Assembly (NCBI RefSeq): GCF_000384295.1
Contig: NZ_KB913037.1
Coordinates: 412,762-476,761 of the forward strand
Reading direction: 5' to 3'
Origin: Amycolatopsis balhimycina FH 1894
Lineage (GTDB): Bacteria > Actinomycetota > Actinomycetes > Mycobacteriales > Pseudonocardiaceae
DNA: 64,000 nt
The notes beneath the pieces were generated by a model. The model saw only the letters and a list, made by a program, of their open reading frames with translations. It was not told the origin of the DNA and ran no database searches. Every line of letters begins with the position of its first letter. Positions within the stretch are counted from its first letter, which is position 1. The position numbers were made by a program, and so were the translations under genes. Below, piece after piece: positions 1 through 64,000 of this stretch.

Positions 1-852
1 GGTGAACCCCGGCCGCCGGGCCCCGTCGTTGCCGACCGCGCTGCCGCGCAGCACCGCGAGCACCGGGTCGCGGTCGGCGAGCGCGTCCGCCAGCCGGCGC
101 AGCGCGACGACGCCGACGCCGGACCCGACCGCGGTGCCCGACGAGCGGGCGTCGAACGCCCGGCAGTAGCCGTCGTCGGAGAGGATCCCGCCGGGCTCGA
201 ACCGGTAGCCCGCGGCGGGTTCGGCGAGCCCGGCACCCCCGGCCAGCGCGAGGTCGCACTCACCGGACAGCAGGCTGAGCACGGCGTAGTGCACCGCGGT
301 CAGCGAAGACGAGCAGGCCGTCTGCACGCCCACCGACGGGCCGCGCAGGCCGAGCTTGTGCGCCACCCGGGCCGCGCCGAAGTCGGCCATCCCGCCGAGC
401 TGCAGCGACAGGTGGTCGAGCCCGGCCGTTCCGCCCCGCCGCGCCCGCGCGGCCTGCAACGCGGCGACGTACCCGCTCGGGCTCATCCCGGCGAAGACGC
501 CGACCCGTTGGTCGCTTTCACCGCCGGGCGGGTACCCGGCCTGTTCCAGCGCCTCCCAGCAGGTCTCGAGGAACAACCGCTGCTGCGGGTCGATCAGCTC
601 CGCTTCGGCCGGGGAGACGCCGAAGAACTCCGCCGCGAACAGGCCGGGCCCGGCCAGGGTCGCGATCCGGCGCACGTAGTCAGCATCGCCGAACACCTCG
701 GGTCCGACACCCGCGACGCGCAGTTCGTCGTCGGTCAGTTCGCGCATGCCGAGTACCCCGGCTTCGAGGCCGGCCCAGAACTGTGCGGGGGTGTCCGCGC
801 CGGGAAACCGGCAGCCGATGCCCACGACGGCGATCGCCGTGTCCGCGCTCAC
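1..852 (-). CDS. Type I polyketide synthase, N-terminal ketosynthase (partial, runs off left edge)
   Basis: The first 284 residues of a modular PKS are visible; the gene continues beyond base 1. It opens directly with a ketosynthase: the N-terminal strand VVGIGCRFPGA, then the active-site motif TACSSS with the catalytic Cys near residue 180. The His-containing HGT and NVGH motifs would lie outside the window. KS domains catalyse decarboxylative Claisen condensation, so this protein should extend a peptidyl chain handed over by the upstream NRPS. The GTG start is chosen because it overlaps the stop of that NRPS by 4 bp (GTGA), which implies translational coupling. There is no N-terminal docking or loading domain. 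Whether AT, KR or ACP follow cannot be seen. Confidence 0.9.
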   Translation of the reverse strand, partial: MSADTAIAVVGIGCRFPGADTPAQFWAGLEAGVLGMRELTDDELRVAGVGPEVFGDADYVRRIATLAGPGLFAAEFFGVSPAEAELIDPQQRLFLETCWEALEQAGYPPGGESDQRVGVFAGMSPSGYVAALQAARARRGGTAGLDHLSLQLGGMADFGAARVAHKLGLRGPSVGVQTACSSSLTAVHYAVLSLLSGECDLALAGGAGLAEPAAGYRFEPGGILSDDGYCRAFDARSSGTAVGSGVGVVALRRLADALADRDPVLAVLRGSAVGNDGARRPGFT

Positions 853-3569
853 CGGCGCGACGTCCCCGGCGCCGGGCGGCGGGCGGCGCCGAGCAGCCGC
901 TGCCGGTTCTGCTCGCGCGGCGCGGGTGCGGGCCGGTCGTCCCCGGCGAGCAGCCGCGCCTGGCTCGACACGGTGTTGCAGCGGAACAGGTCGGCGACGG
1001 TGAGTTCGCGCGCGGTCAGCGGTGCCAGCCGGTCGAGCAGCATGATGAGCAGCAGCGAGGTGCCGCCCGCGTCGAAGAAGCTGGTCTCGGTGTCCACGTC
1101 GGCGCGGGCGAGCACGTCGGCCCAGGCTTTGCGGACGACGTCGACAAGGTCCGATGTGGACGGTTCGGGCACGGTCGCCTCCAGGGATCGCACGAGCTCC
1201 AGCGCCAGCCTGCGCAGATCGGCCAGCAGCGCGGTGACAGTGGCGCGGTCGAACAGGCCGGTCACGTAGTCGGCGTAGAGCTCCAGCTCGTCCGGGTGCT
1301 CGATCCCGACGAGCGCGAGCTCGTACTTCACGTGCGCCGCGTCCCGGATCTCGACCCGGCCGTGCACACCGTCGCCGAGGACGGGTGCGGCCAGGGGCGC
1401 GTCGAGCACGCTGACCATCACCGGCGTCACCGGCGGCCTGCTGAGATCGCGCCCGGGCTCCAGCGCCGCGGCGACGGCGTCGAAGGGGACGTCCGCGTGG
1501 GCGAACGCCGTGGTGGCGGCACGGCGGACCCGGCCGAGCAGCTCGCCCCAGCCAGGCTCGCCGCGCAGATCGGCCCGCACGAGCAGAGTGCCGGCGAACA
1601 TGCCGACCGCGCTCGCCCGGCCCGGGTCGTCCCGGCCCGCCCAGGGGAAGGCGAACAGGAAGTCGGCCTGGTCACCGCGCTCGGCCAGCGCGGCCGCGAG
1701 CAACACGACGAGCACCATGAACGTCGAGCAGCCGTGCGCGGCGGCGACCACCCGCAGCCGCGAGGTCAGCTCCGGGCCCAGCCCGAGGACGGCGGTGGCT
1801 CCCTCGGTGCGCTGTTCGGCCGTGCGCGGCCGGTCCCGCGGCAGGTCGACGTCGAGCGGAGCATCTTCCAGTGACGCGAGCACCTCGGCCAGCCGGTCCT
1901 TCCCCGCCTCCACCGGCCCCGCGGCATCCGCCGGGTGGACCGGCTCGGGCAGATGCGGCGGCCTGCCCTGCCCGGCCGCGCGGTAGGTCTCGCCGATCTC
2001 GTCCGCGAGCTGCCGCAGGGACCAGCCGTCGAGCACGACGTGCGACGCGCTCAGCGCGACCGTGGTCGCCCCGGTTCCGGAGGTGATCACCGCCGCTCGC
2101 GCGGGCGGCCCGTCGGCCAGGTCGAAGGGTTGCCAGAGCACCTCGTCGAGGTAGTCGTCGAGCTCCGCCCGCGACCGGCCCCGATTGTCCACAAGCGACA
2201 CTTCGGGAGCCGGGCCGTCGGTGCGGTAGACCAGTTCCCGGCGCGCGTGGTCGAGCCGGAACACCGAACGCAGCGCCGGGTGCCTGCCGAGCACGAACCG
2301 GATCGACGCGGCGAGCCGGGCGGCGTCCACCACCCCGGTGTACTCCAGCACGAACGTGACGAGGTAGGCCTGACGCAGCCGGGGAAGCCGGTCGAGGAAC
2401 CAGAGCCGCTGCTGGGCGGGCAACGCGGGGTACCACCCGTCGTCGGCGGTGACGGGCGAGCGCGACGGCGGTGCGGCCGCGGTGTCCAGGAGCGCGCCGA
2501 GGCCCGTGACGGTGGGCTCGGCGAGGAAGTCCCGCAACGCCACTTCGCCGTTCCAGCGCCGGGCCGCGGCGGCGACCATTCCGACCGCGAGCAGGGAATG
2601 CCCGCCGAGGCGGAAGAAGTCGGCGTCCGGTTCGCGCAGCGCGGCCCGCTGCGCCTCGCCGTACAGCCCGGCCGCGGACAGGGTCTCCGCGAACAGCTCC
2701 GCCGCCCGCCGCCGTCCCGTCTCGGACGCGCTCACCGGCGACGGCGGCGGAGCCGGCTCGGCCGGTGCGGACAGCTTCAGTTCCCCGTCGCGGCCCCGCA
2801 CGGCGCGATCCCCGGTCCGGCACCGCCGGAGGTCGCCGGGCACGCCCGGACCGAAGACCCAAAGGTCCCCTTCGACCCCGTCGGGGAGTTCTTCGTCCCC
2901 GGCGCCGAGCACGTCCAGGCGGGTGTTCGGCACCGGCCGCAGCGATCCGTCGACGATCTCGGCCGCGAATCCGGGGCATCCGGCGGCGCGGTAGAAAGAC
3001 CGGCCCTGGCGCTCGGCGACGTCGGTGAGCACCAGCCGGGCACCGGAGCACAGACAGGCGAACGCCTCGACCACCGCCGTCGCACCAGAAGCAACCAGCC
3101 GGGCACCGGGGCCCAGCTCGTGCAGCCACCCCGTCGTGAGCGCCGCGTACAGGAGGTTTCCCTGTTCCCACACGACGGTCTCGCCGCCGGGCGGGATCAG
3201 GACCACCGCCGGGGCGCGCTCGTCGACCGGGACCGCGGGCACCGGCGGGCCCGGCTCCACATCGGCCTCGCGGAGCAGTTCGATCCCGGCGGGCTCGGGC
3301 CGGTCCGGGTCGAGTGGCGCGAACGCGGCACCGGCCCGCAGCACCCCCAGCCAGGCCGCGACCTGACGCGGCCCCGGCGACGCGACGACGCCGACGACCG
3401 CACCGGGCCCGACACCGGCCGCCCGCAGCCTGCCGGCGGTTCCCCAGGCGAGCGCGTCGAGTTCCGCGTTCGTGGCGGTCGAGCCGCCGCACTCGACGGC
3501 GACGGCCGCGGGGTCGGCCAGCGCGAGGCTCGCCGCGGCCATTTCGGGGACCGTCGTGGGTTCACGCAC
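849..3569 (-). CDS. NRPS, degenerate adenylation domain - PCP - condensation - PCP
   Basis: About 906 residues. Residues 1-300 resemble an adenylation domain at both ends (an opening like A1/A2, and RTGD as in A7), but the domain is short and the ATP-binding signature TSGSTG, the YGPTE motif and the C-terminal GK lysine are absent, so it is probably inactive. A carrier domain follows (LGGHSL, Ser near 324), then a condensation domain from about 379 (QQRLW) with SHVVLDGWS near 511, which keeps the second, catalytic His. A second carrier lies near 800-875 (GGTSL, Ser near 834). It probably receives an acyl or aminoacyl group in trans, condenses it and passes it to the KS protein encoded next. 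The GTG start at 3569 overlaps the isomerase gene by 8 bp. A longer reading from GTG 3737 would overlap that gene deeply and is disfavoured. Confidence 0.85.
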   Translation of the reverse strand: MREPTTVPEMAAASLALADPAAVAVECGGSTATNAELDALAWGTAGRLRAAGVGPGAVVGVVASPGPRQVAAWLGVLRAGAAFAPLDPDRPEPAGIELLREADVEPGPPVPAVPVDERAPAVVLIPPGGETVVWEQGNLLYAALTTGWLHELGPGARLVASGATAVVEAFACLCSGARLVLTDVAERQGRSFYRAAGCPGFAAEIVDGSLRPVPNTRLDVLGAGDEELPDGVEGDLWVFGPGVPGDLRRCRTGDRAVRGRDGELKLSAPAEPAPPPSPVSASETGRRRAAELFAETLSAAGLYGEAQRAALREPDADFFRLGGHSLLAVGMVAAAARRWNGEVALRDFLAEPTVTGLGALLDTAAAPPSRSPVTADDGWYPALPAQQRLWFLDRLPRLRQAYLVTFVLEYTGVVDAARLAASIRFVLGRHPALRSVFRLDHARRELVYRTDGPAPEVSLVDNRGRSRAELDDYLDEVLWQPFDLADGPPARAAVITSGTGATTVALSASHVVLDGWSLRQLADEIGETYRAAGQGRPPHLPEPVHPADAAGPVEAGKDRLAEVLASLEDAPLDVDLPRDRPRTAEQRTEGATAVLGLGPELTSRLRVVAAAHGCSTFMVLVVLLAAALAERGDQADFLFAFPWAGRDDPGRASAVGMFAGTLLVRADLRGEPGWGELLGRVRRAATTAFAHADVPFDAVAAALEPGRDLSRPPVTPVMVSVLDAPLAAPVLGDGVHGRVEIRDAAHVKYELALVGIEHPDELELYADYVTGLFDRATVTALLADLRRLALELVRSLEATVPEPSTSDLVDVVRKAWADVLARADVDTETSFFDAGGTSLLLIMLLDRLAPLTARELTVADLFRCNTVSSQARLLAGDDRPAPAPREQNRQRLLGAARRPAPGTSRR

Positions 3570-4392
3570 GCGGCACCACCGCCTCCGCGAACAACGACCG
3601 CGTGCCGCGGATCGCCCGCTCGACCTTCCGGAAGGCGTTCTCCGGATCCGCGAACGGGCCGACTTCGACCGCGATCGCCCGCGCCCGCGCGGCCCGCAGC
3701 TGCGAGACGAAGGCGGGCAGGTCCGCGACGCCGTCACCGGGGGCGAGATGCTCGTGGTAGCGGCCGTTCGAATCGGAGAAGTCGACGCTGTTGACCCGGC
3801 CGCTCAGCCGCGCCACCTCGGCGGCGGGCACCCCGCGGACCACCATGTGCGAGGTGTCGATGTTGGCCAGCACGGCCTCCGAATCCACCTCGGTGATCAG
3901 CCTGGTCAGCGACGCGATGTCGTTGACCAGGGAGGTGTCGAGGGGTTCGAGCTCGACGCTGACCTCGACGCCGCGAGGGGCGGCGTAGTCGCCGATCCGG
4001 CGCACGGCGTCGACGAGCAGCTGCCACTGGGTCGCCGTCGGCCACATCGTGCGCCAGATCCACTCGCCGAGCAGGATCTTGAGCACCGGCGCGCCCAGTT
4101 CGCGTGCCAGGTCGACGTGCCGCTCGGTGCGGACGATGTTCCATTCCCTGGCCACCTCGCGCGGGTCGTTGAGGCCGAAGGCGTGGCACTGCGCCATGGT
4201 CACCGGCACCCCGGCGGACTCGACGTCGGTGCGCAGCGTGTGCAGCACGTCCGGCGTCATCTCCATGGCTTCCTCGGTGAGCGCGATCCAGTCCGCGCCC
4301 GCCTCCGCCGCGGCCCGCCAGGCATCGCGGCCCAGCAGCGACGAACCCATGAACGCCTGGTCGACGAGGATGCCGAGGGAGGAATCGATCAC
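3562..4392 (-). CDS. Sugar-phosphate isomerase/epimerase-like TIM-barrel protein in the NRPS operon
   Basis: 276 residues, the usual size for the xylose isomerase-like / AP endonuclease 2 superfamily. Candidate divalent-metal ligands are placed as in that family: Glu in SVELEP (147/149), Asp179 and His182 in NIDTSH, His in YHEHL (213/215) and Glu243 in AVEVG. Known members include hydroxypyruvate isomerase, inosose dehydratase and 3-dehydroshikimate dehydratase; the substrate here cannot be read from sequence. The gene sits between two NRPS genes with 4-bp and 8-bp overlaps, so it is co-translated with them and probably makes or remodels a building block (inference). No signal peptide; cytoplasmic. 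Confidence 0.85.
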   Translation of the reverse strand: MIDSSLGILVDQAFMGSSLLGRDAWRAAAEAGADWIALTEEAMEMTPDVLHTLRTDVESAGVPVTMAQCHAFGLNDPREVAREWNIVRTERHVDLARELGAPVLKILLGEWIWRTMWPTATQWQLLVDAVRRIGDYAAPRGVEVSVELEPLDTSLVNDIASLTRLITEVDSEAVLANIDTSHMVVRGVPAAEVARLSGRVNSVDFSDSNGRYHEHLAPGDGVADLPAFVSQLRAARARAIAVEVGPFADPENAFRKVERAIRGTRSLFAEAVVPRA

Positions 4393-7259
4393 GGTGCGGG
4401 TTCCTTCCGGGAGGACGCCAAGCGCGCCAGGGCGTGCGAGGACAAGTCGAGCTGGGCTTGCCGGGTGACCGGTCGCCGGGAGTGGGGTAGTTCGGCGACC
4501 GGGACGGCGGGGTTCCGGCAGGCCGCGCCGAGCAGGACGACGAACCCTTCGGCGAGGGCGGCGACCAGGTCACGGGGGTAGCGGGCGGTGTCGTATTCGA
4601 TGTGCCCGGTCAGGCCGCCGGGCCCGGCTTCGAGGAACATCGAGAAGTCGAACTTCGCCCACCCGGTGTCCGGCGAATCCGCCGAGCGCCACGGCGCGGG
4701 CGGCGAGGCGCCGGTTTGCTGGAAGCTGAAGACCACCTGGACGAGTGGGCTGCGCCGGTCGGCGACCGCGGTCACCAGCCGGTCCAGGGGCAGCGATTCG
4801 GCCTCGAGCGCGGTCAGCACCTCGTCGGCGGTGGCCTCGCACAGCCGGGTGAACGACTCGGCGTCGGCCACCTCGCAGCGGAGCGGGACGGTGTTGGCGA
4901 ACAGTCCCACCAGTTCCTCCAGCTCCGGCCACGGCCGGTTGGCCACCCCGGTACCCAGCAGGAAGGCCGTCCGGCCCGACCAGCGGCGGACCACCACGGT
5001 GAACGCGGCGAGCAGGACGGCGAACGACGTGATCCGCAGCCGGCGCGCCAGCTCGCGGACGTCCGTCCACAAGGGACCGTCCAGGTCGAGCGGGTACCGG
5101 GTGCCCGCTCGCGGCCCGGCCACCGGCGGCCGGGATCCCGGCCGCCGGTCGAGCGACAGGTCGGCGACCAGGTCACGGAGCCGGGCGGCGTACTCGGCGA
5201 CGAGGCTCGCCGTCTCCGGGCCGGCGGCCTCGCTCCGCTCCCGCGCGGCGTAGCCGGAGAACCCGATCTCCGTCGGCGGCAGGACGGGGACCAGCCCGGC
5301 CGCGGCGGCCCGGTAGGCGACGGCCAGGTCGGCCAGGAGCACGTGGGCGGACCAGCCGTCCACCGCGATGTGGTGCGTGCGCAGCAGAACCAGGTCCCCG
5401 CCGGGCAGTCCGGGCCAGACCGTGCACCGCAGCGGCGGATCCACCGAGAGATCGATCGGGGCGGCCGCGCACCGCTCGGCCTCGCCGTCGGCACCGTCAC
5501 CCACCTCGACGTCCACGCCGGCGGGCTCGTGGATCACCTGCACCGGGCCGCCGGCCTCGAGCCGGTAAGTCGTGCGCAGCGGCTCGTGCGGGGCCGCCAC
5601 CGCGGTGAGCGCTGCGGACAACGCGGCCCGGTCCACCGCGCCACGCCAGCGAAGCAGGATGGGCGTCGCATAGGCCGCCGTCCCCGGCTCGGCGGCCTCG
5701 ACGAACCAGAGCCGTTCCTGGCCGGTCGACAGCGGGGCGGTCCGCTCGCCGGCGGACAGCCGTGCCCGGTCGAGCTTCCCGGTCGAGGTCAGCGGGAGCG
5801 CGGGCAGCCGGACCCACCGGGCGGGCACCATGTATCCGGGCAGCCGGTCCCGCAGGGCCGTGGACAAGTCCGCGTCCGCGGCGGCGCCCGCGACGTAACC
5901 GGTGAGATGGGCGAGCGGGCCGTCACCGGACTTCTCCACCGCCACCGCGGACACCAGCCCGGTGGCCAGCACCGCGGCCTCGACCTCGGCGAGCTCGACC
6001 CGGAACCCGCGCAGCTTCACCTGGCGATCGACGCGGCCGAGGAACTCGATCGCCCCGTCGCCGCGGCGCCGGACCCGGTCGCCGGTGCGGTACCAGGGTC
6101 CTTCGCCGTCCGCTCCGGGCACGGCCGCACCCGGGAAGAAGCGCGCGGCGGTCTCGTCCGGCCGCCCGAGGTAGCCCAGCGCGACCCCGGGGCCGCCGAT
6201 CCACAGCTCGCCTTCGGCCGTGGCCGCGTGGTCGTCGTCGAGCACGCACAGCCAGGTGTTCTGGAGCGGGAACCCGATCGGGACGCGTCCGTGGCCGTCG
6301 ACCGTCTCCGGCGTGCACTCGAAGAAGGCGGCGAAGGTCGTGGCCTCGGTCGGGCCGTAGGCGTTGACGAGCCGGCCGGGCGGATCCGCGTCGAGCACCT
6401 GCCGCACGACGGCCGGGTCCATCGTGTCGCCGCCGACCAGCAGGGTGGCGACCGAGGCGAAAGCCGTGGGCTCGGCCCGGGCGATCAGGTCGAACAGCGC
6501 GGAGGTCAGGAACAGGGCGCTGATCCGGTACCGGGCCAGCAAACCACCCCACGCGCCGAGGTCGATCTGCCCGGCGGCGGGCGGCACGACCACGGTCGCG
6601 CCGGCGGCGAGCGTGCTCCAGACCTCGAAGGTCAGCGCGTCGAACGCCGGGTTCGCCAGCTGGGCGACCCGGTCACCGGGACCCAGCGGGCAATAGGCGG
6701 CCGAGCTCACCAGCCGCAGCACCGCGCGGTGGGGCACCACGACCCCTTTGGGCGCGCCGGTGGAACCGGAGGTGTAGGCCACGTAAAGCGGCGACTCGGG
6801 ATCGAAAGGCGCCGGTTCGGGCCCATGGCTCTCCCCGCCGCGCACGGCGGTGACGTCCAGCGCCGGGATGTCCGGCAACGGCGGCCAACCCGGCCCCCGG
6901 ACGACTACGGCGCAGTCCGCTTCGGCCAGTACGCCCGCAGTGCGCCCCGGTGGGGCGAGCGCGTCGAGCGGCACATAGGCCGCGCCGAGCCGCGCGACGG
7001 CGAGCAGGGTGACGACCAGTGCGGCCGAGCGGTCCACCGCCACCGCGACGCGGTCACCCGCCTCGACACCGCGGGCCGCCAAGGCCGCGGCCAGGTCCGA
7101 AGAACGCGCCCAAAGCTGCTGGTAGGTGAGGTCTCCATCGGCGGCCGAGACGGCGAGCGTGTCCGGCTCGGCCGAGACACGGCCGGCGACGAGGTGGTGG
7201 ATCCCCCGGTCCGCCGGGAGCGCGACGACAGCGCCGTGCTGCGTCACCGAAGTGTTCAC
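4389..7259 (-). CDS. NRPS, adenylation - condensation with no carrier domain between
   Basis: 956 residues. The adenylation domain (about 18-500) is complete: TSGSTGAPKG near 163, FDALTFEVW near 206, YGPTE, YRTGD and the terminal STGKLDR lysine motif. Reading the pocket by eye gives D-A-F-F-L-G-A-T-F-K, close to published codes for Ile/Val-type aliphatic residues (inference). The chain then goes straight into a condensation domain (STGQERLW near 508, THHIAVDGWS near 629) without an LGGxS carrier, unlike the standard A-PCP-C order. The activated residue must therefore be loaded onto a carrier elsewhere; a free PCP is encoded at 11456. First gene of the leftward operon. GTG start with a GGGGGA-type ribosome-binding site. 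Confidence 0.9.
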   Translation of the reverse strand: MNTSVTQHGAVVALPADRGIHHLVAGRVSAEPDTLAVSAADGDLTYQQLWARSSDLAAALAARGVEAGDRVAVAVDRSAALVVTLLAVARLGAAYVPLDALAPPGRTAGVLAEADCAVVVRGPGWPPLPDIPALDVTAVRGGESHGPEPAPFDPESPLYVAYTSGSTGAPKGVVVPHRAVLRLVSSAAYCPLGPGDRVAQLANPAFDALTFEVWSTLAAGATVVVPPAAGQIDLGAWGGLLARYRISALFLTSALFDLIARAEPTAFASVATLLVGGDTMDPAVVRQVLDADPPGRLVNAYGPTEATTFAAFFECTPETVDGHGRVPIGFPLQNTWLCVLDDDHAATAEGELWIGGPGVALGYLGRPDETAARFFPGAAVPGADGEGPWYRTGDRVRRRGDGAIEFLGRVDRQVKLRGFRVELAEVEAAVLATGLVSAVAVEKSGDGPLAHLTGYVAGAAADADLSTALRDRLPGYMVPARWVRLPALPLTSTGKLDRARLSAGERTAPLSTGQERLWFVEAAEPGTAAYATPILLRWRGAVDRAALSAALTAVAAPHEPLRTTYRLEAGGPVQVIHEPAGVDVEVGDGADGEAERCAAAPIDLSVDPPLRCTVWPGLPGGDLVLLRTHHIAVDGWSAHVLLADLAVAYRAAAAGLVPVLPPTEIGFSGYAARERSEAAGPETASLVAEYAARLRDLVADLSLDRRPGSRPPVAGPRAGTRYPLDLDGPLWTDVRELARRLRITSFAVLLAAFTVVVRRWSGRTAFLLGTGVANRPWPELEELVGLFANTVPLRCEVADAESFTRLCEATADEVLTALEAESLPLDRLVTAVADRRSPLVQVVFSFQQTGASPPAPWRSADSPDTGWAKFDFSMFLEAGPGGLTGHIEYDTARYPRDLVAALAEGFVVLLGAACRNPAVPVAELPHSRRPVTRQAQLDLSSHALARLASSRKEPAP

Positions 7260-7714
7260 CCGCCATTCCCCCGTTCAGTCCTGCCGCTTCGCCGGGTCTC
7301 ACCCGAACGGCCGATTTAGCCGCCATTCGAATACGTTTCGGCCACCGAATGCTGCGATTCCACGGCCCGGTCGCCGCTCCCGTTGACTAACTCCCCCGCT
7401 CCCCTCGGCTAACTCCGCCGCTCCTTTGGACAACTTCGCCGCTCCCTCGACTAACACTGGCGGGTTGCGCTGAGCGCGCGCTGATTGATCGCTGAGTTCC
7501 CGTCGAAAGGGCGCCCCGTGCGCGCTATCATTGCCCCGGCAAACGTTTCCACTCCTCTTGGGGCAGACCAGGCGACGTCACCCAGGTACGAAAGACCGGC
7601 CCTTCGGCCGTTCTTCCCGAACCGGGCATCCCGAAACCGAGAATTCCTTGAATTCACCGGCATCGGGATGCGACGCTCTCAGGTCGAAAGCGCCGGAATA
7701 CGGCCGGGGGTCAA
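7260..7714. promoter_or_regulatory. Divergent promoter region between the two halves of the biosynthetic cluster
   Basis: A 455-bp gap between the leftward NRPS operon and the rightward SARP gene, and the obvious control point for both transcripts. It contains the tandem repeats listed separately at 7375-7460. No convincing coding frame was seen. I could not assign -10/-35 boxes with confidence. Confidence 0.5.
7375..7460. repeat. Four tandem ~22-bp direct repeats, candidate SARP operator
   Basis: The hexamer CGCTCC starts at 7375, 7397, 7419 and 7440, each followed by a version of GACTAACTC (7385, 7407, 7429 shortened, 7449). Spacing is 22, 22 and 21 bp, about two helical turns, so equivalent bases face the same side of the DNA. 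SARP proteins are known to bind direct repeats with 11- or 22-bp phasing, and a SARP gene starts 255 bp downstream. The array lies about 115 bp upstream of the divergent NRPS start, a plausible activator position. Confidence 0.6.
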
Positions 7715-9499
7715 ATGGAATTCGGGCTGTTGGGTCCGATCGCGATCTGGCACGAGGGACGCCAGCTGGCGCTGGGCAGCGCGCAGCGCCGCTGCGTGCT
7801 GGCCATGCTGCTGCTGCAGCCCGGCCAGGTGGTGCCCATGCAACGGCTGCGCGAGGCGCTGTGGCCGGGCAGGCACGTGCCGGGAACCGCCAGGAACGCC
7901 ATCCAGGGCTGTGTGTCACAGCTGCGGAGCACTCTGGCCGCGGATCCCGCGATCCGGCTCGTCCACCGCCAGCCCGGCTACCTGCTCGACGTCGATCCGC
8001 AGCAGATCGACCTGTGCCGCTTCCGGGACCTGGTGGCCGCCGCGAAGGAGACCGCCGACGACCAGGCCCAGGCCGAGCTGCTCGGCCGGGCGCTCAGCCA
8101 CTGGCGCGGCGAACCGCTGGCCGGCGTCGAGGACTCGACCATCACCGCGGCCGTCCGCTCCGCGCTCACCGACGAGCGGCTCGACGCCGAGGAGCAGTGG
8201 GTCGAGGCGCGGCTGCGGCTGGGGCACCACCGCGAGGTCACCGGCGAGCTGACCGTGCTGGTGGCCGCGCACCCGCTCCGGGAACGCCTGCGCGGGCTGC
8301 ACATGCTCGCGTTGTTCCAGTCCGGCCGGCACGCCGAAGCACTGCGTGCCTTCGCCGATGCCCGGTCGGTGCTCGTGGACGAGCTGGGCATCGAGCCCGG
8401 CCCGGAGCTGCAGCGCCTGCAGCAGCGCATCCTCGCCGCCGACCGGACGCTGCTGAAGTCCCCGCAGCCACGGGAACCGCTCGCGCCGGTGCCACGGCAG
8501 CTGCCCGCGCCACCGGGTCTGCTGGCCGGCCGGGACGAGGAGCTCGCCGCACTGCGCGCGGCCGTCGCCGGCCCGCGGGGCACGGGTGTGGTCACCGTCG
8601 AAGGCGCCGCGGGCACCGGGAAGACCGCTCTTTCCGTCCATTTCGGACACGAGAGCGCCGACGCGTTCCCCGACGGCCAGCTGCACCTCGACCTGCACGG
8701 GCACACCGGCCCCGGTCCCCTGCCGGGCGCCGAGGCGCTCGCCCGGCTGCTGCGGGGGCTCGGCCGCCCGCCCGCCCCCGGAGCCACCAGCGAACAGGAG
8801 CTCGGCGCCGCCTACCGGTCCGCGCTCGTCGGCAAGCGGATGCTGATCCTGCTGGACGACGCCCGCGACGCCGACCAGGTCCTCCCGCTGCTGCCGGGCG
8901 CGGCGGGGTGCCTCGTGCTGGTCACCGGCCGGGCCGGGCTCGCCGCGGTGGACGCCGGCCTCCGGCTGCGTCCCGCCCCGCTGGCGGAGCCCGCGGCACT
9001 GGCGATACTGGCCCACTGGGCGGGCGCGGACCGGGTAGCGGCCGAGCCTGCCGCGGCCGCCGCCATCGTGGCCGCGTGCACCGGGCTGCCGCTGGCGCTG
9101 CGGATCGCCGGCGCCCGCCTGGCCGCCCGGCCCGGCCTCCCGATCTCGGCGCTCACCAGCAGGCTCACCGACCCCCACCGCCGGCTCGACGAGCTGCGGG
9201 CCGGTTCGCACTCGGTCCGCGCCGCGTTCTCCGCGAGCCTGCGGGTCCTCGACGCCGGTGACGAGGCGGACCGGCTCGCCGCGCGGGCGTTCCGCCACGC
9301 CGGCGACGGCACGGTGCCCGGGATGTCCGCGGCGGACACCCACGCCGCGGCCGAGCGGCTCGTCGACCACCACCTGCTGGAGCCGGCGGGCCCCGGCCGG
9401 TACCGGATGCCGGAGCTGCTCCGGCTCTACGCCGCCGAACTCGGCGGCGCCGTACCCCTAGCTGAGCCCCCACCCGAATCCCCGGAGGGACCCCGATGA
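7715..9499 (+). CDS. SARP-family pathway regulator with BTAD and NB-ARC ATPase domains
   Basis: 594 residues. The N-terminal 90 residues form the OmpR-like winged helix of SARPs (FGLLGPIAIWHEG opening, QLRSTLA recognition region). A bacterial transcriptional activation domain of TPR-like helices follows to about 245. From about 265 there is an NB-ARC-type ATPase with Walker A GAAGTGKT near 298 and a LILLDDA Walker B. The length is intermediate between DnrI-type short SARPs and AfsR. It lies first in the rightward gene set and overlaps the next gene by 4 bp, so it is a likely cluster-situated activator, acting in the cytoplasm on the divergent promoter. The ATG start has a purine-rich GGGGG ribosome-binding site. 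Confidence 0.9.
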   Translation: MEFGLLGPIAIWHEGRQLALGSAQRRCVLAMLLLQPGQVVPMQRLREALWPGRHVPGTARNAIQGCVSQLRSTLAADPAIRLVHRQPGYLLDVDPQQIDLCRFRDLVAAAKETADDQAQAELLGRALSHWRGEPLAGVEDSTITAAVRSALTDERLDAEEQWVEARLRLGHHREVTGELTVLVAAHPLRERLRGLHMLALFQSGRHAEALRAFADARSVLVDELGIEPGPELQRLQQRILAADRTLLKSPQPREPLAPVPRQLPAPPGLLAGRDEELAALRAAVAGPRGTGVVTVEGAAGTGKTALSVHFGHESADAFPDGQLHLDLHGHTGPGPLPGAEALARLLRGLGRPPAPGATSEQELGAAYRSALVGKRMLILLDDARDADQVLPLLPGAAGCLVLVTGRAGLAAVDAGLRLRPAPLAEPAALAILAHWAGADRVAAEPAAAAAIVAACTGLPLALRIAGARLAARPGLPISALTSRLTDPHRRLDELRAGSHSVRAAFSASLRVLDAGDEADRLAARAFRHAGDGTVPGMSAADTHAAAERLVDHHLLEPAGPGRYRMPELLRLYAAELGGAVPLAEPPPESPEGPR

Positions 9500-11412
9500 C
9501 CCGGATCGTGCTCGTCACCATGCCGTTCGCGGACTGGCGCAAGCCCTCGTTCGCGCTCAGCCAGCTCGCCGCGCTGACCCGGCGCGAGTTCGGCGACGCG
9601 GTCGAGGTCGACGTCCGCTACCTCAACTTCGACTTCGCCGAATACCTCGGCGTCGACACCTACGACGCGATCGCCGACGGTGTCGGGCACCTGATGACCG
9701 GGATCGGCGAATGGCTGTTCCGGCCGGTGGCGTTCCCGGAGGAGCCGGACAACGCCGAGGACTACTTCCGCCGCTACTACCTGGGCGCGCAGTGGCGGGA
9801 GTTCCGCGAGCGCATCGTCGAGCGCCGCGCCGGGATCGCCGGCTTCTGCGCGGAGCTGGCCGAGCGCCACGACCTGTACTCCGCCGACGTCGTCGGGTTC
9901 ACCTCGATGTTCGCCCAGCACGTGGCCAGCATCGGGATGGCCAGGGTGATCAAGGACCGCAATCCCGCCGCGATGACGCTGCTGGGCGGGGCCAACTGCG
10001 AGGCCCCGATGGGCACGGTCATCGCGCAGGAGGTCGACGCGATCGACGCGGTGTTCTCGGGGCCCGCCCTGCACACGTTCCCGCAGTTCGTGGGGCAGCT
10101 GCTGGCCGGGACGCCCGAAGGTCTCCACACGATCCCGGGCGTGCTCACGGCGGAGAACTGCCACGATCCCGCCTACCGCGACACGGTGGGGCGGGAGCGC
10201 GACATCGACGACTTCTTCACCCCCGACTACACCGGCTTCGTCGCGAGTTTCGACGCCCATCGGGACCGGCTCGGCGGGCCGGAGGCCGCGAAACCGATCC
10301 TGTTCTTCGAAACGTCGCGGGGGTGCTGGTGGGGCCAGCGCTCGCATTGCACGTTCTGCGGGCTCAACGGTCTCGGCATGGCCTATCGCTCGATGGCACC
10401 GGAGCACGCCCGCGCGCAGTTCGAATGGCTGTTCGAATTCAGCCCGTGGTGCGACGAGTTCGTCTGCACCGACAACATCATGCCGAAGTCCTACCCGAAG
10501 GAAGTGTTCGCGAAGCTCGACCCGCCGGCGGGCGTCTCCCTGTTCTACGAGATCAAGGTCCCGATGAGCGAGCACGACATGGCCGTGCTGAGCGAGGCCA
10601 GGGTGACCCGGATCCAGCCGGGCATCGAGGCGCTGTCCACCGGCACGCTCAAGCTGATGAACAAGGGCACCACGGCGTTCCTCAACCTGCAGTTCCTGCG
10701 CAGCTGCCTCGGCCACGGCATCACGCCGGAGTGGAACCTGCTGCTCGGCTTTCCCCGGGAGACCGACGAGGTCTACGCCAAGTACGTGGAAGACATCCCG
10801 CTGCTGACCCACCTTCCCCCGCCGAACGGCGCGTTCCTGGTGCGGTTCGACCGCTTCAGCCCGTACTACACGCAGGCCGGGGAGTACGAGCTCGAGCTGA
10901 CCCCGATGGACTTCTACCCGCTGATCTACCCGTTCCCGGACGAGCAGATCGCGCGGATGGCGTACTTCTTCACCGACCGCCGGGTTTCGCCGTACATGCG
11001 GCATTCGATCACCTGGCTGCAGCCGGTGACCGAGCAGGTGGAGTACTGGCAGGCGCGCTGGGCGGACCAGGACGTCCCGCCGGAGCTGGTGCTGCGGTCG
11101 GACGCCGGCGAGCACTGGGTGCACGACTCCCGGGACGGCACGGTCCGGACGGTACCGATCGAGCCGGAACTGCTGCCGCTGATGCGCCGCCTTTCCGCGC
11201 CGGTCAAGGCGGACCGCCTGGCCGCCGACCTCGACCGGCCTGCCGAAGTCGTCGCCGCGCAGCTGGCCTACCTGCGTCGCCACCGCCTGCTCTTCGGCGA
11301 AGGCGATCGGGTGATGAGCCTGGTCGTGCCGCCGCCGGGCGAACCGGCCGACGCCCCGGAACCCGCCGCCGAGGCGCGGCGCGAGCTCCCGCTGGCCGTG
11401 GTGCGGCGATGA
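9496..11412 (+). CDS. Cobalamin-binding radical SAM enzyme, RiPP C-methyltransferase-like
   Basis: 638 residues. The N-terminal part (about 1-215) looks like a B12-binding Rossmann domain (VGFTSMFAQHV, LLGGANCE). The radical SAM core carries Cys277, Cys285 and Cys288 in a CX7CX2C spacing within SRGCWWG...CTFCGLNG. That spacing and the GCWWG/CGLNG context are what I know from the RiPP maturation radical SAM protein 1 (C-methyltransferase) family, not the usual CX3CX2C. Residues 530-610 resemble a small winged-helix tail. Such enzymes methylate unactivated carbons using methylcobalamin. No RiPP precursor is evident here, so the substrate is probably a carrier-bound or released NRPS-PKS intermediate (inference). 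The ATG overlaps the SARP stop by 4 bp. Confidence 0.88.
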   Translation: MTRIVLVTMPFADWRKPSFALSQLAALTRREFGDAVEVDVRYLNFDFAEYLGVDTYDAIADGVGHLMTGIGEWLFRPVAFPEEPDNAEDYFRRYYLGAQWREFRERIVERRAGIAGFCAELAERHDLYSADVVGFTSMFAQHVASIGMARVIKDRNPAAMTLLGGANCEAPMGTVIAQEVDAIDAVFSGPALHTFPQFVGQLLAGTPEGLHTIPGVLTAENCHDPAYRDTVGRERDIDDFFTPDYTGFVASFDAHRDRLGGPEAAKPILFFETSRGCWWGQRSHCTFCGLNGLGMAYRSMAPEHARAQFEWLFEFSPWCDEFVCTDNIMPKSYPKEVFAKLDPPAGVSLFYEIKVPMSEHDMAVLSEARVTRIQPGIEALSTGTLKLMNKGTTAFLNLQFLRSCLGHGITPEWNLLLGFPRETDEVYAKYVEDIPLLTHLPPPNGAFLVRFDRFSPYYTQAGEYELELTPMDFYPLIYPFPDEQIARMAYFFTDRRVSPYMRHSITWLQPVTEQVEYWQARWADQDVPPELVLRSDAGEHWVHDSRDGTVRTVPIEPELLPLMRRLSAPVKADRLAADLDRPAEVVAAQLAYLRRHRLLFGEGDRVMSLVVPPPGEPADAPEPAAEARRELPLAVVRR

Positions 11413-11455
11413 CCCGGCCCGGCGCCGAACCGGTTCGGGCGAAAGGGAAACCCAG

Positions 11456-11758
11456 ATGCAGCCACCAGCCGCGAACGACCGTCCGGAGGACCTCGGGGAG
11501 CCGCTCGGGCCGCGGACCGACCTCGAGTCGGAGCTCCTCGAGCTCTGGGCGGACCGGGTCGAGGTCCGGCCGCTCGGCGTGACGGATCACTTCTTCGCCC
11601 TCGGCGGCGATTCGCTGCAGGCGGTCCGGCTCGTGGCGGCCGCGCAGCGGCGGTACGGCGTGCGCATCGACCGGCGGCGGCTGTTCGCGTCGTTCACGGT
11701 CACCACCATGGCCGAGTTGCTCGGTGAAGTCTTCGGGAGGACGCATGACCGGGCTTGA
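11456..11758 (+). CDS. Free-standing peptidyl carrier protein
   Basis: 100 residues forming a single carrier domain with the phosphopantetheine site LGGDSLQ (Ser53), preceded by about 25 disordered residues. A discrete PCP is loaded by an adenylation domain and presents the aminoacyl thioester to partners in trans. It may serve the carrier-less A-C protein (4389-7259) or the terminal serine-type A protein (17904-20477). It overlaps the next NRPS gene by 14 bp and follows the radical SAM gene after 43 bp, with a GAAAGGGA ribosome-binding site. It could also carry the radical SAM substrate (inference). Confidence 0.9.
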   Translation: MQPPAANDRPEDLGEPLGPRTDLESELLELWADRVEVRPLGVTDHFFALGGDSLQAVRLVAAAQRRYGVRIDRRRLFASFTVTTMAELLGEVFGRTHDRA

Positions 11759-14700
11759 GGACTGGCTGCCGCTGGTCGGCGCGGTGACCGGGACGCGGGC
11801 CGCCGAGGTCGCGGCCCGCCTCGGCGACACCTCGTTCGTCGCACTCGGCGGAAGTTCCCTGGGTGCCATCGAGCTGCTCGCGCTCGGCCAGCGGCACCTG
11901 GAGTCCAGTGTGGACAGTGCACGGCTGATCGGCCCGGAGCCGCTCGGCCCCGTGCTGTCGGCGGCCACGCCCTACCTGGCGCCGCCGCCACCGGCGGGCC
12001 GGGAACCGGACCGGCCCCTGCTGCCGGGCCAGCGGGTGATGCTCGCCGCGCACCTGGCCGGCACCGACCGGCCGTACCACCTGATGTTCAGCCTCGAGAC
12101 CGGCGATCCGCTCGACGAGGACCGGGCCACCGCGGCGCTGGCGGAGCTGGTGGCCCGCCACGAGTCGCTGCGGACGATGTTCGTGGCCGACGGGACGGCG
12201 CAGTGCCGGCGGGTCCTGCCGCCGACCGAGCGGCCGCGGATCCTCCGCCAGCACCTGCCGTCCGTCCACAGTGTCCAAGCCGGCCACGAGCTCTACGCCA
12301 GGGCGAGTGACGCGTTGCTCCGGCCGTTCGAGCGGCCGCCGGTGGTGTTCGTGCTCGGCCGGGCCGGCCGCGGCAGCGTGCTGACGATGCTGGTCCACCA
12401 CGTCCTGGCCGACGGGTGGAGCATCGGGCTGCTGTGGCGCCAGTTCGGCGAGCTGTACCGCGGTGAACCGGCCGCCCCCGGCCGGTCCCCCGACCAGGTC
12501 GCCGACCGGCAGGCGGAACTGACGTCGTCCGGCAAGCTGGCCGAGATCACCGCGCGGGCGGCCGACCGGCTGGCCGGGGCGCCGACCGTGGTTTCACTGC
12601 CGTCCGACTCCCCGCGGCCACCGGAGTCCGACGGCCGCGGGGCCCGGCTGGTCTTCACCCTCCCGGAGCCGCTCGCCACCGCGACCGGGGCACTGGCCGC
12701 CCGGTGCGGGGTCACGACCACCGCGGTGCTGATGACGGCGTGGGCGCTGACCGTCGCCCGGCGGACCGGCCTCGCCGACCTGCTGCTCGGCCTGCCGGTG
12801 GCGGGCCGGTTCGGCGCGGGCACGGCCGGCGTCGTCGGGCTCCTCACCCGGGTCGTGCCGGTCCGGTGCCGGATCGACGACGGCGACAGCGCCGAAGCCT
12901 GCGTCCGCGGTGTCAGCGCGGCGATCGCCGCCGCGACCGGCGACGCCGACGTGCCCTTCGAACACCTCGTCGCCGCGCTCGGCGAGGACCCCGATCCGGC
13001 TCGCAACCCCTTGGCGCAGATCGGGTTCGCCGCGCACGACCAGCTCGTCCCCGAGTGGATCGGACCGGACTGGCGCGTGCACGAAGGCCACTGCGGCGGG
13101 GCGGTGTTCGACGCGCTGCTCTACGTCCAGGCCTGGTCCGGCGGGCCCCGGCTGGCGCTGGAGTACGCGACCTCGGTGCTGAGCCCGGCCGACGCCGGAG
13201 ACCTCGCCGAGTCCTTCGAAGCCGGGCTGGCCGAGCTGACAGCGGAACCCGGGCAGCCGCTCGTCCGCGCGCGGACCATCTCCGCGGGCCAGCGGGCCCG
13301 GCTCGACCGGCTGGGTGCCGGCCCGTCCGTCGACAGCGACGGCGACCTTTGGCACGTGTTCGAGCGCACGGTCGCCGCCGCGCCGGAAGCCGTGGCCGTC
13401 AGCGACACGCACGCCGGCGTCACCCTGACCTACGCGCAGCTGCACGCTTTCGCCTCGGCGCAGGCCCGGCAGCTCGCCGCGGCCGGCGTCGAGGCGGGTG
13501 ACCGGGTGCTGATCGACCTGCCGCGGTCGGCGAGCGAAGCTGTCGGCGTGCTCGCGACGCTGTGTCTCGGCGCGAGTTACGTCGCCATCGACCCGGCGGC
13601 CACCCGGGAATGGCGCACGCACGTGCTGGCCACCGCCGAGCCGAAGGCCCGGATCGGCCCGGAAACGGCGATCGACCTCACCGGGCCCGTCCCGGCCGGG
13701 CCCGTCCTTCCGGCGGTCACCGGGAAGACGGCCTACGTCGCGTTCACCTCCGGCTCGACCGGTCTGCCGAAGGGTGTCGTCGTCACCCACCGCGGCGTGC
13801 TGCGGCTGGCCGCCGACCCGGACCTGTTCGTCCCGGCCGCGGCCACCCGGATGCTCCGCCTGGCTCCCCTGGCCTTCGACGCCTCCACGCTCGAACTCCT
13901 GGTCCCGCTGCTGAAGGGGGACGCCGTCGAGGTGTACCCACCCGGCGAGCCCGCACCGGCCGCGCTGGCCGGGTTCCTCCACGACCGCCCGGTCACCCAC
14001 CTGTGGCTGACGTCGGGCCTGTTCCGGATCGTGGCCGAACACCGCCCGGACGCCTTCCGCGGGGTGCGTCAGGTGCTCACCGGCGGCGGCGTGGTGTCGC
14101 CCCCGCACGTCCGGCGCGTGCTGGACCGGTGCCCCGGGCTGCGGGTGACCAACGGCTACGGCCCCACCGAGAACACGACGTTCACCACGACGCACACAGT
14201 GGACGGCGCTCACCAGGTCGGACCCGACCTGCCGATCGGGCGGCCGGTGGCCGGGACCAGCGTGGTCGTGCTCGACACGAGCGGCGGGCTGGTCCCGCCG
14301 GGCGGGATCGGCGAGCTGTCCACGACCGGCGCCGGGCTCGCCGACGGCTACCTGAGCGATCCCGCCCGGACCGGCGAGGTCTTCACCGGCGCGGCGGCGA
14401 CCGGAGACCGGACGTACCGGACCGGCGACCTGGCCCGCTGGGGTACCGACGGCACGCTGCGCTTCCACGGGCGCCACGACCGGCAGGTCAAGATCGCGGG
14501 CCACCGGGTCGAACTGGCCGACGTGGAGCGCCGGATCGCGAGCCGGGACGGCGTGCTCGACGCGCTGGTGTTCCTGTCCGACGAGGACCGGCTGTGCGCG
14601 GCGGTCCGGACCGGCGGCGCGTCGCTGGCCGCGATCCGGCAGGCCGTCGAGGCCGAACTGCCGGCCTACGCCCGCCCGCAACGGTGGCTCGGGGTCACGG

Positions 14701-15035
14701 AGTTCCCGCTCACCCGCAACGGCAAGGTGGACCTCCGGGCGCTGTCCGCCGAAACGCTCCCGGCCGTGGCCACGACCACCGCCGAAGACGACGTCGCCGC
14801 GTTGGAGAAGATCATCGCGGACGCCTGGACCACGGTGCTCGGCACCGACGACTTCGACCACGACGAGGTGTTCTTCGACGTCGGCGGTGACTCGCTGCGG
14901 CTGGCCCTGGTCCGGCACCAGCTCCGGGAACGGTTGCCGGACCAGCCGCTGCCGCTGGTGGACCTGTACCGCTTCCCGACCGTCGAATCGCTGGCGCGGC
15001 ACCTGGCGGGCGCACCGCCGGGCACGAGCGCATGA
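11745..15035 (+). CDS. NRPS, PCP - condensation - adenylation (Val-like) - PCP
   Basis: 1096 residues. An N-terminal carrier (LGGSSLG, Ser near 36) is followed by a condensation domain with VHHVLADGWS near 217, then a complete adenylation domain (TSGSTGLPKG near 667, FDASTLELL, NGYGPTE, YRTGD, RNGKVDLR) and a C-terminal carrier (VGGDSLR, Ser near 1048). The pocket read by eye is D-A-L-W-L-G-G-T-F-K, close to the published valine code DAFWIGGTFK (inference). Having a carrier before the C domain means the upstream aminoacyl donor is held on the same chain and must be loaded in trans. The start at 11745 is chosen for its GGGAGG ribosome-binding site and the preceding overlap. No epimerase or methyltransferase insert. 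Confidence 0.92.
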   Translation: MTGLEDWLPLVGAVTGTRAAEVAARLGDTSFVALGGSSLGAIELLALGQRHLESSVDSARLIGPEPLGPVLSAATPYLAPPPPAGREPDRPLLPGQRVMLAAHLAGTDRPYHLMFSLETGDPLDEDRATAALAELVARHESLRTMFVADGTAQCRRVLPPTERPRILRQHLPSVHSVQAGHELYARASDALLRPFERPPVVFVLGRAGRGSVLTMLVHHVLADGWSIGLLWRQFGELYRGEPAAPGRSPDQVADRQAELTSSGKLAEITARAADRLAGAPTVVSLPSDSPRPPESDGRGARLVFTLPEPLATATGALAARCGVTTTAVLMTAWALTVARRTGLADLLLGLPVAGRFGAGTAGVVGLLTRVVPVRCRIDDGDSAEACVRGVSAAIAAATGDADVPFEHLVAALGEDPDPARNPLAQIGFAAHDQLVPEWIGPDWRVHEGHCGGAVFDALLYVQAWSGGPRLALEYATSVLSPADAGDLAESFEAGLAELTAEPGQPLVRARTISAGQRARLDRLGAGPSVDSDGDLWHVFERTVAAAPEAVAVSDTHAGVTLTYAQLHAFASAQARQLAAAGVEAGDRVLIDLPRSASEAVGVLATLCLGASYVAIDPAATREWRTHVLATAEPKARIGPETAIDLTGPVPAGPVLPAVTGKTAYVAFTSGSTGLPKGVVVTHRGVLRLAADPDLFVPAAATRMLRLAPLAFDASTLELLVPLLKGDAVEVYPPGEPAPAALAGFLHDRPVTHLWLTSGLFRIVAEHRPDAFRGVRQVLTGGGVVSPPHVRRVLDRCPGLRVTNGYGPTENTTFTTTHTVDGAHQVGPDLPIGRPVAGTSVVVLDTSGGLVPPGGIGELSTTGAGLADGYLSDPARTGEVFTGAAATGDRTYRTGDLARWGTDGTLRFHGRHDRQVKIAGHRVELADVERRIASRDGVLDALVFLSDEDRLCAAVRTGGASLAAIRQAVEAELPAYARPQRWLGVTEFPLTRNGKVDLRALSAETLPAVATTTAEDDVAALEKIIADAWTTVLGTDDFDHDEVFFDVGGDSLRLALVRHQLRERLPDQPLPLVDLYRFPTVESLARHLAGAPPGTSA

Positions 15036-17902
15036 GCGGGCCGGACATCGCGGTGATCGGGTTCGCCTGCCGGTTCCCCGGCGCGGAGGACGTCTGGCGG
15101 TACTGGTCGAACATCGAGGCCGGCCGCGTCTCGATCACCACCCTGACCCGGGACGAGCTGCTCCGCACCGGCGTCCCGGAGTCCGAAGTGGACGATCAGT
15201 GGTACGTGCCGTCCCGTGGCCGGATCGACGGTGCCGGATATTTCGACGCGGATTTCTTCGGCATCACGCCGAAGGACGCGGCACTGATGGACCCGCAGCA
15301 CCGCCTGCTGCTGCAGACCGCGTGGGAGGCACTGGAAACGGCCGGGCTGACGACGAACCGCCCGTTCGGCCGGGTCGGCGTGTTCGCCGGCTCCGGGTTC
15401 GGCCACTACCTCGTCGAGAGCGTGCTGAAGGACCCGGACGTCGCCGGCTCGCACGGCCTGCTCGCGGCGGTGCTCGGCAACGAGAAGGACCACCTGGCCG
15501 CGAAGATCGCCTACCGGCTCGACCTGGGTGGACCGGCCGTGACCGTCCAGACCGCGTGCTCGACCTCGCTGGTCGCGGTGCACCTGGCCCGGCAGAGCCT
15601 GCTCGCCGGTGACGCGGACGTCGTGCTCGCCGGCGGGGTGTCCGTGCCGTACCCGCAGGACACCGGCTACCTGTACGAGCCGGGCGGGGTCCTGTCGCCG
15701 GACGGCGGCTGCCGCCCGTTCGACGCGACCGCGGCCGGCACCGTGCCGGGCGGCGGCGTCGGCATGGTGGTGCTGAAGCGCCTCGACGACGCGGTCCGCG
15801 ACGGCGACCTGGTGTACGCGGTGGTCAAGGGGTCGGCGATCAACAACGACGGCGGCGCCAAGGCCGGGTACACCGCGCCCGGGGTACGCGGCCAGCTCGA
15901 CGTGCTCAGCCGGGCCTACGCGAACGCCGCGGTGGCACCGGAAACGATCGGCTACATCGAGGCGCACGGCACCGCGACCGAGGTCGGCGACGCCATCGAG
16001 CTCGCCGCGCTGACGGAGGTGTTCGGCGGCCGGGACCGGCCCTGTTCGCTCGGCTCGGTCAAGGCCAACGTCGGGCACCTCGACGCCGCGGCGGGCGTCG
16101 CCGGGTTCATCAAGGCGGTGCTGGCGCTGTACTTCGAGCGGATCCCGCCGATGGCGGGCCTGACCCGGCCACGCGCCGAGATCGCCGACGGGACCACGTT
16201 CACCCTGGACCGCCGGGCCCGCAAGTGGACGGACTCCCGGACCCGCCGGGCCGCCGTCAGCGCCTTCGGTCTCGGCGGGACCAACGCGCACGTCGTCCTG
16301 GAGGAAGCACCGGCTCGGGCCGGCCTCGCGCCGCGGCCGCGGCAGGCGACCGCGGTCCTGCCCGTCTCCGCGCGCACCGAGGCCGAGCTCGAGGCGGCGA
16401 AGGCCAGGCTCGCGGCGCACTTGCGCACGGCCAACGACGTGTCGGTCCACGACGTCGCCCTGACGCTCCAGTCGCATCGCCGCCCGTTCCCGTACCGGCA
16501 CGCCGTCGCGGCCGAAGACGTGCCGTCCGCCGTCGCGCGGTTGGCGGATCCGCCCGGCGGACCGGCCGTGAAGCGCCCGAGCCTCGTGTTCCTGTTTCCG
16601 GGACAGGGTTCGGAATACGCCGGGATGTCGGCGGAGCCCTACGCCGGCCAGCCGTCGTTCCGGTCCGATGTGGACAGGTGCGCCGAGGCGGCCGCCGACA
16701 TCCTCGGGTTCGATCTCCGCGAAGTCCTCCTGGATCCGGGCGCGCCGGCCGAGCGCGTCCACCGCACGGACGTCGCGCAGCCCGCGCTGCTCGTGCACGA
16801 ATACGCGCTCGGGCGCCTGCTGGTGTCCTGGGGTGTCCGGCCCGCCACCCTGATCGGCCATTCCGCCGGCGAGTACGCCGCCGCGTGCCTGGCCGGCGAG
16901 CTGGACATCGAGGACGCGCTGCACCTCGTGGCCCTGCGTGGATCGCTCATGCAGGCCGCCCCGCCGGGCCGCATGCTCGCCGCGCTCACCGGCGAGGCGG
17001 TCGCCCGGCACCAGGCCGGCGAGATCGGCGGGCTCGACCTCGCCGCGGTCAACGGCACCGACAACGTCGTCCTGTCGGGCACCGAGCAGGCGATCGACGA
17101 GCTGCGGACGCGTTTCGACCGCCTCGGCGTGCGGCACCGGATGCTCCCCGCCCGCCGGGCGTTCCATTCCCGGATGATGGCCGGCGCCGCCGACGGGCTC
17201 CGGCGTGCTCCGGCCGCGGCTCGTGGCCGGAGCAGGCGGATCGACGTCGTCAGCGGACTCGACGGCACTCTGCTCCCCCGCGGCGCGCGCCGTGACGCCG
17301 GTTACTGGGCCGAGCAGGTCCTCGCACCGGTGCGGTTCCTCGAGGCCTTGCGGACCGGCCTGGCGACGGCGAACCCGGTCCTGGTCGAGGTCGGGCCCGG
17401 CAAGGCGCTCACCGCGGCCGCGCGGGCGCTTCCCGAAGCGCGCGACGCCGCCAAGATCGCCGTGCAACCCGGCCGCTCGAGCCCGGTCGTGGCCGCCGCC
17501 GGCGCGCTGTGGGCGGCCGGGGTGAACGTTCGCTGGGACGACGTCCGGCAGAGCGTGGCCGGCCGGATACCGCTGCCGACGTACCCGTTCGCCCGCAACG
17601 AGTACTGGCTGCGGAAACCGGCACCCGAGCCGGCTCCGCCACCCTCGCCGGCCGGACCGGTTCCGGAGTCCGAGCCCGTTCTGGCGCAGGTCATCGAGGT
17701 GTGGCTGGACCTGCTCGGGACCGCCGGAGTGCGGCCCGGGTCGAACTTCTTCGACCTCGGCGGCGAGTCGCTGCTGTTCGTCCGGATGGTGGCGCGGCTC
17801 CAGCGGCGGTTCGGAGTCCCGCTCGACGTGGACGCGCTGGCGGCCACCCCGACCCCCGCGGCGATCGCCGCGGTCATCACCGCCGCACCGGAACGGGACT
17901 GA
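15032..17902 (+). CDS. Type I PKS module KS-AT-ACP without reductive domains
   Basis: 956 residues. The KS domain (1-425) has TACSTS with Cys near 176, EAHGTAT near 312 and KANVGH near 343, the full Cys-His-His set. The AT domain has GQGSEYAG, the nucleophile elbow GHSAGEY near 611 and AFHSRMM; AFH resembles the HAFH signature of malonyl-specific ATs rather than YASH (inference: malonyl-CoA). The C-terminal ACP has LGGESL (Ser near 912). With no KR, DH or ER, the product keeps a beta-keto group. The start overlaps the NRPS stop by 4 bp (ATGA), so the chain probably passes from the Val-type NRPS module into this two-carbon extension. Confidence 0.93.
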   Translation: MSGPDIAVIGFACRFPGAEDVWRYWSNIEAGRVSITTLTRDELLRTGVPESEVDDQWYVPSRGRIDGAGYFDADFFGITPKDAALMDPQHRLLLQTAWEALETAGLTTNRPFGRVGVFAGSGFGHYLVESVLKDPDVAGSHGLLAAVLGNEKDHLAAKIAYRLDLGGPAVTVQTACSTSLVAVHLARQSLLAGDADVVLAGGVSVPYPQDTGYLYEPGGVLSPDGGCRPFDATAAGTVPGGGVGMVVLKRLDDAVRDGDLVYAVVKGSAINNDGGAKAGYTAPGVRGQLDVLSRAYANAAVAPETIGYIEAHGTATEVGDAIELAALTEVFGGRDRPCSLGSVKANVGHLDAAAGVAGFIKAVLALYFERIPPMAGLTRPRAEIADGTTFTLDRRARKWTDSRTRRAAVSAFGLGGTNAHVVLEEAPARAGLAPRPRQATAVLPVSARTEAELEAAKARLAAHLRTANDVSVHDVALTLQSHRRPFPYRHAVAAEDVPSAVARLADPPGGPAVKRPSLVFLFPGQGSEYAGMSAEPYAGQPSFRSDVDRCAEAAADILGFDLREVLLDPGAPAERVHRTDVAQPALLVHEYALGRLLVSWGVRPATLIGHSAGEYAAACLAGELDIEDALHLVALRGSLMQAAPPGRMLAALTGEAVARHQAGEIGGLDLAAVNGTDNVVLSGTEQAIDELRTRFDRLGVRHRMLPARRAFHSRMMAGAADGLRRAPAAARGRSRRIDVVSGLDGTLLPRGARRDAGYWAEQVLAPVRFLEALRTGLATANPVLVEVGPGKALTAAARALPEARDAAKIAVQPGRSSPVVAAAGALWAAGVNVRWDDVRQSVAGRIPLPTYPFARNEYWLRKPAPEPAPPPSPAGPVPESEPVLAQVIEVWLDLLGTAGVRPGSNFFDLGGESLLFVRMVARLQRRFGVPLDVDALAATPTPAAIAAVITAAPERD

Positions 17903-17903
17903 C

Positions 17904-20477
17904 ATGGCACCGACCGTGGAGCAGCTGACCGGCCACAGTGGATTGCACAGTGGATCGCCGGCCGTCGTCGTCACGGACTTCCAGCCGCTGTCGGCGCAGC
18001 GGTCGCTGGCCGCGGAGCTGAGCGCGGCCGGCGGGGACCTGACGATCCTGCGGATCGACGCGGTCCGCGACCTGGCGGGCGGCTACTCCTACCGCGGCCT
18101 GGACGAGCTCGCCGAAACCTACGCCGGACTGCTGGCGGAGGCGGAGGTCGGCTGTGTCGTGGGCTACTGCAGTGCCTCCGGCCTCGCCGAACGGATCGCC
18201 GCGCGGCTCGGCGGGCTGCCGGTCGTGCTCGTCAAGCCCACCCGGCCGACGCTCGAGCAAGCTGTCGACGACTTCGGCGGCTTCGCGGCGAAGCTGGGTT
18301 CGTCCGCCGACGGCATGGCGTTCGACCGCGCTCGGGGCGGGGCCGAAACGCATGCCGCGATGAACCGTGGGCTCGCGGCCGCCCTGGCCGGCTGGGCGCT
18401 GGCCGAGGACATCGACGCCGACGAGGTGGAGCTGCTGGAGACCGAGCTGCTCGCCCGCTTCGACGGCTGGCTCGGCTTCCTGCTGGCCGCCGCGCAGCAC
18501 CCCGATCCGCTGCCCCGGCACCACGTCGTCCCCGGCGTCGAGCTGGACGACGCCATGGTGGCGGCGACCGTGGCCGCGATCGAACGGATCCACGCCGAGC
18601 GGGCCCTCGGCGTGGACGGCGACACCCTGCTCGGCGCCGCGTGCGCGGTGCTGGTCCACCGCGTCACGGGCCGGGAACGGGTCGTGACCGGGCACGGCGA
18701 GCGCCGGAGCGCCGTGCGGCTCGGCCCGGACACGACGTTCCACGAGGTGCTCGACCGGCTCCGCTCGCCGGGCGGGGACGAGGACGCCTGCGACGTGGTC
18801 GTGCGGGACGGCGTCCTCACCGCCGACCGGACCGGGGCGGTGACGGACGAACGGCTCGCCACCGTGCTGCCCGCCCTCATCCGGCACCCGGACCGGGCGA
18901 TCCGCCGGGCCGGGCTCGTCGGCGCGCGGGAACGGGAGCGGCTGCTCGCCTTCAACCCGGCGAGGACACCCTTTCCGGATCGCCCGGTGCACGAAGTGAT
19001 CCGTGACCAGGCCCGGCGGTCACCCGAGCGGGTCGCCGTCCGGCTCGGCCCGGCCGAGCTGACCTACCGCGAGCTCCTCGACCGGGCCGGGGAACTCGCG
19101 GACCGGCTGCGGGAGGAGGGCGTCGAACCGGGCCGCGTGGTCGCGCTCTGTGCCGAGCGCAGCCCGGCCATGGTCGTCGCGATCCTCGGCATCCTGCTGG
19201 CCGGGGCGGCCTACCTCCCGCTGGACGGCACCCATCCCCCGGCCCGGCTGACCGCGATGGTGGACGCCGCCGGGGCCGCGGCGGTGCTGGCCGACGACCA
19301 CCACCGGGCCGCGGTCGCCGGGCTCGGCCCCCCTCCGTACACAGTGGACGGACGACCGGCCGGCCCGGGCCCGGTCAGGCCGGCCGCCGCCCCGCCGTCC
19401 CCCGGCAGCGCGTACGTCATGTTCACCTCCGGGTCGACCGGCACTCCGAAAGGTGTCGAGATGACCCACCGGAGCCTCGCGAACCGGCTGGCCTGGATGC
19501 AGGACACCTACCGGCTGACCGAACACGACGTCGTGCTCCAGAAGACGCCCTACACGTTCGACGTCTCGGTCTGGGAATTCTTGTGGCCGCTGATGGCCGG
19601 TGCCCGGCTGGTGCTCGCCGAACCCGGCACGCAGGCCGATCCCGAGGCGATCGTCGAGGTGATCCGGCGCGAACGGGTGACCACCGTGCACTTCGTGCCG
19701 TCGATGCTGGCCCTGTTCGCCGCCGAACCGGGGGTCGCCGCCTGCCGGTCACTGCGGACGGTGATCTGCAGCGGCGAAGTCCTGCCGCCCAAGACGGTCA
19801 ACAAGCTGACGGGCGTCCTCCCGGTGGCGGTGCACAACCTGTACGGCCCCACCGAAGCGGCGATCGACGTCACCGCGTGGCCCTGCCGCCACCCCGAACC
19901 GGAGACCGGCGTGCCGATCGGACGGCCCATCGCGAACGTCGCGGTCTACCTGCTCGACGAGGAACGGCGCCTGGCCCCGCTCGGCGGCCGTGGCGAGCTG
20001 TACCTCGGCGGCGAGTGCCTCGCCCGCGGCTACGCCGGCCGCCCCGACCTCACCGCGGACCGCTTCGTCGAGATCACCGTGGCCGGCGCGCCGGAACGCG
20101 TCTACCGCACGGGCGATCTCGGCTGGTGGACCCCGGACGGCTGCCTGCACTACGCCGGCCGCACCGACGGCCAGGTGAAGATCGGCGGCAGGCGGGTGGA
20201 GCTCGGCGAGATCGAAGCCGTGCTGCGCGGCCATCCCCGCGTCGGCAACGCGGCGGTCATCCTCCGCGACGGCGACATCCTCGTCGGCTACGTCGTCCCC
20301 GAAGGCGAGCCGCCGGAGGAGACCGAACTGCGCGACCACCTGGCCCGGCACCTTCCGGGCTACATGGTGCCCGCCCGGTTCGTGGTGATCCCGCAGGTGC
20401 CGACGACGGCGAACGGCAAGCTCGACCGAGCCGCCCTGCCGGAGCCGGGCCGCCGGCGGCGAGGGCGAACGTCTTGA
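17904..20477 (+). CDS. NRPS-like protein: unusual N-terminal domain, half condensation domain, Ser-type adenylation domain; no carrier
   Basis: 857 residues. Residues 1-200 look alpha/beta-hydrolase-like, with an elbow VGYCSASG (Cys near 89) where thioesterases usually have Ser; assignment uncertain. Residues 210-370 resemble only the C-terminal half of a condensation domain (GAACAVLVHRVTGRERVVTG), with no HHxxxDG. The adenylation domain is complete: TSGSTGTPKG near 508, FDVSVWEF, NLYGPTE, YRTGD, ANGKLDR. The pocket reads D-V-W-H-I-S-L-I-D-K, one change from the published serine code DVWHLSLIDK. The protein ends 12 residues after the GKLDR lysine; its TGA lies inside a palindromic repeat interrupted by an insertion sequence, so a carrier domain may have been lost. 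Starts 1 bp after the PKS stop. Confidence 0.85.
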   Translation: MAPTVEQLTGHSGLHSGSPAVVVTDFQPLSAQRSLAAELSAAGGDLTILRIDAVRDLAGGYSYRGLDELAETYAGLLAEAEVGCVVGYCSASGLAERIAARLGGLPVVLVKPTRPTLEQAVDDFGGFAAKLGSSADGMAFDRARGGAETHAAMNRGLAAALAGWALAEDIDADEVELLETELLARFDGWLGFLLAAAQHPDPLPRHHVVPGVELDDAMVAATVAAIERIHAERALGVDGDTLLGAACAVLVHRVTGRERVVTGHGERRSAVRLGPDTTFHEVLDRLRSPGGDEDACDVVVRDGVLTADRTGAVTDERLATVLPALIRHPDRAIRRAGLVGARERERLLAFNPARTPFPDRPVHEVIRDQARRSPERVAVRLGPAELTYRELLDRAGELADRLREEGVEPGRVVALCAERSPAMVVAILGILLAGAAYLPLDGTHPPARLTAMVDAAGAAAVLADDHHRAAVAGLGPPPYTVDGRPAGPGPVRPAAAPPSPGSAYVMFTSGSTGTPKGVEMTHRSLANRLAWMQDTYRLTEHDVVLQKTPYTFDVSVWEFLWPLMAGARLVLAEPGTQADPEAIVEVIRRERVTTVHFVPSMLALFAAEPGVAACRSLRTVICSGEVLPPKTVNKLTGVLPVAVHNLYGPTEAAIDVTAWPCRHPEPETGVPIGRPIANVAVYLLDEERRLAPLGGRGELYLGGECLARGYAGRPDLTADRFVEITVAGAPERVYRTGDLGWWTPDGCLHYAGRTDGQVKIGGRRVELGEIEAVLRGHPRVGNAAVILRDGDILVGYVVPEGEPPEETELRDHLARHLPGYMVPARFVVIPQVPTTANGKLDRAALPEPGRRRRGRTS

Positions 20478-20505
20478 ATGACTCATTCAGGTCTTCGGAG
20501 GTCCT
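20471..20505. repeat. Left half of an IS-interrupted 53-bp palindromic repeat
   Basis: The arm gtcttgaatgactcattc (20471-20488) is followed by the 17-bp loop aggtcttcggaggtcct (20489-20505). The stop codon of the preceding NRPS gene lies in the arm. The matching loop copy and right arm are at 21829-21863. A nearly identical intact copy in the opposite orientation is at 53999-54051. Confidence 0.85.
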
Positions 20506-20562
20506 GGGCTTGACCCGGTTTGGCGGACACCTCTCATCAGGGACGCAAGCCCCTGAGAACGG

Positions 20563-20898
20563 ATGTCCCTCATCATGGAACCCGTGGCCAAGAAGAAACC
20601 CCGCGCCCGTCAACGACCCCGGCGGGTGTTCACACCTGAGTTCAAAGCGCAGATCGTTGAGCTGGTGCAGCGCGGCGAGCGAACCGTCCCGGAGGTGGTC
20701 CGGGACTTCGAGCTGACCGACTCAGTGGTCCGCAAGTGGATCGTCCAGGCCGAACGCGACGCCGGGACCCGCACCGACGGGCTGACCAGCGACGACAAGA
20801 CCGAACTCGCCGCCCTCCGGAAAGAGAACACACGGCTGCGGGAAGACGTGGAAATCCTCAAACGAGCGACAGCTTTCTTCGCGAAGGAGACCCGGTGA
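20563..20898 (+). CDS. IS3-family transposase OrfA
   Basis: 111 residues. The N-terminal helix-turn-helix (FTPEFKAQIVELV, VPEVVRDFELTDSVVRKW) binds the IS ends, and a leucine-zipper-like region (ELAALRKENTRLREDVEILKRA) follows, as in OrfA of IS3 elements. ATG at 20563 is used; an in-frame ATG at 20575 is an alternative. Its stop overlaps the GTG of OrfB (GTGA), so OrfB may be made by translational coupling or by the programmed frameshift typical of the family. Confidence 0.93.
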   Translation: MSLIMEPVAKKKPRARQRPRRVFTPEFKAQIVELVQRGERTVPEVVRDFELTDSVVRKWIVQAERDAGTRTDGLTSDDKTELAALRKENTRLREDVEILKRATAFFAKETR

Positions 20899-21788
20899 AC
20901 GTTTACCCGTTCATCGAGGCGGAGAACGCCAGCGGCAAGGGCACTGTCAAGCGTGCCTGCGCGCTGCTCAAGGTCTCCCGTGCCGCCTACTACACCCACC
21001 GCGCAGGCCCGTCCGCCCGCGAACTGACCGACACCGCCCTGACCGACCACATCGCGCAAGTGCACGAGGAGTCCCGCGGCACCTACGGTTCACCGCGGGT
21101 GCACGCCGAACTGCAGGCCCAAGGCCACCGCCATGCCCGCAAACGCGTCGCCCGGCTGATGCGCCAAGCAGGCCTGGCCGGACGGACACCGAAACGATGG
21201 CGCACCACCACCATCGCCGACCCCGCCGCCCCGGCCCGCCCGGACCTGATCACCCGCGACTTCACCTGCCACCCCGAGAACATCAACACGCGGTGGTGCG
21301 GCGACATCACCTACATCCCCACCTGGGAAGGCTGGCTCTACCTGGCCACCGTGATCGACCTCGCCTCCCGCAAGGTCATCGGCTGGGCCACCGCCGACCA
21401 CCTGCGCACCGACCTCATCGACCAGGCCCTGCGTGATGCGCTCACCCAGCGCCGCCCCGCTCCCGGGGTGATCTTCCACTCCGACCGCGGCTGCCAGTAC
21501 ACCTCCGCCCAGTTCGCCCGCACCGCCACCGACGCCGGCGTCCGGCTCTCGGTCGGTCGCACAGGCCAGTGCTGGGACAACGCGGTGGCCGAGTCGTTCT
21601 TCGCGACCATCAAAACCGAACTGCTCGACCGGCAACCTTGGCCGACCAGAACCCGCGCTCACCAGGCGATCTTCAGCTACATCGAAGGCTGGTACAACAC
21701 CCGCCGCCGGCACTCCAGCCTCGGCTACCTCAGCCCCAGCGCCTACGAAACAACCACTCACCCGGCTACCGAACCTCAGGTAGCCTGA
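20895..21788 (+). CDS. IS3-family transposase OrfB, DDE integrase catalytic subunit
   Basis: 297 residues from the GTG that overlaps the OrfA stop. An N-terminal HTH_21-like region (YGSPRVHAELQ) precedes the rve integrase core with the DDE triad: Asp in CGDITYIPTWEG, Asp in FHSDRGCQYTS and Glu in NAVAESFFATIKTE. The tail WYNTRRRHSSLGYLSP is typical of the family. It is intact, so the element is not an obvious relic. It catalyses cut-and-join transfer of the IS ends together with OrfA. Confidence 0.95.
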   Translation: MNVYPFIEAENASGKGTVKRACALLKVSRAAYYTHRAGPSARELTDTALTDHIAQVHEESRGTYGSPRVHAELQAQGHRHARKRVARLMRQAGLAGRTPKRWRTTTIADPAAPARPDLITRDFTCHPENINTRWCGDITYIPTWEGWLYLATVIDLASRKVIGWATADHLRTDLIDQALRDALTQRRPAPGVIFHSDRGCQYTSAQFARTATDAGVRLSVGRTGQCWDNAVAESFFATIKTELLDRQPWPTRTRAHQAIFSYIEGWYNTRRRHSSLGYLSPSAYETTTHPATEPQVA

Positions 21789-21828
21789 TCTCACTCATCG
21801 ACCCTGTCTGCCCAAACGGGGCAAGCCC

Positions 21829-21863
21829 AGGTCTTCGGAGGTCCTGAATGAGTCATTCAAGAC
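21829..21863. repeat. Right half of the IS-interrupted 53-bp palindromic repeat
   Basis: A second copy of the loop aggtcttcggaggtcct (21829-21845) is followed by gaatgagtcattcaagac (21846-21863), the exact reverse complement of the left arm at 20471-20488. Removing the IS and one loop copy restores a 53-bp hairpin-forming repeat. Confidence 0.85.
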
Positions 21864-21896
21864 CTTGGGGCCGGGCTATCGGGCCGCGCGCGAGGG

Positions 21897-22658
21897 CTAA
21901 CCGGCCAGCAGCCGGACGGCGAGCGCGGACTCCTCGAGGGCCGGGTCCTGGCGCAGGATCGCGATCTCGAGGTCACGCAGCCGCTGGTTGGGGTCGATGC
22001 CGAGGTTGTCGGCCAAGGCCGCGCGCAGCCTGCGGTAAACGCCGAGCGCGTCGGCCTGCCTGCCGGTGCGGTACAGCGCGAGCATCAACTGCGCGTGCAC
22101 CTGCTCGTCGAGCGGGCGCGCGAGGGCCAGCCGCTCCAGTTCCGGTTCGAGCTGGGCGTGCTCGCCGAGGGTGAGCCTGGCTCGGATCAGGGCCAGCTGG
22201 GCCCGGGTGCGCAACCGCTCCAGGCTCGCGGCCTGTTCGTCCAGCCACGCCACACCGCCGACGTCGATCAGCGGGCGGTCCCGCCACAGGGCCAGCGCGG
22301 TGCGCAGCGTCGCGACGCTCTCCGCCGGGTCGGCACCGGATTCGCCTCGCGCGACCAGGCGCCGCGCCTCGGTCACGTCCGTCGTGCCGGGACCGAGCAG
22401 GTAGCCCGGTGGGCGGGCGACGATCGCGTTCCGGTCACCGAGGATGCGCCGCAGCGAGGACATGTGGCTTTGCAGGGTGTTCGCCGACACCCCGCCCGCA
22501 TCGGCACCCCAAACGGCGTCGATGAGCCAGCCCGTCCCGACGATTCCTTCGCCGTGCAGCGCGAGCGCCGCCAGCACCGCTCTTCGCCGGAGCCCTGATA
22601 TCGACACAGGCACACCGTCGACGACGGCATCGACGGGACCGAGCAGCCTGACACGCAC
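21897..22658 (-). CDS. Short SARP/BTAD transcriptional regulator
   Basis: 253 residues, the size of DnrI/RedD-type SARPs. The N-terminal winged-helix DNA-binding domain (RVRLLGPVDAVVDG opening, SANTLQSHMSSLRRIL recognition helix, PPGYLLG) is followed by a BTAD of helical repeats to about 240. There is no ATPase extension, unlike the SARP at 7715. It lies just beyond the IS on the opposite strand and may be a second regulator of the biosynthetic cluster or of the next leftward genes. It ends with TAG 33 bp from the interrupted palindromic repeat. Confidence 0.88.
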   Translation of the reverse strand: MRVRLLGPVDAVVDGVPVSISGLRRRAVLAALALHGEGIVGTGWLIDAVWGADAGGVSANTLQSHMSSLRRILGDRNAIVARPPGYLLGPGTTDVTEARRLVARGESGADPAESVATLRTALALWRDRPLIDVGGVAWLDEQAASLERLRTRAQLALIRARLTLGEHAQLEPELERLALARPLDEQVHAQLMLALYRTGRQADALGVYRRLRAALADNLGIDPNQRLRDLEIAILRQDPALEESALAVRLLAG

Positions 22659-22773
22659 GTGGCCTCCCCCTGAGTTCCGCGGAAATCCATCAGGGGGACG
22701 AGCCGGCCCCCAGCCTGCACGGTCCCATGAGCCGTCGACAATCCGTCGACAGTCCCGGTCGCCCGGGTGCGGG

Positions 22774-23403
22774 TCAGGAGCCGAGGCGGCCGATCACGCG
22801 GGCGGCCGCGGCGCAGGCCTCGTCGGTCACGACGTGCTCGTTCCCCGGTTCGATGGCCAGGTCGACCCGGGCTCCGGCGGCCTCGAAGAGACGGCCGGTT
22901 TCCGCGACCCGGTGGGCGGGGACCCACGGGTCGTCCTCGATGCTCCGCAGCAGCACCGGCACGCCGTCGAGCTCGGTGCCGGTCGGCGGCTTGATCGGGT
23001 CGGGGCCGATGAACCCGCCGGTGAACAGGACCGCGGCGCCGAGCGGGCGCGGCCGGGTGAGCAACAGGTGCGCCAGGAGGCAGGCGCCCTGCGAAAAGCC
23101 CAGCAGCACCAGGTCTCCGGCGGCCGTTCCGGCGTCGAGGAGCGTGTCGATGTGGGCCTCGATCGCCGCGAGCGCGTGGTCGAGGTGGGGCTGGTTCGCC
23201 TCCATCGGCTGGAGGAACGGCAGGGGGTACCAGCTGCCGCCGCCCGCTGCCGGCGCGACGAACCGCGCCGGCAGCGGGCCGAGCCGCTCGGTCAGCTCGC
23301 GCATGAACCCGGGCTCCTGCCCGCGGCCGTGCACGGCGAGCACCACGACGGACGCCTCGGCCGGCCCCCAGGTCAGGACCCGCTGCCCGAGATGGGGATT
23401 CAC
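22774..23403 (-). CDS. Phospholipase/carboxylesterase-type alpha/beta hydrolase
   Basis: 209 residues, the size of the phospholipase/carboxylesterase (abhydrolase_2) family. The nucleophile elbow is GFSQGAC, with the acid in IEDDPWVP and the His in PGNEHVV; an HGRGQEP segment near residue 25 supplies the oxyanion region. No signal peptide, so cytosolic. It ends the pair with the VOC dioxygenase gene 10 bp upstream. That pairing matches MhqD/MhqO-type quinone and aromatic detoxification sets, suggesting hydrolysis of a ring-cleavage or ester product (inference). Confidence 0.85.
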   Translation of the reverse strand: MNPHLGQRVLTWGPAEASVVVLAVHGRGQEPGFMRELTERLGPLPARFVAPAAGGGSWYPLPFLQPMEANQPHLDHALAAIEAHIDTLLDAGTAAGDLVLLGFSQGACLLAHLLLTRPRPLGAAVLFTGGFIGPDPIKPPTGTELDGVPVLLRSIEDDPWVPAHRVAETGRLFEAAGARVDLAIEPGNEHVVTDEACAAAARVIGRLGS

Positions 23404-23412
23404 GCCGCTCCC

Positions 23413-24366
23413 TCAGCCGTCGATCGGCTCGAGCGCCGCGAGCAGTTCTTCCCGGCGGTCTTCGAACTGCTCGGGGAGCTGGAACCGCTGTCCCAGCTCG
23501 TGCGGTGATTCGTCGCAGTCCCAGCCGCCGTCGGCGTGGGTGACCGCCAGTTCGAACAGGGCACCGGCCGGGGACCGGACGTAGACGCTCTTGAAGTACT
23601 TGCGGTCCTTCAGTTCCGAGATGTCGGTGTAGCCGCGGCCCTCGACCTCGAACTTCAGCTCGTCCTGGTTCTGCAGGGTGTCGGCGTTCCAGGCGAAGTG
23701 GTGGTGGGTACCGGCCCCGTAGTGCCAGGTCCCCTGCTCGTCGCGGCGGTTGACCGTGATCTCGAGGTGGTTGCCGTGTGCCTGCTTCCCGAGCTGCACG
23801 GCGATCCGGTCACCCTCTTCGGCGAGCCCGTCCTGGGCGTAGAAGGTGTCGTTGGCGAACTCCACGGTGCGGTCGGGCGTCGTCACGTGCACCCCGAGAC
23901 CGTGCAGGCCGTGGATCGCGTACTCCGGCGGAACCCCGTGGCCGGCGTGCCCGACGCGGTCGTCGCCTTCGTTGGCCACGAGCATGTACTCGATGCCGCA
24001 CGGGTGCTCGAACGCCAGCCGCCGCCGGTCGAAGACCTCCAGGTCACGCACCTCGACGTCGTGCTCGGTCAGCCGTCGGTGCCAGTGGTCGAGGCTCCCC
24101 TCGGGGACGGAGAGCAGCACCTCGCGGCTTTGGTTGGTGCCGCGCTTGCCGTGCAGCCCGGCCTGCGCCCAGGGGAAGGTCGTGACGACGCTCGACGGGT
24201 CGCCGTTCGCGTTCGCGTAGTACAGGTGGTAGATCGGCACCGAACCGTCGAACAGGACGGTGCGCTTGATGAACCTCATGCCCAGCACCTTGACGTGGAA
24301 GTCGACGTCTTCCTGCGCCCCGCCGACGGACAGCGTGATGTGATGGGAACCTTCGATGTAGGCCAT
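23413..24366 (-). CDS. VOC-superfamily ring-cleaving dioxygenase (MhqO-like)
   Basis: 317 residues: two glyoxalase/extradiol-type modules, the first opening with GSHHITLSVGGAQED and the second with HGLGVHVTTPDRTVEF. Histidines in HHITL, GTHHHFAW and a late Glu in ALFELAVTH are the expected metal ligands. Enzymes of this group act on hydroquinones or catechols with Fe(II). ATG 24366 is used because it begins at the family N-terminus; upstream sequence in the same frame is antisense to the AraC gene. It is paired with a carboxylesterase and divergent from an AraC regulator, so it is probably induced by an aromatic or quinone compound. Confidence 0.87.
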   Translation of the reverse strand: MAYIEGSHHITLSVGGAQEDVDFHVKVLGMRFIKRTVLFDGSVPIYHLYYANANGDPSSVVTTFPWAQAGLHGKRGTNQSREVLLSVPEGSLDHWHRRLTEHDVEVRDLEVFDRRRLAFEHPCGIEYMLVANEGDDRVGHAGHGVPPEYAIHGLHGLGVHVTTPDRTVEFANDTFYAQDGLAEEGDRIAVQLGKQAHGNHLEITVNRRDEQGTWHYGAGTHHHFAWNADTLQNQDELKFEVEGRGYTDISELKDRKYFKSVYVRSPAGALFELAVTHADGGWDCDESPHELGQRFQLPEQFEDRREELLAALEPIDG

Positions 24367-24528
24367 TGCGGGCGTCTCCTCGTCGAGCTGCGACCACTTC
24401 CGGCCCCACGCTACGAACGGCGGGCCACCGCGGGCATCGGCGGAACGTGCACGACGATGTCGCCGATGTGCACAGCCGGGACCACGGCGTACCCTGACCG
24501 AGTTGCCCACGTGCCCCCAGGAGCGACC

Positions 24529-25506
24529 ATGGCCGGTTCGTCGATCCTGATCCCCACCGGGAACGCGGTACCGCGCACCGCCGTCAAAGTCGGCCCCGGC
24601 GTCTGGGAACAGCAGGTCAACGCCGGTGTGGCGCTCCAGTTCAGCTTCGAGTTCGACAACCCGAGGACCTTCGCCGGCTCGATCACCCACCGGTCGATGG
24701 GCGAGCTCGGCATGTTCGGCGTGGCCTGCCGCCGGCACACCGTCCACCGCCGTCCCGACGACCTGACGGACGGCGGCGACGCCTACTTCCTCCTGACCCT
24801 GCAACTCGCCGGAACCAAGCAGCTCACCCAGGCCGGCCGGTCCGCGACCATCCGCGCCGGCGAGTTCGCGCTCTACGATTCGGAACGGCCGCTGACCCTC
24901 GACGTCGGCGACGGCTACCGGTCGGTGAACGTGCGGTTCCGCAAGGCGGCGCTCGGCGCCCACGACGCGGAGGCCTTCTCCCAGCTGACGGCCCGCACCT
25001 TCTCCACCGAGCAGGGCATCGCGCCCGTGGTCTGGTCGACGATCCTCACCCTGGGCTCGCTGGCCCCGGCGCACCAGTCCACCGGAATCCTGCTGGCGGG
25101 CAACGTGATCGACATGACGGCGACCATGCTGCGGGCCGAGGCCGGCCTCACCGGCCCGGCCGGCTGCGACGACCGGAGCCGGCGCCGGCAGGCCGTGCAG
25201 GCCTACATCGACGAACGACTGTCCGATCCGGACCTGCGCGTCGAGACCATCGCGGCAGCCTGCTTCGTTTCCGTGCGCCACCTCCACGCGCTGTTCCGCG
25301 ACAGTGGCCACACGGTGGCCGGGTGGATCCGGCACCGCCGGGTGGAAGCCTGCAAACGCGACCTCGCGAACCCGGCCGCCCGCAGCGTCCCGGTCGCCGC
25401 GATCGGCGCCCGCTGGGGCTTCGGCGACCCGTCCCACTTCGGGCAGGTCTTCAAGAACACCGCCGGCGTCACCCCGGCGGAATTCCGCCGCCAGGCACTC
25501 GCCTGA
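24529..25506 (+). CDS. AraC-family transcriptional regulator
   Basis: 325 residues. The N-terminal 200 residues form an AraC-binding-like (cupin) sensor (QLTQAGRSATIRAGEFALYDSERPLTL). The C-terminal pair of helix-turn-helix motifs covers about 225-325 (IAAACFVSVRHLHALFRDSG, IGARWGFGDPSHFGQVFKNTAGVTPAEFR). The ATG has a CAGGAG ribosome-binding site 6 bp upstream. It is divergent from the dioxygenase-esterase pair across 162 bp and is the likely ligand-dependent regulator of that pair. Confidence 0.9.
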   Translation: MAGSSILIPTGNAVPRTAVKVGPGVWEQQVNAGVALQFSFEFDNPRTFAGSITHRSMGELGMFGVACRRHTVHRRPDDLTDGGDAYFLLTLQLAGTKQLTQAGRSATIRAGEFALYDSERPLTLDVGDGYRSVNVRFRKAALGAHDAEAFSQLTARTFSTEQGIAPVVWSTILTLGSLAPAHQSTGILLAGNVIDMTATMLRAEAGLTGPAGCDDRSRRRQAVQAYIDERLSDPDLRVETIAAACFVSVRHLHALFRDSGHTVAGWIRHRRVEACKRDLANPAARSVPVAAIGARWGFGDPSHFGQVFKNTAGVTPAEFRRQALA

Positions 25507-25602
25507 CCGGTATCCGTCACCCGTCGAGCACCTGGCTGAAGCACCACACGCACGGGTCACCGGACAGCGGCGCGGTCAACGCGGAGCCGAGTACCAGGAA
25601 CA

Positions 25603-25655
25603 CGAGGGGCCACCCCGCGGCGTCCGGAATGGACAGCCGTCGCGGTGGCCCCTCG
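25603..25655. terminator. Bidirectional hairpin terminator between convergent genes
   Basis: CGAGGGGCCACC (25603-25614) pairs exactly with GGTGGCCCCTCG (25644-25655), a 12-bp stem with a further GTCC/GGAC pairing in the loop. It lies in the 164-bp gap between the ends of the AraC gene (+) and the protease gene (-). No strong U-run is present, as is common in GC-rich actinomycetes. Confidence 0.65.
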
Positions 25656-25670
25656 CCTTGCCGATGTTCG

Positions 25671-26651
25671 TTAGAAGCCGGCCGCCTGGGCAGCGTTCAG
25701 CACCGGGATCCACGTGTTCGACGCGGCGCGCGCGTAGAACGAGTTGGTGGACCGGTCGCTACCGGAGGTGACCGCGAGCAGCTGGTTGCTGGCGTTGATC
25801 ACCGGGCCGCCGCTGTGGCCGCCGAACGCGACGCAGTTGTTGGTGAACAGGTAGGTGTCACCGTTGAAGCCGCCCGCGTCCCGGCCGTTGCCGATGCAGT
25901 GCAGCTGGTTCTGGCCGCCGTACATCTCCTGCGGGTAGCCGTGGGTGTCCCAGCCGTTGATCGTGCCGGAGTTGTTCGACACCCAGCCGAGGCCGCCGAC
26001 CACGTTGGTGATCTTGTTCGCGCCCTGGGCGGAGATCGCCACGGACGCGACGTCGTCTTCGTGGGTGAAGCCGTCGTTGCCGTGGTTGAAGTACGTCGTC
26101 GGGATCCAGAACGTCGCGGCGTTCCAGGTGCCCAGCGGGCGGCTGTTGTTGTCGTACGACGGGATGAAGATGAAGTTCGAGCTCCAGATCGACTGGCCGG
26201 CGCCGCCCTGGAACACGCAGTGCGCCGCGGTGGCGACCACGCTCTTGCCGGTGGAGTTGATCACCGAGCCGGAACAGACGTACGTCAGGCCGTCGCGGGG
26301 ATTGACGAAGAAGACCTTCCCGGTCACCCGCGCCTTGAAGTCCGAGGTGTACGGCCGAGCCACCTGCGCGTTGCCGAACTGGTCACCGCCCGGCGTCAGC
26401 ACCGGGTTGGCCGCCTGCGGCTGGGCCGCCACCTTGGGGACGTCCTGGGCGACGGGTCTGGCGCTGCGCAGCCGCTCCGGCGTCCAGAACTTCTCCGACT
26501 GGCTCTGGGTGAGCTTGTCGACCTGCGGGGACTGCACGACACCGTCCGGTGTCGCCGCGGCCGCGACCGGTGCAGACGCGACCAGCGCGCCGCCGGCCAC
26601 CAAACCGGCCACTGCCAGGAAAGTCTTCAGCCGCAATGCGCGGATTCCCAT
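25671..26651 (-). CDS. Secreted trypsin/V8-like serine peptidase
   Basis: 326 residues. A Sec signal peptide (basic MGIRALRLK, hydrophobic core to about 26, then ASAPVAAAATP) is followed by a propeptide-like segment rich in Gln/Pro (40-100) and a chymotrypsin-fold domain. The catalytic triad is visible: His144 in TAAHC, Asp199/200 in HEDDVAS and Ser280 in GGHSGGPV. Paired Cys (126/145, 252/273) suggest two disulfides. The protein is probably secreted as a zymogen and processed. The ATG has a GGAGGAG ribosome-binding site. It stands alone, facing the AraC gene across a terminator hairpin. Confidence 0.92.
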   Translation of the reverse strand: MGIRALRLKTFLAVAGLVAGGALVASAPVAAAATPDGVVQSPQVDKLTQSQSEKFWTPERLRSARPVAQDVPKVAAQPQAANPVLTPGGDQFGNAQVARPYTSDFKARVTGKVFFVNPRDGLTYVCSGSVINSTGKSVVATAAHCVFQGGAGQSIWSSNFIFIPSYDNNSRPLGTWNAATFWIPTTYFNHGNDGFTHEDDVASVAISAQGANKITNVVGGLGWVSNNSGTINGWDTHGYPQEMYGGQNQLHCIGNGRDAGGFNGDTYLFTNNCVAFGGHSGGPVINASNQLLAVTSGSDRSTNSFYARAASNTWIPVLNAAQAAGF

Positions 26652-27288
26652 ATGTTCTCCTCCCAATGAATGCACGACAAGGCGATCGGAAAAGGATCTT
26701 GACTGCCGACGCGGCCGCCAGCACGGAAATGGGCATGGCTCACCCGTGTAACGGCTTCGAATGTGACCATGCAAATGCGTTACTTCGGCAACCGCGTCGT
26801 CTGTCGAGACAACCGGCCGATCCGTTCGGCCGACTTCCGATCTCCCCGTGATCGGTAGATCCAACCCCTTTGAGGTGGCGCCGTACCGGGCGCCGCGGCA
26901 CAGTGTTCCAATTTCCGGAAGTGATGTCAACAGAAGTTCGATGACCGGGAAGACCATGATTCTTTTTGCCGCCGGAGCACGGGAAAGAACGAGAAATTTT
27001 CAACTGGGGATTCGGCCGATGAGTCTAAGCGTGCAACACGACCGGACCACCGCGAGGCGCACGCGGTTATCAGGGTCGCCGGGACACTGTCAATCGCCCT
27101 GGAGGGCACGGTTGGGGCGAATGTTCACGGTCGAGAACGTCACACTTCGCCGCCCCTTCGGCGAAGCCCGATCGGCCGTTTGCGTTGCACGCCACCTGTT
27201 ACCGCCGGCGCACGGGGATCGGGGCGCGGCGAGAAATCCACCCTTTCGGCCCTGAGCGATGCCGAACAATCGCTGACGCCGTCGTCGC
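26652..27288. other. 637-bp intergenic region, no convincing gene
   Basis: Distinctly less GC-rich around 26,680-27,130 than its neighbours, and it should hold the protease promoter on the minus strand near 26,700. Open frames here lack codon bias and good ribosome-binding sites. An 8-bp stem (CTTCGCCG 27145-27152 with CGGCGAAG 27159-27166) lies about 120 bp beyond the FkbM gene end and may be its terminator. Confidence 0.4.
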
Positions 27289-28119
27289 TCAAATCCTTCC
27301 GAACGCCAATGTGCACGGCCGGAGCGGAACTTCGTCGGGCGTCAACCCCCGGAGGGTCACCGGTGGCCCGGAAGGGCCGAACCAGACGGCCTCGCCGTAC
27401 CAGCCGAACAGGTCGTCCGCCATGGCCTGCCACCGTTCGCGCTCGGCGGCGGTCGCCATCGAGGTCCGGTTCACCTCGAGGGTCAGCAGCGGTCGCCGAT
27501 CCCGGAGCACGGCTGACGCACCGCGGACGAATTCCGGTTCGAAGCTCTCGATATCGACCTTCACGACGTCGGGCGCGCCGTGCTCGGCCGCATAGCGGTC
27601 CCCCGTCGTGACAGCCACCTCGAAGCTGCCGCCGCCGTCGCGCACGAGGTGCGAGCCGCCGGCACCCGAGGCCAGGACGGCCATGGACCTGCGCCCGGCC
27701 TCGTCCGCCAGTGCGGCCTCGACCGGTTCAGCGTTGTCGATGCCGTTCAGGCCGATGTTCGCGCGCAGCCGCGCCATGGTGGCCGGGATCGGCTCGAAGG
27801 CCACCACCCGGCGAGCTCGCTTGGCCAGCAGGACGGTGTAGATCCCGACGTTGGCGCCGACGTCCCACACCACGTCGCCGGGCTTGATCCGCGGCAGCAG
27901 CCAGTCCAGTTCCCGCTCCTCGAACCCGCCGGCCCGCACGAACGGGTAGAGAGTCAGATCGCGGCCGATCACGAACCGGCTGCCGCGGAACTCCACAGGC
28001 CGGTCCCAGGAGCGCCTGAACCTGATGCGGTTCAGCGTCGCGTACGCACCGCCGACAAACCTGCTCTCCGCCAGCGGCGTCCGGACGACGAAATTCCGCA
28101 AGCTCCGTTCGATTCCCAT
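27289..28119 (-). CDS. FkbM-family methyltransferase
   Basis: 276 residues. The SAM-binding motif I is GDVVWDVGANVGIYTVLLA (81-99), followed by VVAFEPIPATMARLRANI and the family motif VVKVDIESFEPEFVRGA with LLTLEVN. FkbM-type enzymes O-methylate hydroxyls of polyketides, sugars or lipids. It stands alone, without nearby glycosyltransferases or tailoring genes, and lies 7 kb from the NRPS-PKS cluster, so a link to that pathway is only a possibility. ATG start at 28119. Substrate unknown. Confidence 0.87.
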   Translation of the reverse strand: MGIERSLRNFVVRTPLAESRFVGGAYATLNRIRFRRSWDRPVEFRGSRFVIGRDLTLYPFVRAGGFEERELDWLLPRIKPGDVVWDVGANVGIYTVLLAKRARRVVAFEPIPATMARLRANIGLNGIDNAEPVEAALADEAGRRSMAVLASGAGGSHLVRDGGGSFEVAVTTGDRYAAEHGAPDVVKVDIESFEPEFVRGASAVLRDRRPLLTLEVNRTSMATAAERERWQAMADDLFGWYGEAVWFGPSGPPVTLRGLTPDEVPLRPCTLAFGRI

Positions 28120-28272
28120 GTCGATCTCTCCCCTCCCGACAATCCGGCCAAGCCCTCCCGGCCGAAGCTATTACAGCGGCGCGAGGGGCGAAAGCCGACC
28201 GGTAACGGTGTGTAGGGATTCTGCGGGAACAGCCTGCAGGCGCCGGAAACGGTCAAGCTGGTGACCGGGTGA

Positions 28273-28548
28273 TCAGCCGGCGTCGCGCCGCCGGTGGTGG
28301 AGTGCGAGTGTGGCGGCCAGGACGACCACGGGCGCCGCCACCGACGTCACGCACACCGCGATCAGGGGCAGGCCCGGGTGGGGCCGGTCGGTGCTGCCCG
28401 GCGGGAGGTCGGGTGGCCGGAAGCGCAGGCCGGTCGTCATGTGGTGCCAGACGAAGATCTCGCGGTAGAGGGTGTACCAGCTGAACAGCCACACGGCCAC
28501 GGCGATCCGGCGCAGCCACCGGGCCCGCCGGCCGGCCTCAGCCCGCAC
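28273..28548 (-). CDS. Small two-helix membrane protein, function unknown
   Basis: 91 residues from a GTG that overlaps the stop of the Clp-N gene by 11 bp; an alternative GTG at 28596 would give 107 residues. Two hydrophobic helices are visible (IAVAVWLFSWYTLYREIF and LPLIAVCVTSVAAPVVVLAATLAL), separated by a Pro-rich loop, with basic ends. It is the last gene of the HTH/Clp-N operon. No recognised family. Confidence 0.6.
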   Translation of the reverse strand: MRAEAGRRARWLRRIAVAVWLFSWYTLYREIFVWHHMTTGLRFRPPDLPPGSTDRPHPGLPLIAVCVTSVAAPVVVLAATLALHHRRRDAG

Positions 28549-29128
28549 GGCGGGCTCGCCGCAGGATGGCGGTGCGCAGGGCTTCCGCCGGGACACCGGT
28601 GGTGTGCACGATCCGGGGCACCAGCCCGCCGTCCGCGGTGACGACCGCGACGGCGAGCGCCGTCGCGTCGACCGCGGTACTGCCCGCGCGCTTCGCCTCG
28701 TGCACGGCTGCGTCCAGGCAGCGCTGGGCGCGGCCGGTGACGGGCAGGTGCCTGCCGGGGCGGCGGGGACGGCGGCGGTGGTACCAGCGTCGGCGTGGAC
28801 TGAGCCGCGCCGGGCGCAGGGCCTCCGGGCCGAATGTAGCCTCGACCGTCTGACGCACGATCTGCAGGTCGATTCCGAGGGTGGCCAGCGCGTCGCCGTC
28901 GAGGCTGTCGAAGAGGGTGGCGGTGCCGCTCAGCAGCCGCCGGGTCTGCGCGGTCACGTGCGCGGGGGTGAGGCCGTGCTCCCGCAGCACCGCGCCGGCC
29001 GGGTCCGGGGACTCGGCGACGGCGAACAGCAGGTGCTCGCAGCCGATTCCGCGGTGGCCGAGCGCGTGGGCCTGCTGCTGGGCGCGCCCGACGATCCGGC
29101 GGGCGCCGTCGTCGAACGCCCGGTTCAC
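28538..29128 (-). CDS. Clp N-terminal (ClpR) domain protein without ATPase
   Basis: 196 residues. Residues 1-75 match the helical Clp amino-terminal repeat (FDDGARRIVGRAQQQAHALGHRGIGCEHLLFAVAE), and a second, weaker repeat covers about 125-190 (AQRCLDAAVHEAKRAGSTAVDATALAVAVV), joined by a very basic Arg/Pro linker near 105-125. No AAA+ domain follows, so it cannot unfold substrates by itself; it may be an adaptor or an unrelated user of the fold. The GTG start overlaps the HTH gene by 4 bp. Stand-alone Clp-N proteins are common in actinomycetes but poorly characterised. Confidence 0.8.
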   Translation of the reverse strand: MNRAFDDGARRIVGRAQQQAHALGHRGIGCEHLLFAVAESPDPAGAVLREHGLTPAHVTAQTRRLLSGTATLFDSLDGDALATLGIDLQIVRQTVEATFGPEALRPARLSPRRRWYHRRRPRRPGRHLPVTGRAQRCLDAAVHEAKRAGSTAVDATALAVAVVTADGGLVPRIVHTTGVPAEALRTAILRRARRAG

Positions 29129-29349
29129 GATCGGCTCCTGTTCCGGCGGCCGTGCTTGCGGTGGACGGTCTGCTTGGTGACGCCGAGCCGGGCCGCGATG
29201 TCCTGCCAGCTCCAGCCCAGCGCCCGGGCCCGGTCGACCTGCAGGGTTTCCAGTTCTTCGGTGAGGATCCGCAGGGACGCCACGGCGCGCAGCCCGATGT
29301 CCGGGTCGCTGTTGGCGGGTCCGGCAGCGAGGTCGAGTGTCTTCTCCAT
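29125..29349 (-). CDS. Small helix-turn-helix DNA-binding protein
   Basis: 74 residues. An acidic N-terminal half (TEELETLQVDRARALG) is followed by a helix-turn-helix (SWQDIAARLGVTKQTVHRKH) and a basic tail. It is translationally coupled by a 4-bp overlap to the Clp-N gene, a pairing I recognise as recurrent in actinomycetes (as SPRY/sigma-like small HTH plus Clp protein). ATG 29349 directly follows a promoter-like sequence, giving a probable leaderless mRNA. It may autoregulate through the repeats at 29353-29397. Confidence 0.8.
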   Translation of the reverse strand: MEKTLDLAAGPANSDPDIGLRAVASLRILTEELETLQVDRARALGWSWQDIAARLGVTKQTVHRKHGRRNRSRS

Positions 29350-29352
29350 GTC

Positions 29353-29397
29353 GTCAGCATAAGCTGACGTACTCACTGCGTCAACATAAGCTGACGC
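29353..29397 (-). promoter_or_regulatory. Sigma70-type promoter with paired palindromic operators, leaderless start
   Basis: On the minus strand TTGACG (29384-29379), a 17-bp spacer and TATGCT (29361-29356) form a good -35/-10 pair. The -10 ends only 6 bases before the ATG at 29349, so the transcript should be leaderless. Two copies of a CATAAGCTGACG-containing palindrome (29353-29368 and 29378-29397, arms GCGTCA/TGACGC) overlap the -10 and -35. This suggests repression by the small HTH protein or another factor. The divergent acetyltransferase gene shares the region. Confidence 0.65.
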
Positions 29398-29438
29398 GGA
29401 AGTTGGGGCGGCGACCGGGTTTCCCCGAAGATGACCTC

Positions 29439-29912
29439 ATGACGACCACCTCCGGCACCACGACCGTTCGACGGACCGGCGAGCACGACGCGGCGCGGAT
29501 CGCCGCGCTGCGCCGTGCCTGGGTCGAGGAGGAGTCCGGCCACCTCGTCGACGACGACGGCTTCGAGGACCGCTTCGCGGAGTGGTACGCGGAGGAAGCC
29601 GCGCGCCGCGTGATCTTCCTGGCCGAGCTCGGCCAGGAACCGGTCGGGATGGTCAACCTCGTCACCTTCACCCGGATGCCGAAACCGGGACGCGCGCCTT
29701 CGCTCTGGTACTACCTGGGCAACGCCTTCGTCCTCGCCGGCCACCGCGATCGGGGCATCGGCACCGCCCTGCTCGAGACGGCGATCGGCTACGCCCGCGA
29801 GCGGGGCGCGGTGCGGATCGTGCTGGCCCCGAGCGAGCGCTCGAGGCCGTTCTACCGGCGGGCGGGCTTCGGGCCGGCGACGATGCTCCTGGTGAAGGAG
29901 CCGGTCAGGTGA
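29439..29912 (+). CDS. GNAT-family N-acetyltransferase
   Basis: 157 residues, a single GNAT domain. The acetyl-CoA-binding loop is in VLAGHRDRGIGTALLETAI (motif A, RxxGxG/A form), with the C-terminal FYRRAGFGPA motif. The N-terminal RRTGEHDAARIAALRRAWVEEE is typical of the family. ATG 29439 is chosen over an upstream in-frame start that would lie in the divergent promoter. Its end overlaps the convergent GH3 gene by 8 bp. Substrate unknown. Confidence 0.85.
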   Translation: MTTTSGTTTVRRTGEHDAARIAALRRAWVEEESGHLVDDDGFEDRFAEWYAEEAARRVIFLAELGQEPVGMVNLVTFTRMPKPGRAPSLWYYLGNAFVLAGHRDRGIGTALLETAIGYARERGAVRIVLAPSERSRPFYRRAGFGPATMLLVKEPVR

Positions 29913-32169
29913 CGGTGAAGCTCGCGGTCAGGGTGGCCGCCGAGCTGGTGCCGACGTAGACCTCGATCTTGCCCGGCTCGACGCGGAACTTCGCGGCGTT
30001 GTCGTAGAAGCCGACGTCTTCGGGGGTGAGGGTGAACGACACCGTCTTCGACGCGCCCGCGGCCAGGGTGACCCGCTGGAAGCCGCGGAGCCGCCGAACA
30101 GGCTGCACGATGCTCGCGACCGGGTCCCGCAGGTACAACTGGACGACCTCGTCGCCCGCACGGGCACCGGTGTTGGTCACCCGGGCGCTCACCTCGATCC
30201 GGCCGCCGCGCGCCGGCATCCGCGTGGCCGACAGACGCAGGCCGTCGACGCGGAAGGTCGTGTACGACAGGCCGTGGCCGAACTCGTAGAGCGGGCCGGA
30301 CTCCAGGTCGAGGTACTTCGACGTGTACTTGTTGGCCGGGTCGGCGGGGCGGCCGGTGTTCTCGTGGTTGTAGTAGATCGGGATCTGGCCGACCGCGCGC
30401 GGGAAGCTGACGGGCAGCTTGCCGCTCGGGTTCACCACGCCGAACAGGACGTCGGCGATCGCATGACCGCCCTGCACCCCCGGCGCCCACGCCTCGAGGA
30501 TGGCGGGGGCGTTGTCGTGCAGGTACGGGATCGTCAGCGGCCTGCCGTTGACCAGGACCACCACGAACGGCTTCCCGGTGTCCTTGATCGCGGCCACCAG
30601 CTGCTGCTGCACGCCGGGCAGGTCGATGTTGCTGCGCGCGGCCGCTTCGCCGCTCATGGCGGCGGTTTCGCCGACCACGACGACGGTCACGTCGGCCGCG
30701 CGGGCCGCCTGCTGCGCGGCGGCGAACCCGCTGGTGTCGGCCCCCTCGACGGCGCAGCCCGCGGTGAACGTCACGGTGGCGCCGGGCGCCGCGGCCTTGA
30801 TCCCGTCGACCACGGTCACCGGCGGGGTCGTCCACGCGCCGGTGCCGAGGCCCGCCCAGGTGCCGTTGAGGTCGTAGGTCGCCGCGCCGAGCGGCCCGAC
30901 GACGGCCACCGAGCGGACCGACTTCGCCAGCGGCAGCACCGGCCCGTCGTTCTTGAGCAGCACCATGCACCGCCCAGCGGCCTGCCGTGACGCGGGGAGC
31001 GCGGCCGGAGAAGGCGCTTTCACCTCGCCGGACTCGTCGACGTACGGGCGCTCGAACAGGCCGAGCTTGAATTTGACCAGCAGGATCCGGCGGACGGCGT
31101 CGTCGATCTGGTCGCGGGTGATCCGGCGTTCGGCCAGCAGCTGCTTGCCGTACCGCACGTAGTTGGTGCTGACCATTTCCATGTCGACGCCGGCCGGCAG
31201 GGCGGCGGCCGCGGCGTCGGCGCCGTCTCCGGCGAGGCCGTGCAGGATCAGCTCCTCGATGCCGGTGTAGTCGCTGACGACGAACCCGCGGAACCCGTAG
31301 GCGCCCTTGAGCACGTCGTGCAGGACGTAACCGTTGCCGTGAGCGGGGACGCCGCTGATCGTGTTGAAGCTCGCCATCACCGTCGCCACGCCGGCCTCGA
31401 CGGACGCCTTGAACGGCGGCAGGTAGAGGTTGTGCAGCCGCTGCAGCGAAACGTCGACGGTGTTGTAGTCCCGGCCGCCTTCCGCTCCTCCGTAGGCGAC
31501 GAAGTGCTTGGCGCAGGCGGCGAGCCGGTCCGGAGACGAGTAGTCGTCACCCTGGTAGCCGCGGACCTTCGCCACGGCCATTTTGCTCGCCAGGTACGGA
31601 TCCTCGCCGTAGCCCTCGGCGATGCGGCCCCAGCGCGGCTCGTGGGTGACATCCATCATCGGGGCGTAGGTCCAGTGGATCCCGCTGCGCCGGGCTTCCT
31701 TCGCGGCGACCGTCGCGTCGGCGGCCGCGACACCGGGGTCGAAGCTCGCGCCCTGGGCCAGCGGGATCGGGAAGTTCGTGGTGTACCCGTGGATCACGTC
31801 GAGGCCGAAGATCAGCGGGATGCGCAACCGCGTCTGCTCGACCGCGATCTTCTGCAGCGCGTTGAGCTTCGCCGCTCCCACCACCGAAAAGACGCCGCCG
31901 AGCTGTCCGGTCGCGAGGGACGTCCGCGCGAGGTCTTCGGTACCGACGAGCTGGAGCTGGCCGAGCTTCTCCTCGAGGGTCATCTTCCCGAGCAGCGCCT
32001 CGACCCGGCCGTCGCGGTCCGGCCGGGTGGCCGGATCCGCCGCGGCGGCCGGGGCGAGCACTGAGGCGACTCCCCCGGCGGCGAAGAGGCCGCCGACCCC
32101 GGCGAGCAGGCTGCGGCGGTTCACCCCGTCGGCGGTTGCCGCGGCTTCGTGGCTCTCGGGCTGTTCCAT
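29905..32169 (-). CDS. Secreted glycoside hydrolase family 3 beta-glucosidase
   Basis: 754 residues, the full BglX-type length. A twin-arginine signal (NRRSLLAG, Arg18-Arg19, then a hydrophobic stretch and APAAAA) suggests export by Tat. The N-terminal TIM barrel contains KHFVAYG near 221 and the nucleophile Asp300 in FVVSDYTG. The alpha/beta sandwich domain follows (VVVVGETAAMSGE), then a C-terminal fibronectin III-like domain (GDEVVQLYLRDP). It should hydrolyse terminal beta-linked glucose or xylose from oligosaccharides outside the cell. A beta-helix protein is encoded upstream on the same strand, 92 bp away; they may serve one polysaccharide-degrading function. Confidence 0.92.
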   Translation of the reverse strand: MEQPESHEAAATADGVNRRSLLAGVGGLFAAGGVASVLAPAAAADPATRPDRDGRVEALLGKMTLEEKLGQLQLVGTEDLARTSLATGQLGGVFSVVGAAKLNALQKIAVEQTRLRIPLIFGLDVIHGYTTNFPIPLAQGASFDPGVAAADATVAAKEARRSGIHWTYAPMMDVTHEPRWGRIAEGYGEDPYLASKMAVAKVRGYQGDDYSSPDRLAACAKHFVAYGGAEGGRDYNTVDVSLQRLHNLYLPPFKASVEAGVATVMASFNTISGVPAHGNGYVLHDVLKGAYGFRGFVVSDYTGIEELILHGLAGDGADAAAAALPAGVDMEMVSTNYVRYGKQLLAERRITRDQIDDAVRRILLVKFKLGLFERPYVDESGEVKAPSPAALPASRQAAGRCMVLLKNDGPVLPLAKSVRSVAVVGPLGAATYDLNGTWAGLGTGAWTTPPVTVVDGIKAAAPGATVTFTAGCAVEGADTSGFAAAQQAARAADVTVVVVGETAAMSGEAAARSNIDLPGVQQQLVAAIKDTGKPFVVVLVNGRPLTIPYLHDNAPAILEAWAPGVQGGHAIADVLFGVVNPSGKLPVSFPRAVGQIPIYYNHENTGRPADPANKYTSKYLDLESGPLYEFGHGLSYTTFRVDGLRLSATRMPARGGRIEVSARVTNTGARAGDEVVQLYLRDPVASIVQPVRRLRGFQRVTLAAGASKTVSFTLTPEDVGFYDNAAKFRVEPGKIEVYVGTSSAATLTASFTVT

Positions 32170-32261
32170 GGCGGGGACCTTTCGCGAGAGAACGAGACCA
32201 GACAGGATAAGCCCCGCCGGACCCTGCCTGTCAGCTCGCGTTTCCGGTCACCGTTCTCCCG

Positions 32262-33758
32262 TCAGCAGCGCGGCATCACGTCGTCGAAGGACGCGCAGTT
32301 GTCCTGGTCCCACGGCGTCGACTGCCACTGATCGGCGGTCAGTGTCCGTGAGGTGTCCCCCGCGACGAACTTCCACGGCCCGTAGTAGGAGTTGCTGAAC
32401 CAGTAGTTGTCCTGGTCGTGGGTGATGGCGTCCTGGACGACTGTCGCCTTGTAGGGCGACCAGGTCGGATACGTTCCGTAGTTGGACAGCAGAGCCATCT
32501 TGCCGCACATCCCGTTCGTGCAGCCGACGTGGACCGGGTCGAAGCGGAACGTGTTGTCGTGCACCTCGACCAGCTGGGTCTTCCAGCGGCAGTCGTCGTA
32601 CAGCGGCTCGTCCTCGATCCCCGGCGCGGAGCACCGGGTCCGGTCGGTGACGAGCTTGGTGCACGTGTTGATCGACGTGTTGGCCGGGCTGTTGCAGAAC
32701 CGGTCGGCGTTCTCCCAGGCGGTGATGCCGGACCAGTTGTCCTCGAAGGTGTTGTCGTAGATGTCGATCAGGTGGGTCCGGGCGGGCACCCGCGGCTCGC
32801 CGCCCGACTCCGACAGGTACACGCTGGCCACCGGGAAGTTGTCGCCCTTGTCGGACCGGCGCTTGCCGGCCACCAGGCTGTTGCGCCGCAGGACGTTGTC
32901 GCGGAAGACCAGGTTGTAGCTGATTTCGTAGAACAGCGCCTCGGCGTCGTTGTCCTCGATGAGGTTGTTCTCGACCAGGAAGTCGTTGTTGTCGGTGTCG
33001 GCCCAGAGCCCGGCGCCGTGGTTGTGGTGGATCCAGTTGCCGCGGACATCGGCCTTGTCGACGACCCAGAACTTGATTCCGCCACTGCACCCGCACCCGG
33101 GGTTGCGCGTTTCCCAGTCATCGGTGTTGTTGCCCGAGATTTCGTTGCCTTCGATGATCAATGCGGTGATGGTGCTGTCCGAACGGTAGGCGTTCATGCC
33201 GTATTGCCCGTTGTTCCGCAGGCAGGTGTGCCGCACTTCCTGCCGGGCACCGGCCATCAGCCCGGCGCCCGAGTTGTTCTGCACGGTGGTGTTTTCGATG
33301 ATCCAATGCGCGCCGGAATCGTGGTTGACGACGCCCTGGTCCTGCGGGGCGACGAAGTTCTGGATCGTCAGCCCGCGGATCACGACGTCCTTCGCCTGCT
33401 GGGTGAAGGCCGCCCGGTTGACGCCCTGCCCGTCGAGCACCGCGCCGGGCGCGCCGAGGTAGACGTCGCCGTCCTTGGGGATGACCTGCCCGAACGGGTC
33501 CACGGCCAGCGTGTGCTTCCCCGGCGGCAGCCAGAACGTCGTCCCCGGCGGCGACTCCTGCGACTTGCGGTAGAGGTCGCCGGGCACCGCGGCGTCGACG
33601 GTGACGGCGCCCGCGGGAGCCGTCACGTTCAGCGCCGGCTGGTGATCGCACACCGGCCCGGGTGTCACGGCGGCCGCGGCCGCCGTGACACCCGGGCCGG
33701 GCACCACGACCAGCGCGGCCAGCAGGACAATGGCCAGGATCGAATTCATGCGCGACAT
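32262..33758 (-). CDS. Secreted right-handed parallel beta-helix repeat protein
   Basis: 498 residues. An N-terminal signal peptide (ILAIVLLAALVVV) is followed by repeated Asn-rich turns typical of pectate-lyase-like beta-helices (VENNLIEDNDAEALFYEIS, VFRDNVLRRNSL, IIEGNEISGNN). Cys pairs occur (CGCSGG, CTNGMCG). Such folds occur in pectate lyases, alginate lyases and mannuronan epimerases; no catalytic set could be assigned. The signal-peptide region is encoded by a perfect 48-bp palindrome (33653-33700). Probably secreted or cell-surface, acting on or binding polysaccharide. Confidence 0.85.
   Translation of the reverse strand: MSRMNSILAIVLLAALVVVPGPGVTAAAAAVTPGPVCDHQPALNVTAPAGAVTVDAAVPGDLYRKSQESPPGTTFWLPPGKHTLAVDPFGQVIPKDGDVYLGAPGAVLDGQGVNRAAFTQQAKDVVIRGLTIQNFVAPQDQGVVNHDSGAHWIIENTTVQNNSGAGLMAGARQEVRHTCLRNNGQYGMNAYRSDSTITALIIEGNEISGNNTDDWETRNPGCGCSGGIKFWVVDKADVRGNWIHHNHGAGLWADTDNNDFLVENNLIEDNDAEALFYEISYNLVFRDNVLRRNSLVAGKRRSDKGDNFPVASVYLSESGGEPRVPARTHLIDIYDNTFEDNWSGITAWENADRFCNSPANTSINTCTKLVTDRTRCSAPGIEDEPLYDDCRWKTQLVEVHDNTFRFDPVHVGCTNGMCGKMALLSNYGTYPTWSPYKATVVQDAITHDQDNYWFSNSYYGPWKFVAGDTSRTLTADQWQSTPWDQDNCASFDDVMPRC
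33653..33700. repeat. Perfect 48-bp palindrome inside a coding region
   Basis: The 24-bp arm 33653-33676 (starting ccggcccgggtgtcac) is the exact reverse complement of 33677-33700, with no spacer. It covers codons about 20-36 of the beta-helix protein and encodes the near-symmetric peptide PGPGVTAAAAAVTPGP. The RNA or DNA could form a very stable hairpin or cruciform just after the start of translation. Confidence 0.9.
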
Positions 33759-34001
33759 GCCGTGAAACCTACGCAGTTCATCGCGAAACGGCTTGGGCCG
33801 AACGAGTCGTTTAAGTAACTTTTCGGGTATACCAACTCACCAAATATTCAGTGATTACTCCACGACCGTGAAACCCGTGGGAGCAATTGATCGAATACAC
33901 CGTTATCGTGGCGCGACGTCGGTATTCGACCGGAATTCTCGCCGTTCGGCGGATATCGATCGGCTGACCAGCGGCCGGCACGCACCAGGGCCGACGCTCG
34001 C

Positions 34002-34505
34002 TCAGCGCGCGGATTCGGCGCCGAGCAGGGCCAGGACGGCGGCGGACTTGGCCTGGTCGAGGAACCGCAGGCCCATGAAGTGGTCGCCGGGGGTGAAGCC
34101 CGGCAGCGCCCAGACCTCTTCGTACGGCAGCTCGACACGCCGGTAGCGCCGCAGGCTGTAGACGTTGCTGAACAGGCACTTCCCCGGGTCTGGGTGCCAC
34201 AACCGGCGGGCGAACGCCGGGTTGCGGAACCGGTGCCCCACCTCCGCGGTGGCCTGGACGTGCTTGCGGCCGGTGAAGAGCACGACGTCGCCGGTGGTGA
34301 CGGTGTCCATCCGGCGGTCGTACTTGTCCTTGGCGCCCCAGAACCGGGCCCGCCCGCCCGGGTGCAGGGCGTCGAGGCGGGCGAGGTCGGCGGGGTCGAG
34401 GAGGTCGGCGAAGTCGCGGAACGGCACGGTCCGCTCGAGGGACTCCGATCCGTACCGGCGTGCGTCCGGGGTGCCGTAGGCGGGCTGGATGAAGACTCCG
34501 ACCAC
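34002..34505 (-). CDS. Conserved hypothetical protein, possibly PUA-like fold
   Basis: 167 residues. I do not recognise a named family. The segment GDVVLFTGRKHVQATAEVGHRFRN followed by a Trp/Phe-rich end (NVYSLRRYRRVELPYEEVWALPGF, GLRFLD) resembles ASCH/EVE-type PUA-like domains that bind nucleic acid or modified bases, but this is only a visual impression. No signal peptide or membrane segment. It ends the leftward pair with the amidohydrolase gene, 15 bp away. Confidence 0.6.
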   Translation of the reverse strand: MVGVFIQPAYGTPDARRYGSESLERTVPFRDFADLLDPADLARLDALHPGGRARFWGAKDKYDRRMDTVTTGDVVLFTGRKHVQATAEVGHRFRNPAFARRLWHPDPGKCLFSNVYSLRRYRRVELPYEEVWALPGFTPGDHFMGLRFLDQAKSAAVLALLGAESAR

Positions 34506-34520
34506 AGCCGGAACGGTAGC

Positions 34521-35966
34521 TCAGCCGCCGTGGGTGCTGTCGCTCTGGTAGTCGGTGTAGGTGTAGGGGTTGTCGAGGATCTTCGTCTCCGGGACGTCCG
34601 GGTTCATCCCCTGGCGCCACGCCTCCTCGCCGAGCTGCGCGCGCAGGTGCTCCACCGTCTCCTCGACGCGCCGCCGGACGGCGGGCAGGTCGACGCCCAC
34701 CAGCCGGCCGTCGCGCTTCACGATCCGGCCGTTGACCAGCACGGTGTGAACGTCGCCGCGCTGGGCCTGGAACGCCACGTGGCCGTAGGGGTTCAACAGC
34801 GGGAACGACGCCGGTGAGTCGTCGTTCTTCAGCAGCACCACGTCGGCCTTCTTGCCGACCTCGAGGCTGCCGAGGTCGGCGCGGCCCAGCGCCTGCGCGC
34901 CGCCGCGGGTGGCCCACTCGACGACCTGCTCGGCCCGCAGCGCGGCGTGGGTGACCGTTTCGCCCTTGGCGTGCGCCTCCAGGTGCTCCCGGGACCGGTC
35001 GGCACCCAGCGTCGCGCGCATCGCCGAGAACAGGTCGCCGCTCCACCACACCGACGTGTCCATCGACAGCGACACCGGGATGCCGTACCTCCGCAGGGCC
35101 CAGGTGGGCGGGTAGCCCTGGCCGGCGCTCTGCTCGCTCTCGGTCGAGACCGACACCGAGCCGCCCGTCGCGGCGATCCGGTGGTAGGAGTCCGCCGACA
35201 GCGACGCGCTGTGGACGTAGATCGTCTCCGGCGTCATGAACCCGTGGTCGTGCATCAGGCGGATGCCGGCGTCGCCGGTGGCGCCCCAGACGCCCGCGTG
35301 CGTGGTCACCGGCACGCCGAGCTCCCGGGCCACTTCGAACGCCGGTTTCTCGGGGAACGCCGGGTCGCCGGTGACGTCGAAGGCGAGCTGGAAGCCGAGC
35401 AGGTCGTCGCCGGTGACGCGGCGGGAGACGAAGTCGCGGAACTCCGGTGTCCCGGTCCAGGTCGCCGGCGAGTCCTGGATGTTGCCGTAGGCCAGGACGA
35501 ACCGGCCGGGCACGGCCTGCAGCGCGTCGGCCGCGGCGTCGGCGTGCTGGGTGGTCTGCAGGCCGTGTGACCAGTCGACGGTCGTGGTGACCCCGGCTTC
35601 GAGGGCCTCGAGCGCGCCGAGCAGGTTGCCGGCGTAGATGTCCTCGGGCCGGAACACCTTGCCCCACTCGAGGTAGTACCAGACGAAGTACTGGGTGAGC
35701 GTCCAGTCGGCGCCGTAGCCGCGCATGGCGGTCTGCCACAGGTGGCGGTGGGTGTCGATCATCCCGGGCAGGACGATCCCGCCGGTGGCGTCGATCTCGG
35801 TCGTGCCCGGCGGCGCCTCCAGCGCCGGGCCGATCGCGGTGATCCGGCCGCCTTCGACGAGGACGTCTTCCCCGACGAGGACGCGGCGGGCGTCGTCGAG
35901 GGTCAGCACCGTGCCGCCCCGCAGGACGACCGGACCGTCGGTGGGCTGCGTCATCGCTGCCTCCAC
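34521..35966 (-). CDS. Amidohydrolase-superfamily deaminase/hydrolase (TrzN/AtzA/SAH deaminase-like)
   Basis: 481 residues (or 477 from a second ATG at 35954). The metal-dependent amidohydrolase pattern is complete: the HxH in DTHRHLWQT, a His in VTTHAGVWG, a His in YVHSASLS and the Asp in SMDTSVWW. A C-terminal beta sandwich carries LGSLEVGKKADVVLL. Related enzymes deaminate or dechlorinate purine- or triazine-like rings. It is transcribed away from the IclR gene; its promoter carries the 22-bp motif also found before the CoA-transferase gene, so it probably supplies or processes the same substrate. Cytosolic. Confidence 0.88.
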   Translation of the reverse strand: MEAAMTQPTDGPVVLRGGTVLTLDDARRVLVGEDVLVEGGRITAIGPALEAPPGTTEIDATGGIVLPGMIDTHRHLWQTAMRGYGADWTLTQYFVWYYLEWGKVFRPEDIYAGNLLGALEALEAGVTTTVDWSHGLQTTQHADAAADALQAVPGRFVLAYGNIQDSPATWTGTPEFRDFVSRRVTGDDLLGFQLAFDVTGDPAFPEKPAFEVARELGVPVTTHAGVWGATGDAGIRLMHDHGFMTPETIYVHSASLSADSYHRIAATGGSVSVSTESEQSAGQGYPPTWALRRYGIPVSLSMDTSVWWSGDLFSAMRATLGADRSREHLEAHAKGETVTHAALRAEQVVEWATRGGAQALGRADLGSLEVGKKADVVLLKNDDSPASFPLLNPYGHVAFQAQRGDVHTVLVNGRIVKRDGRLVGVDLPAVRRRVEETVEHLRAQLGEEAWRQGMNPDVPETKILDNPYTYTDYQSDSTHGG

Positions 35967-35972
35967 TTGCGT

Positions 35973-35994
35973 ACACTCGTCCGTCCTGCGGACA
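35973..35994. promoter_or_regulatory. Putative IclR operator, copy 1
   Basis: ACACTCGTCCG-N5-CGGACA, including the inverted repeat GTCCG/CGGAC. It begins 7 bp upstream of the amidohydrolase start and matches the motif at 36945-36966 in sequence and spacing. The IclR gene lies between the two sites. Confidence 0.7.
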
Positions 35995-36099
35995 CTTCAG
36001 GGGCGCAGTCACCATTGCCCAGTGCCGCGCCGGTGTCAATGCCCGCCGCCTCCCCGCCGCTACGCTGCCGGGCAGGCCCACTGCACGAGGAGGTCGCGC

Positions 36100-36909
36100 A
36101 TGCCACGCGAGGGAACGGGTCCCGACTTCATCGAAGCGCTGGCGCGCGGGCTCGAGGTGATCACGGCGTTCCGGCCGCACCGGCCGGAGATGACGCTGGC
36201 CGAGGTGGCCGGCGCCGCCGGGCTGGCCCGCCCGACCGCCCGCCGGATCCTGCTCACCCTGGAGGAGCTCGGCTACGTCCGCACCGACGGCCGTGGCTAC
36301 GCCCTGACCCCGCGCGTGCTCGACCTCGGCGTCGCCTACGTGCGTTCGATGGGCCTGTGGGACGTCGCCCGGCCGCACCTGGAACGCCTGGTCGCCCGCA
36401 CCGGCGAGTCGTGTTCGATCGCCCAGCTCGACGGCTCGGACATCGTCTACGTCGCCCGCGTGGCGGTGCCGAAGATCGTGGGGCTCACCGTGCAGATCGG
36501 CACCCGGTTCCCGGCCCTGCCGACGTCGCTGGGGAAGGTGCAGCTCGCGGCCCTGCCGCCGGACGAGCTGGACGCGGTACTGGCGCAGCCGACGCGCTCG
36601 GGACTGGTGCCGCGCTGGCAGCCGGACCGGGCCGAGCGCGACGCCGAGCTGCGCGAGGTCCGGGCCCGCGGCTGGGCGCTGACCGACGAGCAGCTCGCGC
36701 TGGGCATCCGGTCGGTCGCCGCGCCGCTGCGCGACGGGTCCGGCCGGGTGCTCGCCGGCGTCAACGTCAACTGCCACGCCGCGGAAACGCCGGTCGACCG
36801 GCTGCTGGAACACCACCTGCCGTTGCTGCTGCAGACCGCCGGGGAGATCAGCGCCGACTTCGCCCGGCTGGACGACGTCCCGCACGTGACCGTGCCCGCG
36901 GTGTCTTGA
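36100..36909 (+). CDS. IclR-family transcriptional regulator (PcaR/PobR-like)
   Basis: 269 residues. The N-terminal winged helix is at about 10-65 (TLAEVAGAAGLARPTARRILLTLEELGYV), followed by the IclR effector domain (VYVARVAVPKI, ALPTSLGKVQLAAL, ALGIRSVAAPLRDGSGRVLAGVNVNC). The ATG has a strong GAGGAGG ribosome-binding site. Members of this clade control aromatic-acid catabolism. It lies between the amidohydrolase and the CoA-transferase operon; identical operator-like motifs in both promoters make it their likely regulator. Confidence 0.92.
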   Translation: MPREGTGPDFIEALARGLEVITAFRPHRPEMTLAEVAGAAGLARPTARRILLTLEELGYVRTDGRGYALTPRVLDLGVAYVRSMGLWDVARPHLERLVARTGESCSIAQLDGSDIVYVARVAVPKIVGLTVQIGTRFPALPTSLGKVQLAALPPDELDAVLAQPTRSGLVPRWQPDRAERDAELREVRARGWALTDEQLALGIRSVAAPLRDGSGRVLAGVNVNCHAAETPVDRLLEHHLPLLLQTAGEISADFARLDDVPHVTVPAVS

Positions 36910-36944
36910 CCCGGCCTGCCCGCCAGAGCAGACTGCTTTCGCGG

Positions 36945-36966
36945 ACACTCGTCCGCTGAACGGACA
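36945..36966. promoter_or_regulatory. Putative IclR operator, copy 2
   Basis: ACACTCGTCCG-N5-CGGACA, identical in all fixed positions to the copy at 35973-35994. It lies 17 bp upstream of the CoA-transferase start, where a bound regulator would affect the promoter or the leader. It also contains the nested palindrome CGGAC-N4-GTCCG. Confidence 0.7.
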
Positions 36967-36983
36967 GAAGGCGAGGAACTCGG

Positions 36984-38141
36984 GTGACCACCACCGCAAC
37001 GGGCCCGCTCTCGGGACTGCTGGTCGCCGACTTCTCCCGGGTGCTCGCCGGCCCGTACGCCACGATGCTGCTGGCCGACATGGGCGCCGACGTCGTCAAG
37101 GTCGAAGGGCCCCAGGGCGACGAGACCCGCACGTGGATGCCGCCGGTGCGCGGCGATGTCTCGACCTACTACCTCGGCGTCAACCGGGGGAAGCGGTCGA
37201 TCGCCCTCGACCTGCGGGAGGAGGCGGACGCCGCGGTCGCCCGCGAGCTGGCCGCCCGCGCGGACGTGGTGATCGAGAACTTCAAGCCCGGCGGCCTGGC
37301 CAAGTACGGCCTCGACTACGCGGCGGTCAGCACGGCCAACCCCGGCGCCGTCTACGCCTCGATCAGCGGGTTCGGCTCGGGTGAAGGACGGCACGTGCCC
37401 GGCTACGACCTCATGGTGCAGGCGATCTCGGGCCTGATGAGCCTGACCGGCGACCCGGACGGCCCGCCGTACCGGGCCGGGATCTCGGTGTTCGACGTGA
37501 TGGCGGGCAACCACGCGGTGATCGGGATCCTCGCCGCGCTGCGCCACCGCGACGCGACCGGCGAAGGGCAGCACGTCGAGGTCAACCTGCTGTCCTCGGC
37601 GCTGACCGGGCTGGTGAACCACAGCTCGGCCTACGCCGCCGGCGGCGTGGTGCCGTACCGGATGGGCAACGCCCACCCGAGCGTCTTCCCCTACGAGCCG
37701 TTGCCGACCGCCGACAACGACCTGATCGTCGCCGCGGCCAACGACGGGCAGTTCCGCCGGCTGTGCGAGGTCCTCGACCTACCGGACGTCCCGGACGACC
37801 CGCGGTTCGCGCGCAACGCCGACCGCACGAAGAACCGCGAAGAGCTCCGGCCGCTGCTGGTCGAGCGGCTCGCGAAACGCGGCGCGGTGGACTGGTTCGA
37901 CGCGCTGACGGAGGTCGGTGTCCCCTGTGGACCGATCAACACGATCGACGGCGGCTTCGCGATGGCCGAACGCTTCGGGCTCGACCCGGTCGTCGAGGTC
38001 GGCGACGGTGACCGCGCCGTCCCCACCACCCGCCACCCGATCCGGTTCTCCGCCACTCCCGCCGCCTACCGGCTGCCGCCGCCCGACCTCGACGAGCACG
38101 GCGCCGAGCTGCGCGCGTGGCTGAGGAGAGGCAGCGAATGA
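36984..38141 (+). CDS. CaiB/BaiF (class III) CoA-transferase
   Basis: 385 residues, standard length. The N-terminal LLVADFSRVLAGPYATMLLADMGADVVKVE and RGKRSIALDL motifs are diagnostic, and the catalytic Asp is at 171 in SVFDVMAGNHAV. The enzyme moves CoA between carboxylic acids through an aspartyl-CoA intermediate. It is the first gene of a coupled operon whose next product is a citryl-CoA-lyase-like enzyme, so it probably activates the acid that enzyme cleaves. GTG start preceded by GGCGAGGA. Confidence 0.93.
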   Translation: MTTTATGPLSGLLVADFSRVLAGPYATMLLADMGADVVKVEGPQGDETRTWMPPVRGDVSTYYLGVNRGKRSIALDLREEADAAVARELAARADVVIENFKPGGLAKYGLDYAAVSTANPGAVYASISGFGSGEGRHVPGYDLMVQAISGLMSLTGDPDGPPYRAGISVFDVMAGNHAVIGILAALRHRDATGEGQHVEVNLLSSALTGLVNHSSAYAAGGVVPYRMGNAHPSVFPYEPLPTADNDLIVAAANDGQFRRLCEVLDLPDVPDDPRFARNADRTKNREELRPLLVERLAKRGAVDWFDALTEVGVPCGPINTIDGGFAMAERFGLDPVVEVGDGDRAVPTTRHPIRFSATPAAYRLPPPDLDEHGAELRAWLRRGSE

Positions 38142-38929
38142 CTGACCCGGTCTACGAAACCGCGCTCGGCGCGTCCACAAAGGACAAAATCACGCTGCTC
38201 GGCCGGGACCTCGCCGAGGACGTGATGGGCACGGTCGGGTTCGGCGAGCTGGCCTTCTGGCTGGCGACGCAGCGCCGTCCGTCCAAAGGGGAAACGCGGG
38301 TCTTCGAGGCGGTGCTGGCCGCGCTGGCCGACCACGGCTTCACCCCGACGGCGATCGTCACGCGGCTGACCTACCTGTCCGCGCCCGACTCCGTCCAGGG
38401 TGCCCTGGCCGCCGGCCTGCTGGGTGGCGGGTCGCGGTTCCTCGGGGTCACCGAGGACTGCGGGCGGTTCCTGCACGCCGTCCTCGCCGAAGCCGAGCTG
38501 CCCTCGGACGAGCGGGGCTGGGACGCGCTCGCGCTCGAAACCGTCGAAAAGCGCCGCGCGGAGCGGAAGTTCGTCCCGGGGCTCGGGCACCACGTGCACA
38601 AGGACGGCGACCCGCGCACCCCGCGGCTGTTCGCGATCGCCGACGAGGAAGGCCTGCGCGGCCCGCACCTGGAGCTGTTCGCCGCGATCGGCCGGGTGCA
38701 CCCCCGGGTGCTCGGCAAGACGCTGCCGCTCAACGGCGCCGGCGTCTGCGGGGCCGCGCTCGCCGACCTGGGGCTGCCGCTGGAGCTGCTGCGCGGGTTC
38801 GCGTTGCTGGCCAGGACCGCTGGGTTGATCGGCCAGCTCGCCGAGGAGCTGCGGCACCCGGTCGCGAACGACATCTTCCTGTCGGTCGACCTGAACAACC
38901 GGTCGGTCGCCCCGGATCCGGAAGCGTGA
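38138..38929 (+). CDS. Citryl-CoA lyase-like protein (citrate synthase fold)
   Basis: 263 residues, shorter than citrate synthase (about 370-430). It keeps the core GLGHHVHKDGDPR (151-160), equivalent to the GHRVY-K-DPR active-site region of citrate synthase. As known for citryl-CoA lyases, such proteins catalyse retro-Claisen cleavage of a citrate-like acyl-CoA to acetyl-CoA and an oxoacid. The start ATG overlaps the CoA-transferase stop (ATGA), so the two are made together, which suggests CoA activation followed by cleavage of a citrate-like ring-fission product (inference). Confidence 0.85.
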   Translation: MTDPVYETALGASTKDKITLLGRDLAEDVMGTVGFGELAFWLATQRRPSKGETRVFEAVLAALADHGFTPTAIVTRLTYLSAPDSVQGALAAGLLGGGSRFLGVTEDCGRFLHAVLAEAELPSDERGWDALALETVEKRRAERKFVPGLGHHVHKDGDPRTPRLFAIADEEGLRGPHLELFAAIGRVHPRVLGKTLPLNGAGVCGAALADLGLPLELLRGFALLARTAGLIGQLAEELRHPVANDIFLSVDLNNRSVAPDPEA

Positions 38930-38940
38930 GAGGAACGCCG

Positions 38941-39801
38941 ATGCAGCTCGTCACCGAGGACAACATCACCGAGCTCGCCGCGGAGCGCTGGGCGAGCGCG
39001 CACGACCCGCGGACGGCGGAGGTCATGGCCGCGCTCGTGCGGCACCTGCACGCCTTCGCGCGTGAAGTGCGGCTGAGCGAGCCCGAGTGGATGGCCGCGA
39101 TGCGGTGGCTCACCGAAACCGGCCGGATCAGCAACGAGAAGCGCGAGGAGTTCATCCTCGCCTCCGACGTGCTCGGCCTGAGCATGCTGGTGGTCCAGAT
39201 GAACCACGCCTTCGACGCCAAGGCGACCCCGGCCACCGTGCTCGGCCCGTTCCACATCGAAGGCTCGCCGGAGAAGGACTTCGGCGGCGACATGTCCGAC
39301 GGCCTGCCCGGCACGCCGCTCTACGTCACCGGCTCGGTCCGCGGCCTGGACGGCGCCCCGGTCGCCGGCGCGATCCTCGACGTCTGGCAGGCCGACGAAG
39401 ACGGCGCGTACGAGTCGCAGATCGCGGACATCGACGAAGCCCGGCTGCGCGCGAAGTACGCTACGCGTCCCGACGGGTCCTACTGCCTGCGCACCATCGC
39501 GCCCAAGGGCTACTCGATCCCGATGGACGGCCCGGTCGGCGAGCTCATCGGCGGCACGGACATCAGCCACTTCCGGCCCGCCCACGTGCACTTCCTGGTC
39601 AACGCCGCCGGCTACGAGCCGCTGATCACGCACCTGTTCCAGGAAGGCGCGCAGTACCTCGACAGCGACGTCGTGTTCGGCACCAAGCAGGAACTGGTCG
39701 TCGCCTTCGAGCCCCGCGATCCCGGGCCGACCCCGGACGGCGGCCAGTCCGCGGAGCCGTGGCTGGAAGCGCGGTACGACTTCGTCCTCCAGCCCGTCTG
39801 A
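38941..39801 (+). CDS. Intradiol ring-cleavage dioxygenase (hydroxyquinol/catechol 1,2-dioxygenase-like)
   Basis: 286 residues. The N-terminal helical dimerisation domain (to about 100) is followed by the beta-sandwich catalytic domain with VLGPFHIEG and LDVWQADEDGAYESQ. Candidate Fe(III) ligands are Tyr157 (GAYESQ), Tyr191 (KGYSIP), His215 and His217 (PAHVHF). Such enzymes open catechols or hydroxyquinol between the hydroxyls to give (maleyl/cis,cis-)muconate-type acids. ATG 38941 (ribosome-binding site GAGAGGA) is preferred to GTG 38926, which would overlap the lyase stop. Third gene of the operon. Confidence 0.92.
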   Translation: MQLVTEDNITELAAERWASAHDPRTAEVMAALVRHLHAFAREVRLSEPEWMAAMRWLTETGRISNEKREEFILASDVLGLSMLVVQMNHAFDAKATPATVLGPFHIEGSPEKDFGGDMSDGLPGTPLYVTGSVRGLDGAPVAGAILDVWQADEDGAYESQIADIDEARLRAKYATRPDGSYCLRTIAPKGYSIPMDGPVGELIGGTDISHFRPAHVHFLVNAAGYEPLITHLFQEGAQYLDSDVVFGTKQELVVAFEPRDPGPTPDGGQSAEPWLEARYDFVLQPV

Positions 39802-39806
39802 CCGCC

Positions 39807-40766
39807 GTGCGTGCCGCTGAGATCCGGGTCGCCGGGCAGCCGCCGGTGGTGGCCGGCCGGCCCGATCCCGAGCCGGGTCCCGGCGAAGTCGCCGTGAGCG
39901 TCACGGCGGCGCCGATCACCCCGCTCGACCTGCTCTGCGCGTCCGGCGCGTCCTACTTCGGCGTTCCCTCGACGCCGTACGTGCCGGGGGTGCAGGGCGT
40001 CGGCGTCCTGACGCGGCCGACACCGACGCACCTGGCCGGGACACCGGTCTGGTTCGCCACGACCGCGGGCATGCGTCCCGGGGACGGCAGCATGGCCGAC
40101 CGCGCCGTGGTCGCCCCCGAGGATCTGGTCGTCCTGCCGCCCGGGGCCGACCACACGCTCGTCGCGGCACTCGGGCTGTCGGCGGTCGCGGCCTGGATGT
40201 GCCTGACGGCCACGGGCCGGCTCGCGCCGGGCGAGACCGTGCTGGTGCTCGGGGCCGGTGGTGTGGTCGGGCAGGCGGCACTGCAGCTGGCGCGGGTGGC
40301 GGGCGCCGGGCACGTCGTGGCGTGCGCGCGCTCGGACGCCGCGCTGGAGCGGGCCCTGCGGCTCGGCGCGGACCGCGTCGTCCGGCTCGAGGAGGGCGAC
40401 GACGCGGGCTCGCTGGCGCGGCGGCTCGGCGAGGCCGCCGGGCCGGTGGACCTGGTCATCGACCCGGTGTGCGGGATCCCCGCCGCGGCGGCGCTGCGCA
40501 CCCTGCGCCAGGGTGGCCGGCTGGTCAACCTCGGCAGCGCCGCCGGCGACGAGTTCGCCGTGCCTTCGGCCGTGCTGCGCAGCCGGTCGCTGCGCGTCCT
40601 CGGCTACACGAACAACGAACTGACCGCCGACGAGCGCGGCGAAGCCCTCCTCACGGTGGTGGCCCACGCGATGGCGGGCCACCTCACCGTCCGCTACGAG
40701 CGCGCTCCGCTCGCGGACGCCGCCGACGCCTGGACACGGCCGGGCCGGATCGTGCTGGTGCCCTGA
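39807..40766 (+). CDS. Zinc-independent MDR/quinone oxidoreductase-like reductase
   Basis: 319 residues from a GTG 5 bp after the dioxygenase stop. The GroES-like N-terminal half (PVVAGRPDPEPGPGEVAVSVTAAPITPLDLL) is followed by a Rossmann domain with VLVLGAGGVVGQAALQLA. Zinc-binding Cys/His residues of alcohol dehydrogenases are absent, placing it with quinone oxidoreductases and enoyl reductases. As the last operon gene it could act as the maleylacetate-type or enoyl reductase after ring opening (inference). It ends exactly where the convergent AhpD-like gene ends, leaving no room for a terminator. Confidence 0.88.
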   Translation: MRAAEIRVAGQPPVVAGRPDPEPGPGEVAVSVTAAPITPLDLLCASGASYFGVPSTPYVPGVQGVGVLTRPTPTHLAGTPVWFATTAGMRPGDGSMADRAVVAPEDLVVLPPGADHTLVAALGLSAVAAWMCLTATGRLAPGETVLVLGAGGVVGQAALQLARVAGAGHVVACARSDAALERALRLGADRVVRLEEGDDAGSLARRLGEAAGPVDLVIDPVCGIPAAAALRTLRQGGRLVNLGSAAGDEFAVPSAVLRSRSLRVLGYTNNELTADERGEALLTVVAHAMAGHLTVRYERAPLADAADAWTRPGRIVLVP

Positions 40767-41300
40767 TCAGCGGTCGTAGCCCTCGGCGGCGAGCACCTTC
40801 CCGATCTGGTCGTAGACCGCCGGGTCGTCCGGCGCCACGGTGGCGAGCCCGTCGACGTAGCGGTTGAACATGCAGAACGCCGCGGCGACCAGGACCGTGT
40901 CGTGCAGCTCGAGGTCCGTCGCCCCCTCGGCACGAGCCGCGTCGACCAGCTCGGGGGTGACGGCGCGGCCGGTCTCGCGGACGGCGAGGGCGATCCGCAG
41001 CAGAGCCTTGAGCTTGTCCGAGACGGGCGCGTCGTCGACCCCGGCGCAGGCGGCGTCGACCACCGCGCGGCCACCGTCGAGGGTCTCGGCCGCGGCGGCG
41101 GCGTGGCTGCCGTGGCAGAAGCGGCATTCGTTGCCGTTGGAGACAACTGCGGCGATCAGTTCGCGCTCGCCGACGGTCAGGCTGCTCGGGCCGCGAAGGA
41201 GGGTCTGGGCCAGATGGTTGAGCGGGACGGCGGTCTCGGGCCGGAAGGCCATCAGCGACCGGATCCCCGGCAGCTGCGGGTCGAGCGGAATGTGCGGCAT
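40767..41300 (-). CDS. Carboxymuconolactone decarboxylase/AhpD-family protein
   Basis: 177 residues. An all-helical CMD/AhpD-like domain with the redox motif ECRFCHGSH (Cys59, Cys62, His66), typical of peroxidase-related members that use a CxxC pair and a proton-relay His. The N-terminal IRSLMAFRPETAVPLNHLAQTLLRG precedes it. ATG 41300 (GGAGGAA upstream) is preferred to a longer frame. It is convergent with the ring-cleavage operon and may protect against peroxide or act on a lactone; function not fixed by sequence. Confidence 0.88.
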   Translation of the reverse strand: MPHIPLDPQLPGIRSLMAFRPETAVPLNHLAQTLLRGPSSLTVGERELIAAVVSNGNECRFCHGSHAAAAAETLDGGRAVVDAACAGVDDAPVSDKLKALLRIALAVRETGRAVTPELVDAARAEGATDLELHDTVLVAAAFCMFNRYVDGLATVAPDDPAVYDQIGKVLAAEGYDR

Positions 41301-41431
41301 CGGTTCCTCCTCGAGGGGCGGAGATCTTCCCCGCGCAGTCTTTCGGCCCGCGGCGGCCTGGCCAACCTCCGTGTTGCCCAACCGGGACGCCGCCGAAAGC
41401 CTCAGCCGAGACCGGCGAGAACGCTTTCACG

Positions 41432-41447
41432 ATTGGATTAGACCAAT
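41432..41447. promoter_or_regulatory. GntR/DasR-like palindrome upstream of the ABC exporter
   Basis: GATTGG-N6-CCAATC (41431-41448); read on the minus strand its core is TGGTCTAATCCA, two mismatches from the DasR site TGGTCTAGACCA. It lies about 90 bp upstream of the FtsX-type permease start and about 130 bp upstream of the divergent AhpD-like gene. Confidence 0.4.
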
Positions 41448-41538
41448 CAAGGTGATCTTCGTGGGCGAACACCGCCGGTGACAACGATCGTGACAAAAAC
41501 GTTCCCCGTCCTGGGGTCTGCCGGTAGCGTGCGCGTCC

Positions 41539-44157
41539 ATGCGGGTGAAGTGGGGGAAGATTGGACAACCCAGAGTGACCAAGCCGTGGCGGGCGGCCCC
41601 GAGGGCCGCCCTTTCCAGTCCGCTCACGCTGATCGTGGCGGCTGTGACCTCGCTGCTGGCCTGTTTTCTCGGCGCGGCGGCGGTGCTGCAGGCGTCCGCG
41701 GCCGGCGGGGCGACGGTGACCTACCAGACCGGGACCACCTGTCCCGACAGCTACGGCCCGGTATTCGGCAAGGGCAACATGCCGGTCAAGGACATCCCCG
41801 CGCTCACCGGCGCGGTCCAGCGGCAGGCCGCCGCGCACGGCTTCGGCGCCCCCGTCGTCGGCCAGTTCACGAACGTCCTGTTCGGCACGAAGTTCGACGG
41901 CGGCCCGGGTTACAAGGTCCGGCTGGCCTCGCGCGACCAGGTCGGCCTGGACCACCTGACGCTGCAGCAGGGCACGCGCGCGCCCGGGTGGTGGCTGGGC
42001 GATGTGCTGGCCAATGGCGAGCACGTCGGGGTCGGCGCGCATCCGGCTGTCGAGGGCGTCGCGCTGGCGCCGGTCACCGGCGTCTACCGCGATCTGCTCG
42101 ACCCGCCGCCGCGGTGGTGGTGCTCGCAGCAGTCCGGCGCCGTCATCGACCGGCTGGTCAACGACCCGATCGACTCGATCGTGTTCGCCACCGACCGGAA
42201 GACCTTCGACGACGCGATCAAGGCGATCGGCCTGCCCACCATGCAGTACTTCCACATCTCCTTCTACGAGCCGCCGCCGACCACTCTCAGCGGCGCCGAG
42301 GACCTGGTGCAGCGCTCGCGCGACCTCGTCGCCGACGTCCGCGCCGATCTGACCGCCCAGGGGCTCGGCTCGCTGGTCGCCGCCGACGTCCCGACGTTCG
42401 AGCGCTCGGCGCAGATCGCTCGCCAGGCCCGGGACAACGTGTTCGTCTCGATCCTGCCGCTGGCGCTGATCAGCGTCCTGGTCGGCTGCGCCGGCCTCGG
42501 CACGGTGGCCCTGCAGTGGTACCAGCGCCGGCACGCGCAGCTGCGGCTGCTCTCGGCCCGCGGCAGCGGGCCGGCGGCGCTGGGTGGGCTCGCCGTCGCC
42601 GAGCTGGGCCCGCCGATCCTGCTCGGCGGCGCCGCGGGCGCGGTCGCGGCGCGGGTGCTGCTCGGCGTCTACGGGCCACCCGGGGCGCCCGATCCGGCGG
42701 CCGTGCTGCGGGCGGGCGTCGTCGCGGCGGGGACGCTGGTGGTGTCGCTGACGTTGCTGGCGCTCGTCGTCGCCGTGCGGGTGCACCGGGAGTTCGAGCT
42801 GGGCCGGGTGCGCCGCCGCGGCAACCGGGTGCGGCTGCTGGCGTACTTCCCGTGGGAGCTCGCGACGGCCGGGATGGCGTGGCTGGGCTGGACCCGCTTG
42901 GCCGGCTACGGCACCGCGTCACGCCTCGGAAATCCATTACCGCAGGTCGATCCGCTGGCGCTGACCTATCCGGTGTTCGTGGTGCTGACCGTGGGCCTGC
43001 TGACCGCGCGGCTGGCGTGGCTCGCGCTGCACGCCTCGCACCGGGCCCGGTTCTGGTCTCGCCCGGCGCTGCAGCTGGCGATCCGGCGGCTGGCCGGTGC
43101 CCGGGCCCCGGTGACCGGGGTGCTCGTCATCGGCACCCTCGCCATCGGCACGCTGGCCACCGGGATCGGCATCGCCCACGGCCAGGAGGAGGCCCTCGAC
43201 ACGAAGTCGGCGATCTTCGTCGGCAGCAACGCCCGCCTCGACACCGACAGCCCGATCGGCATGGGTGACATCGCGATGCCCGCGTCGCTGGCCGGCACCA
43301 GCACCGTGGTCGGCGAGCTGACCGGCACCGGCGGCGTGGTGCTGGTGGTCGACCCCGCGACGTTCGCCCGCGCCGCCGCGGTGGACCGCGTTCCCGGCGA
43401 CGACCTGGCCGAGCTGCTGCGGAAGATCTCGCAGCCGGACCCGCGCGGCACGCCGGTGATCCGCGTCGGGCACACGGCCAAGCAGACCGGCAAGCTGCCG
43501 GACGGGCTGCCCGACGCCGTCGTCGCCGGTGACCTGCCGGTGTTCCCGATGATCGGCACCTCCCCCGGCTACGTCATCTCGCGCGCGGTGCTCGGCCGGG
43601 CGCAGCTGAACGGGATCCCGAAGTGGAGCGTGCTGACGACGTCGCCGATGGCGGAGGCGACCGCCGCGCTGCGGGCCGCGGGAGTGTTCATCCCGAACCG
43701 GATCAGCCGCGAGTCCGCTTTGGACGGTCTGCCGTTCTTCGTGGTGTCGTGGACGTTCTCGTTCGTGGCGCTGCTGGGCGCGGTGCTCGGGGTGGTCGCG
43801 ATCCTGGCCCTGCTGGTGGCGGTCGAGGTCCGGCGGCGGCAGAACGCGCTGGCCGGGGCGCTGGTGCTGCGGATGGGCATGCGGCCGCGGACGCTGCTGG
43901 CGAGTCACCTGATGGAGCTGGGTGCGCTGAGCGGGCTGGCCATCGTCGTCGGGGTGGTGTGCGGGGTTTCGGTGGCGGGCCTGTCGGTGCCCCGGTTCGA
44001 CCCGGCGACGTTCCTCGCGCCGCGTTCGGAGCTGCCCGATCCGCTGCCGTTCGTGCTGACCGTGCTGGCCGTGGGTGTGCTGGTGGTGGCCCTGGCCGGC
44101 TGGATCGCGGTGCGCTCGGTGCGCACCGCCCGGACCGCGGAGCTGATCCGTGCCTGA
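41539..44157 (+). CDS. FtsX-like ABC transporter permease (MacB type)
   Basis: 872 residues. A transmembrane helix near 30-55 is followed by a large extracytoplasmic domain (60-300), then helices near 315-340 (ILPLALISVLVGCAGLGTVAL), 360-400 and 420-460, a second extracytoplasmic region and a final set of helices (FVALLGAVLGVVAILALLVAVEV, LSGLAIVVGVVCGVSVAG, FVLTVLAVGVLVVALAGWIAV). This double FtsX layout is known from lipoprotein, peptide and antibiotic export or resistance systems. It overlaps the first ATPase gene by 8 bp. Two distinct ATPases follow. Confidence 0.88.
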   Translation: MRVKWGKIGQPRVTKPWRAAPRAALSSPLTLIVAAVTSLLACFLGAAAVLQASAAGGATVTYQTGTTCPDSYGPVFGKGNMPVKDIPALTGAVQRQAAAHGFGAPVVGQFTNVLFGTKFDGGPGYKVRLASRDQVGLDHLTLQQGTRAPGWWLGDVLANGEHVGVGAHPAVEGVALAPVTGVYRDLLDPPPRWWCSQQSGAVIDRLVNDPIDSIVFATDRKTFDDAIKAIGLPTMQYFHISFYEPPPTTLSGAEDLVQRSRDLVADVRADLTAQGLGSLVAADVPTFERSAQIARQARDNVFVSILPLALISVLVGCAGLGTVALQWYQRRHAQLRLLSARGSGPAALGGLAVAELGPPILLGGAAGAVAARVLLGVYGPPGAPDPAAVLRAGVVAAGTLVVSLTLLALVVAVRVHREFELGRVRRRGNRVRLLAYFPWELATAGMAWLGWTRLAGYGTASRLGNPLPQVDPLALTYPVFVVLTVGLLTARLAWLALHASHRARFWSRPALQLAIRRLAGARAPVTGVLVIGTLAIGTLATGIGIAHGQEEALDTKSAIFVGSNARLDTDSPIGMGDIAMPASLAGTSTVVGELTGTGGVVLVVDPATFARAAAVDRVPGDDLAELLRKISQPDPRGTPVIRVGHTAKQTGKLPDGLPDAVVAGDLPVFPMIGTSPGYVISRAVLGRAQLNGIPKWSVLTTSPMAEATAALRAAGVFIPNRISRESALDGLPFFVVSWTFSFVALLGAVLGVVAILALLVAVEVRRRQNALAGALVLRMGMRPRTLLASHLMELGALSGLAIVVGVVCGVSVAGLSVPRFDPATFLAPRSELPDPLPFVLTVLAVGVLVVALAGWIAVRSVRTARTAELIRA

Positions 44158-44842
44158 GAAACCCATCTTTTCCCTGCGCGGCATCGGCGTCGACTACCAG
44201 ACGCCGGCCGGCGTCGTCACCGGCGTCGACGACGTCAGCATCGACGTGCCCGCGCGCGGGATGACCGTGTTCGCGGGGCCGTCCGGGTCGGGGAAGTCGA
44301 CGCTGCTGCGGGTGCTGGGGCTGTTCGAGCCGCCCGCGCGCGGCACGATGACGTTCCAGGGCGCCGACGTCCGCCGGCTCAAGTACCGGGAACGACGGGC
44401 GCTGCGGCGCCACCACCTGGGGCTGGTGTTCCAGAACCCGGCCGACAACCTGCTGGGCTACCTGAGCGTGGCGGACAACCTCCACGCCGCGGCCGAGGCG
44501 GCCGGGACCGAGTGCCGTCCGGACGACATCCTCGGGCAGCTGGGCCTGCACGGCACCGGCGGCTGGAAGATCGCCGCGCTCTCGGGCGGGCAGCAGCAGC
44601 GGCTGGCGTTCGGGTGCGTGCTGGCCGCGCGCTCGACGGTGGTCCTGGCCGACGAGCCGACGTCGCAGCTGGACGAGGCGTCGGCCGATCTGGTGCTGGA
44701 CACCCTGCGGTACCTGGTGGACCAGGATTTCGCGGTGCTCGTCGCCTCGCACGACGAGCGCCTCATCGACCTCGGCGCGCGGGTGGCCCGGCTGCACAAG
44801 GGTTCGCTCGAAGGCGTCGAAGAACGGGAGCTGCCGGCATGA
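44150..44842 (+). CDS. ABC transporter ATP-binding protein, MacB/LolD type
   Basis: 230 residues. Walker A GPSGSGKST, Q-loop LVFQNPADNLLGYL, signature LSGGQQQR, Walker B VVLADEPTSQLDEASADLV and the switch His in VLVASHDERL are all present. The start overlaps the permease gene by 8 bp. It powers the FtsX-type permease, probably together with the second ATPase as a heterodimer. Confidence 0.93.
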   Translation: MPEKPIFSLRGIGVDYQTPAGVVTGVDDVSIDVPARGMTVFAGPSGSGKSTLLRVLGLFEPPARGTMTFQGADVRRLKYRERRALRRHHLGLVFQNPADNLLGYLSVADNLHAAAEAAGTECRPDDILGQLGLHGTGGWKIAALSGGQQQRLAFGCVLAARSTVVLADEPTSQLDEASADLVLDTLRYLVDQDFAVLVASHDERLIDLGARVARLHKGSLEGVEERELPA

Positions 44843-45507
44843 CAATCGTGGAAGCCGTCGGGCTGCGCCGCAGTTTCGCCCATCCGAGCGGGGACATCGA
44901 GGTGCTGCGCGGGCTGGAACTGCGCGTCGGCGCCGGTGAGCTGGTGACGGTGTCGGGCCGGTCGGGGTCGGGCAAGAGCGCGTTGCTGGCGCTGCTGTGC
45001 GGGTTCGACTCCCCCGACTCCGGCTGTGTGCTGCTCGACGGCGTCCCGATCAGCGGCGCGCCGCCGTGGCACACCTGCGCGGTGCTGCCGCAGGCACTGG
45101 GGCTGGCCAACGAGCTGACGATCGCGGAGAACGTCGCCCTGCCGCTGCGGTTGCGCGCCGACGTCCCGCGCCCGGCACCGGCGGCGATCGCCGAGCGGGT
45201 CACCGGGCTGCTGGACGAGCTGGGCATCGGCGAGCTCGGCGACCGCTACCCCCTGGAGGTGTCGTTCGGGCAGCAGCAGCGGGTCGCGCTCGCCCGCGCG
45301 GTCGCCGGGCGGCCGCGGGTCCTGCTGACCGACGAGCCGACCGCGCACCTGGACGCCGGCTCGACGCCCCGGGTGCTGCGGTTGCTGCGCCGGTGTGCCG
45401 AGGAGGGGGCGGCGGTGATCGTCGCGACCCACGACGACGAGGTCCACCGCATCGCCGACCGCCGCGTCCGCCTGCTCGACGGGGTGCTTACGGCGCTGCT
45501 GGACTGA
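44839..45507 (+). CDS. ABC transporter ATP-binding protein, second subunit
   Basis: 222 residues. Walker A GRSGSGKSA, a Q-loop region AVLPQALGLANELT, a degenerate signature SFGQQQR in place of LSGGQ, Walker B VLLTDEPTAHLD and the switch His in VATHDDE are seen. The altered signature suggests one of two composite ATP sites is weak, as in asymmetric heterodimers. ATGA overlap with the first ATPase gene. Its end overlaps the convergent monooxygenase gene by about 20 bp. Confidence 0.92.
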   Translation: MTIVEAVGLRRSFAHPSGDIEVLRGLELRVGAGELVTVSGRSGSGKSALLALLCGFDSPDSGCVLLDGVPISGAPPWHTCAVLPQALGLANELTIAENVALPLRLRADVPRPAPAAIAERVTGLLDELGIGELGDRYPLEVSFGQQQRVALARAVAGRPRVLLTDEPTAHLDAGSTPRVLRLLRRCAEEGAAVIVATHDDEVHRIADRRVRLLDGVLTALLD

Positions 45508-46684
45508 CCGAAGCTCCGAAGTCCGGTACCCCGGCGTAGCCGGGCAGTTCGACGCCGTTGATCGCGCGTTCGATCAGCGGCATGAGCGCTGCCATGTCGG
45601 GTTCGGCGTCCGCGGCGGCGGCGTCGCGGCTCTGGACGTGCAGCCGGCCGATCTCCTGGTTGGCCTCGACGAACGGACGCATCAGCGTCTCGTAGCCGGC
45701 GAACCCGGCCTCGGGGTCCCACCCGGCGGCGGCGAGTTCGCCGGCCAGCAGGTAGGCGCCGACGAGGGCCAGCCCGGTGCCGCCACCGGACATCGGCGAC
45801 GAGCTGAACGCCGCGTCGCCGATCAGCCCCACCCGTCCGGCCGACCAGCGGTCCATGACGACTTGGGCGACCTGGTCGAGGTAGAAGTCCGGGGTGTCGT
45901 CCAGGTGCGCGAGGATGCGCGGGGTCCACCAGCCCAGGCCGGCCATCCGCTCCCGCAGCAGGTTCTTCTGCGCCTCGATGTCGCGGTAGTCGACGTCGAA
46001 ACCGGCCGCGGGGAAGGAGAGCATGGCCATCGCCCGGGTGGGGTCCTTGAGGGGCCGCAGGCCGGCGGAGCGTCCCTGGTCCTGGTAGTCGAGCATCCAG
46101 CGGTCGATCCCGAACTCGTTGGGCACGCTGTAGAAGGCCAGGACGAGCCCGAGGTGGCGGAGGAACCGCTCGCGCGGCCCGAAGACCATCCCGCGCAGCG
46201 CCGAGTGCAGCCCGTCGGCCCCGATCACCAGGTCGAAGCGCCGCCGGGCGCCGCTCGCGAGGGTCACGTCGACCCCGTCCGCGTCCTGGGTGAGTTCGGC
46301 GATCCGGTCGCCGAAGAGGTATTCGACCCCGTCACGGGTGTCGTCGTGGAGCACCTGGGAGAGGTCTCCGCGCAGGATCTCGATGTCCGCGATGTAGCCG
46401 TCGCCGCCGTGGTCGTCGGCGCGGAAGGTCTCCAGCACGTTCCCGTCGACGTCCACGGTGTGCGCGCCGGCGGTCTCGGTGCGGGCCGCGCGCACTGCCG
46501 CGTCCAGCCCCATCCGCTTGATGACTTCCTTGGCCACCCCGCGCGCGTCGACCGCCTGCCCACCGGGACGCAACCCGGGTGCCCGCTCGACCACGGTGAC
46601 CTCGGCTCCCCGCCGCTGCAGCCAATGGGCCAGCGCGGGCCCCGCGATACTCGCTCCGGCCACCAAAACCCTGTTCCCGCTCAT
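45488..46684 (-). CDS. FAD-dependent aromatic-ring hydroxylase-like monooxygenase
   Basis: 398 residues from the ATG before SGNRVLVAG; in-frame alternatives lie at 46696 and further upstream. The FAD-binding motif is VLVAGASIAGPALAHWL with E/R at ERAPGLR, a DG-like motif in DLVIGADGLHSALR, and the second FAD motif GRVGLIGDAAFSSSP. This is the PHBH-like fold used to hydroxylate aromatics, tetracyclines or rifamycins with NAD(P)H. The SASPMSGGG region replaces the usual PxxGxG. Isolated gene; substrate unknown, detoxification or antibiotic inactivation possible. Confidence 0.9.
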   Translation of the reverse strand: MSGNRVLVAGASIAGPALAHWLQRRGAEVTVVERAPGLRPGGQAVDARGVAKEVIKRMGLDAAVRAARTETAGAHTVDVDGNVLETFRADDHGGDGYIADIEILRGDLSQVLHDDTRDGVEYLFGDRIAELTQDADGVDVTLASGARRRFDLVIGADGLHSALRGMVFGPRERFLRHLGLVLAFYSVPNEFGIDRWMLDYQDQGRSAGLRPLKDPTRAMAMLSFPAAGFDVDYRDIEAQKNLLRERMAGLGWWTPRILAHLDDTPDFYLDQVAQVVMDRWSAGRVGLIGDAAFSSSPMSGGGTGLALVGAYLLAGELAAAGWDPEAGFAGYETLMRPFVEANQEIGRLHVQSRDAAAADAEPDMAALMPLIERAINGVELPGYAGVPDFGASVSPAAP

Positions 46685-46838
46685 CGCGGCCCCCATCGCC
46701 GATCCCGGATGACGGTCCGGAGTGTAGCGGCCCGCCAACCGATCAGGAATCGAGAAGCGCTGGTCAGCGAGCCGGGAATAGCGTCAGTGAAGTCACGCAA
46801 GCGACGTACCGCAGACCACGACTTCAGGAGCACCGAAG

Positions 46839-47192
46839 ATGAGCACCCAGGGGATCAAGACCGTCCTGCACCCCGTCACCGACCTGGCCGCCGCCAAGGC
46901 CGTCTACACCGCCCTGCTGGGCATCGAGCCGCAGGCCGACGCGCCCTACTACGTCGGCTACGACGCCGAGGGCCAGCACATCGGCCTGGTGCCGAACGGC
47001 GCGCAGCAGGGCATGACCGGGCCGGTGACGTACTGGCACGTCGGCGACATCGAGGCGAAGCTCGCCGAGGTGACCGCGGCGGGCGCGAAGGTCAAGGACG
47101 AGCCGAAGGACGTCGGCAACGGGCGCCTGGTGGCGACCTTCACCGACGCCGACGGCAACGTCCTTGGCGTACTGCAGGATCCGCAGAACTAG
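46839..47192 (+). CDS. VOC-family (glyoxalase/bleomycin-resistance-like) protein
   Basis: 117 residues, one VOC domain: a beta-alpha-beta-beta-beta unit (KTVLHPVTDLAAAKAVYTALLG) and a second unit (VTYWHVGDIEAKLAEVTAAGAKV...FTDADGNVLGVLQD). His in HPV, a late Asp/Glu position and the GxH region could bind a metal, but the usual set is incomplete. It overlaps the convergent SDR gene by 4 bp. Function (detoxification or small-molecule binding) not defined. Confidence 0.88.
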   Translation: MSTQGIKTVLHPVTDLAAAKAVYTALLGIEPQADAPYYVGYDAEGQHIGLVPNGAQQGMTGPVTYWHVGDIEAKLAEVTAAGAKVKDEPKDVGNGRLVATFTDADGNVLGVLQDPQN

Positions 47193-48028
47193 CCGAGCGC
47201 GGTGGCCCGGCTGACCTCTTCCCAGGCGGCCAGGTCCGCCGCGACGGCCTCGTGGTGGGCGCGGATCGCTTCGACGGCGTCCGCGCCCAGCGCGAGCCGC
47301 AGCGGGGCGTCGTCGCTGCCCACCGCGCGGAGGATCGCCGCGGCCGCCTTGGCCGGGTCGCCGGGCTGGGTGCCGTCCATGTTCTCGACCGCTTCGCGCG
47401 TTCCGCCGGTCGATACGGCGTAGGCGTCGATCGTGCGGGAGCGGTGCATCCGGCCGCCGCCGAACTCGGTGCGGAACGCGCCGGGCTCGACGATCAGCAC
47501 CTTCACCCCGAACGGCGCGACCTCCGCGGCCAGTGCCTCGGAGATGCCCTCCAGCGCGAACTTGGTCGCGCAGTAGGCGCCGTAGCCGGGCGGGGACAGC
47601 TGCCCGCCCATCGAGCTGATCTGCACGACCGTGCCGCTGCCCTGCGCGCGCAGGTGCGGCAGGACGGCCTTGGTGACCGCGACCGCGCCGAAGAACATGA
47701 CCTCCATCAGCGCGCGCAGTTCGTCCATGGTGAGTTCTTCGACCGCGCCGACCGAGCCGCTGCCGGCGTTGTTGACCACGACGTCGATCCGGCCGAACTC
47801 CTCGAGCGCGGTCTTCACCGCCGTGTCGATCTGCCCGGGGTCGGTGACGTCCAGTGCCGCGGTCCGGATCCGGTCGCCGCCGCGCTCCCGCAGTTCTGCC
47901 AGCGTTTCCGGCCGCCGGGCGGTGGCCAGCACTCGGTCGCCCGCGGCCAGCGCGGCCAGCGCGATTTCCCGGCCGAAGCCGGCGGAGCAGCCGGTGATCA
48001 GCCAGACGCGGCCGTCGGTGTTCGTCAT
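47189..48028 (-). CDS. Short-chain dehydrogenase/reductase
   Basis: 279 residues, classical SDR. The cofactor motif TGCSAGFG, NNAG in VVVNNAGSG, and the catalytic Ser (ISSMGG) and YxxxK (GAYCATK) are present. A basic residue after the second strand (ATARRPE) favours NADPH. It is divergent from the LysR gene by 97 bp, a layout in which the LysR protein normally controls the SDR gene. Substrate unknown. Confidence 0.93.
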   Translation of the reverse strand: MTNTDGRVWLITGCSAGFGREIALAALAAGDRVLATARRPETLAELRERGGDRIRTAALDVTDPGQIDTAVKTALEEFGRIDVVVNNAGSGSVGAVEELTMDELRALMEVMFFGAVAVTKAVLPHLRAQGSGTVVQISSMGGQLSPPGYGAYCATKFALEGISEALAAEVAPFGVKVLIVEPGAFRTEFGGGRMHRSRTIDAYAVSTGGTREAVENMDGTQPGDPAKAAAAILRAVGSDDAPLRLALGADAVEAIRAHHEAVAADLAAWEEVSRATALG

Positions 48029-48125
48029 CTTCGGTGTCCTCCCAGTGGTTTCCTCCCTCCATCCTGGAGACGATCACGGCCGGGCCGCCAACACCGATGC
48101 CCTGCCACAGCTACAGTCTGAGCCT

Positions 48126-48695
48126 GTGACCCCTGAGCTGCGGCAGCTTCGCTACTTCGTCGCCGTCGCCGACGAAACCAGCTTCACGCGCGCCGCCGCG
48201 GGCCTGCACATCGCGCAGCAGTCGCTGTCGCAGCAGATCACCGTGCTGGAACGGGCTTTGGGGGCGCGGCTGTTCGACCGCGACGCGCGCGGGGCGCGGC
48301 TCACCGCCGTCGGGCAGCTGTTCCTGCCGGAGGCCCGCGCGGTGCTGGCTCGCGCCGAAGAAGCCGTCGCGACGCTCGGCCGGGCGGTGCGCGGCGAGAT
48401 CGGCAGCGTGCGGCTGGTCTTCCTCGCCACGACGGCGAACTACCTGCTGCCGCCGGTGGTGCGCGCGGTCCGCGAGCGGTTCCCCGATCTGGCGGTGACG
48501 ACGGCCGAGGCGTCGATCGCCGAGCTCGTCGACGGCCTGCGCGAAGGCCGGTTCGACCTGGCCTTCACCCGGCCGCCGCTGGTCGAGGACCTGGTGTCGC
48601 GGACGCTGCTGACCGAGGAGGTCTGCGCGGTGCTTCCGGCGGAGCATCCACTGGCCGGCCTCGCTGCGGCCACCGACCTGACCGAGGCAGGCTAG
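48126..48695 (+). CDS. LysR-type regulator, C-terminally truncated
   Basis: 189 residues against about 300 for the family. The N-terminal winged helix (LRQLRYFVAVADETSFTRAAAGLHIAQQSLSQQITVLE) and the first effector subdomain (VRLVFLATTANYLLPPVVRAV) are intact, but the reading stops with TAG shortly after LAGLAAATDLTEAG, where half of the ligand-binding domain should follow. The stop overlaps the convergent azoreductase stop (ctag). A deletion joining the two genes is the simplest explanation. It could still bind DNA and dimerise but probably not sense its ligand normally. Confidence 0.8.
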   Translation: MTPELRQLRYFVAVADETSFTRAAAGLHIAQQSLSQQITVLERALGARLFDRDARGARLTAVGQLFLPEARAVLARAEEAVATLGRAVRGEIGSVRLVFLATTANYLLPPVVRAVRERFPDLAVTTAEASIAELVDGLREGRFDLAFTRPPLVEDLVSRTLLTEEVCAVLPAEHPLAGLAAATDLTEAG

Positions 48696-49321
48696 AACGC
48701 CTTCGCGACGTCGCGGGCCGTTTCGTGGGCGACGCGGGACACCTCCGCGGCGTCGCCGGTGAGGGTGGGGTGGAACCGGATCTCGGCGACGTCGTCGATG
48801 CCGGTCCAGTTCAGCCAGCCGGTGAAGAACGGCGCCTGGAAGTCCGCGCCGAACTCGGGGCCGACGCCGGGTCCCCACACCGCGCTGGTGTAGATGACGG
48901 CGGCGCGCTTGCCGCGGCCGGCCAGCAGGTGCTGGTAGCCGGTCGCGGGGTCGATGCCGAAGATCAAGCCGGGCTGGGACACGACGTCGACGAACTGCTT
49001 GAGCACGTACGGCACCCCGGAGTTCCACATCGGCACGCTGAACAGGATCCGGTCGGCGGCGTCGAACCGGGCGAAGGCCTCGGTGGCCGCATGCCACGCT
49101 TCGGCTTCCTCGCCCTGCGGGGTGCCGCCACCGAAGACGGTCATCTTGGCGCGGGCGGCGGCCGGGCCGAACGCGGGCAGCGAGCCGTCCCAGAGGTCCC
49201 ATTCGTCGATCTCGGCGCCGGGGTGGATGGTGCGGTAGGTGTCCAGGAAAGTAGCTGCCAGGCGCAGCGACTGGGAGTTCTCGCCGCGGGGCGAGGCGGA
49301 GATGTGCAGCAGATCGGGCAT
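48692..49321 (-). CDS. FMN-dependent NADH-azoreductase / NAD(P)H quinone reductase (AzoR-like)
   Basis: 209 residues, flavodoxin-like fold. The N-terminal HISASPRGENSQS forms the FMN phosphate loop, with MWNSGVPYVLKQFVDVV and TSAVWGPG as the next FMN-contacting segments. Such enzymes reduce quinones and azo compounds by two electrons, preventing redox cycling. Transcribed alone, leftward, from a promoter with two palindromic operators. Its stop overlaps the truncated LysR gene. Confidence 0.92.
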   Translation of the reverse strand: MPDLLHISASPRGENSQSLRLAATFLDTYRTIHPGAEIDEWDLWDGSLPAFGPAAARAKMTVFGGGTPQGEEAEAWHAATEAFARFDAADRILFSVPMWNSGVPYVLKQFVDVVSQPGLIFGIDPATGYQHLLAGRGKRAAVIYTSAVWGPGVGPEFGADFQAPFFTGWLNWTGIDDVAEIRFHPTLTGDAAEVSRVAHETARDVAKAF

Positions 49322-49344
49322 GTCGGTGCTCCTCGGCAGCGTTT

Positions 49345-49395
49345 CGGACCACAGTCCGGTTATGCCTCCGACCGTATCGGACCGGAGTCCGGTTA
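49345..49395 (-). promoter_or_regulatory. Paired palindromic operators over the azoreductase promoter
   Basis: CGGACCACAGTCCGGTTA (49345-49362) and CGGACCGGAGTCCGGTTA (49378-49395) are direct copies 33 bp apart (about three helical turns), each with a CGGAC/GTCCG dyad. On the minus strand TTGACT overlaps the distal site and ATACGG lies 17 bp on. This is typical of TetR/MarR-type repression; the regulator is not encoded beside it. Confidence 0.65.
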
Positions 49396-49473
49396 GTCAA
49401 GGCGCCGGGAGTGATCGGTGACGCACCGTGTCCGGACCAGGAGTCGATCACCCGATCCGTAGAATCGACGGCG

Positions 49474-50553
49474 ATGCGACGTCTTCGGTGGTACTGGGGG
49501 GCCCTGGTCCTCGCGTGCGTGGCCTTGCTGGCCGGGTTCTTCGTCTTCTTCGGCTCGGAAAGCCGGCCAGGCCACCCGCAGCCGCGGCAGGGACCGCCCG
49601 GCACCGGCCCGCTCACCGTCGTCGCGATGGGTGACAGCACCGTCTCCGGCGAAGGCGCCGGCCAGTACACCGCCGCCACCAACGGCCAGGGCGGCAACTG
49701 GTGCCACCGCTCCCCCAACGCGTTCGTCGAAAAGATCACCGTCCCCGGCGTCACCGCGCACGTCAACCTCGGCTGTTCCGGCGCGCCCGCCGAGCAGGTC
49801 GCGCTCGGCGACGTCAAACAGTGGACGGAAGGCTCACAGGCACAGCAGCTGGCGGCACTGGTGAAGGACCACCGGGTGGCCGCGGTGGTGATCGCGGTCG
49901 GCGCGAACGACGAGCCGAAGTTCTCCAACCAGGTCACCGAGTGCTTCAAGGCGTGGTTCAACCCCGGCGGCCCACCGTGCAGCACGGCGCTGAAGCAGAG
50001 CTGGCAGTCCAAAGTGGACGCGATGGTGCCGAAGGTCGCGAAGGCGGTCTCGGACGTGAAGACGGTGCTGGCGCAGGCGGGATACGTGCCCGCGGACTAC
50101 CAGCTGATCCTGCAGTCCTACGCCGCCCCGATCGGCCCCGACCTGCCGGAGGACCTGCGCACCCTCAACGGCTGCCCGTTCCGGGTCGAGGACCTGCGCT
50201 GGATTTCCCAGACCGGCATCGGTGTCCTGTCGTCGGGACTGAAAGCGGCCGCGCGCGAGTCCGGCGCGCGGTTCCTGGACCTGGCCAAGGCGGGCGTGAA
50301 GCACGAGGCGTGCAGCGGCGGCGCGAACCCCGCCACGGAGTGGTTCACGCGGCTGACGCTGCAGCTGGCCGACCTCGGCCGGACCGAACGCGCCGGGCAC
50401 GCGCTGCAGGAGTCGTTCCACCCCAACACCGCCGGCCACACCGCGATCGCCAACTGCGTCACCGAGTTCATCGCGGCCCGCGACGGCAACGCGTCCTGCC
50501 TGGCGGGCGCGGACGGCAAGCTGCACGCGGCCCCGGAAGTCGTCGCCCGCTGA
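49474..50553 (+). CDS. Membrane-anchored or secreted SGNH/GDSL hydrolase
   Basis: 359 residues. An N-terminal hydrophobic segment (ALVLACVALLAGFFVFFG) after MRRLRWYW acts as a signal anchor or signal peptide. The SGNH blocks follow: Ser in VVAMGDSTVSGEG, Gly/Asn in VAVVIAVGANDEPKF, and Asp/His-type residue in SFHPNTAGHTAIANC. Six or more Cys suggest disulfides outside the cell. Likely esterase or lipase on extracellular substrates. ATG 49474 is chosen because it gives the signal segment directly. Confidence 0.88.
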   Translation: MRRLRWYWGALVLACVALLAGFFVFFGSESRPGHPQPRQGPPGTGPLTVVAMGDSTVSGEGAGQYTAATNGQGGNWCHRSPNAFVEKITVPGVTAHVNLGCSGAPAEQVALGDVKQWTEGSQAQQLAALVKDHRVAAVVIAVGANDEPKFSNQVTECFKAWFNPGGPPCSTALKQSWQSKVDAMVPKVAKAVSDVKTVLAQAGYVPADYQLILQSYAAPIGPDLPEDLRTLNGCPFRVEDLRWISQTGIGVLSSGLKAAARESGARFLDLAKAGVKHEACSGGANPATEWFTRLTLQLADLGRTERAGHALQESFHPNTAGHTAIANCVTEFIAARDGNASCLAGADGKLHAAPEVVAR

Positions 50554-50586
50554 CGCCGGCGCCCGGGGTCGGCGGGGTCCGCGGTG

Positions 50587-50886
50587 TCAGAGGTCGAGGG
50601 CGGCTCGCAGGGCGATGTCGATGCGTTCCTGGACGTCCTGGTCGATCTCGGCGACGCGCTCGTCGAACCACGGGCGGTACAGCCGGGTCAGGTTGAGCGT
50701 CGATACCCAGTAGCGGGCGTCGATCGCCACGCCGAGGATGTCCATCGGGTCGCGGTCGAGCAGTTCGGTCCCGAGCAGCCAGGGCCGTTCGGACTCGTTC
50801 ACCCCGTCCGAGGACAGCAGCACGACCGTGCGCTGCCGGGCCGGTTCGGTCGGGGGGTGGTACGTCCAGACTTCACCCCTGCGCAC
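50587..50886 (-). CDS. MazF/PemK-like toxin of a type II toxin-antitoxin module
   Basis: 99 residues beginning MRRGEVWTYHPP, the usual MazF opening, with the SH3-like barrel VVLLSSDGVNES. MazF proteins are endoribonucleases cleaving mRNA at short motifs. The start overlaps the upstream antitoxin gene by 14 bp, the standard antitoxin-first order. The family match is by eye and rather weak in the centre. Confidence 0.7.
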   Translation of the reverse strand: MRRGEVWTYHPPTEPARQRTVVLLSSDGVNESERPWLLGTELLDRDPMDILGVAIDARYWVSTLNLTRLYRPWFDERVAEIDQDVQERIDIALRAALDL

Positions 50887-51097
50887 GCAGATCCTTCTCC
50901 GCCGCGCTGCGTTCGGCCTCGTCCGATTCCGGGACGCCGAGCTCCGGCTTCTGCGGGGTGTAGCCGGTGCGGACCGCCTCGCGCCTGGCTGCCTTGGACA
51001 GCCAGGACGAGACTGAGATTCCGTGGGCTTTCGCGGCTCGTTCGGCGAATTCCAGCGCGCCGCTGTCCAGCGAAAGAGTCACCTTACGTGTTGCCAT
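50873..51097 (-). CDS. Ribbon-helix-helix antitoxin
   Basis: 74 residues. The N-terminal MATRKVTLSLDSGALEFAERAAKAHGISVSSWLSKAAR has the beta strand and two helices of RHH/CopG DNA-binding antitoxins; the charged tail (ESDEAERSAAEKDLRAQG) is probably the toxin-binding part. It overlaps the MazF-like gene by 14 bp and presumably autorepresses the pair. Confidence 0.75.
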   Translation of the reverse strand: MATRKVTLSLDSGALEFAERAAKAHGISVSSWLSKAARREAVRTGYTPQKPELGVPESDEAERSAAEKDLRAQG

Positions 51098-51143
51098 ACC
51101 TTTTACCGTACCAGTGCCCCGGTCGCCGGGCGGAACGCCGGGA

Positions 51144-51599
51144 TCAGAACGTCGGCGAACGTCCCTCGAACGGCGTAGACAGCACGACCGTCGTGCGCGT
51201 CGACACCTTCGCGGCTTCCCGGATCCGGCGCAGCAGGTCCTCCAGCGCCAGCGGCGTCTGGACGCGCACCAGCAGGATGTAGGACTCGTCGCCGGCCACC
51301 GAGTAGCACGACTCGATCTCCTTGATGTGCTGGATCCGCTGGGGGTAGTCGTCCGGCGCGCCCGGGTCGTTCGGCGTCAGCGAGATCAGCGCCGTCAGCG
51401 GCAGCCCGATCTGCTCGCCGTCGAGCCGCGCGGTGTACCCGAGGATGACACCGCGCTGCTCGAGGCGGCGCACCCGCTGGTGCACCGCCGACACCGACAG
51501 CCCGACGCGCTCGGCGAGGTCGGTGAAGCTGCGCCGCCCGTCGGCCGCGAGCTCCTGCACGATCGCCTGGTCCAGCGGCTCCAGACCGCCGGGCGTCAC
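51144..51599 (-). CDS. Lrp/AsnC-family transcriptional regulator
   Basis: 151 residues. An N-terminal helix-turn-helix (LDQAIVQELAADGRRSFTDLAERVGLSVSAVHQRVRRLEQRGVI) is followed by the RAM ligand-binding domain (CYSVAGDESYILLVRVQTPLALEDLL). GTG 51599 overlaps the stop of the M24 peptidase gene by 4 bp, so it is translated with the peptidase; an amino-acid-responsive role fits that link. Confidence 0.92.
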   Translation of the reverse strand: MTPGGLEPLDQAIVQELAADGRRSFTDLAERVGLSVSAVHQRVRRLEQRGVILGYTARLDGEQIGLPLTALISLTPNDPGAPDDYPQRIQHIKEIESCYSVAGDESYILLVRVQTPLALEDLLRRIREAAKVSTRTTVVLSTPFEGRSPTF

Positions 51600-52738
51600 G
51601 CGTTCAGCACGACGAGCTCGTGCGGCTGGTTGTTGACGGACTCGACGCCGTCTTCGGTGACGATGACGATGTCCTCGATCCGGGCGCCCCACCGGCCCGG
51701 CTGGTAGATGCCCGGCTCGACGCTGAAGGCCATGCCCGGCTCCAGCGGCAGCGCGTTGCCGGCGATGATGTACGGCTCCTCGTGCACGTCCAGGCCGATG
51801 CCGTGCCCGGTCCGGTGGATGAAGTACTCGCCGAACCCCGCCTCGGTGATGACGTCGCGCGCGGCGGCGTCGACGGCCTCGGCGGTGACCCCCGGCCGCA
51901 CCGCGGCGACCGCGGCGGCCTGGGCGCGCTGCAGCACCGCGTAGGTCTCGGCAACGTCGGCGTCACGCGGCTCGCCGACGGCGTAGGTGCGGGTGGAGTC
52001 GGAGTTGTAACCGGCCGGCAGCGGCCCGCCGATGTCGACGACCACGACGTCACCGCGCTCGATGACCCGGCCGGAGACGTCGTGGTGCGGGCTGGCGCCG
52101 TTCGGGCCGGAGCCGACGATCACGAAGTCCGCCCGGAGGTGGCCCTCCTCGACGATGGCCGCGGTGATGTCGGCGCCGACCTCGGCCTCGGTGCGGCCGG
52201 GCCGCAGGAACTCCGGGACGCGGGCGTGCACGCGGTCGATCGCCGCGCCGGCCTCGCGCAGCGATGCGATCTCCGTCGCGTCCTTGCGCATCCGCAGCTC
52301 CCGCACGACTGGGCCGGCCAGCGTCTGCTCGGCCTCGCCCAGCGCCGCCCGCAGGGCGAGCACGTGCAGCGCCGGGGTGAAGTCGCTGACCGCGACGCGG
52401 CCGGGCTTGCCGAGCCGGTCGGCCACCAGCTTGTACGGGTCGTCGCCGTCCACCCAGGTGAGCAGCTCGACGCCGAGCTCGTCGGTCGGGACGTCGGCGT
52501 AGCCGGGCGCCTCCAGCTTCGGCACGACCAGCGCGGGCGTGCCGTCGGCCGGGACGACGAGGGTGGTGAGCCGCTCGAACGAGCCGCCGGCCTGGCCGAG
52601 GAGGTAGCGCAGGTCGGAGCCGGGCGCGATCAGCAGGGCGTCGGTGCTCGCGGCGGCCGCGGCGGTGCGGGCGCGGTCCAGCCGGGCGCGCAGGGCGACG
52701 GCGTCGGGGGCGGGCGTGTGGAGGGAACGGCGCGACAT
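51596..52738 (-). CDS. M24-family metallopeptidase (Xaa-Pro dipeptidase/PepE-like)
   Basis: 380 residues. The N-terminal creatinase-like domain (to about 155) is followed by the pita-bread domain with metal ligands Asp in VVVDIGG, Asp in YNSDSTRTY, His in HRTGHGIGLD, Glu in FSVEPGIY and Glu in GARIEDIV. It cleaves X-Pro dipeptides with two Mn or Co ions. Its position beside the 5'-3' exonuclease gene matches, from memory, Rv2089c (pepE)-Rv2090 in M. tuberculosis. ATG 52738. Confidence 0.93.
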   Translation of the reverse strand: MSRRSLHTPAPDAVALRARLDRARTAAAAASTDALLIAPGSDLRYLLGQAGGSFERLTTLVVPADGTPALVVPKLEAPGYADVPTDELGVELLTWVDGDDPYKLVADRLGKPGRVAVSDFTPALHVLALRAALGEAEQTLAGPVVRELRMRKDATEIASLREAGAAIDRVHARVPEFLRPGRTEAEVGADITAAIVEEGHLRADFVIVGSGPNGASPHHDVSGRVIERGDVVVVDIGGPLPAGYNSDSTRTYAVGEPRDADVAETYAVLQRAQAAAVAAVRPGVTAEAVDAAARDVITEAGFGEYFIHRTGHGIGLDVHEEPYIIAGNALPLEPGMAFSVEPGIYQPGRWGARIEDIVIVTEDGVESVNNQPHELVVLNA

Positions 52739-52841
52739 GGGGGCGAGCCTAGTGGGCCGGATGCGGCGGCCGGACCGCCTGGGGCCACGACATGCCGACC
52801 CGGGTGACCCACCCCTGTCGCCGGCGGCGTGCCGCGCGCAC

Positions 52842-52894
52842 GTCATGAACGACTCGTTCACCTCGCCGGATGTCATGAAAGGGTCGTTCATGAC
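52842..52894. repeat. 53-bp imperfect palindromic repeat, GTTCATGAC subtype
   Basis: It starts gtcatgaacgactcgttca and ends gtcgttcatgac, with a short loop. It is 53 bp long, like the copies at 53999 and 20471/21829, and follows the same pattern GTCnTGAAnGACTCnTTCA, but the bases differ in both arms together, so base pairing is kept. It lies between divergent genes. Confidence 0.7.
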
Positions 52895-52960
52895 GTGCGC
52901 GCCGCCGTCCCGGGTGCGTCGCGCACCCACGGCCGCCGGCGGGCGTGGCAGGCTGTGCGG

Positions 52961-53905
52961 GTGACCGGATCCCTTGCCCTGCTCGACTCCGCGAGCCTGT
53001 ACTTCCGCTCCTTCTTCGCCCTGCCCGACTCGATGCGCGCCGCGGACGGAACGCAGGTGAACGCCGTGCGCGGGTTCGCCGACACGATCGCGCGCATCCT
53101 CACCGACCGGCGCCCGGCGCGGCTGGTGTGCTGCCTCGACGCGGACTGGCGGCCGAAGTTCCGCACCGACCTGCTGCCCAGCTACAAGGCGCACCGGGTG
53201 GCCGAGGAGACCGGCAGCGGCCCGGACGTCGAAGAGGTGCCCGACACGCTCACCCCGCAGGTGCCGATCATCCTGGACCTGCTGGCGGCGTTCGGGTTCG
53301 CCACCGCGGAGGCGGCGGGCTACGAAGCCGACGACGTCATCGGCGCGCTGGCGACCCGCGAGCAGACCGACCCGGTCGAGGTCATCACCGGCGACCGGGA
53401 CCTGTTCCAGCTGGTACGCACCGAGCCGACACCGACATCGGTGATCTACGTCGGCAAGGGCTGGGCCAAAGCCGAAGTGCTCGGCCCGGCCGAGATCGCC
53501 GAGCGCTACAGCCTCCCCCGCGAGACGGCCGGGCCGGCGTACGCGGACATGTCCATGATGCGCGGCGACCCCTCCGACGGGCTGCCCGGCGTCGCCGGGA
53601 TCGGCGAGAAGACCGCGGCGAAGCTGATCACGCAGTTCGGGTCGCTCGAGGCACTCCTGGCGGCCGCCTCGGCCGGGGACTCGCAGGTGCCGCTGAAGAC
53701 CCGGCTGCGGCTGGCGGACGCCGCCGACTACCTCGCCGTCGCCCCGACCGTGGTCAAGGTCGCCGTCGACGCCCCGGTGGAGCAGTCCGGCCCCGACACC
53801 GTGCCGGCCACCCCGGCCGACCCGGAGCGGGTCGCCGAACTGGCCGAGCGGTGGAACCTCGGCAATTCGGTCGAACGGCTGCTCAAGGCCCTGCCCGGCG
53901 CTTAG
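52961..53905 (+). CDS. 5'-3' exonuclease (FEN/PolA-like nuclease)
   Basis: 314 residues. The N-terminal nuclease domain has conserved acids in ALLDSASLYFRSFFA, CCLDADWRPKFRTDLLPSYKAHR, GYEADDVIGAL and VITGDRDLFQLV. The H3TH domain follows with MMRGDPSDGLPGVAGIGEKTAAKLI. It is a stand-alone version of the polymerase I 5' nuclease, acting on flaps or RNA primers. The GTG start at 52961 is chosen because it gives the family N-terminus; further upstream is the palindromic repeat. Confidence 0.94.
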   Translation: MTGSLALLDSASLYFRSFFALPDSMRAADGTQVNAVRGFADTIARILTDRRPARLVCCLDADWRPKFRTDLLPSYKAHRVAEETGSGPDVEEVPDTLTPQVPIILDLLAAFGFATAEAAGYEADDVIGALATREQTDPVEVITGDRDLFQLVRTEPTPTSVIYVGKGWAKAEVLGPAEIAERYSLPRETAGPAYADMSMMRGDPSDGLPGVAGIGEKTAAKLITQFGSLEALLAAASAGDSQVPLKTRLRLADAADYLAVAPTVVKVAVDAPVEQSGPDTVPATPADPERVAELAERWNLGNSVERLLKALPGA

Positions 53906-53998
53906 TGTCGCGCGTCGCAAGTTGTTTGACGCTCGGGCCGCTGGAGTCAGGGCGCTCGCTCAGCCCCGGTGAGCGAAGCTCGCCAGCTCCGGCCAAAG

Positions 53999-54051
53999 GT
54001 CTTGAATGACTCATTCAGGACCTCCGAAGACCTGAATGAGTCATTCAGGAC
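53999..54051. repeat. 53-bp palindromic repeat, intact copy
   Basis: The arm gtcttgaatgactcattc (53999-54016), the loop aggacctccgaagacct (54017-54033) and the arm gaatgagtcattcaggac (54034-54051). The loop is the exact reverse complement of the loop in the IS-interrupted copy at 20.5 kb. It lies in the gap between the convergent ends of the exonuclease and Eis-like genes and may also act as a terminator. Confidence 0.85.
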
Positions 54052-54097
54052 GCTCGCCCTCGCAGCCGCACTGTCAACGAACCGACGACGCGCAACA

Positions 54098-55315
54098 CTA
54101 GAAGTGCGTGCCGCACCACGGCGCGGTGACCGTGGTGAACAGCTCGTCGGCTCGCGCCACGGCCGCCTCGTCGCGGACTTCGATCCGGCCGGCGTCCGCC
54201 AGCGCGGTGGCGCTCCACTGCCCGAGGTAGAGCATGCCGAGGGTGTCGACGTCGAGCGCCAGGTCCGCGGCCGCGGAGGTGCGCCGGACGCCGTCCGGAC
54301 CGACCTCGTAGTGCCCGGTGTTGCCCGGCAGCGTCCGGTCGGCCACCGCGAGCACCACGGGCCCGGCCGCACGATAGGCGCGGGCGCCCAGCGCGGCCTC
54401 GACGTCGACCGGCCGCAGCCACAGGTCGTCCTCGACGGCCAGGGTGGCGGCGTGCCGGTGGTCGGCCAGCATCACCGCGAGGGGCTCGTCGACCGGGCGG
54501 TGACGGCCGCGCACCCCGGAGACCAGGTCGACCGACAGCAGGAACCGCCAGAGCCCGGCCCGCGCGGCCGGGCCGGCGGCGTGCATGTCGTGGACGTCCA
54601 GCACGGCACCTTCGTCCGGCGAGTCGAACGACCGGCGGCTGACCGTGGCGTACACGACGAAGCCGTCGTCGCCGTCGGGTCCACTGTGGACAGCCACGAG
54701 ATGGCCGGCCTCCGGGCCCGCGTACCGGTCGTGCGCGACAGGCCACCACAGGTCCGGACGCCCGATCATGCCCGGCCGGTGCAGCCCGATGCGCTCGTAC
54801 AACGCGGGAAGCTCCTTCACCGCCTCTTCGGGCGTGAGCATCCGGACCTCGCCCCCGGCCGGGACGCGCTCACGCAACCGGCCCGCGGGCCGGGCCACCC
54901 GCACGGTCTTGCCGAGCGCGGCCGAGCCGTAGCCGAACCGGCCGTAGATGGTGGGTTCGCTGGCGTGCAGGACCGCCAACGGCACCCCCCGCGCGGCGAA
55001 GTCCGCCAGCTGCGCGGCCATCAGCGCGCTGAGCACCCCGCGCCGGGTCCGGTCGGCACGCACGCCGGCACCGTCGACCGCCGCGACCGGCACGGCCCGC
55101 CCGCCCGGCACGGCGATCCCGGTGTCGAACGAACTGACGATCCCGATCGGAGTTCCACCGTCGAACGCCGCGAACTTGTGCTCGGCAGGCCACGACTTCC
55201 CGGTCCGGGCCCAGGCGTCGTCGGTGATGCGGTTGTGGTGCAACGAGCGCCGCAGCACGTCCACCGTGCTGCGCCGCTCGTCTTCGGTGATCGGGCGGAC
55301 GTCGAAGGCGGTCAT
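54098..55315 (-). CDS. Eis-type GNAT N-acetyltransferase, copy 1
   Basis: 405 residues, the length of Eis proteins. It opens FDVRPITEDERRSTVDVLRRS; the acetyl-CoA site is VDGAGVRADRTRRGVLSALM (V-x-R/Q-x-x-G/A type), the central second GNAT-like domain carries PALYERIGLHRPGM, and the C-terminal sterol-carrier-like domain ends in WCGTHF, the conserved terminal aromatic/carboxylate of Eis used in catalysis. Eis enzymes acetylate amines, including aminoglycosides and proteins. ATG 55315. Adjacent to a paralogue, 42 bp away. Confidence 0.9.
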   Translation of the reverse strand: MTAFDVRPITEDERRSTVDVLRRSLHHNRITDDAWARTGKSWPAEHKFAAFDGGTPIGIVSSFDTGIAVPGGRAVPVAAVDGAGVRADRTRRGVLSALMAAQLADFAARGVPLAVLHASEPTIYGRFGYGSAALGKTVRVARPAGRLRERVPAGGEVRMLTPEEAVKELPALYERIGLHRPGMIGRPDLWWPVAHDRYAGPEAGHLVAVHSGPDGDDGFVVYATVSRRSFDSPDEGAVLDVHDMHAAGPAARAGLWRFLLSVDLVSGVRGRHRPVDEPLAVMLADHRHAATLAVEDDLWLRPVDVEAALGARAYRAAGPVVLAVADRTLPGNTGHYEVGPDGVRRTSAAADLALDVDTLGMLYLGQWSATALADAGRIEVRDEAAVARADELFTTVTAPWCGTHF

Positions 55316-55357
55316 CCCCCGATCCTGCCGCCCACCCACCGGAACGGGCACCCGGTT

Positions 55358-56554
55358 TTAGAAGTAAGTGCCGCTCCACGACGCGACACGGGTACCGAAG
55401 AGCGCGTCCGCCGCCGCCGGAGCGGCCGGATCACGCACCTCGACCCGGCCCGCGTCGGCCAGCGCCGAAACCCGCCAGGTACCGAGGTAGACCATCGCGA
55501 GCGACGTGACGTCGAGGCGGAGCGCGGCAGGCCCGTCAGTGCGCTCCGCACCGTCCGGCGTGATCCGGTAGGCACCGCTGTTGCCGGGCAGCAGCGGGTC
55601 GACCACCTCCAGCACGACCGGGGCCGCGTGCCCGTACTCGCGGGCGGCCAGTGCCTTCGGGACGTCGACGAGCCGGATCCAGTGCTCGTCGGCGACCCGC
55701 TCGACGGTGGCGTGGCGATGGTCGGCCAGGATCAGCTCGATCGGCTCGTCGAGCGCGCGCTCCTCGGCCACGACCCGGTCCACCAGATCGACGCCCAGCA
55801 GGAACCGCCACAACCCGGCGAACGCGGCCGGGGAACCGGCGGACAGATCCGTCACCTCCAGCCGCTTCGGCTGATCGTGCCCGCCTCCGACGAAGTACCG
55901 GACGAACCCGTCCGGACCGTCCGGCCCGTGGTGCACCACCGTCTTCATCGGCTGCGTCCCGCGACGCGCCTGGTTCTCGTACAGCCGCCACAGCACCTCC
56001 GGACGCGTCATTCCCCCGGGCCGCCGCCGCAGACGCTCGTAGATGCCCGGGCAGACCTCGAAAGCCCGGTCGATCTCCAGCAGCTCGAGCTCACCGCCCG
56101 CCGGCACCTCCGGACGCAGCCGCGCCCGATGCCGGTCGACGCTGTAGGTACGGCACCGCGTCGCCAGGCCGTAGCCGAACCGGCCGTAAATGGTGCCTTC
56201 CGAAGCGAGCAGGTTCGCGAACACCACCCCGCGCCCCGCGAAATCCTCCAGCTGCGCCGTCATCAACGCCCGCAAGATGCCACGGCGAGTCCGGTCGGCG
56301 CGGACACCGACCCCGGTGACACCGGCCATCGGCAGCCGCGCCCCGCCGGGAACGGTCAGCTCGGCGTCGAAAGCCTTCGCGGTACCGACGAGCTCAGGCC
56401 CGAACGCCCCGAGCGTCCCACCCGGCTGGTACGTCCGCGCCGTACGCTCCCACTCGGTGTCGTCGGCCGGCGGAAAATGCACCGTGCCACGGAACAAGTC
56501 ACTCGCGGCGCGGTGCTCATCGACGCCCAGCGTCCGGATCTCGAAGTCGCTCAT
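55358..56554 (-). CDS. Eis-type GNAT N-acetyltransferase, copy 2
   Basis: 398 residues with the same three-domain plan as its neighbour: FEIRTLGVDEHRAASDLFRG, VTGVGVRADRTRRGILRALMTAQLEDFA, ICPGIYERLRRRPGGMTRPE and the C-terminal WSGTYF. The acetyl-CoA loops of the two are nearly identical, while the middle and C-terminal regions differ. This points to a tandem duplication followed by divergence, perhaps in acceptor specificity. Same strand and probably the same transcript as copy 1. Confidence 0.9.
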   Translation of the reverse strand: MSDFEIRTLGVDEHRAASDLFRGTVHFPPADDTEWERTARTYQPGGTLGAFGPELVGTAKAFDAELTVPGGARLPMAGVTGVGVRADRTRRGILRALMTAQLEDFAGRGVVFANLLASEGTIYGRFGYGLATRCRTYSVDRHRARLRPEVPAGGELELLEIDRAFEVCPGIYERLRRRPGGMTRPEVLWRLYENQARRGTQPMKTVVHHGPDGPDGFVRYFVGGGHDQPKRLEVTDLSAGSPAAFAGLWRFLLGVDLVDRVVAEERALDEPIELILADHRHATVERVADEHWIRLVDVPKALAAREYGHAAPVVLEVVDPLLPGNSGAYRITPDGAERTDGPAALRLDVTSLAMVYLGTWRVSALADAGRVEVRDPAAPAAADALFGTRVASWSGTYF

Positions 56555-56622
56555 CCCCGGATCATCTCCGGAGACGACGAAGTCCGGCCACCGGAATTCC
56601 CGGCGACCGGACCTCGGTCACG

Positions 56623-57384
56623 TCACTTGGAAGCGGGCGGGGAAACCTCGTAGTTGCCGCCGTCGCCCTTCACCGTGATCGGCACCTGCTGCGGCTTGCC
56701 GGCGATCGTCGCGGTGCACTCGAACTTCGCCCCGTCCTCGACCTTCTGCTCGGCCGGGCAGGTGACCCCGGTGACACCGTCGATCTTGTACGTCTCCGTG
56801 AGCAGCTTCTGGACGTCGGTCTGCATCTGCGTGTTGTTGAAGACCTGCGTCTTGAAGAACCCGGGCGCCACGAAACCCAGCACACCCACGACCGCCAGCA
56901 CCACCACCAGCGCGACGACCCCGATCAACAGGCCCTTCTTCGACTTCGCCGGCTGCTGCTCACCCTCCGGCGCGCCCTGGCCGGGGAACTGCTGGCCGTA
57001 GTCGTACTGGCCCGGCTGCGGCTGGCCGTACTGCGGCTGCGCCTGCGGACCACTCTGCGGGTACGCCCCACCCGGCTGCTGCCCGTACTGCGGCTGCGCC
57101 TGCGGACCACTCTGCGGATACCCCGGCGGCTGCTGCCCGTAAGGCGGGGGCTGCTGACCCCACTGCGGCTGCTGCGGCGGGCTGTACCCACCCGGCTGCT
57201 GCCCGTACTGCGGCTGCTGGGGCTGCTGCGGCTGACCCCACTGCTGCTGCTGGTTCGGGTCGTAGGAAGGCGGCTGCTGACCCCACTGAGGCTGTTCCTG
57301 CTGACCGCTCGGCGGGTACGCGCCGCCCGGCTGCTGCCCGTACTGGGGCTGCTGTGGGTCGTTGCCGCCATACGGCGTGCTCAT
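56623..57384 (-). CDS. Pro/Gln/Gly/Tyr-rich membrane protein with DUF4333-like C-terminal domain
   Basis: 253 residues. Residues 1-145 are a low-complexity cytoplasmic tail with repeated QPQYGQQPGG/QPQWGQQPP units; a basic KSKKG precedes a single transmembrane helix (LLIGVVALVVVLAVVGVLGFVA); the outer domain has two Cys (GVTCPAEQ, FECTATIAG) as in DUF4333 proteins. ATG 57384 lies where the repeats begin. It lies beside helY, as (from memory) does Rv2091c in M. tuberculosis. Role unknown, probably at the cell envelope. Confidence 0.85.
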   Translation of the reverse strand: MSTPYGGNDPQQPQYGQQPGGAYPPSGQQEQPQWGQQPPSYDPNQQQQWGQPQQPQQPQYGQQPGGYSPPQQPQWGQQPPPYGQQPPGYPQSGPQAQPQYGQQPGGAYPQSGPQAQPQYGQPQPGQYDYGQQFPGQGAPEGEQQPAKSKKGLLIGVVALVVVLAVVGVLGFVAPGFFKTQVFNNTQMQTDVQKLLTETYKIDGVTGVTCPAEQKVEDGAKFECTATIAGKPQQVPITVKGDGGNYEVSPPASK

Positions 57385-57542
57385 CGTCTGCCTCCGCCTG
57401 CTTCGATCATCTCGCTGTCCACCCCGAAACCGCCGTCGAGCCGCATACGGACGGTGTCCAGGCGATCCAACCACAGGTCGCAGCCGAGCACACGTGTCCA
57501 CGCTCACCGCCTGCGCCGTCTGGAGCAGGGCTTACACGAAGT

Positions 57543-60320
57543 TCACGCCGCTCCAGCAGCCACGACACCCCGGCGAAGCGCCTTCACCGCGTCCGCGGCC
57601 GCCGCCCCGACCGGATCACCCTTGCCGAGCACATCACGGATCTGGTCGAGCAGATCGATCACCTGCCGCGACCACCGCACGAAATCACCCGCCGACAACT
57701 CCTGGCCGTTCGCCTCGGCCGCCGTGAGCACCTTCTCCAAGGATTCGCCACGAGCCCAGCGATAAACCGGCCACGCGAACCCGGCGTCCGGCTCCCGCGT
57801 CCGATCGAGCCGGTGCCGCCGCTCGTCCTCGGTCAGCTCCACCCACAACCGCGCCGTCTCCTGCCACGCCTCGGGCACCGCCCCACCCGGCAACCGCGGC
57901 TCACCCGCCGTGTCCCGACGAGCTTCGAACACCAACGTCGACACGACCGCCGCCAGCTCCGCCGGGTTCAGCCCACGCCACACCCCGTGCCGGATGCACT
58001 CGGCCGCCAGCAGATCCGACTCGCTGTAGAGCCGCGTCAGCCGCCTCCCGTGCTCGGTGACACGGTCCTCGCCATCACCCGCCGACTCCGGCCCCAAATA
58101 GCCGCGCTCACCCAGCAAAGCCAGGATCCGGTCGAACGCCCGCGCCAGCGAGTGCGTCGTCGCGGCCACCTTCCGCTCCAGCTGCTGCGTCTCCGCCGCC
58201 AGCCGCTGATACCGCTCGACCCAGCGCAAGTTCGCCTCACGCTCGGCCAGCCCATGACCCGGATGCGCCCGCAACGCCCGCCGCAACGCCGCCAGCTCAC
58301 CGTCCTCGTTCGCCCCGGACCGCCGATTCTGCTTACCCGGCAACGCAATCCCCGCGCTCCGCAACGTCGAAGCGATGTCCCGACGAGTCTTCGGCGAACG
58401 CAGCTCGATGTGCTTCGGCAGCTTGATCCGGCCCAGCACCTCCACCGGCGCCGGGAAATCCGCCACCGACAACGGCCCCGACCAGCGATCCTCCGTCACC
58501 ACGACCGGCCGCGGCTCCCGGATCGGATCGAGCCCCGGATCGACGACCACCGCGAGCCCCGCCCGCCGCCCCGCCGGCACCGCGATCACATCACCCTTCC
58601 GCAGCTTCTCCAGCGACTCCGCCGTACCCGCACGACGCACCGCCGTGTTCTGCCGCGACAACGCCTTCTCCCGCGCCGAAATCTTCGCGCGCAGCTCGAC
58701 GTACTCCAGCATCTCGTCGAAATCCCCGGTCACCGCGGCCCCATAGCCCTTGAGGGCCTCCTTGTTCCGCTCGATCCGGCGCGCCGTGCCGACCACCGAC
58801 CGGTCGGCCTGGAACTGCGCGAACGACTGCTCCAGCAGCTCACGAGCCTCCGTCGCACCCACCTGCGCGACCAGGTTCACCGCCATGTTGTAGCCCGGCC
58901 GGAACGACGACCGCAGCGGATACGTCCGCGTCGACGCCAGCCCCGCCACCTGCTTCGGATCCACCCCCGGCTGCCAAGCCACGACGGCATGGCCCTCGAC
59001 GTCGATCCCCCGCCGCCCGGCCCGCCCGGTCAGCTGCGTGTACTCCCCCGGCGTCAGGTCCACATGCGCTTCGCCGTTGTACTTCACCAGGCGTTCGAGC
59101 ACGACCGTGCGAGCCGGCATGTTGATCCCCAGCGCGAGCGTCTCGGTCGCGAACACGACCTTCACCAGCCCCCGGACGAACAACTCCTCGACCGTCTCCT
59201 TGAACGCCGGCAGCAACCCGGCGTGGTGCCCGGCGATCCCGCGCTCCAGCGCCTCCCGCCACTCCCAGTAACCCAGCACACCGAGGTCACCTTCGGGCAG
59301 ATCGGCCGTGCGCTCCTCGATGACCCGGCGGATCTCCTCGACCTCACCCGGCCCGTTCAGCCGCAGCCCGGACCGCACGCACTGCGCCACCGCCGCATCG
59401 CACCCGGCCCGCGAAAAGATGAACACGATCGCCGGCAACAACCCCGCCCGGTCCAGCTGCTCGACCACCTCCACCCGCGACGGCGGCCGGAACCGCGGCA
59501 TCCGCGGCGGCGCACCCCGGCGCCCGCGCGGGCCACGGAACCCCGCGGGCGCGTACTGGCGGCCGATCTCCTCGGTCCGGCGCAGCAAGGTCGGGTTGAT
59601 CCGCAGCTCGGCGCCGGGCGCGTGGACGTCCTCGCCGGCGAACAGGTCCAGCAGGCGGTTCCCGACGAGCATGTGCTGCCACAGCGGCACCGGCCGGTGC
59701 TCGTCGACGACCACGGTCGTGTCACCGCGCACCTCGACCAGCCACTCGCCGAACTCTTCGGCGTTGCTGACCGTGGCCGACAGCCCGACCACCCGGACGT
59801 GCTCGGGCAGGTGCAGGATCACCTCTTCCCAGACCGCCCCGCGGAACCGGTCGGCGAGGTAGTGCACCTCGTCCATGACCACGTACCCGAGGTCGGTGAT
59901 GGTGGAGGACCCGGCGTACAGCATGTTGCGCAGCACCTCGGTGGTCATCACGACCACCTGGGCGTTCCCGTTGATCGAGGTGTCCCCGGTCAGCAGGCCG
60001 ACGGCGTCGGCGCCGTACCGGGCGACGAGGTCGGCGTACTTCTGGTTCGACAACGCCTTGATCGGCGTCGTGTAGAAGCACTTGCGGCCCTCGGCCAGCG
60101 CCAGGTGCACGGCGAACTCGCCGACCACGGTCTTGCCCGCCCCGGTGGGCGCGCAGACGAGCACGCCGTGACCGCCCTCGAGGGCCTCACACCCGCGGAT
60201 CTGGAACTGGTCGAACTCGAAGGAAGCCTCCGCGGCGAAGCGCGTCAGCTGGGGGTACTTCCCGCGACGCGTGGAGGCCGCATAGGCCTCGGCCGGGGAA
60301 GGAGAAGGGCTACTGGCCAC
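57543..60320 (-). CDS. helY: DEAD/DEAH-box RNA helicase HelY (Ski2/Mtr4-like)
   Basis: 925 residues. The Q-motif region EFDQFQIRGCEALEG precedes Walker A APTGAGKT (57-64), PIKALSNQKY, the DEVH box (150-153), SATVSN, then the second RecA domain with ETLALGINMPA and QLTGRAGRRGID, a winged helix and the DSHCT-type C-terminal domain. The fold and length match mycobacterial HelY and Ski2-type RNA helicases, which unwind RNA for processing or decay. ATP-dependent, cytosolic. It is in its conserved place near tatC-tatA-pafC. Confidence 0.94.
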   Translation of the reverse strand: MASSPSPSPAEAYAASTRRGKYPQLTRFAAEASFEFDQFQIRGCEALEGGHGVLVCAPTGAGKTVVGEFAVHLALAEGRKCFYTTPIKALSNQKYADLVARYGADAVGLLTGDTSINGNAQVVVMTTEVLRNMLYAGSSTITDLGYVVMDEVHYLADRFRGAVWEEVILHLPEHVRVVGLSATVSNAEEFGEWLVEVRGDTTVVVDEHRPVPLWQHMLVGNRLLDLFAGEDVHAPGAELRINPTLLRRTEEIGRQYAPAGFRGPRGRRGAPPRMPRFRPPSRVEVVEQLDRAGLLPAIVFIFSRAGCDAAVAQCVRSGLRLNGPGEVEEIRRVIEERTADLPEGDLGVLGYWEWREALERGIAGHHAGLLPAFKETVEELFVRGLVKVVFATETLALGINMPARTVVLERLVKYNGEAHVDLTPGEYTQLTGRAGRRGIDVEGHAVVAWQPGVDPKQVAGLASTRTYPLRSSFRPGYNMAVNLVAQVGATEARELLEQSFAQFQADRSVVGTARRIERNKEALKGYGAAVTGDFDEMLEYVELRAKISAREKALSRQNTAVRRAGTAESLEKLRKGDVIAVPAGRRAGLAVVVDPGLDPIREPRPVVVTEDRWSGPLSVADFPAPVEVLGRIKLPKHIELRSPKTRRDIASTLRSAGIALPGKQNRRSGANEDGELAALRRALRAHPGHGLAEREANLRWVERYQRLAAETQQLERKVAATTHSLARAFDRILALLGERGYLGPESAGDGEDRVTEHGRRLTRLYSESDLLAAECIRHGVWRGLNPAELAAVVSTLVFEARRDTAGEPRLPGGAVPEAWQETARLWVELTEDERRHRLDRTREPDAGFAWPVYRWARGESLEKVLTAAEANGQELSAGDFVRWSRQVIDLLDQIRDVLGKGDPVGAAAADAVKALRRGVVAAGAA

Positions 60321-60485
60321 CTCGTCAGGGTTTCACATCCCCCCGGCAGTTCGCACGCCGCGTGACCGACGGCGTGGCTCGCCTGGTCGCTGCTTCTTTT
60401 GAGCGGTTCACGATCAGCTTGTTGATCTAGAAAATCGACCCGCCGTATAGGGCGTTATACACTTAGGTATGTCGGGAACCGGGTT

Positions 60486-61088
60486 GTGGTGGGGTGCGTC
60501 GGATGCGGCATGACGGAACCGTGTCCCGGCTGTGGGCTGCTGGATCGGGTGCAGCATGTGCCCGCGGTGTACCAGGGCGGTCACTCGTTCTACCGGGGGC
60601 AGGGTGCGGCGGTCGTCGTGCCGGCCGGCGAGGGGCTGGTGGTCTCCGCGGGCGCTCAGGTGAGCGGGGTGTCGGTGACCGCGGTCGCGCGGGCGCTGGA
60701 CCCCTTCCCTCCCCCGCGCCGTCGTGGTGGCCTGCTGGCGGCGGTGATCGTGCTGGTGCTGGTCGGGAGCTGTTTCCTGCTGTTGCCGTTTTCGGCGTTC
60801 GACGATCCGCCGCCCGGGGGCGCGGGGTCGAAGGTGGTGGGCGTCGCGGTGGTGTCGCTGCCCGCGTTGTGCGTGTACGTCGCGGCCGGGGTGCTGGTCT
60901 GGTTGTACGTGCGGCGGGTGCGGGCGGATCGGCGGCAGCGGCGCGGGGTGCCGGCGGCGCGGCAGGTGTGGGAGCAGGGCTGGTTCTGCCACCGGTGCGG
61001 TGGCGTGTACTTCGCCGAAGCGGGCCGGCTGCTCACCCCGGCGCACTTCCGCCAGCTGGTGGCACGGGCGGGTGGGTACGAGCGTTAG
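60486..61088 (+). CDS. Zinc-ribbon membrane protein, function unknown
   Basis: 200 residues from GTG 60486, or 192 from ATG 60510. The N-terminus has CxxC pairs (CVGC with the longer start, CPGC at either start), and a further pair CHRC near the C-terminus (WFCHRCGGVYFAE), together a possible split zinc ribbon. Two transmembrane helices lie between (LLAAVIVLVLVGSCFLLLPF, VVGVAVVSLPALCVYVAAGVLVWLYV). The AALDPFPPPRRR linker is basic. Common actinomycete architecture without an assigned role. Divergent from helY; its end overlaps the diacylglycerol-kinase-like gene by 4 bp. Confidence 0.75.
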   Translation: MVGCVGCGMTEPCPGCGLLDRVQHVPAVYQGGHSFYRGQGAAVVVPAGEGLVVSAGAQVSGVSVTAVARALDPFPPPRRRGGLLAAVIVLVLVGSCFLLLPFSAFDDPPPGGAGSKVVGVAVVSLPALCVYVAAGVLVWLYVRRVRADRRQRRGVPAARQVWEQGWFCHRCGGVYFAEAGRLLTPAHFRQLVARAGGYER

Positions 61089-61969
61089 GCCAGGACCGTC
61101 AGCGCGCTCGGGACGCAGCTGACCGTCACCGGGACACTCCCCTGGGGCTCGCCGTCGGCGTAGGCGGGCCAGGAGTTGCCGGAAAGGGTCACCGTGCGGG
61201 CGCGGAGGGTGCGGACCGCCGGGTGGGTGAGGTGTTTGCCGGTGCGGAGGCCGGGGAGCAGGCGGATGAGGCCGCGGCGGGTGGCGTGGCCGATGATCGT
61301 GACGTCGAAGACGCCGTCTTCGGGGTCGGCCGTGGGGCAGATCGGGACGCCACCGCCGTAGAAGGGGGTGTTGCCGATCGCCACGAGGGTCGCGGCGTCG
61401 AGTTCGAGGCGTTCGGTGCCGGTGTCGATGACGACCGGGCGGGAGCGGAACGCCGCCAGCTCGGCGAGGATCGCGACGTCGTAGCGGCGCGGCCCGGACG
61501 GCCAGCGCATCCGGTTGGCGCGTTCGTTGACGCCGGCGTCGAAGCCCGCACACAGCACTGTCGCGAACCAGGTGTCGCCGACGCGGCCGAGGTCGATCCG
61601 CCGCCGGGCTCCCGATCGCAGGGCGGCCACCAGTGCGTCGACGGCGGGCAGCGGCTCGCCGGGGACGCCCAGGGCGCGGGCGAAGTCGTTGCCGGTGCCC
61701 GCCGGGACGAGGCCGAGCGCGACGTCGTGGTTCGCGCAGAACTGGACGCCCTGGTGGGCGGCTCCGTCGCCGCCGAGCACGACCAGGACGTCGAGTCCGG
61801 CGTGGTGGGAGGTCCGCATCAGTTCGCGAGACTCCTCGACGGAGTGGGCGACCAGCACGTCGAGCCGGTCCACCGCGGCGCGCAGCCGCTCGGCGACGGT
61901 GTCGGCGATCCGGGCGGCGGCGCCGTGCCCCGACGCCGGGTGGACGGCGAGCGCGGCGTGGATCCCCAC
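61085..61969 (-). CDS. Diacylglycerol/lipid kinase family protein
   Basis: 294 residues. The DAGK catalytic region shows the nucleotide-binding VLVVLGGDGAAHQGVQF and GLVPAGTGNDFARALG, with a C-terminal beta-rich domain (CPTADPEDGVFDVTIIG). Enzymes of this family phosphorylate diacylglycerol or related lipids with ATP at the membrane. The GTG start overlaps the tatC stop by 1 bp (TAGTG), so it belongs to the tat transcript. Confidence 0.92.
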   Translation of the reverse strand: MGIHAALAVHPASGHGAAARIADTVAERLRAAVDRLDVLVAHSVEESRELMRTSHHAGLDVLVVLGGDGAAHQGVQFCANHDVALGLVPAGTGNDFARALGVPGEPLPAVDALVAALRSGARRRIDLGRVGDTWFATVLCAGFDAGVNERANRMRWPSGPRRYDVAILAELAAFRSRPVVIDTGTERLELDAATLVAIGNTPFYGGGVPICPTADPEDGVFDVTIIGHATRRGLIRLLPGLRTGKHLTHPAVRTLRARTVTLSGNSWPAYADGEPQGSVPVTVSCVPSALTVLA

Positions 61970-62940
61970 TACGTGATGTCGTCGGTGCTCGAGCGGCCGC
62001 CGGACGCGGTCGGGGTGGACGGCTCGTCGTCGGCCGTGCTCGGCGTGTAGTCGAACGGGGCCGCTTCGTCGTCGGCGAGCTGGTCCCAGCCCTCGTCGCC
62101 GCGCAGCTTGTCCTTCTTGCGGTCGTGGATCCGGGCGAGCTGGACGGCGATCTCGAACAGCACGGTCAGCGCACCGGCCAAGCCGAGCATCGAGAACGGG
62201 TCAGAACCGGGAGTGGCGAAGGCAGCGAAGACGAACAGCGCGAACACGATGCCGCGGCGCCACTTCTTCAGCTGCGCGTACTTCACGACGCCGACGCGGT
62301 TGAGCATCACCACCAGCAACGGCAGCTCGAAGCTGATCCCGAAGATGATCAGCAGCGACAGCAGGAACGAGATGTACTTGTCCGCGGTGAGGGCGGTGAC
62401 GAACGCGTCCTGGCCGAAGCCCATCAGCAGTTGCAGGGCGTGCGGGAAGAGGATGTAGGCGAGCACGGCGCCCCCGGCGAACAGCACCGACGCGAACGCG
62501 ACGAACGTCAGCGCGTACTTGCGCTCCTTGCTGTACAGGCCCGGCGCGATGAACGCCCAGAGCTGGTACAGCCAGGCCGGCGACAGGAGCACGGCGCCGG
62601 CGGCGAGGCCGACCTTCAGCTGCGTCATGAAGGCCTCGAACGGCACGGTCTGCAGCAACCGGCACCCCGCGGCGCTGTCAAGCCGCCGGCTCGGCGGGAT
62701 GGCGCAGTACGGGTCCTTGACGAGGTCACCGAGCGAGGGGATCGGGCCGATCTTGGTGCCGAACCAGATGAACCCGAGGATCCCGCCGATCACCACCGCG
62801 AGCATCGCGAAGCCGAGGCGGCGGCGGAACTCGTAGATGTGCTCGATGAGCGTCATCGTGCCGTCGGGGTTGGTGCGACGGCTGCGCTTGCGCCGCTTCG
62901 AGCGGCGGTTGTCGCCGTTTCCGGAGGCGGGTTCCGCCAC
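61969..62940 (-). CDS. tatC: Twin-arginine translocase subunit TatC
   Basis: 323 residues. A basic N-terminal extension (RRSKRRKRSRR) is followed by the conserved MTLIEHIYEFRRRLGFAM and six transmembrane helices, with the LYQLWAFIAPGLYSKER cytoplasmic loop and FGISFELPLLVVML, both signatures of TatC. A long acidic C-terminal tail is typical of actinobacteria. TatC is the receptor for twin-arginine signal peptides such as that of the GH3 enzyme at 29905. Start GTG 62940. Downstream of tatA on the same strand. Confidence 0.96.
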   Translation of the reverse strand: MAEPASGNGDNRRSKRRKRSRRTNPDGTMTLIEHIYEFRRRLGFAMLAVVIGGILGFIWFGTKIGPIPSLGDLVKDPYCAIPPSRRLDSAAGCRLLQTVPFEAFMTQLKVGLAAGAVLLSPAWLYQLWAFIAPGLYSKERKYALTFVAFASVLFAGGAVLAYILFPHALQLLMGFGQDAFVTALTADKYISFLLSLLIIFGISFELPLLVVMLNRVGVVKYAQLKKWRRGIVFALFVFAAFATPGSDPFSMLGLAGALTVLFEIAVQLARIHDRKKDKLRGDEGWDQLADDEAAPFDYTPSTADDEPSTPTASGGRSSTDDIT

Positions 62941-63026
62941 GGGTTGTTCCGTTCTCGTCGGTGTCCGCCGGAGCGCGCCGGCTGGGGCGCGCTCCGTGGA
63001 CCAGGGACCGGGTGTGGCCTAGCCGC

Positions 63027-63341
63027 TCAGCTGGCGTTCTTCTGCGGCTGGTCGGCGGCCTGCTGCTTCTTGAGTTCGTCGAGCTGCCGCTGCAGGTCGG
63101 CGACCTGCTGGTCGGTCGTGGCCGACGGGGCGGGCGTCGCCGGGATCTGCCTGGTCTCGACGGGCTCGGCGTCCTCGTGCGAGGCGCTCTTGTCGCCCGC
63201 GAGGTCCTTGGTCTCGGCCTTGAAGATCTTCATCGACTTGCCGATCGACCGCGCCGCATCGGGAAGCCGCTTGGCCCCGAACAGGAGCACGACGAGCAGC
63301 ACCAAAATGATCAAATGCCACGGCTGCAATCCGTTCAGCAT
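63027..63341 (-). CDS. tatA: Twin-arginine translocase subunit TatA
   Basis: 104 residues. The short membrane helix [15 protein letters not shown] is followed directly by the hallmark amphipathic segment [23 protein letters not shown], then an acidic, Gln-rich tail ([17 protein letters not shown]) with coiled-coil character. TatA oligomers form the protein-conducting element with TatC. ATG 63341 with GGAGGC upstream. 86 bp before tatC. Confidence 0.96.
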
Positions 63342-63372
63342 GGTGGCCTCCTATCTGCGTCTGGTAGGGATG

Positions 63373-63585
63373 TTACTGGTTTTCCGGTTTCCGGCGGCGC
63401 TGCGCGAACGCGACGCGCAACCCTGCCGCCCGGGCGCGGATCAACCCCGCCCGGTCCTGGGTGTTCGTAGCCACCATGCTCGCGGTCTGCTTGAAACCAC
63501 GCAAGACCCGGGTGGTCCGCACCAGCAGGACGACGAGGAGGAGCAGTCCCGCCGCGGCGAGGACGATGGTGGGCAGGTAAGGCAC
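63373..63585 (-). CDS. Small single-helix membrane protein between pafC and tatA
   Basis: 70 residues: one transmembrane helix (IVLAAAGLLLLVVLLVRTTRVL) and a basic cytoplasmic tail ending RRRKPENQ. No family recognised. Its position between pafC and tatA on the same strand suggests co-transcription; a role in envelope or Tat function is speculation. Confidence 0.6.
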   Translation of the reverse strand: MPYLPTIVLAAAGLLLLVVLLVRTTRVLRGFKQTASMVATNTQDRAGLIRARAAGLRVAFAQRRRKPENQ

Positions 63586-63594
63586 GCGAGCAGC

Positions 63595-64000
63595 CTAGTG
63601 GTCGCAGGTTGACGGAAGGTGACGGGCTCGGGCCACGGCGCCGGCGGCCCGGCGACCGACGTCGGACGCGAGGTCGGCCGGGCTCTCCACCAGCGCTTCT
63701 CCGCCCAGTCCCAGGACGAGGCGCACCATCCAGGACTGGTCGGCGTAGCGCATCCGGATGCGCAGCCGCCCCCCGTCGAGCTCGTCGAGCTCCTCGCACG
63801 GGTAGTACTCGGCTACCCAGCGTGCGTCCGGGTCGAGGACCAGGACCGCCTCCCGCTGGTCGGGACGTTCGCGGAAGACACCCTCGGAGATGTCGGTGGG
63901 GTGGGCGTGCGCGGGCGGCCGGGACGGCTCGTCGAGGACCGTCAGCTCGTCGATCCGGTCGAGCCGGAACAGCCGGACGCCTTCCGCGCGGCGGCACCAG
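63595..64000 (-). CDS. pafC: WYL-domain regulator PafC (C-terminal part, cut by right edge)
   Basis: About 134 residues are visible, lacking the start. CRRAEGVRLFRLDRIDELTVLD is the end of a WYL domain, followed by the WCX-type C-terminal extension (VLVLDPDARWVAEYYPCEELDELDGGRLRIRMRY). WYL/WCX proteins in this position, beside tatA-tatC-helY, are PafC, which with PafB activates the mycobacterial-type DNA-damage response. Ends at TAG 63597-63595, 10 bp before the small membrane protein gene. Confidence 0.85.
   Translation of the reverse strand, partial: WCRRAEGVRLFRLDRIDELTVLDEPSRPPAHAHPTDISEGVFRERPDQREAVLVLDPDARWVAEYYPCEELDELDGGRLRIRMRYADQSWMVRLVLGLGGEALVESPADLASDVGRRAAGAVARARHLPSTCDH

What the first reader, a model, noticed from the sequence alone, without database searches (positions are those of the whole stretch)
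1..20477. Hybrid NRPS-PKS cluster with an in-operon TIM-barrel isomerase and a RiPP-type B12 radical SAM enzyme
The gene set A-C / isomerase / A*-PCP-C-PCP / KS... and, divergently, SARP / B12-rSAM / PCP / PCP-C-A-PCP / KS-AT-ACP / X-A(Ser) does not match any cluster I know. By-eye pocket codes suggest an aliphatic, a valine-like and a serine residue plus at least one malonyl extension, with C-methylation possible. Tight overlaps within each arm argue for one pathway. Product prediction is inference; the cluster also continues past base 1.
Basis: partly seen in the sequence, partly recalled or inferred. Interest (0 to 1): 0.78.

Follow-up and report, generated by a model that had tools for sequence, protein, structure and literature searches.

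The report
Hybrid peptide-polyketide cluster with repurposed methylase
A soil actinomycete of the genus Amycolatopsis carries an uncharacterised antibiotic-type gene cluster, shared with two other strains, in which a methylating enzyme normally used on ribosomally made peptides has been recruited to an assembly-line pathway; the combination is unusual but has a recent experimental precedent.

Summary
The unseen part encodes a KS-CP-thioester reductase terminus without AT, FkbH/I/J/K-type hydroxymalonyl-ACP genes, a KAS III-like enzyme with displaced catalytic residues, an MFS transporter and a solo A domain. The set recurs in Amycolatopsis vastitatis H5 (about 87-95% identity) and Kutzneria sp. 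CA-103260 (56-78%, synthases on one strand, FkbH missing), so both arms are one pathway. The core (KS-CP-TR, KAS III-like, solo A) recurs in 13 of 17 fetched relatives, 9 of them with FkbHIJK-type genes; the TIM barrel was seen only in the three clusters among genomes searched for it. The radical SAM enzyme passes the RiPP C-methyltransferase model TIGR03975 but lies in its own clade: 8 of 9 members have NRPS condensation domains within 10 kb, against 0 of 22 sampled outside. It probably C-methylates a Val/Ile-type residue; DscE was shown in 2025 to methylate Val of nonribosomal discodermin. A new variant of a known kind; MIBiG could not be checked, and product and substrates are inferred.

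The parts
1..852 (-). 5' part of the KS-CP-TR gene (P0001, 1122 aa; whole gene G000:C1:410245-413613). KS with TACSSS, EAHGSGT and NIGH motifs, no AT found by Pfam, carrier protein, terminal thioester reductase
   Evidence: (TIGR01746 215.3 bits, only just above its cut-off of 213.35)
849..3569 (-). P0005: degenerate adenylation remnant (A*) - PCP - C - PCP, about 906 aa (ORF opens at 3737)
3562..4392 (-). P0006: xylose-isomerase-like TIM barrel (AP_endonuc_2), 276 aa; close homologues seen only in the three conserved clusters among the genomes searched
   Evidence: (115.1 bits)
4389..7259 (-). P0007: A (aliphatic-type pocket) - C with no PCP between, 956 aa
7715..9499 (+). P0008: SARP-type regulator (Trans_reg_C, BTAD, NB-ARC); in one ORF with the rSAM in Kutzneria
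9496..11412 (+). P0009: cobalamin-type radical SAM C-methyltransferase, TIGR03975, in an NRPS-associated clade
11456..11758 (+). P0010: free-standing carrier protein, 100 aa
11724..15035 (+). P0011: PCP - C - A (Val-like pocket) - PCP, 1103 aa; the N-terminal PCP is seen by its LGGSSL motif, not by Pfam
   Evidence: TIGR01733 312.3 bits, just under its cut-off of 317.4
15032..17902 (+). P0012: KS - AT - ACP, 956 aa; no KR/DH/ER found by Pfam; AT reads GHSAG and RAFH (not the full HAFH), taken as malonyl type by a recalled rule
17904..20477 (+). P0013: X (about 345 aa, unassigned, weak C-domain trace) - A (Ser-like pocket), no PCP, 857 aa; X and A lie in separate ORFs in Kutzneria

Best explanation
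A roughly 30-kb, 17-gene hybrid NRPS-PKS cluster with its own SARP-type regulator that builds a short peptide-ketide from aliphatic (Val/Ile-like), Ser-like and trans-loaded residues plus one malonyl unit. It finishes by reductive release (thioester reductase) after a last extension on an AT-less KS-CP module. FkbH/I/J/K homologues supply hydroxymalonyl-ACP; the KAS III-like protein, whose FabH His and Asn positions are changed, probably moves that unit (or another carrier-bound acyl) onto the AT-less module. The radical SAM enzyme belongs to a branch of a RiPP C-methyltransferase family that is associated with NRPS genes, and probably methylates an unactivated carbon of a Val/Ile-type residue, giving a tert-leucine-like side chain. 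Shown here: gene content, conservation, co-occurrence, clade and active-site changes. Inferred: regulation, substrates, order of assembly, product. The TIM barrel is taken as a metal-dependent isomerase/epimerase/dehydratase of unknown substrate.
For: Same gene set in A. vastitatis and, without FkbH, in Kutzneria. FkbH 295.1 bits against cut-off 146.65; ACAD closest to the FkbI crystal entry 1r2j, E 7.5e-137; 3HCDH; a small ACP of about 83 aa in the roughly 250-bp gap between them. TR domain. KAS III-like changes in 23 of 23 aligned sequences: Cys kept, the PHQAN His changed, the GN Asn replaced by His. rSAM clade: 8 rows grouped with 100% SH-aLRT; condensation domains within 10 kb in 8 of 9 members against 0 of 22 others (G574, the ninth, was placed by 52% identity, not by the tree). 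DscE precedent. Val-derived C-methylated tert-butyl together with hydroxymalonyl genes in butyrolactol A.
Against: No chemistry was observed. FkbH is missing from the Kutzneria cluster (its best homologue there, 60%, is unlinked), so hydroxymalonyl may not be universal. Four of 17 relatives keep KS-CP-TR, KAS III-like and solo A without the linked close FkbH/I/K set, so the KAS III-like enzyme need not handle hydroxymalonyl. One clade member (G432) has only an NRPS remnant. The SH motif of the clade also occurs in a 36% homologue (G640) with no NRPS hit in the 12 kb seen. The TR match is only 2 bits above its cut-off. The solo A pocket (DPFFLAIIT) matches no specificity I can name, and its TIGR01733 score (307.7) is below the cut-off of 317.4.
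Confidence: 0.55

Rival explanations
1. The extender is aminomalonyl-ACP, made from serine: P0013 (Ser-like A domain without a PCP) charges a discrete carrier, and the 3HCDH and FkbI-like dehydrogenase oxidise seryl to aminomalonyl, as in the ZmaJ/H/I/G route of zwittermicin. FkbH is dispensable or makes a second unit.
For: The Kutzneria cluster lacks FkbH but keeps the Ser-like A domain, ACP, ACAD and 3HCDH; the zwittermicin route is described in PMC6395733 (passages).
Against: Two of three clusters and 13 of 17 relatives carry FkbH with P0002- and P0003-like genes. The ACAD is closest to FkbI among solved structures. P0013 carries a long X region unlike a plain loading enzyme.
Confidence: 0.25
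2. The radical SAM enzyme methylates something other than a Val/Ile residue, for example the ketide or hydroxymalonyl-derived carbons, or acts late on the finished product.
For: DscE acts on the finished peptide discodermin D in vitro. Pocket codes are read by eye and the substrate of the enzyme was not tested. The kutzneride-like G290 cluster carries two different B12-type rSAM genes, so its roles cannot be assigned.
Against: Two of four intact A domains read as aliphatic/Val-like; the tert-butyl cases named in the passages (bottromycin, polytheonamide, butyrolactol, discodermin) involve Val.
Confidence: 0.3
3. Two neighbouring pathways: a RiPP-type or other SARP/rSAM unit lies by chance beside an NRPS-PKS cluster.
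For: TIGR03975 is a RiPP model, and the three other TIGR03975-type loci of this genome that I inspected each have a SARP-like gene nearby (about 1.5 kb in two, about 4 kb in the third), so SARP next to rSAM is not special to NRPS.
Against: The two arms are conserved together in two genera, with SARP and rSAM in one ORF in Kutzneria. The rSAM clade is NRPS-linked in 8 of 9 cases.
Confidence: 0.05

Closest known systems
Discodermin (dsc) NRPS cluster with DscE, 'Entotheonella monilis' (PMC12858407, section 10 read, other passages seen)
   Same: A RiPP-like cobalamin radical SAM C-methyltransferase works in a nonribosomal pathway; shown in vitro to add a methyl at V5 of discodermin D, giving discodermin B, in peptides with t-leucine residues
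   Different: 14-module NRPS; no FkbHIJK, KAS III or TR mentioned in the passages seen; whether DscE is TIGR03975 or in this clade was not tested here
Kutzneride-like cluster (G290; kutznerides were isolated from Kutzneria sp. 744)
   Same: Carries a TIGR03975 enzyme about 52% identical to P0009 beside NRPS genes; kutznerides contain a tert-butyl hydroxy acid (recalled, not seen)
   Different: Trp halogenases and a piperazate synthase homologue; no KS-CP-TR core hit in the 40 kb read; the 'kutzneride' label for G290 is my inference
Hydroxymalonyl/methoxymalonyl-ACP sub-cluster (FkbH/I/J/K; Zma enzymes; module M112949 of PMC6395733, passages seen)
   Same: FkbH domain, FkbI-like ACAD, small ACP and 3HCDH adjacent; no methyltransferase domain found by Pfam in the products scanned, hence hydroxymalonyl rather than methoxymalonyl
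   Different: Linked to a KAS III-like protein and an AT-less KS-CP-TR module, instead of an AT domain that takes the extender from its ACP as ZmaA-AT does (start of the abstract of PMC4207774)
Butyrolactol A cluster (PMC5355916, passages seen)
   Same: Hydroxymalonyl-ACP genes, and a product tert-butyl derived from C-methylated valine
   Different: A PKS pathway as described; the authors found no C-methyltransferase gene near the PKS genes
KAS III-like proteins such as ChlB3 (7eqi, E 7.9e-07, residues 217-312 of P0004)
   Same: KAS III relatives working with carrier proteins in natural-product pathways, ChlB3 as an acyltransferase (recalled); active-site Cys kept in P0004
   Different: P0004 has His at the FabH Asn position and none at the usual place; function untested

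Membership tests
TIGR03975 RiPP-maturation radical SAM C-methyltransferase | Score above the curated NCBIfam cut-off over the full length | tested here: met
   494.8 bits against 281.85, profile 1-606 of 606
TIGR03975 RiPP-maturation radical SAM C-methyltransferase | CX7CX2C cluster motif | tested here: met
   CWWGQRSHCTFC
TIGR03975 RiPP-maturation radical SAM C-methyltransferase | Cobalamin-binding domain | tested here: inconclusive
   PF02310 E 0.00052, 20.3 bits, below its cut-off of 32.1
TIGR03975 RiPP-maturation radical SAM C-methyltransferase | Works on a ribosomal precursor peptide encoded nearby | not tested
   No precursor was looked for; the clade sits with NRPS condensation domains in 8 of 9 members
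Hydroxymalonyl-ACP (FkbHIJK without O-MT) sub-cluster | FkbH domain, FkbI-like ACAD, FkbK-like 3HCDH and a discrete ACP side by side | tested here: met
   the Kutzneria cluster lacks FkbH
Hydroxymalonyl-ACP (FkbHIJK without O-MT) sub-cluster | No O-methyltransferase gene in the cluster | tested here: met
   No methyltransferase match at E <= 0.001 in the Pfam tables for 16 of the 17 products; the small ACP was not scanned
KAS III (FabH) decarboxylating condensing enzyme | Cys-His-Asn catalytic triad | tested here: not met
   Cys kept; the FabH His is Gln (Pro in two rows) and the FabH Asn is His in all 23 aligned rows (register)
Thioester-reductase-terminated NRPS/PKS | C-terminal TR domain with Rossmann glycines and YxxxK | tested here: met
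   TIGR01746 215.3 bits against 213.35; TGATGYVG and YGASK
Any MIBiG cluster with the same gene order | Same gene order and domain content in a characterised cluster | not testable with these tools
   No MIBiG or antiSMASH here; in the listings of searches I saw no paper that describes it, but supplements and most subscription papers are outside them

The most novel reading that the evidence does not exclude
Actinobacteria evolved a dedicated branch of RiPP-type cobalamin radical SAM C-methyltransferases that works on carrier-bound or peptidyl residues of NRPS lines. In this cluster it is combined with a KAS III-like transacylase delivering hydroxymalonyl from its ACP to an AT-less KS-CP-TR terminus, yielding a tert-alkyl peptide ending in an alpha-hydroxy-beta-keto aldehyde (reductone-like) or alcohol head group, processed further by a cluster-specific TIM-barrel isomerase.
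Probability: 0.25. Interest if true: 0.7.

Novelty: new variant of a known kind. Interest (0 to 1): 0.5.

Why it matters
tert-Leucine occurs in NRPS/PKS products whose enzymes are unknown (PMC12858407, section 10, names plocabulin and hemiasterlin). A compact actinobacterial clade tied to NRPS genes gives testable enzymes and a search handle. The AT-less KS-CP-TR module with its KAS III-like partner is a recurring way to end a peptide-ketide in this family of bacteria for which I found no characterised case.

Tried and rejected
Rejected: that the N-terminal PCP of P0011 is the PCP missing between A and C of P0007. A small carrier-protein tree hinted at it, but direct scores of five relatives' A-linked PCPs put the P0012 and P0001 carriers closer; an earlier attempt had read the wrong frame. 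Rejected: a diagnostic SH motif for the NRPS clade; 9 of 9 members have it, but so does the 36% homologue G640 without NRPS in view. Rejected: two unrelated neighbouring clusters. Led nowhere: literature searches for the cluster; PDB sequence search with P0009, no hit at E <= 0.001; plasmid search with P0009, 57 records, each under 60% identity; the specificity of the solo A domain; the fold of X (structure job never accepted). The predicted model of P0006 is of low confidence (mean pLDDT 64.7) and was not compared with the PDB. A coordinate script for the small ACP found nothing because its limits were set wrongly; the ACP was read.
Full report
Place and extent. The window lies in a 10.86-Mb single-contig genome (G000:C1:412762-476761). 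Its genus is Amycolatopsis: the same-genus genome G045 and the named A. vastitatis H5 contig NZ_NMUL01000007.1 show the same match on a contig of the same length. Coding bias and overlapping genes, with conservation in two relatives, put the cluster at G000:C1:403279-433238, i.e. from about 9.5 kb before window base 1 to window base 20477. The window holds about two thirds of it. The exact ends are inferred.

Observation. Minus arm in the window: P0007 A-C, P0006 TIM barrel, P0005 A*-PCP-C-PCP, start of P0001. Plus arm: P0008 SARP, P0009 radical SAM, P0010 PCP, P0011 PCP-C-A-PCP, P0012 KS-AT-ACP, P0013 X-A. The A* keeps none of the motifs A3, A5, A7, A8, A10.

What lies beyond base 1 (minus strand, G000:C1). 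P0001 410245-413613, KS-CP-TR with no AT found. P0002 409382-410245, 3-hydroxyacyl-CoA dehydrogenase. A small ACP of about 83 aa in the roughly 250-bp gap before P0003 (its A. vastitatis counterpart is an 83-aa ORF). P0003 408030-409133, acyl-CoA dehydrogenase closest to the FkbI crystal entry 1r2j (E 7.5e-137). P0004 407068-408033, KAS III-like. FkbH about 405998-407065 (295.1 bits, cut-off 146.65). An MFS transporter ending at 404769. A stand-alone A domain 403279-404772 with motifs A3, A5, A7, A8 and A10. Pfam shows no methyltransferase domain in the products scanned.

One pathway, three genomes. In A. vastitatis H5 the same genes stand in the same arrangement; the 15 queries of the set are 86.8-95.0% identical. 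In Kutzneria sp. CA-103260 (handles G150 and G291 are the same 11,609,901-base genome) the 14 of those 15 that match are 56-78% identical: P0013 (split into two ORFs; its X part is 46.8-55.5% identical), P0012, P0011, P0010, solo A, MFS, P0004, P0003, ACP, P0002, P0001, P0005, P0006, P0007 on one strand, and divergently a single 1218-aa ORF holding SARP and radical SAM. FkbH is the one that is absent there; the best homologue in that genome, 60% identical, is unlinked and no other member of the query set matches within about 10 kb of it. The genome paper of that strain (read whole) counts 51 clusters and describes none; the passages seen of the Kutzneria comparison do not mention this one.

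A recurring core. P0004 homologues at E <= 1e-30 occur in 46 of 390 genomes of the family; 21 of these, own included, are at 60% identity or more. Of the 18 others than own, A. vastitatis and Kutzneria CA-103260, I fetched 17 (G051, in two pieces, was left out) plus three distant loci. In the 17, about 20 kb each, P0001 and solo A occur together in 13, and FkbH, P0003 and P0002 together in 13; 9 have all of these, four (L061, L064, L073, L074) have P0001, P0004 and solo A without the close FkbH/I/K set, and four (L069, L071, L075, L076) the reverse. An A domain best matching P0007 and followed by its own PCP was read in 5 of 9 relatives tried; P0007 lacks that PCP in all three clusters. The TIM barrel P0006 was found in 3 of 4 genomes (own, A. 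vastitatis, Kutzneria; not G007), in 1 of 394 class genomes at E <= 1e-40 (own only), and in 0 of 19 genomes with P0004 relatives at E <= 1e-20. The whole family was not searched with it.

The KAS III-like protein. In 23 of 23 aligned sequences (own, A. vastitatis, Kutzneria and all 20 fetched loci) the active-site Cys is kept, the residue at the FabH His is Gln (Pro in two rows), and the residue at the FabH Asn is His (register taken by eye from the HMMER alignments). The decarboxylating triad of FabH is therefore not met. With an AT-less KS beside it, acyl transfer from a discrete ACP is the reading I favour; it is inference.

The radical SAM enzyme. P0009 passes TIGR03975. Family-wide, 9 of 390 genomes match at E <= 1e-90: eight at about 52-100% identity and one (G294) at 37%. 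A tree of 29 sequences puts the eight in one group with 100% SH-aLRT and a long stem; the program warns of long branches, and only a quick search was made. Condensation-domain hits within 10 kb occur in 6 of the 7 other clade members examined (G432 has none) and in the own cluster. In 21 loci outside the clade there are none, though three have one A-type hit, one locus is only 7.2 kb and one 15 kb. Those 21 are a part: 20 of the 28 non-clade matches listed (17 fetched, three own) and G294. A class-wide sample (3 of 394 genomes at E <= 1e-90: own, G574, G640) then gave G574 at 52% identity, which also lies beside NRPS genes, and G640 at 36% with none in the 12 kb seen, nearly all on one side. 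Counting G574 with the clade by identity, the totals are 8 of 9 against 0 of 22. The clade reads S before the H of CWWGxxSHCTFC in 9 of 9 and the 21 others read H there, but G640 also has S, so the motif is not exclusive.

What it probably does. C-methylation of a Val residue by a cobalamin radical SAM enzyme in a nonribosomal pathway has been shown for DscE on discodermin D (PMC12858407, section 10 read); in a passage of that paper an NRPS with a radical SAM C-methyltransferase is called an unusual combination. Butyrolactol A joins hydroxymalonyl genes with a valine-derived, methionine-methylated tert-butyl group, and no C-methyltransferase gene was found near its PKS genes (PMC5355916, passages). 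A clade member (G290) lies in a cluster with two Trp halogenases and a piperazate synthase homologue, which I take to be kutzneride-like; that kutznerides contain a tert-butyl hydroxy acid is recalled, not seen (the passages do not say so). With two aliphatic-type A domains here, a Val/Ile-derived residue is the likeliest substrate.

Working model (inferred). An aliphatic residue and a Val-like residue are joined, extended with malonyl on P0012, carried through P0007-P0005 with residues loaded in trans by the solo A and perhaps P0013, extended once more on P0001 with a hydroxymalonyl unit, and released by reduction. Which carrier each A domain charges, where methylation occurs and what the TIM barrel acts on are open. 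Its model shows an alternating strand-helix pattern but is of low confidence, and its nearest solved relatives by sequence are remote: a chain listed as 4-hydroxyphenylpyruvate dioxygenase (5hmq, matched in its N-terminal part; compare the weak QuiC dehydroshikimate-dehydratase match) and sugar epimerases.

Verdict. It is a new variant of known kinds: FkbHIJK extender supply, TR release, and rSAM C-methylation in NRPS. The most distinctive points are the NRPS-linked clade of a RiPP enzyme family and the KAS III-like/AT-less terminus. A MIBiG check and all chemistry remain undone.

Noticed in passing
window 20736-21788 (+): ORF with integrase core (rve) and HTH_21 domains, an IS3-type transposase by its domains (label recalled), just past the right end of the cluster.
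   Followed up: no
window 21897-22658 (-): A second, short SARP-type regulator (BTAD) beside the cluster; a homologous stretch (88.5% identity) lies beside the A. vastitatis cluster too.
   Followed up: partly
L078 (G000:C1:10389500-10409400) and G000:C1:10383325-10384266: The same genome has a second, distant KAS III-like gene (39%) with NRPS-PKS hits around it and an FkbH homologue (45%) some 15 kb away, suggesting a paralogous cluster.
   Followed up: no
L095, L096, L097 (own genome, three loci): Three further TIGR03975-type radical SAM genes (found by homology to P0009), none with NRPS hits within 10 kb; a SARP-like gene lies about 1.5 kb away in two and about 4 kb away in the third.
   Followed up: partly
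L069 and L071: FkbH, KAS III-like, ACAD, 3HCDH and an A-PCP gene side by side (a small ACP seen in L069), with no KS-CP-TR within about 10 kb: a possible minimal version of the sub-pathway.
   Followed up: no
L061 and L064: KS-CP-TR/KAS III-like/solo A loci in which another ACAD (by eye) and a distant 3HCDH (39-40%) stand about 5 to 8 kb away with unassigned genes, perhaps supplying a different extender.
   Followed up: no
L088 (G290): A kutzneride-like cluster carries two different radical SAM genes, one TIGR03975 and one nearest the KedN5 model (336.5 bits, below its cut-off of 700).
   Followed up: partly
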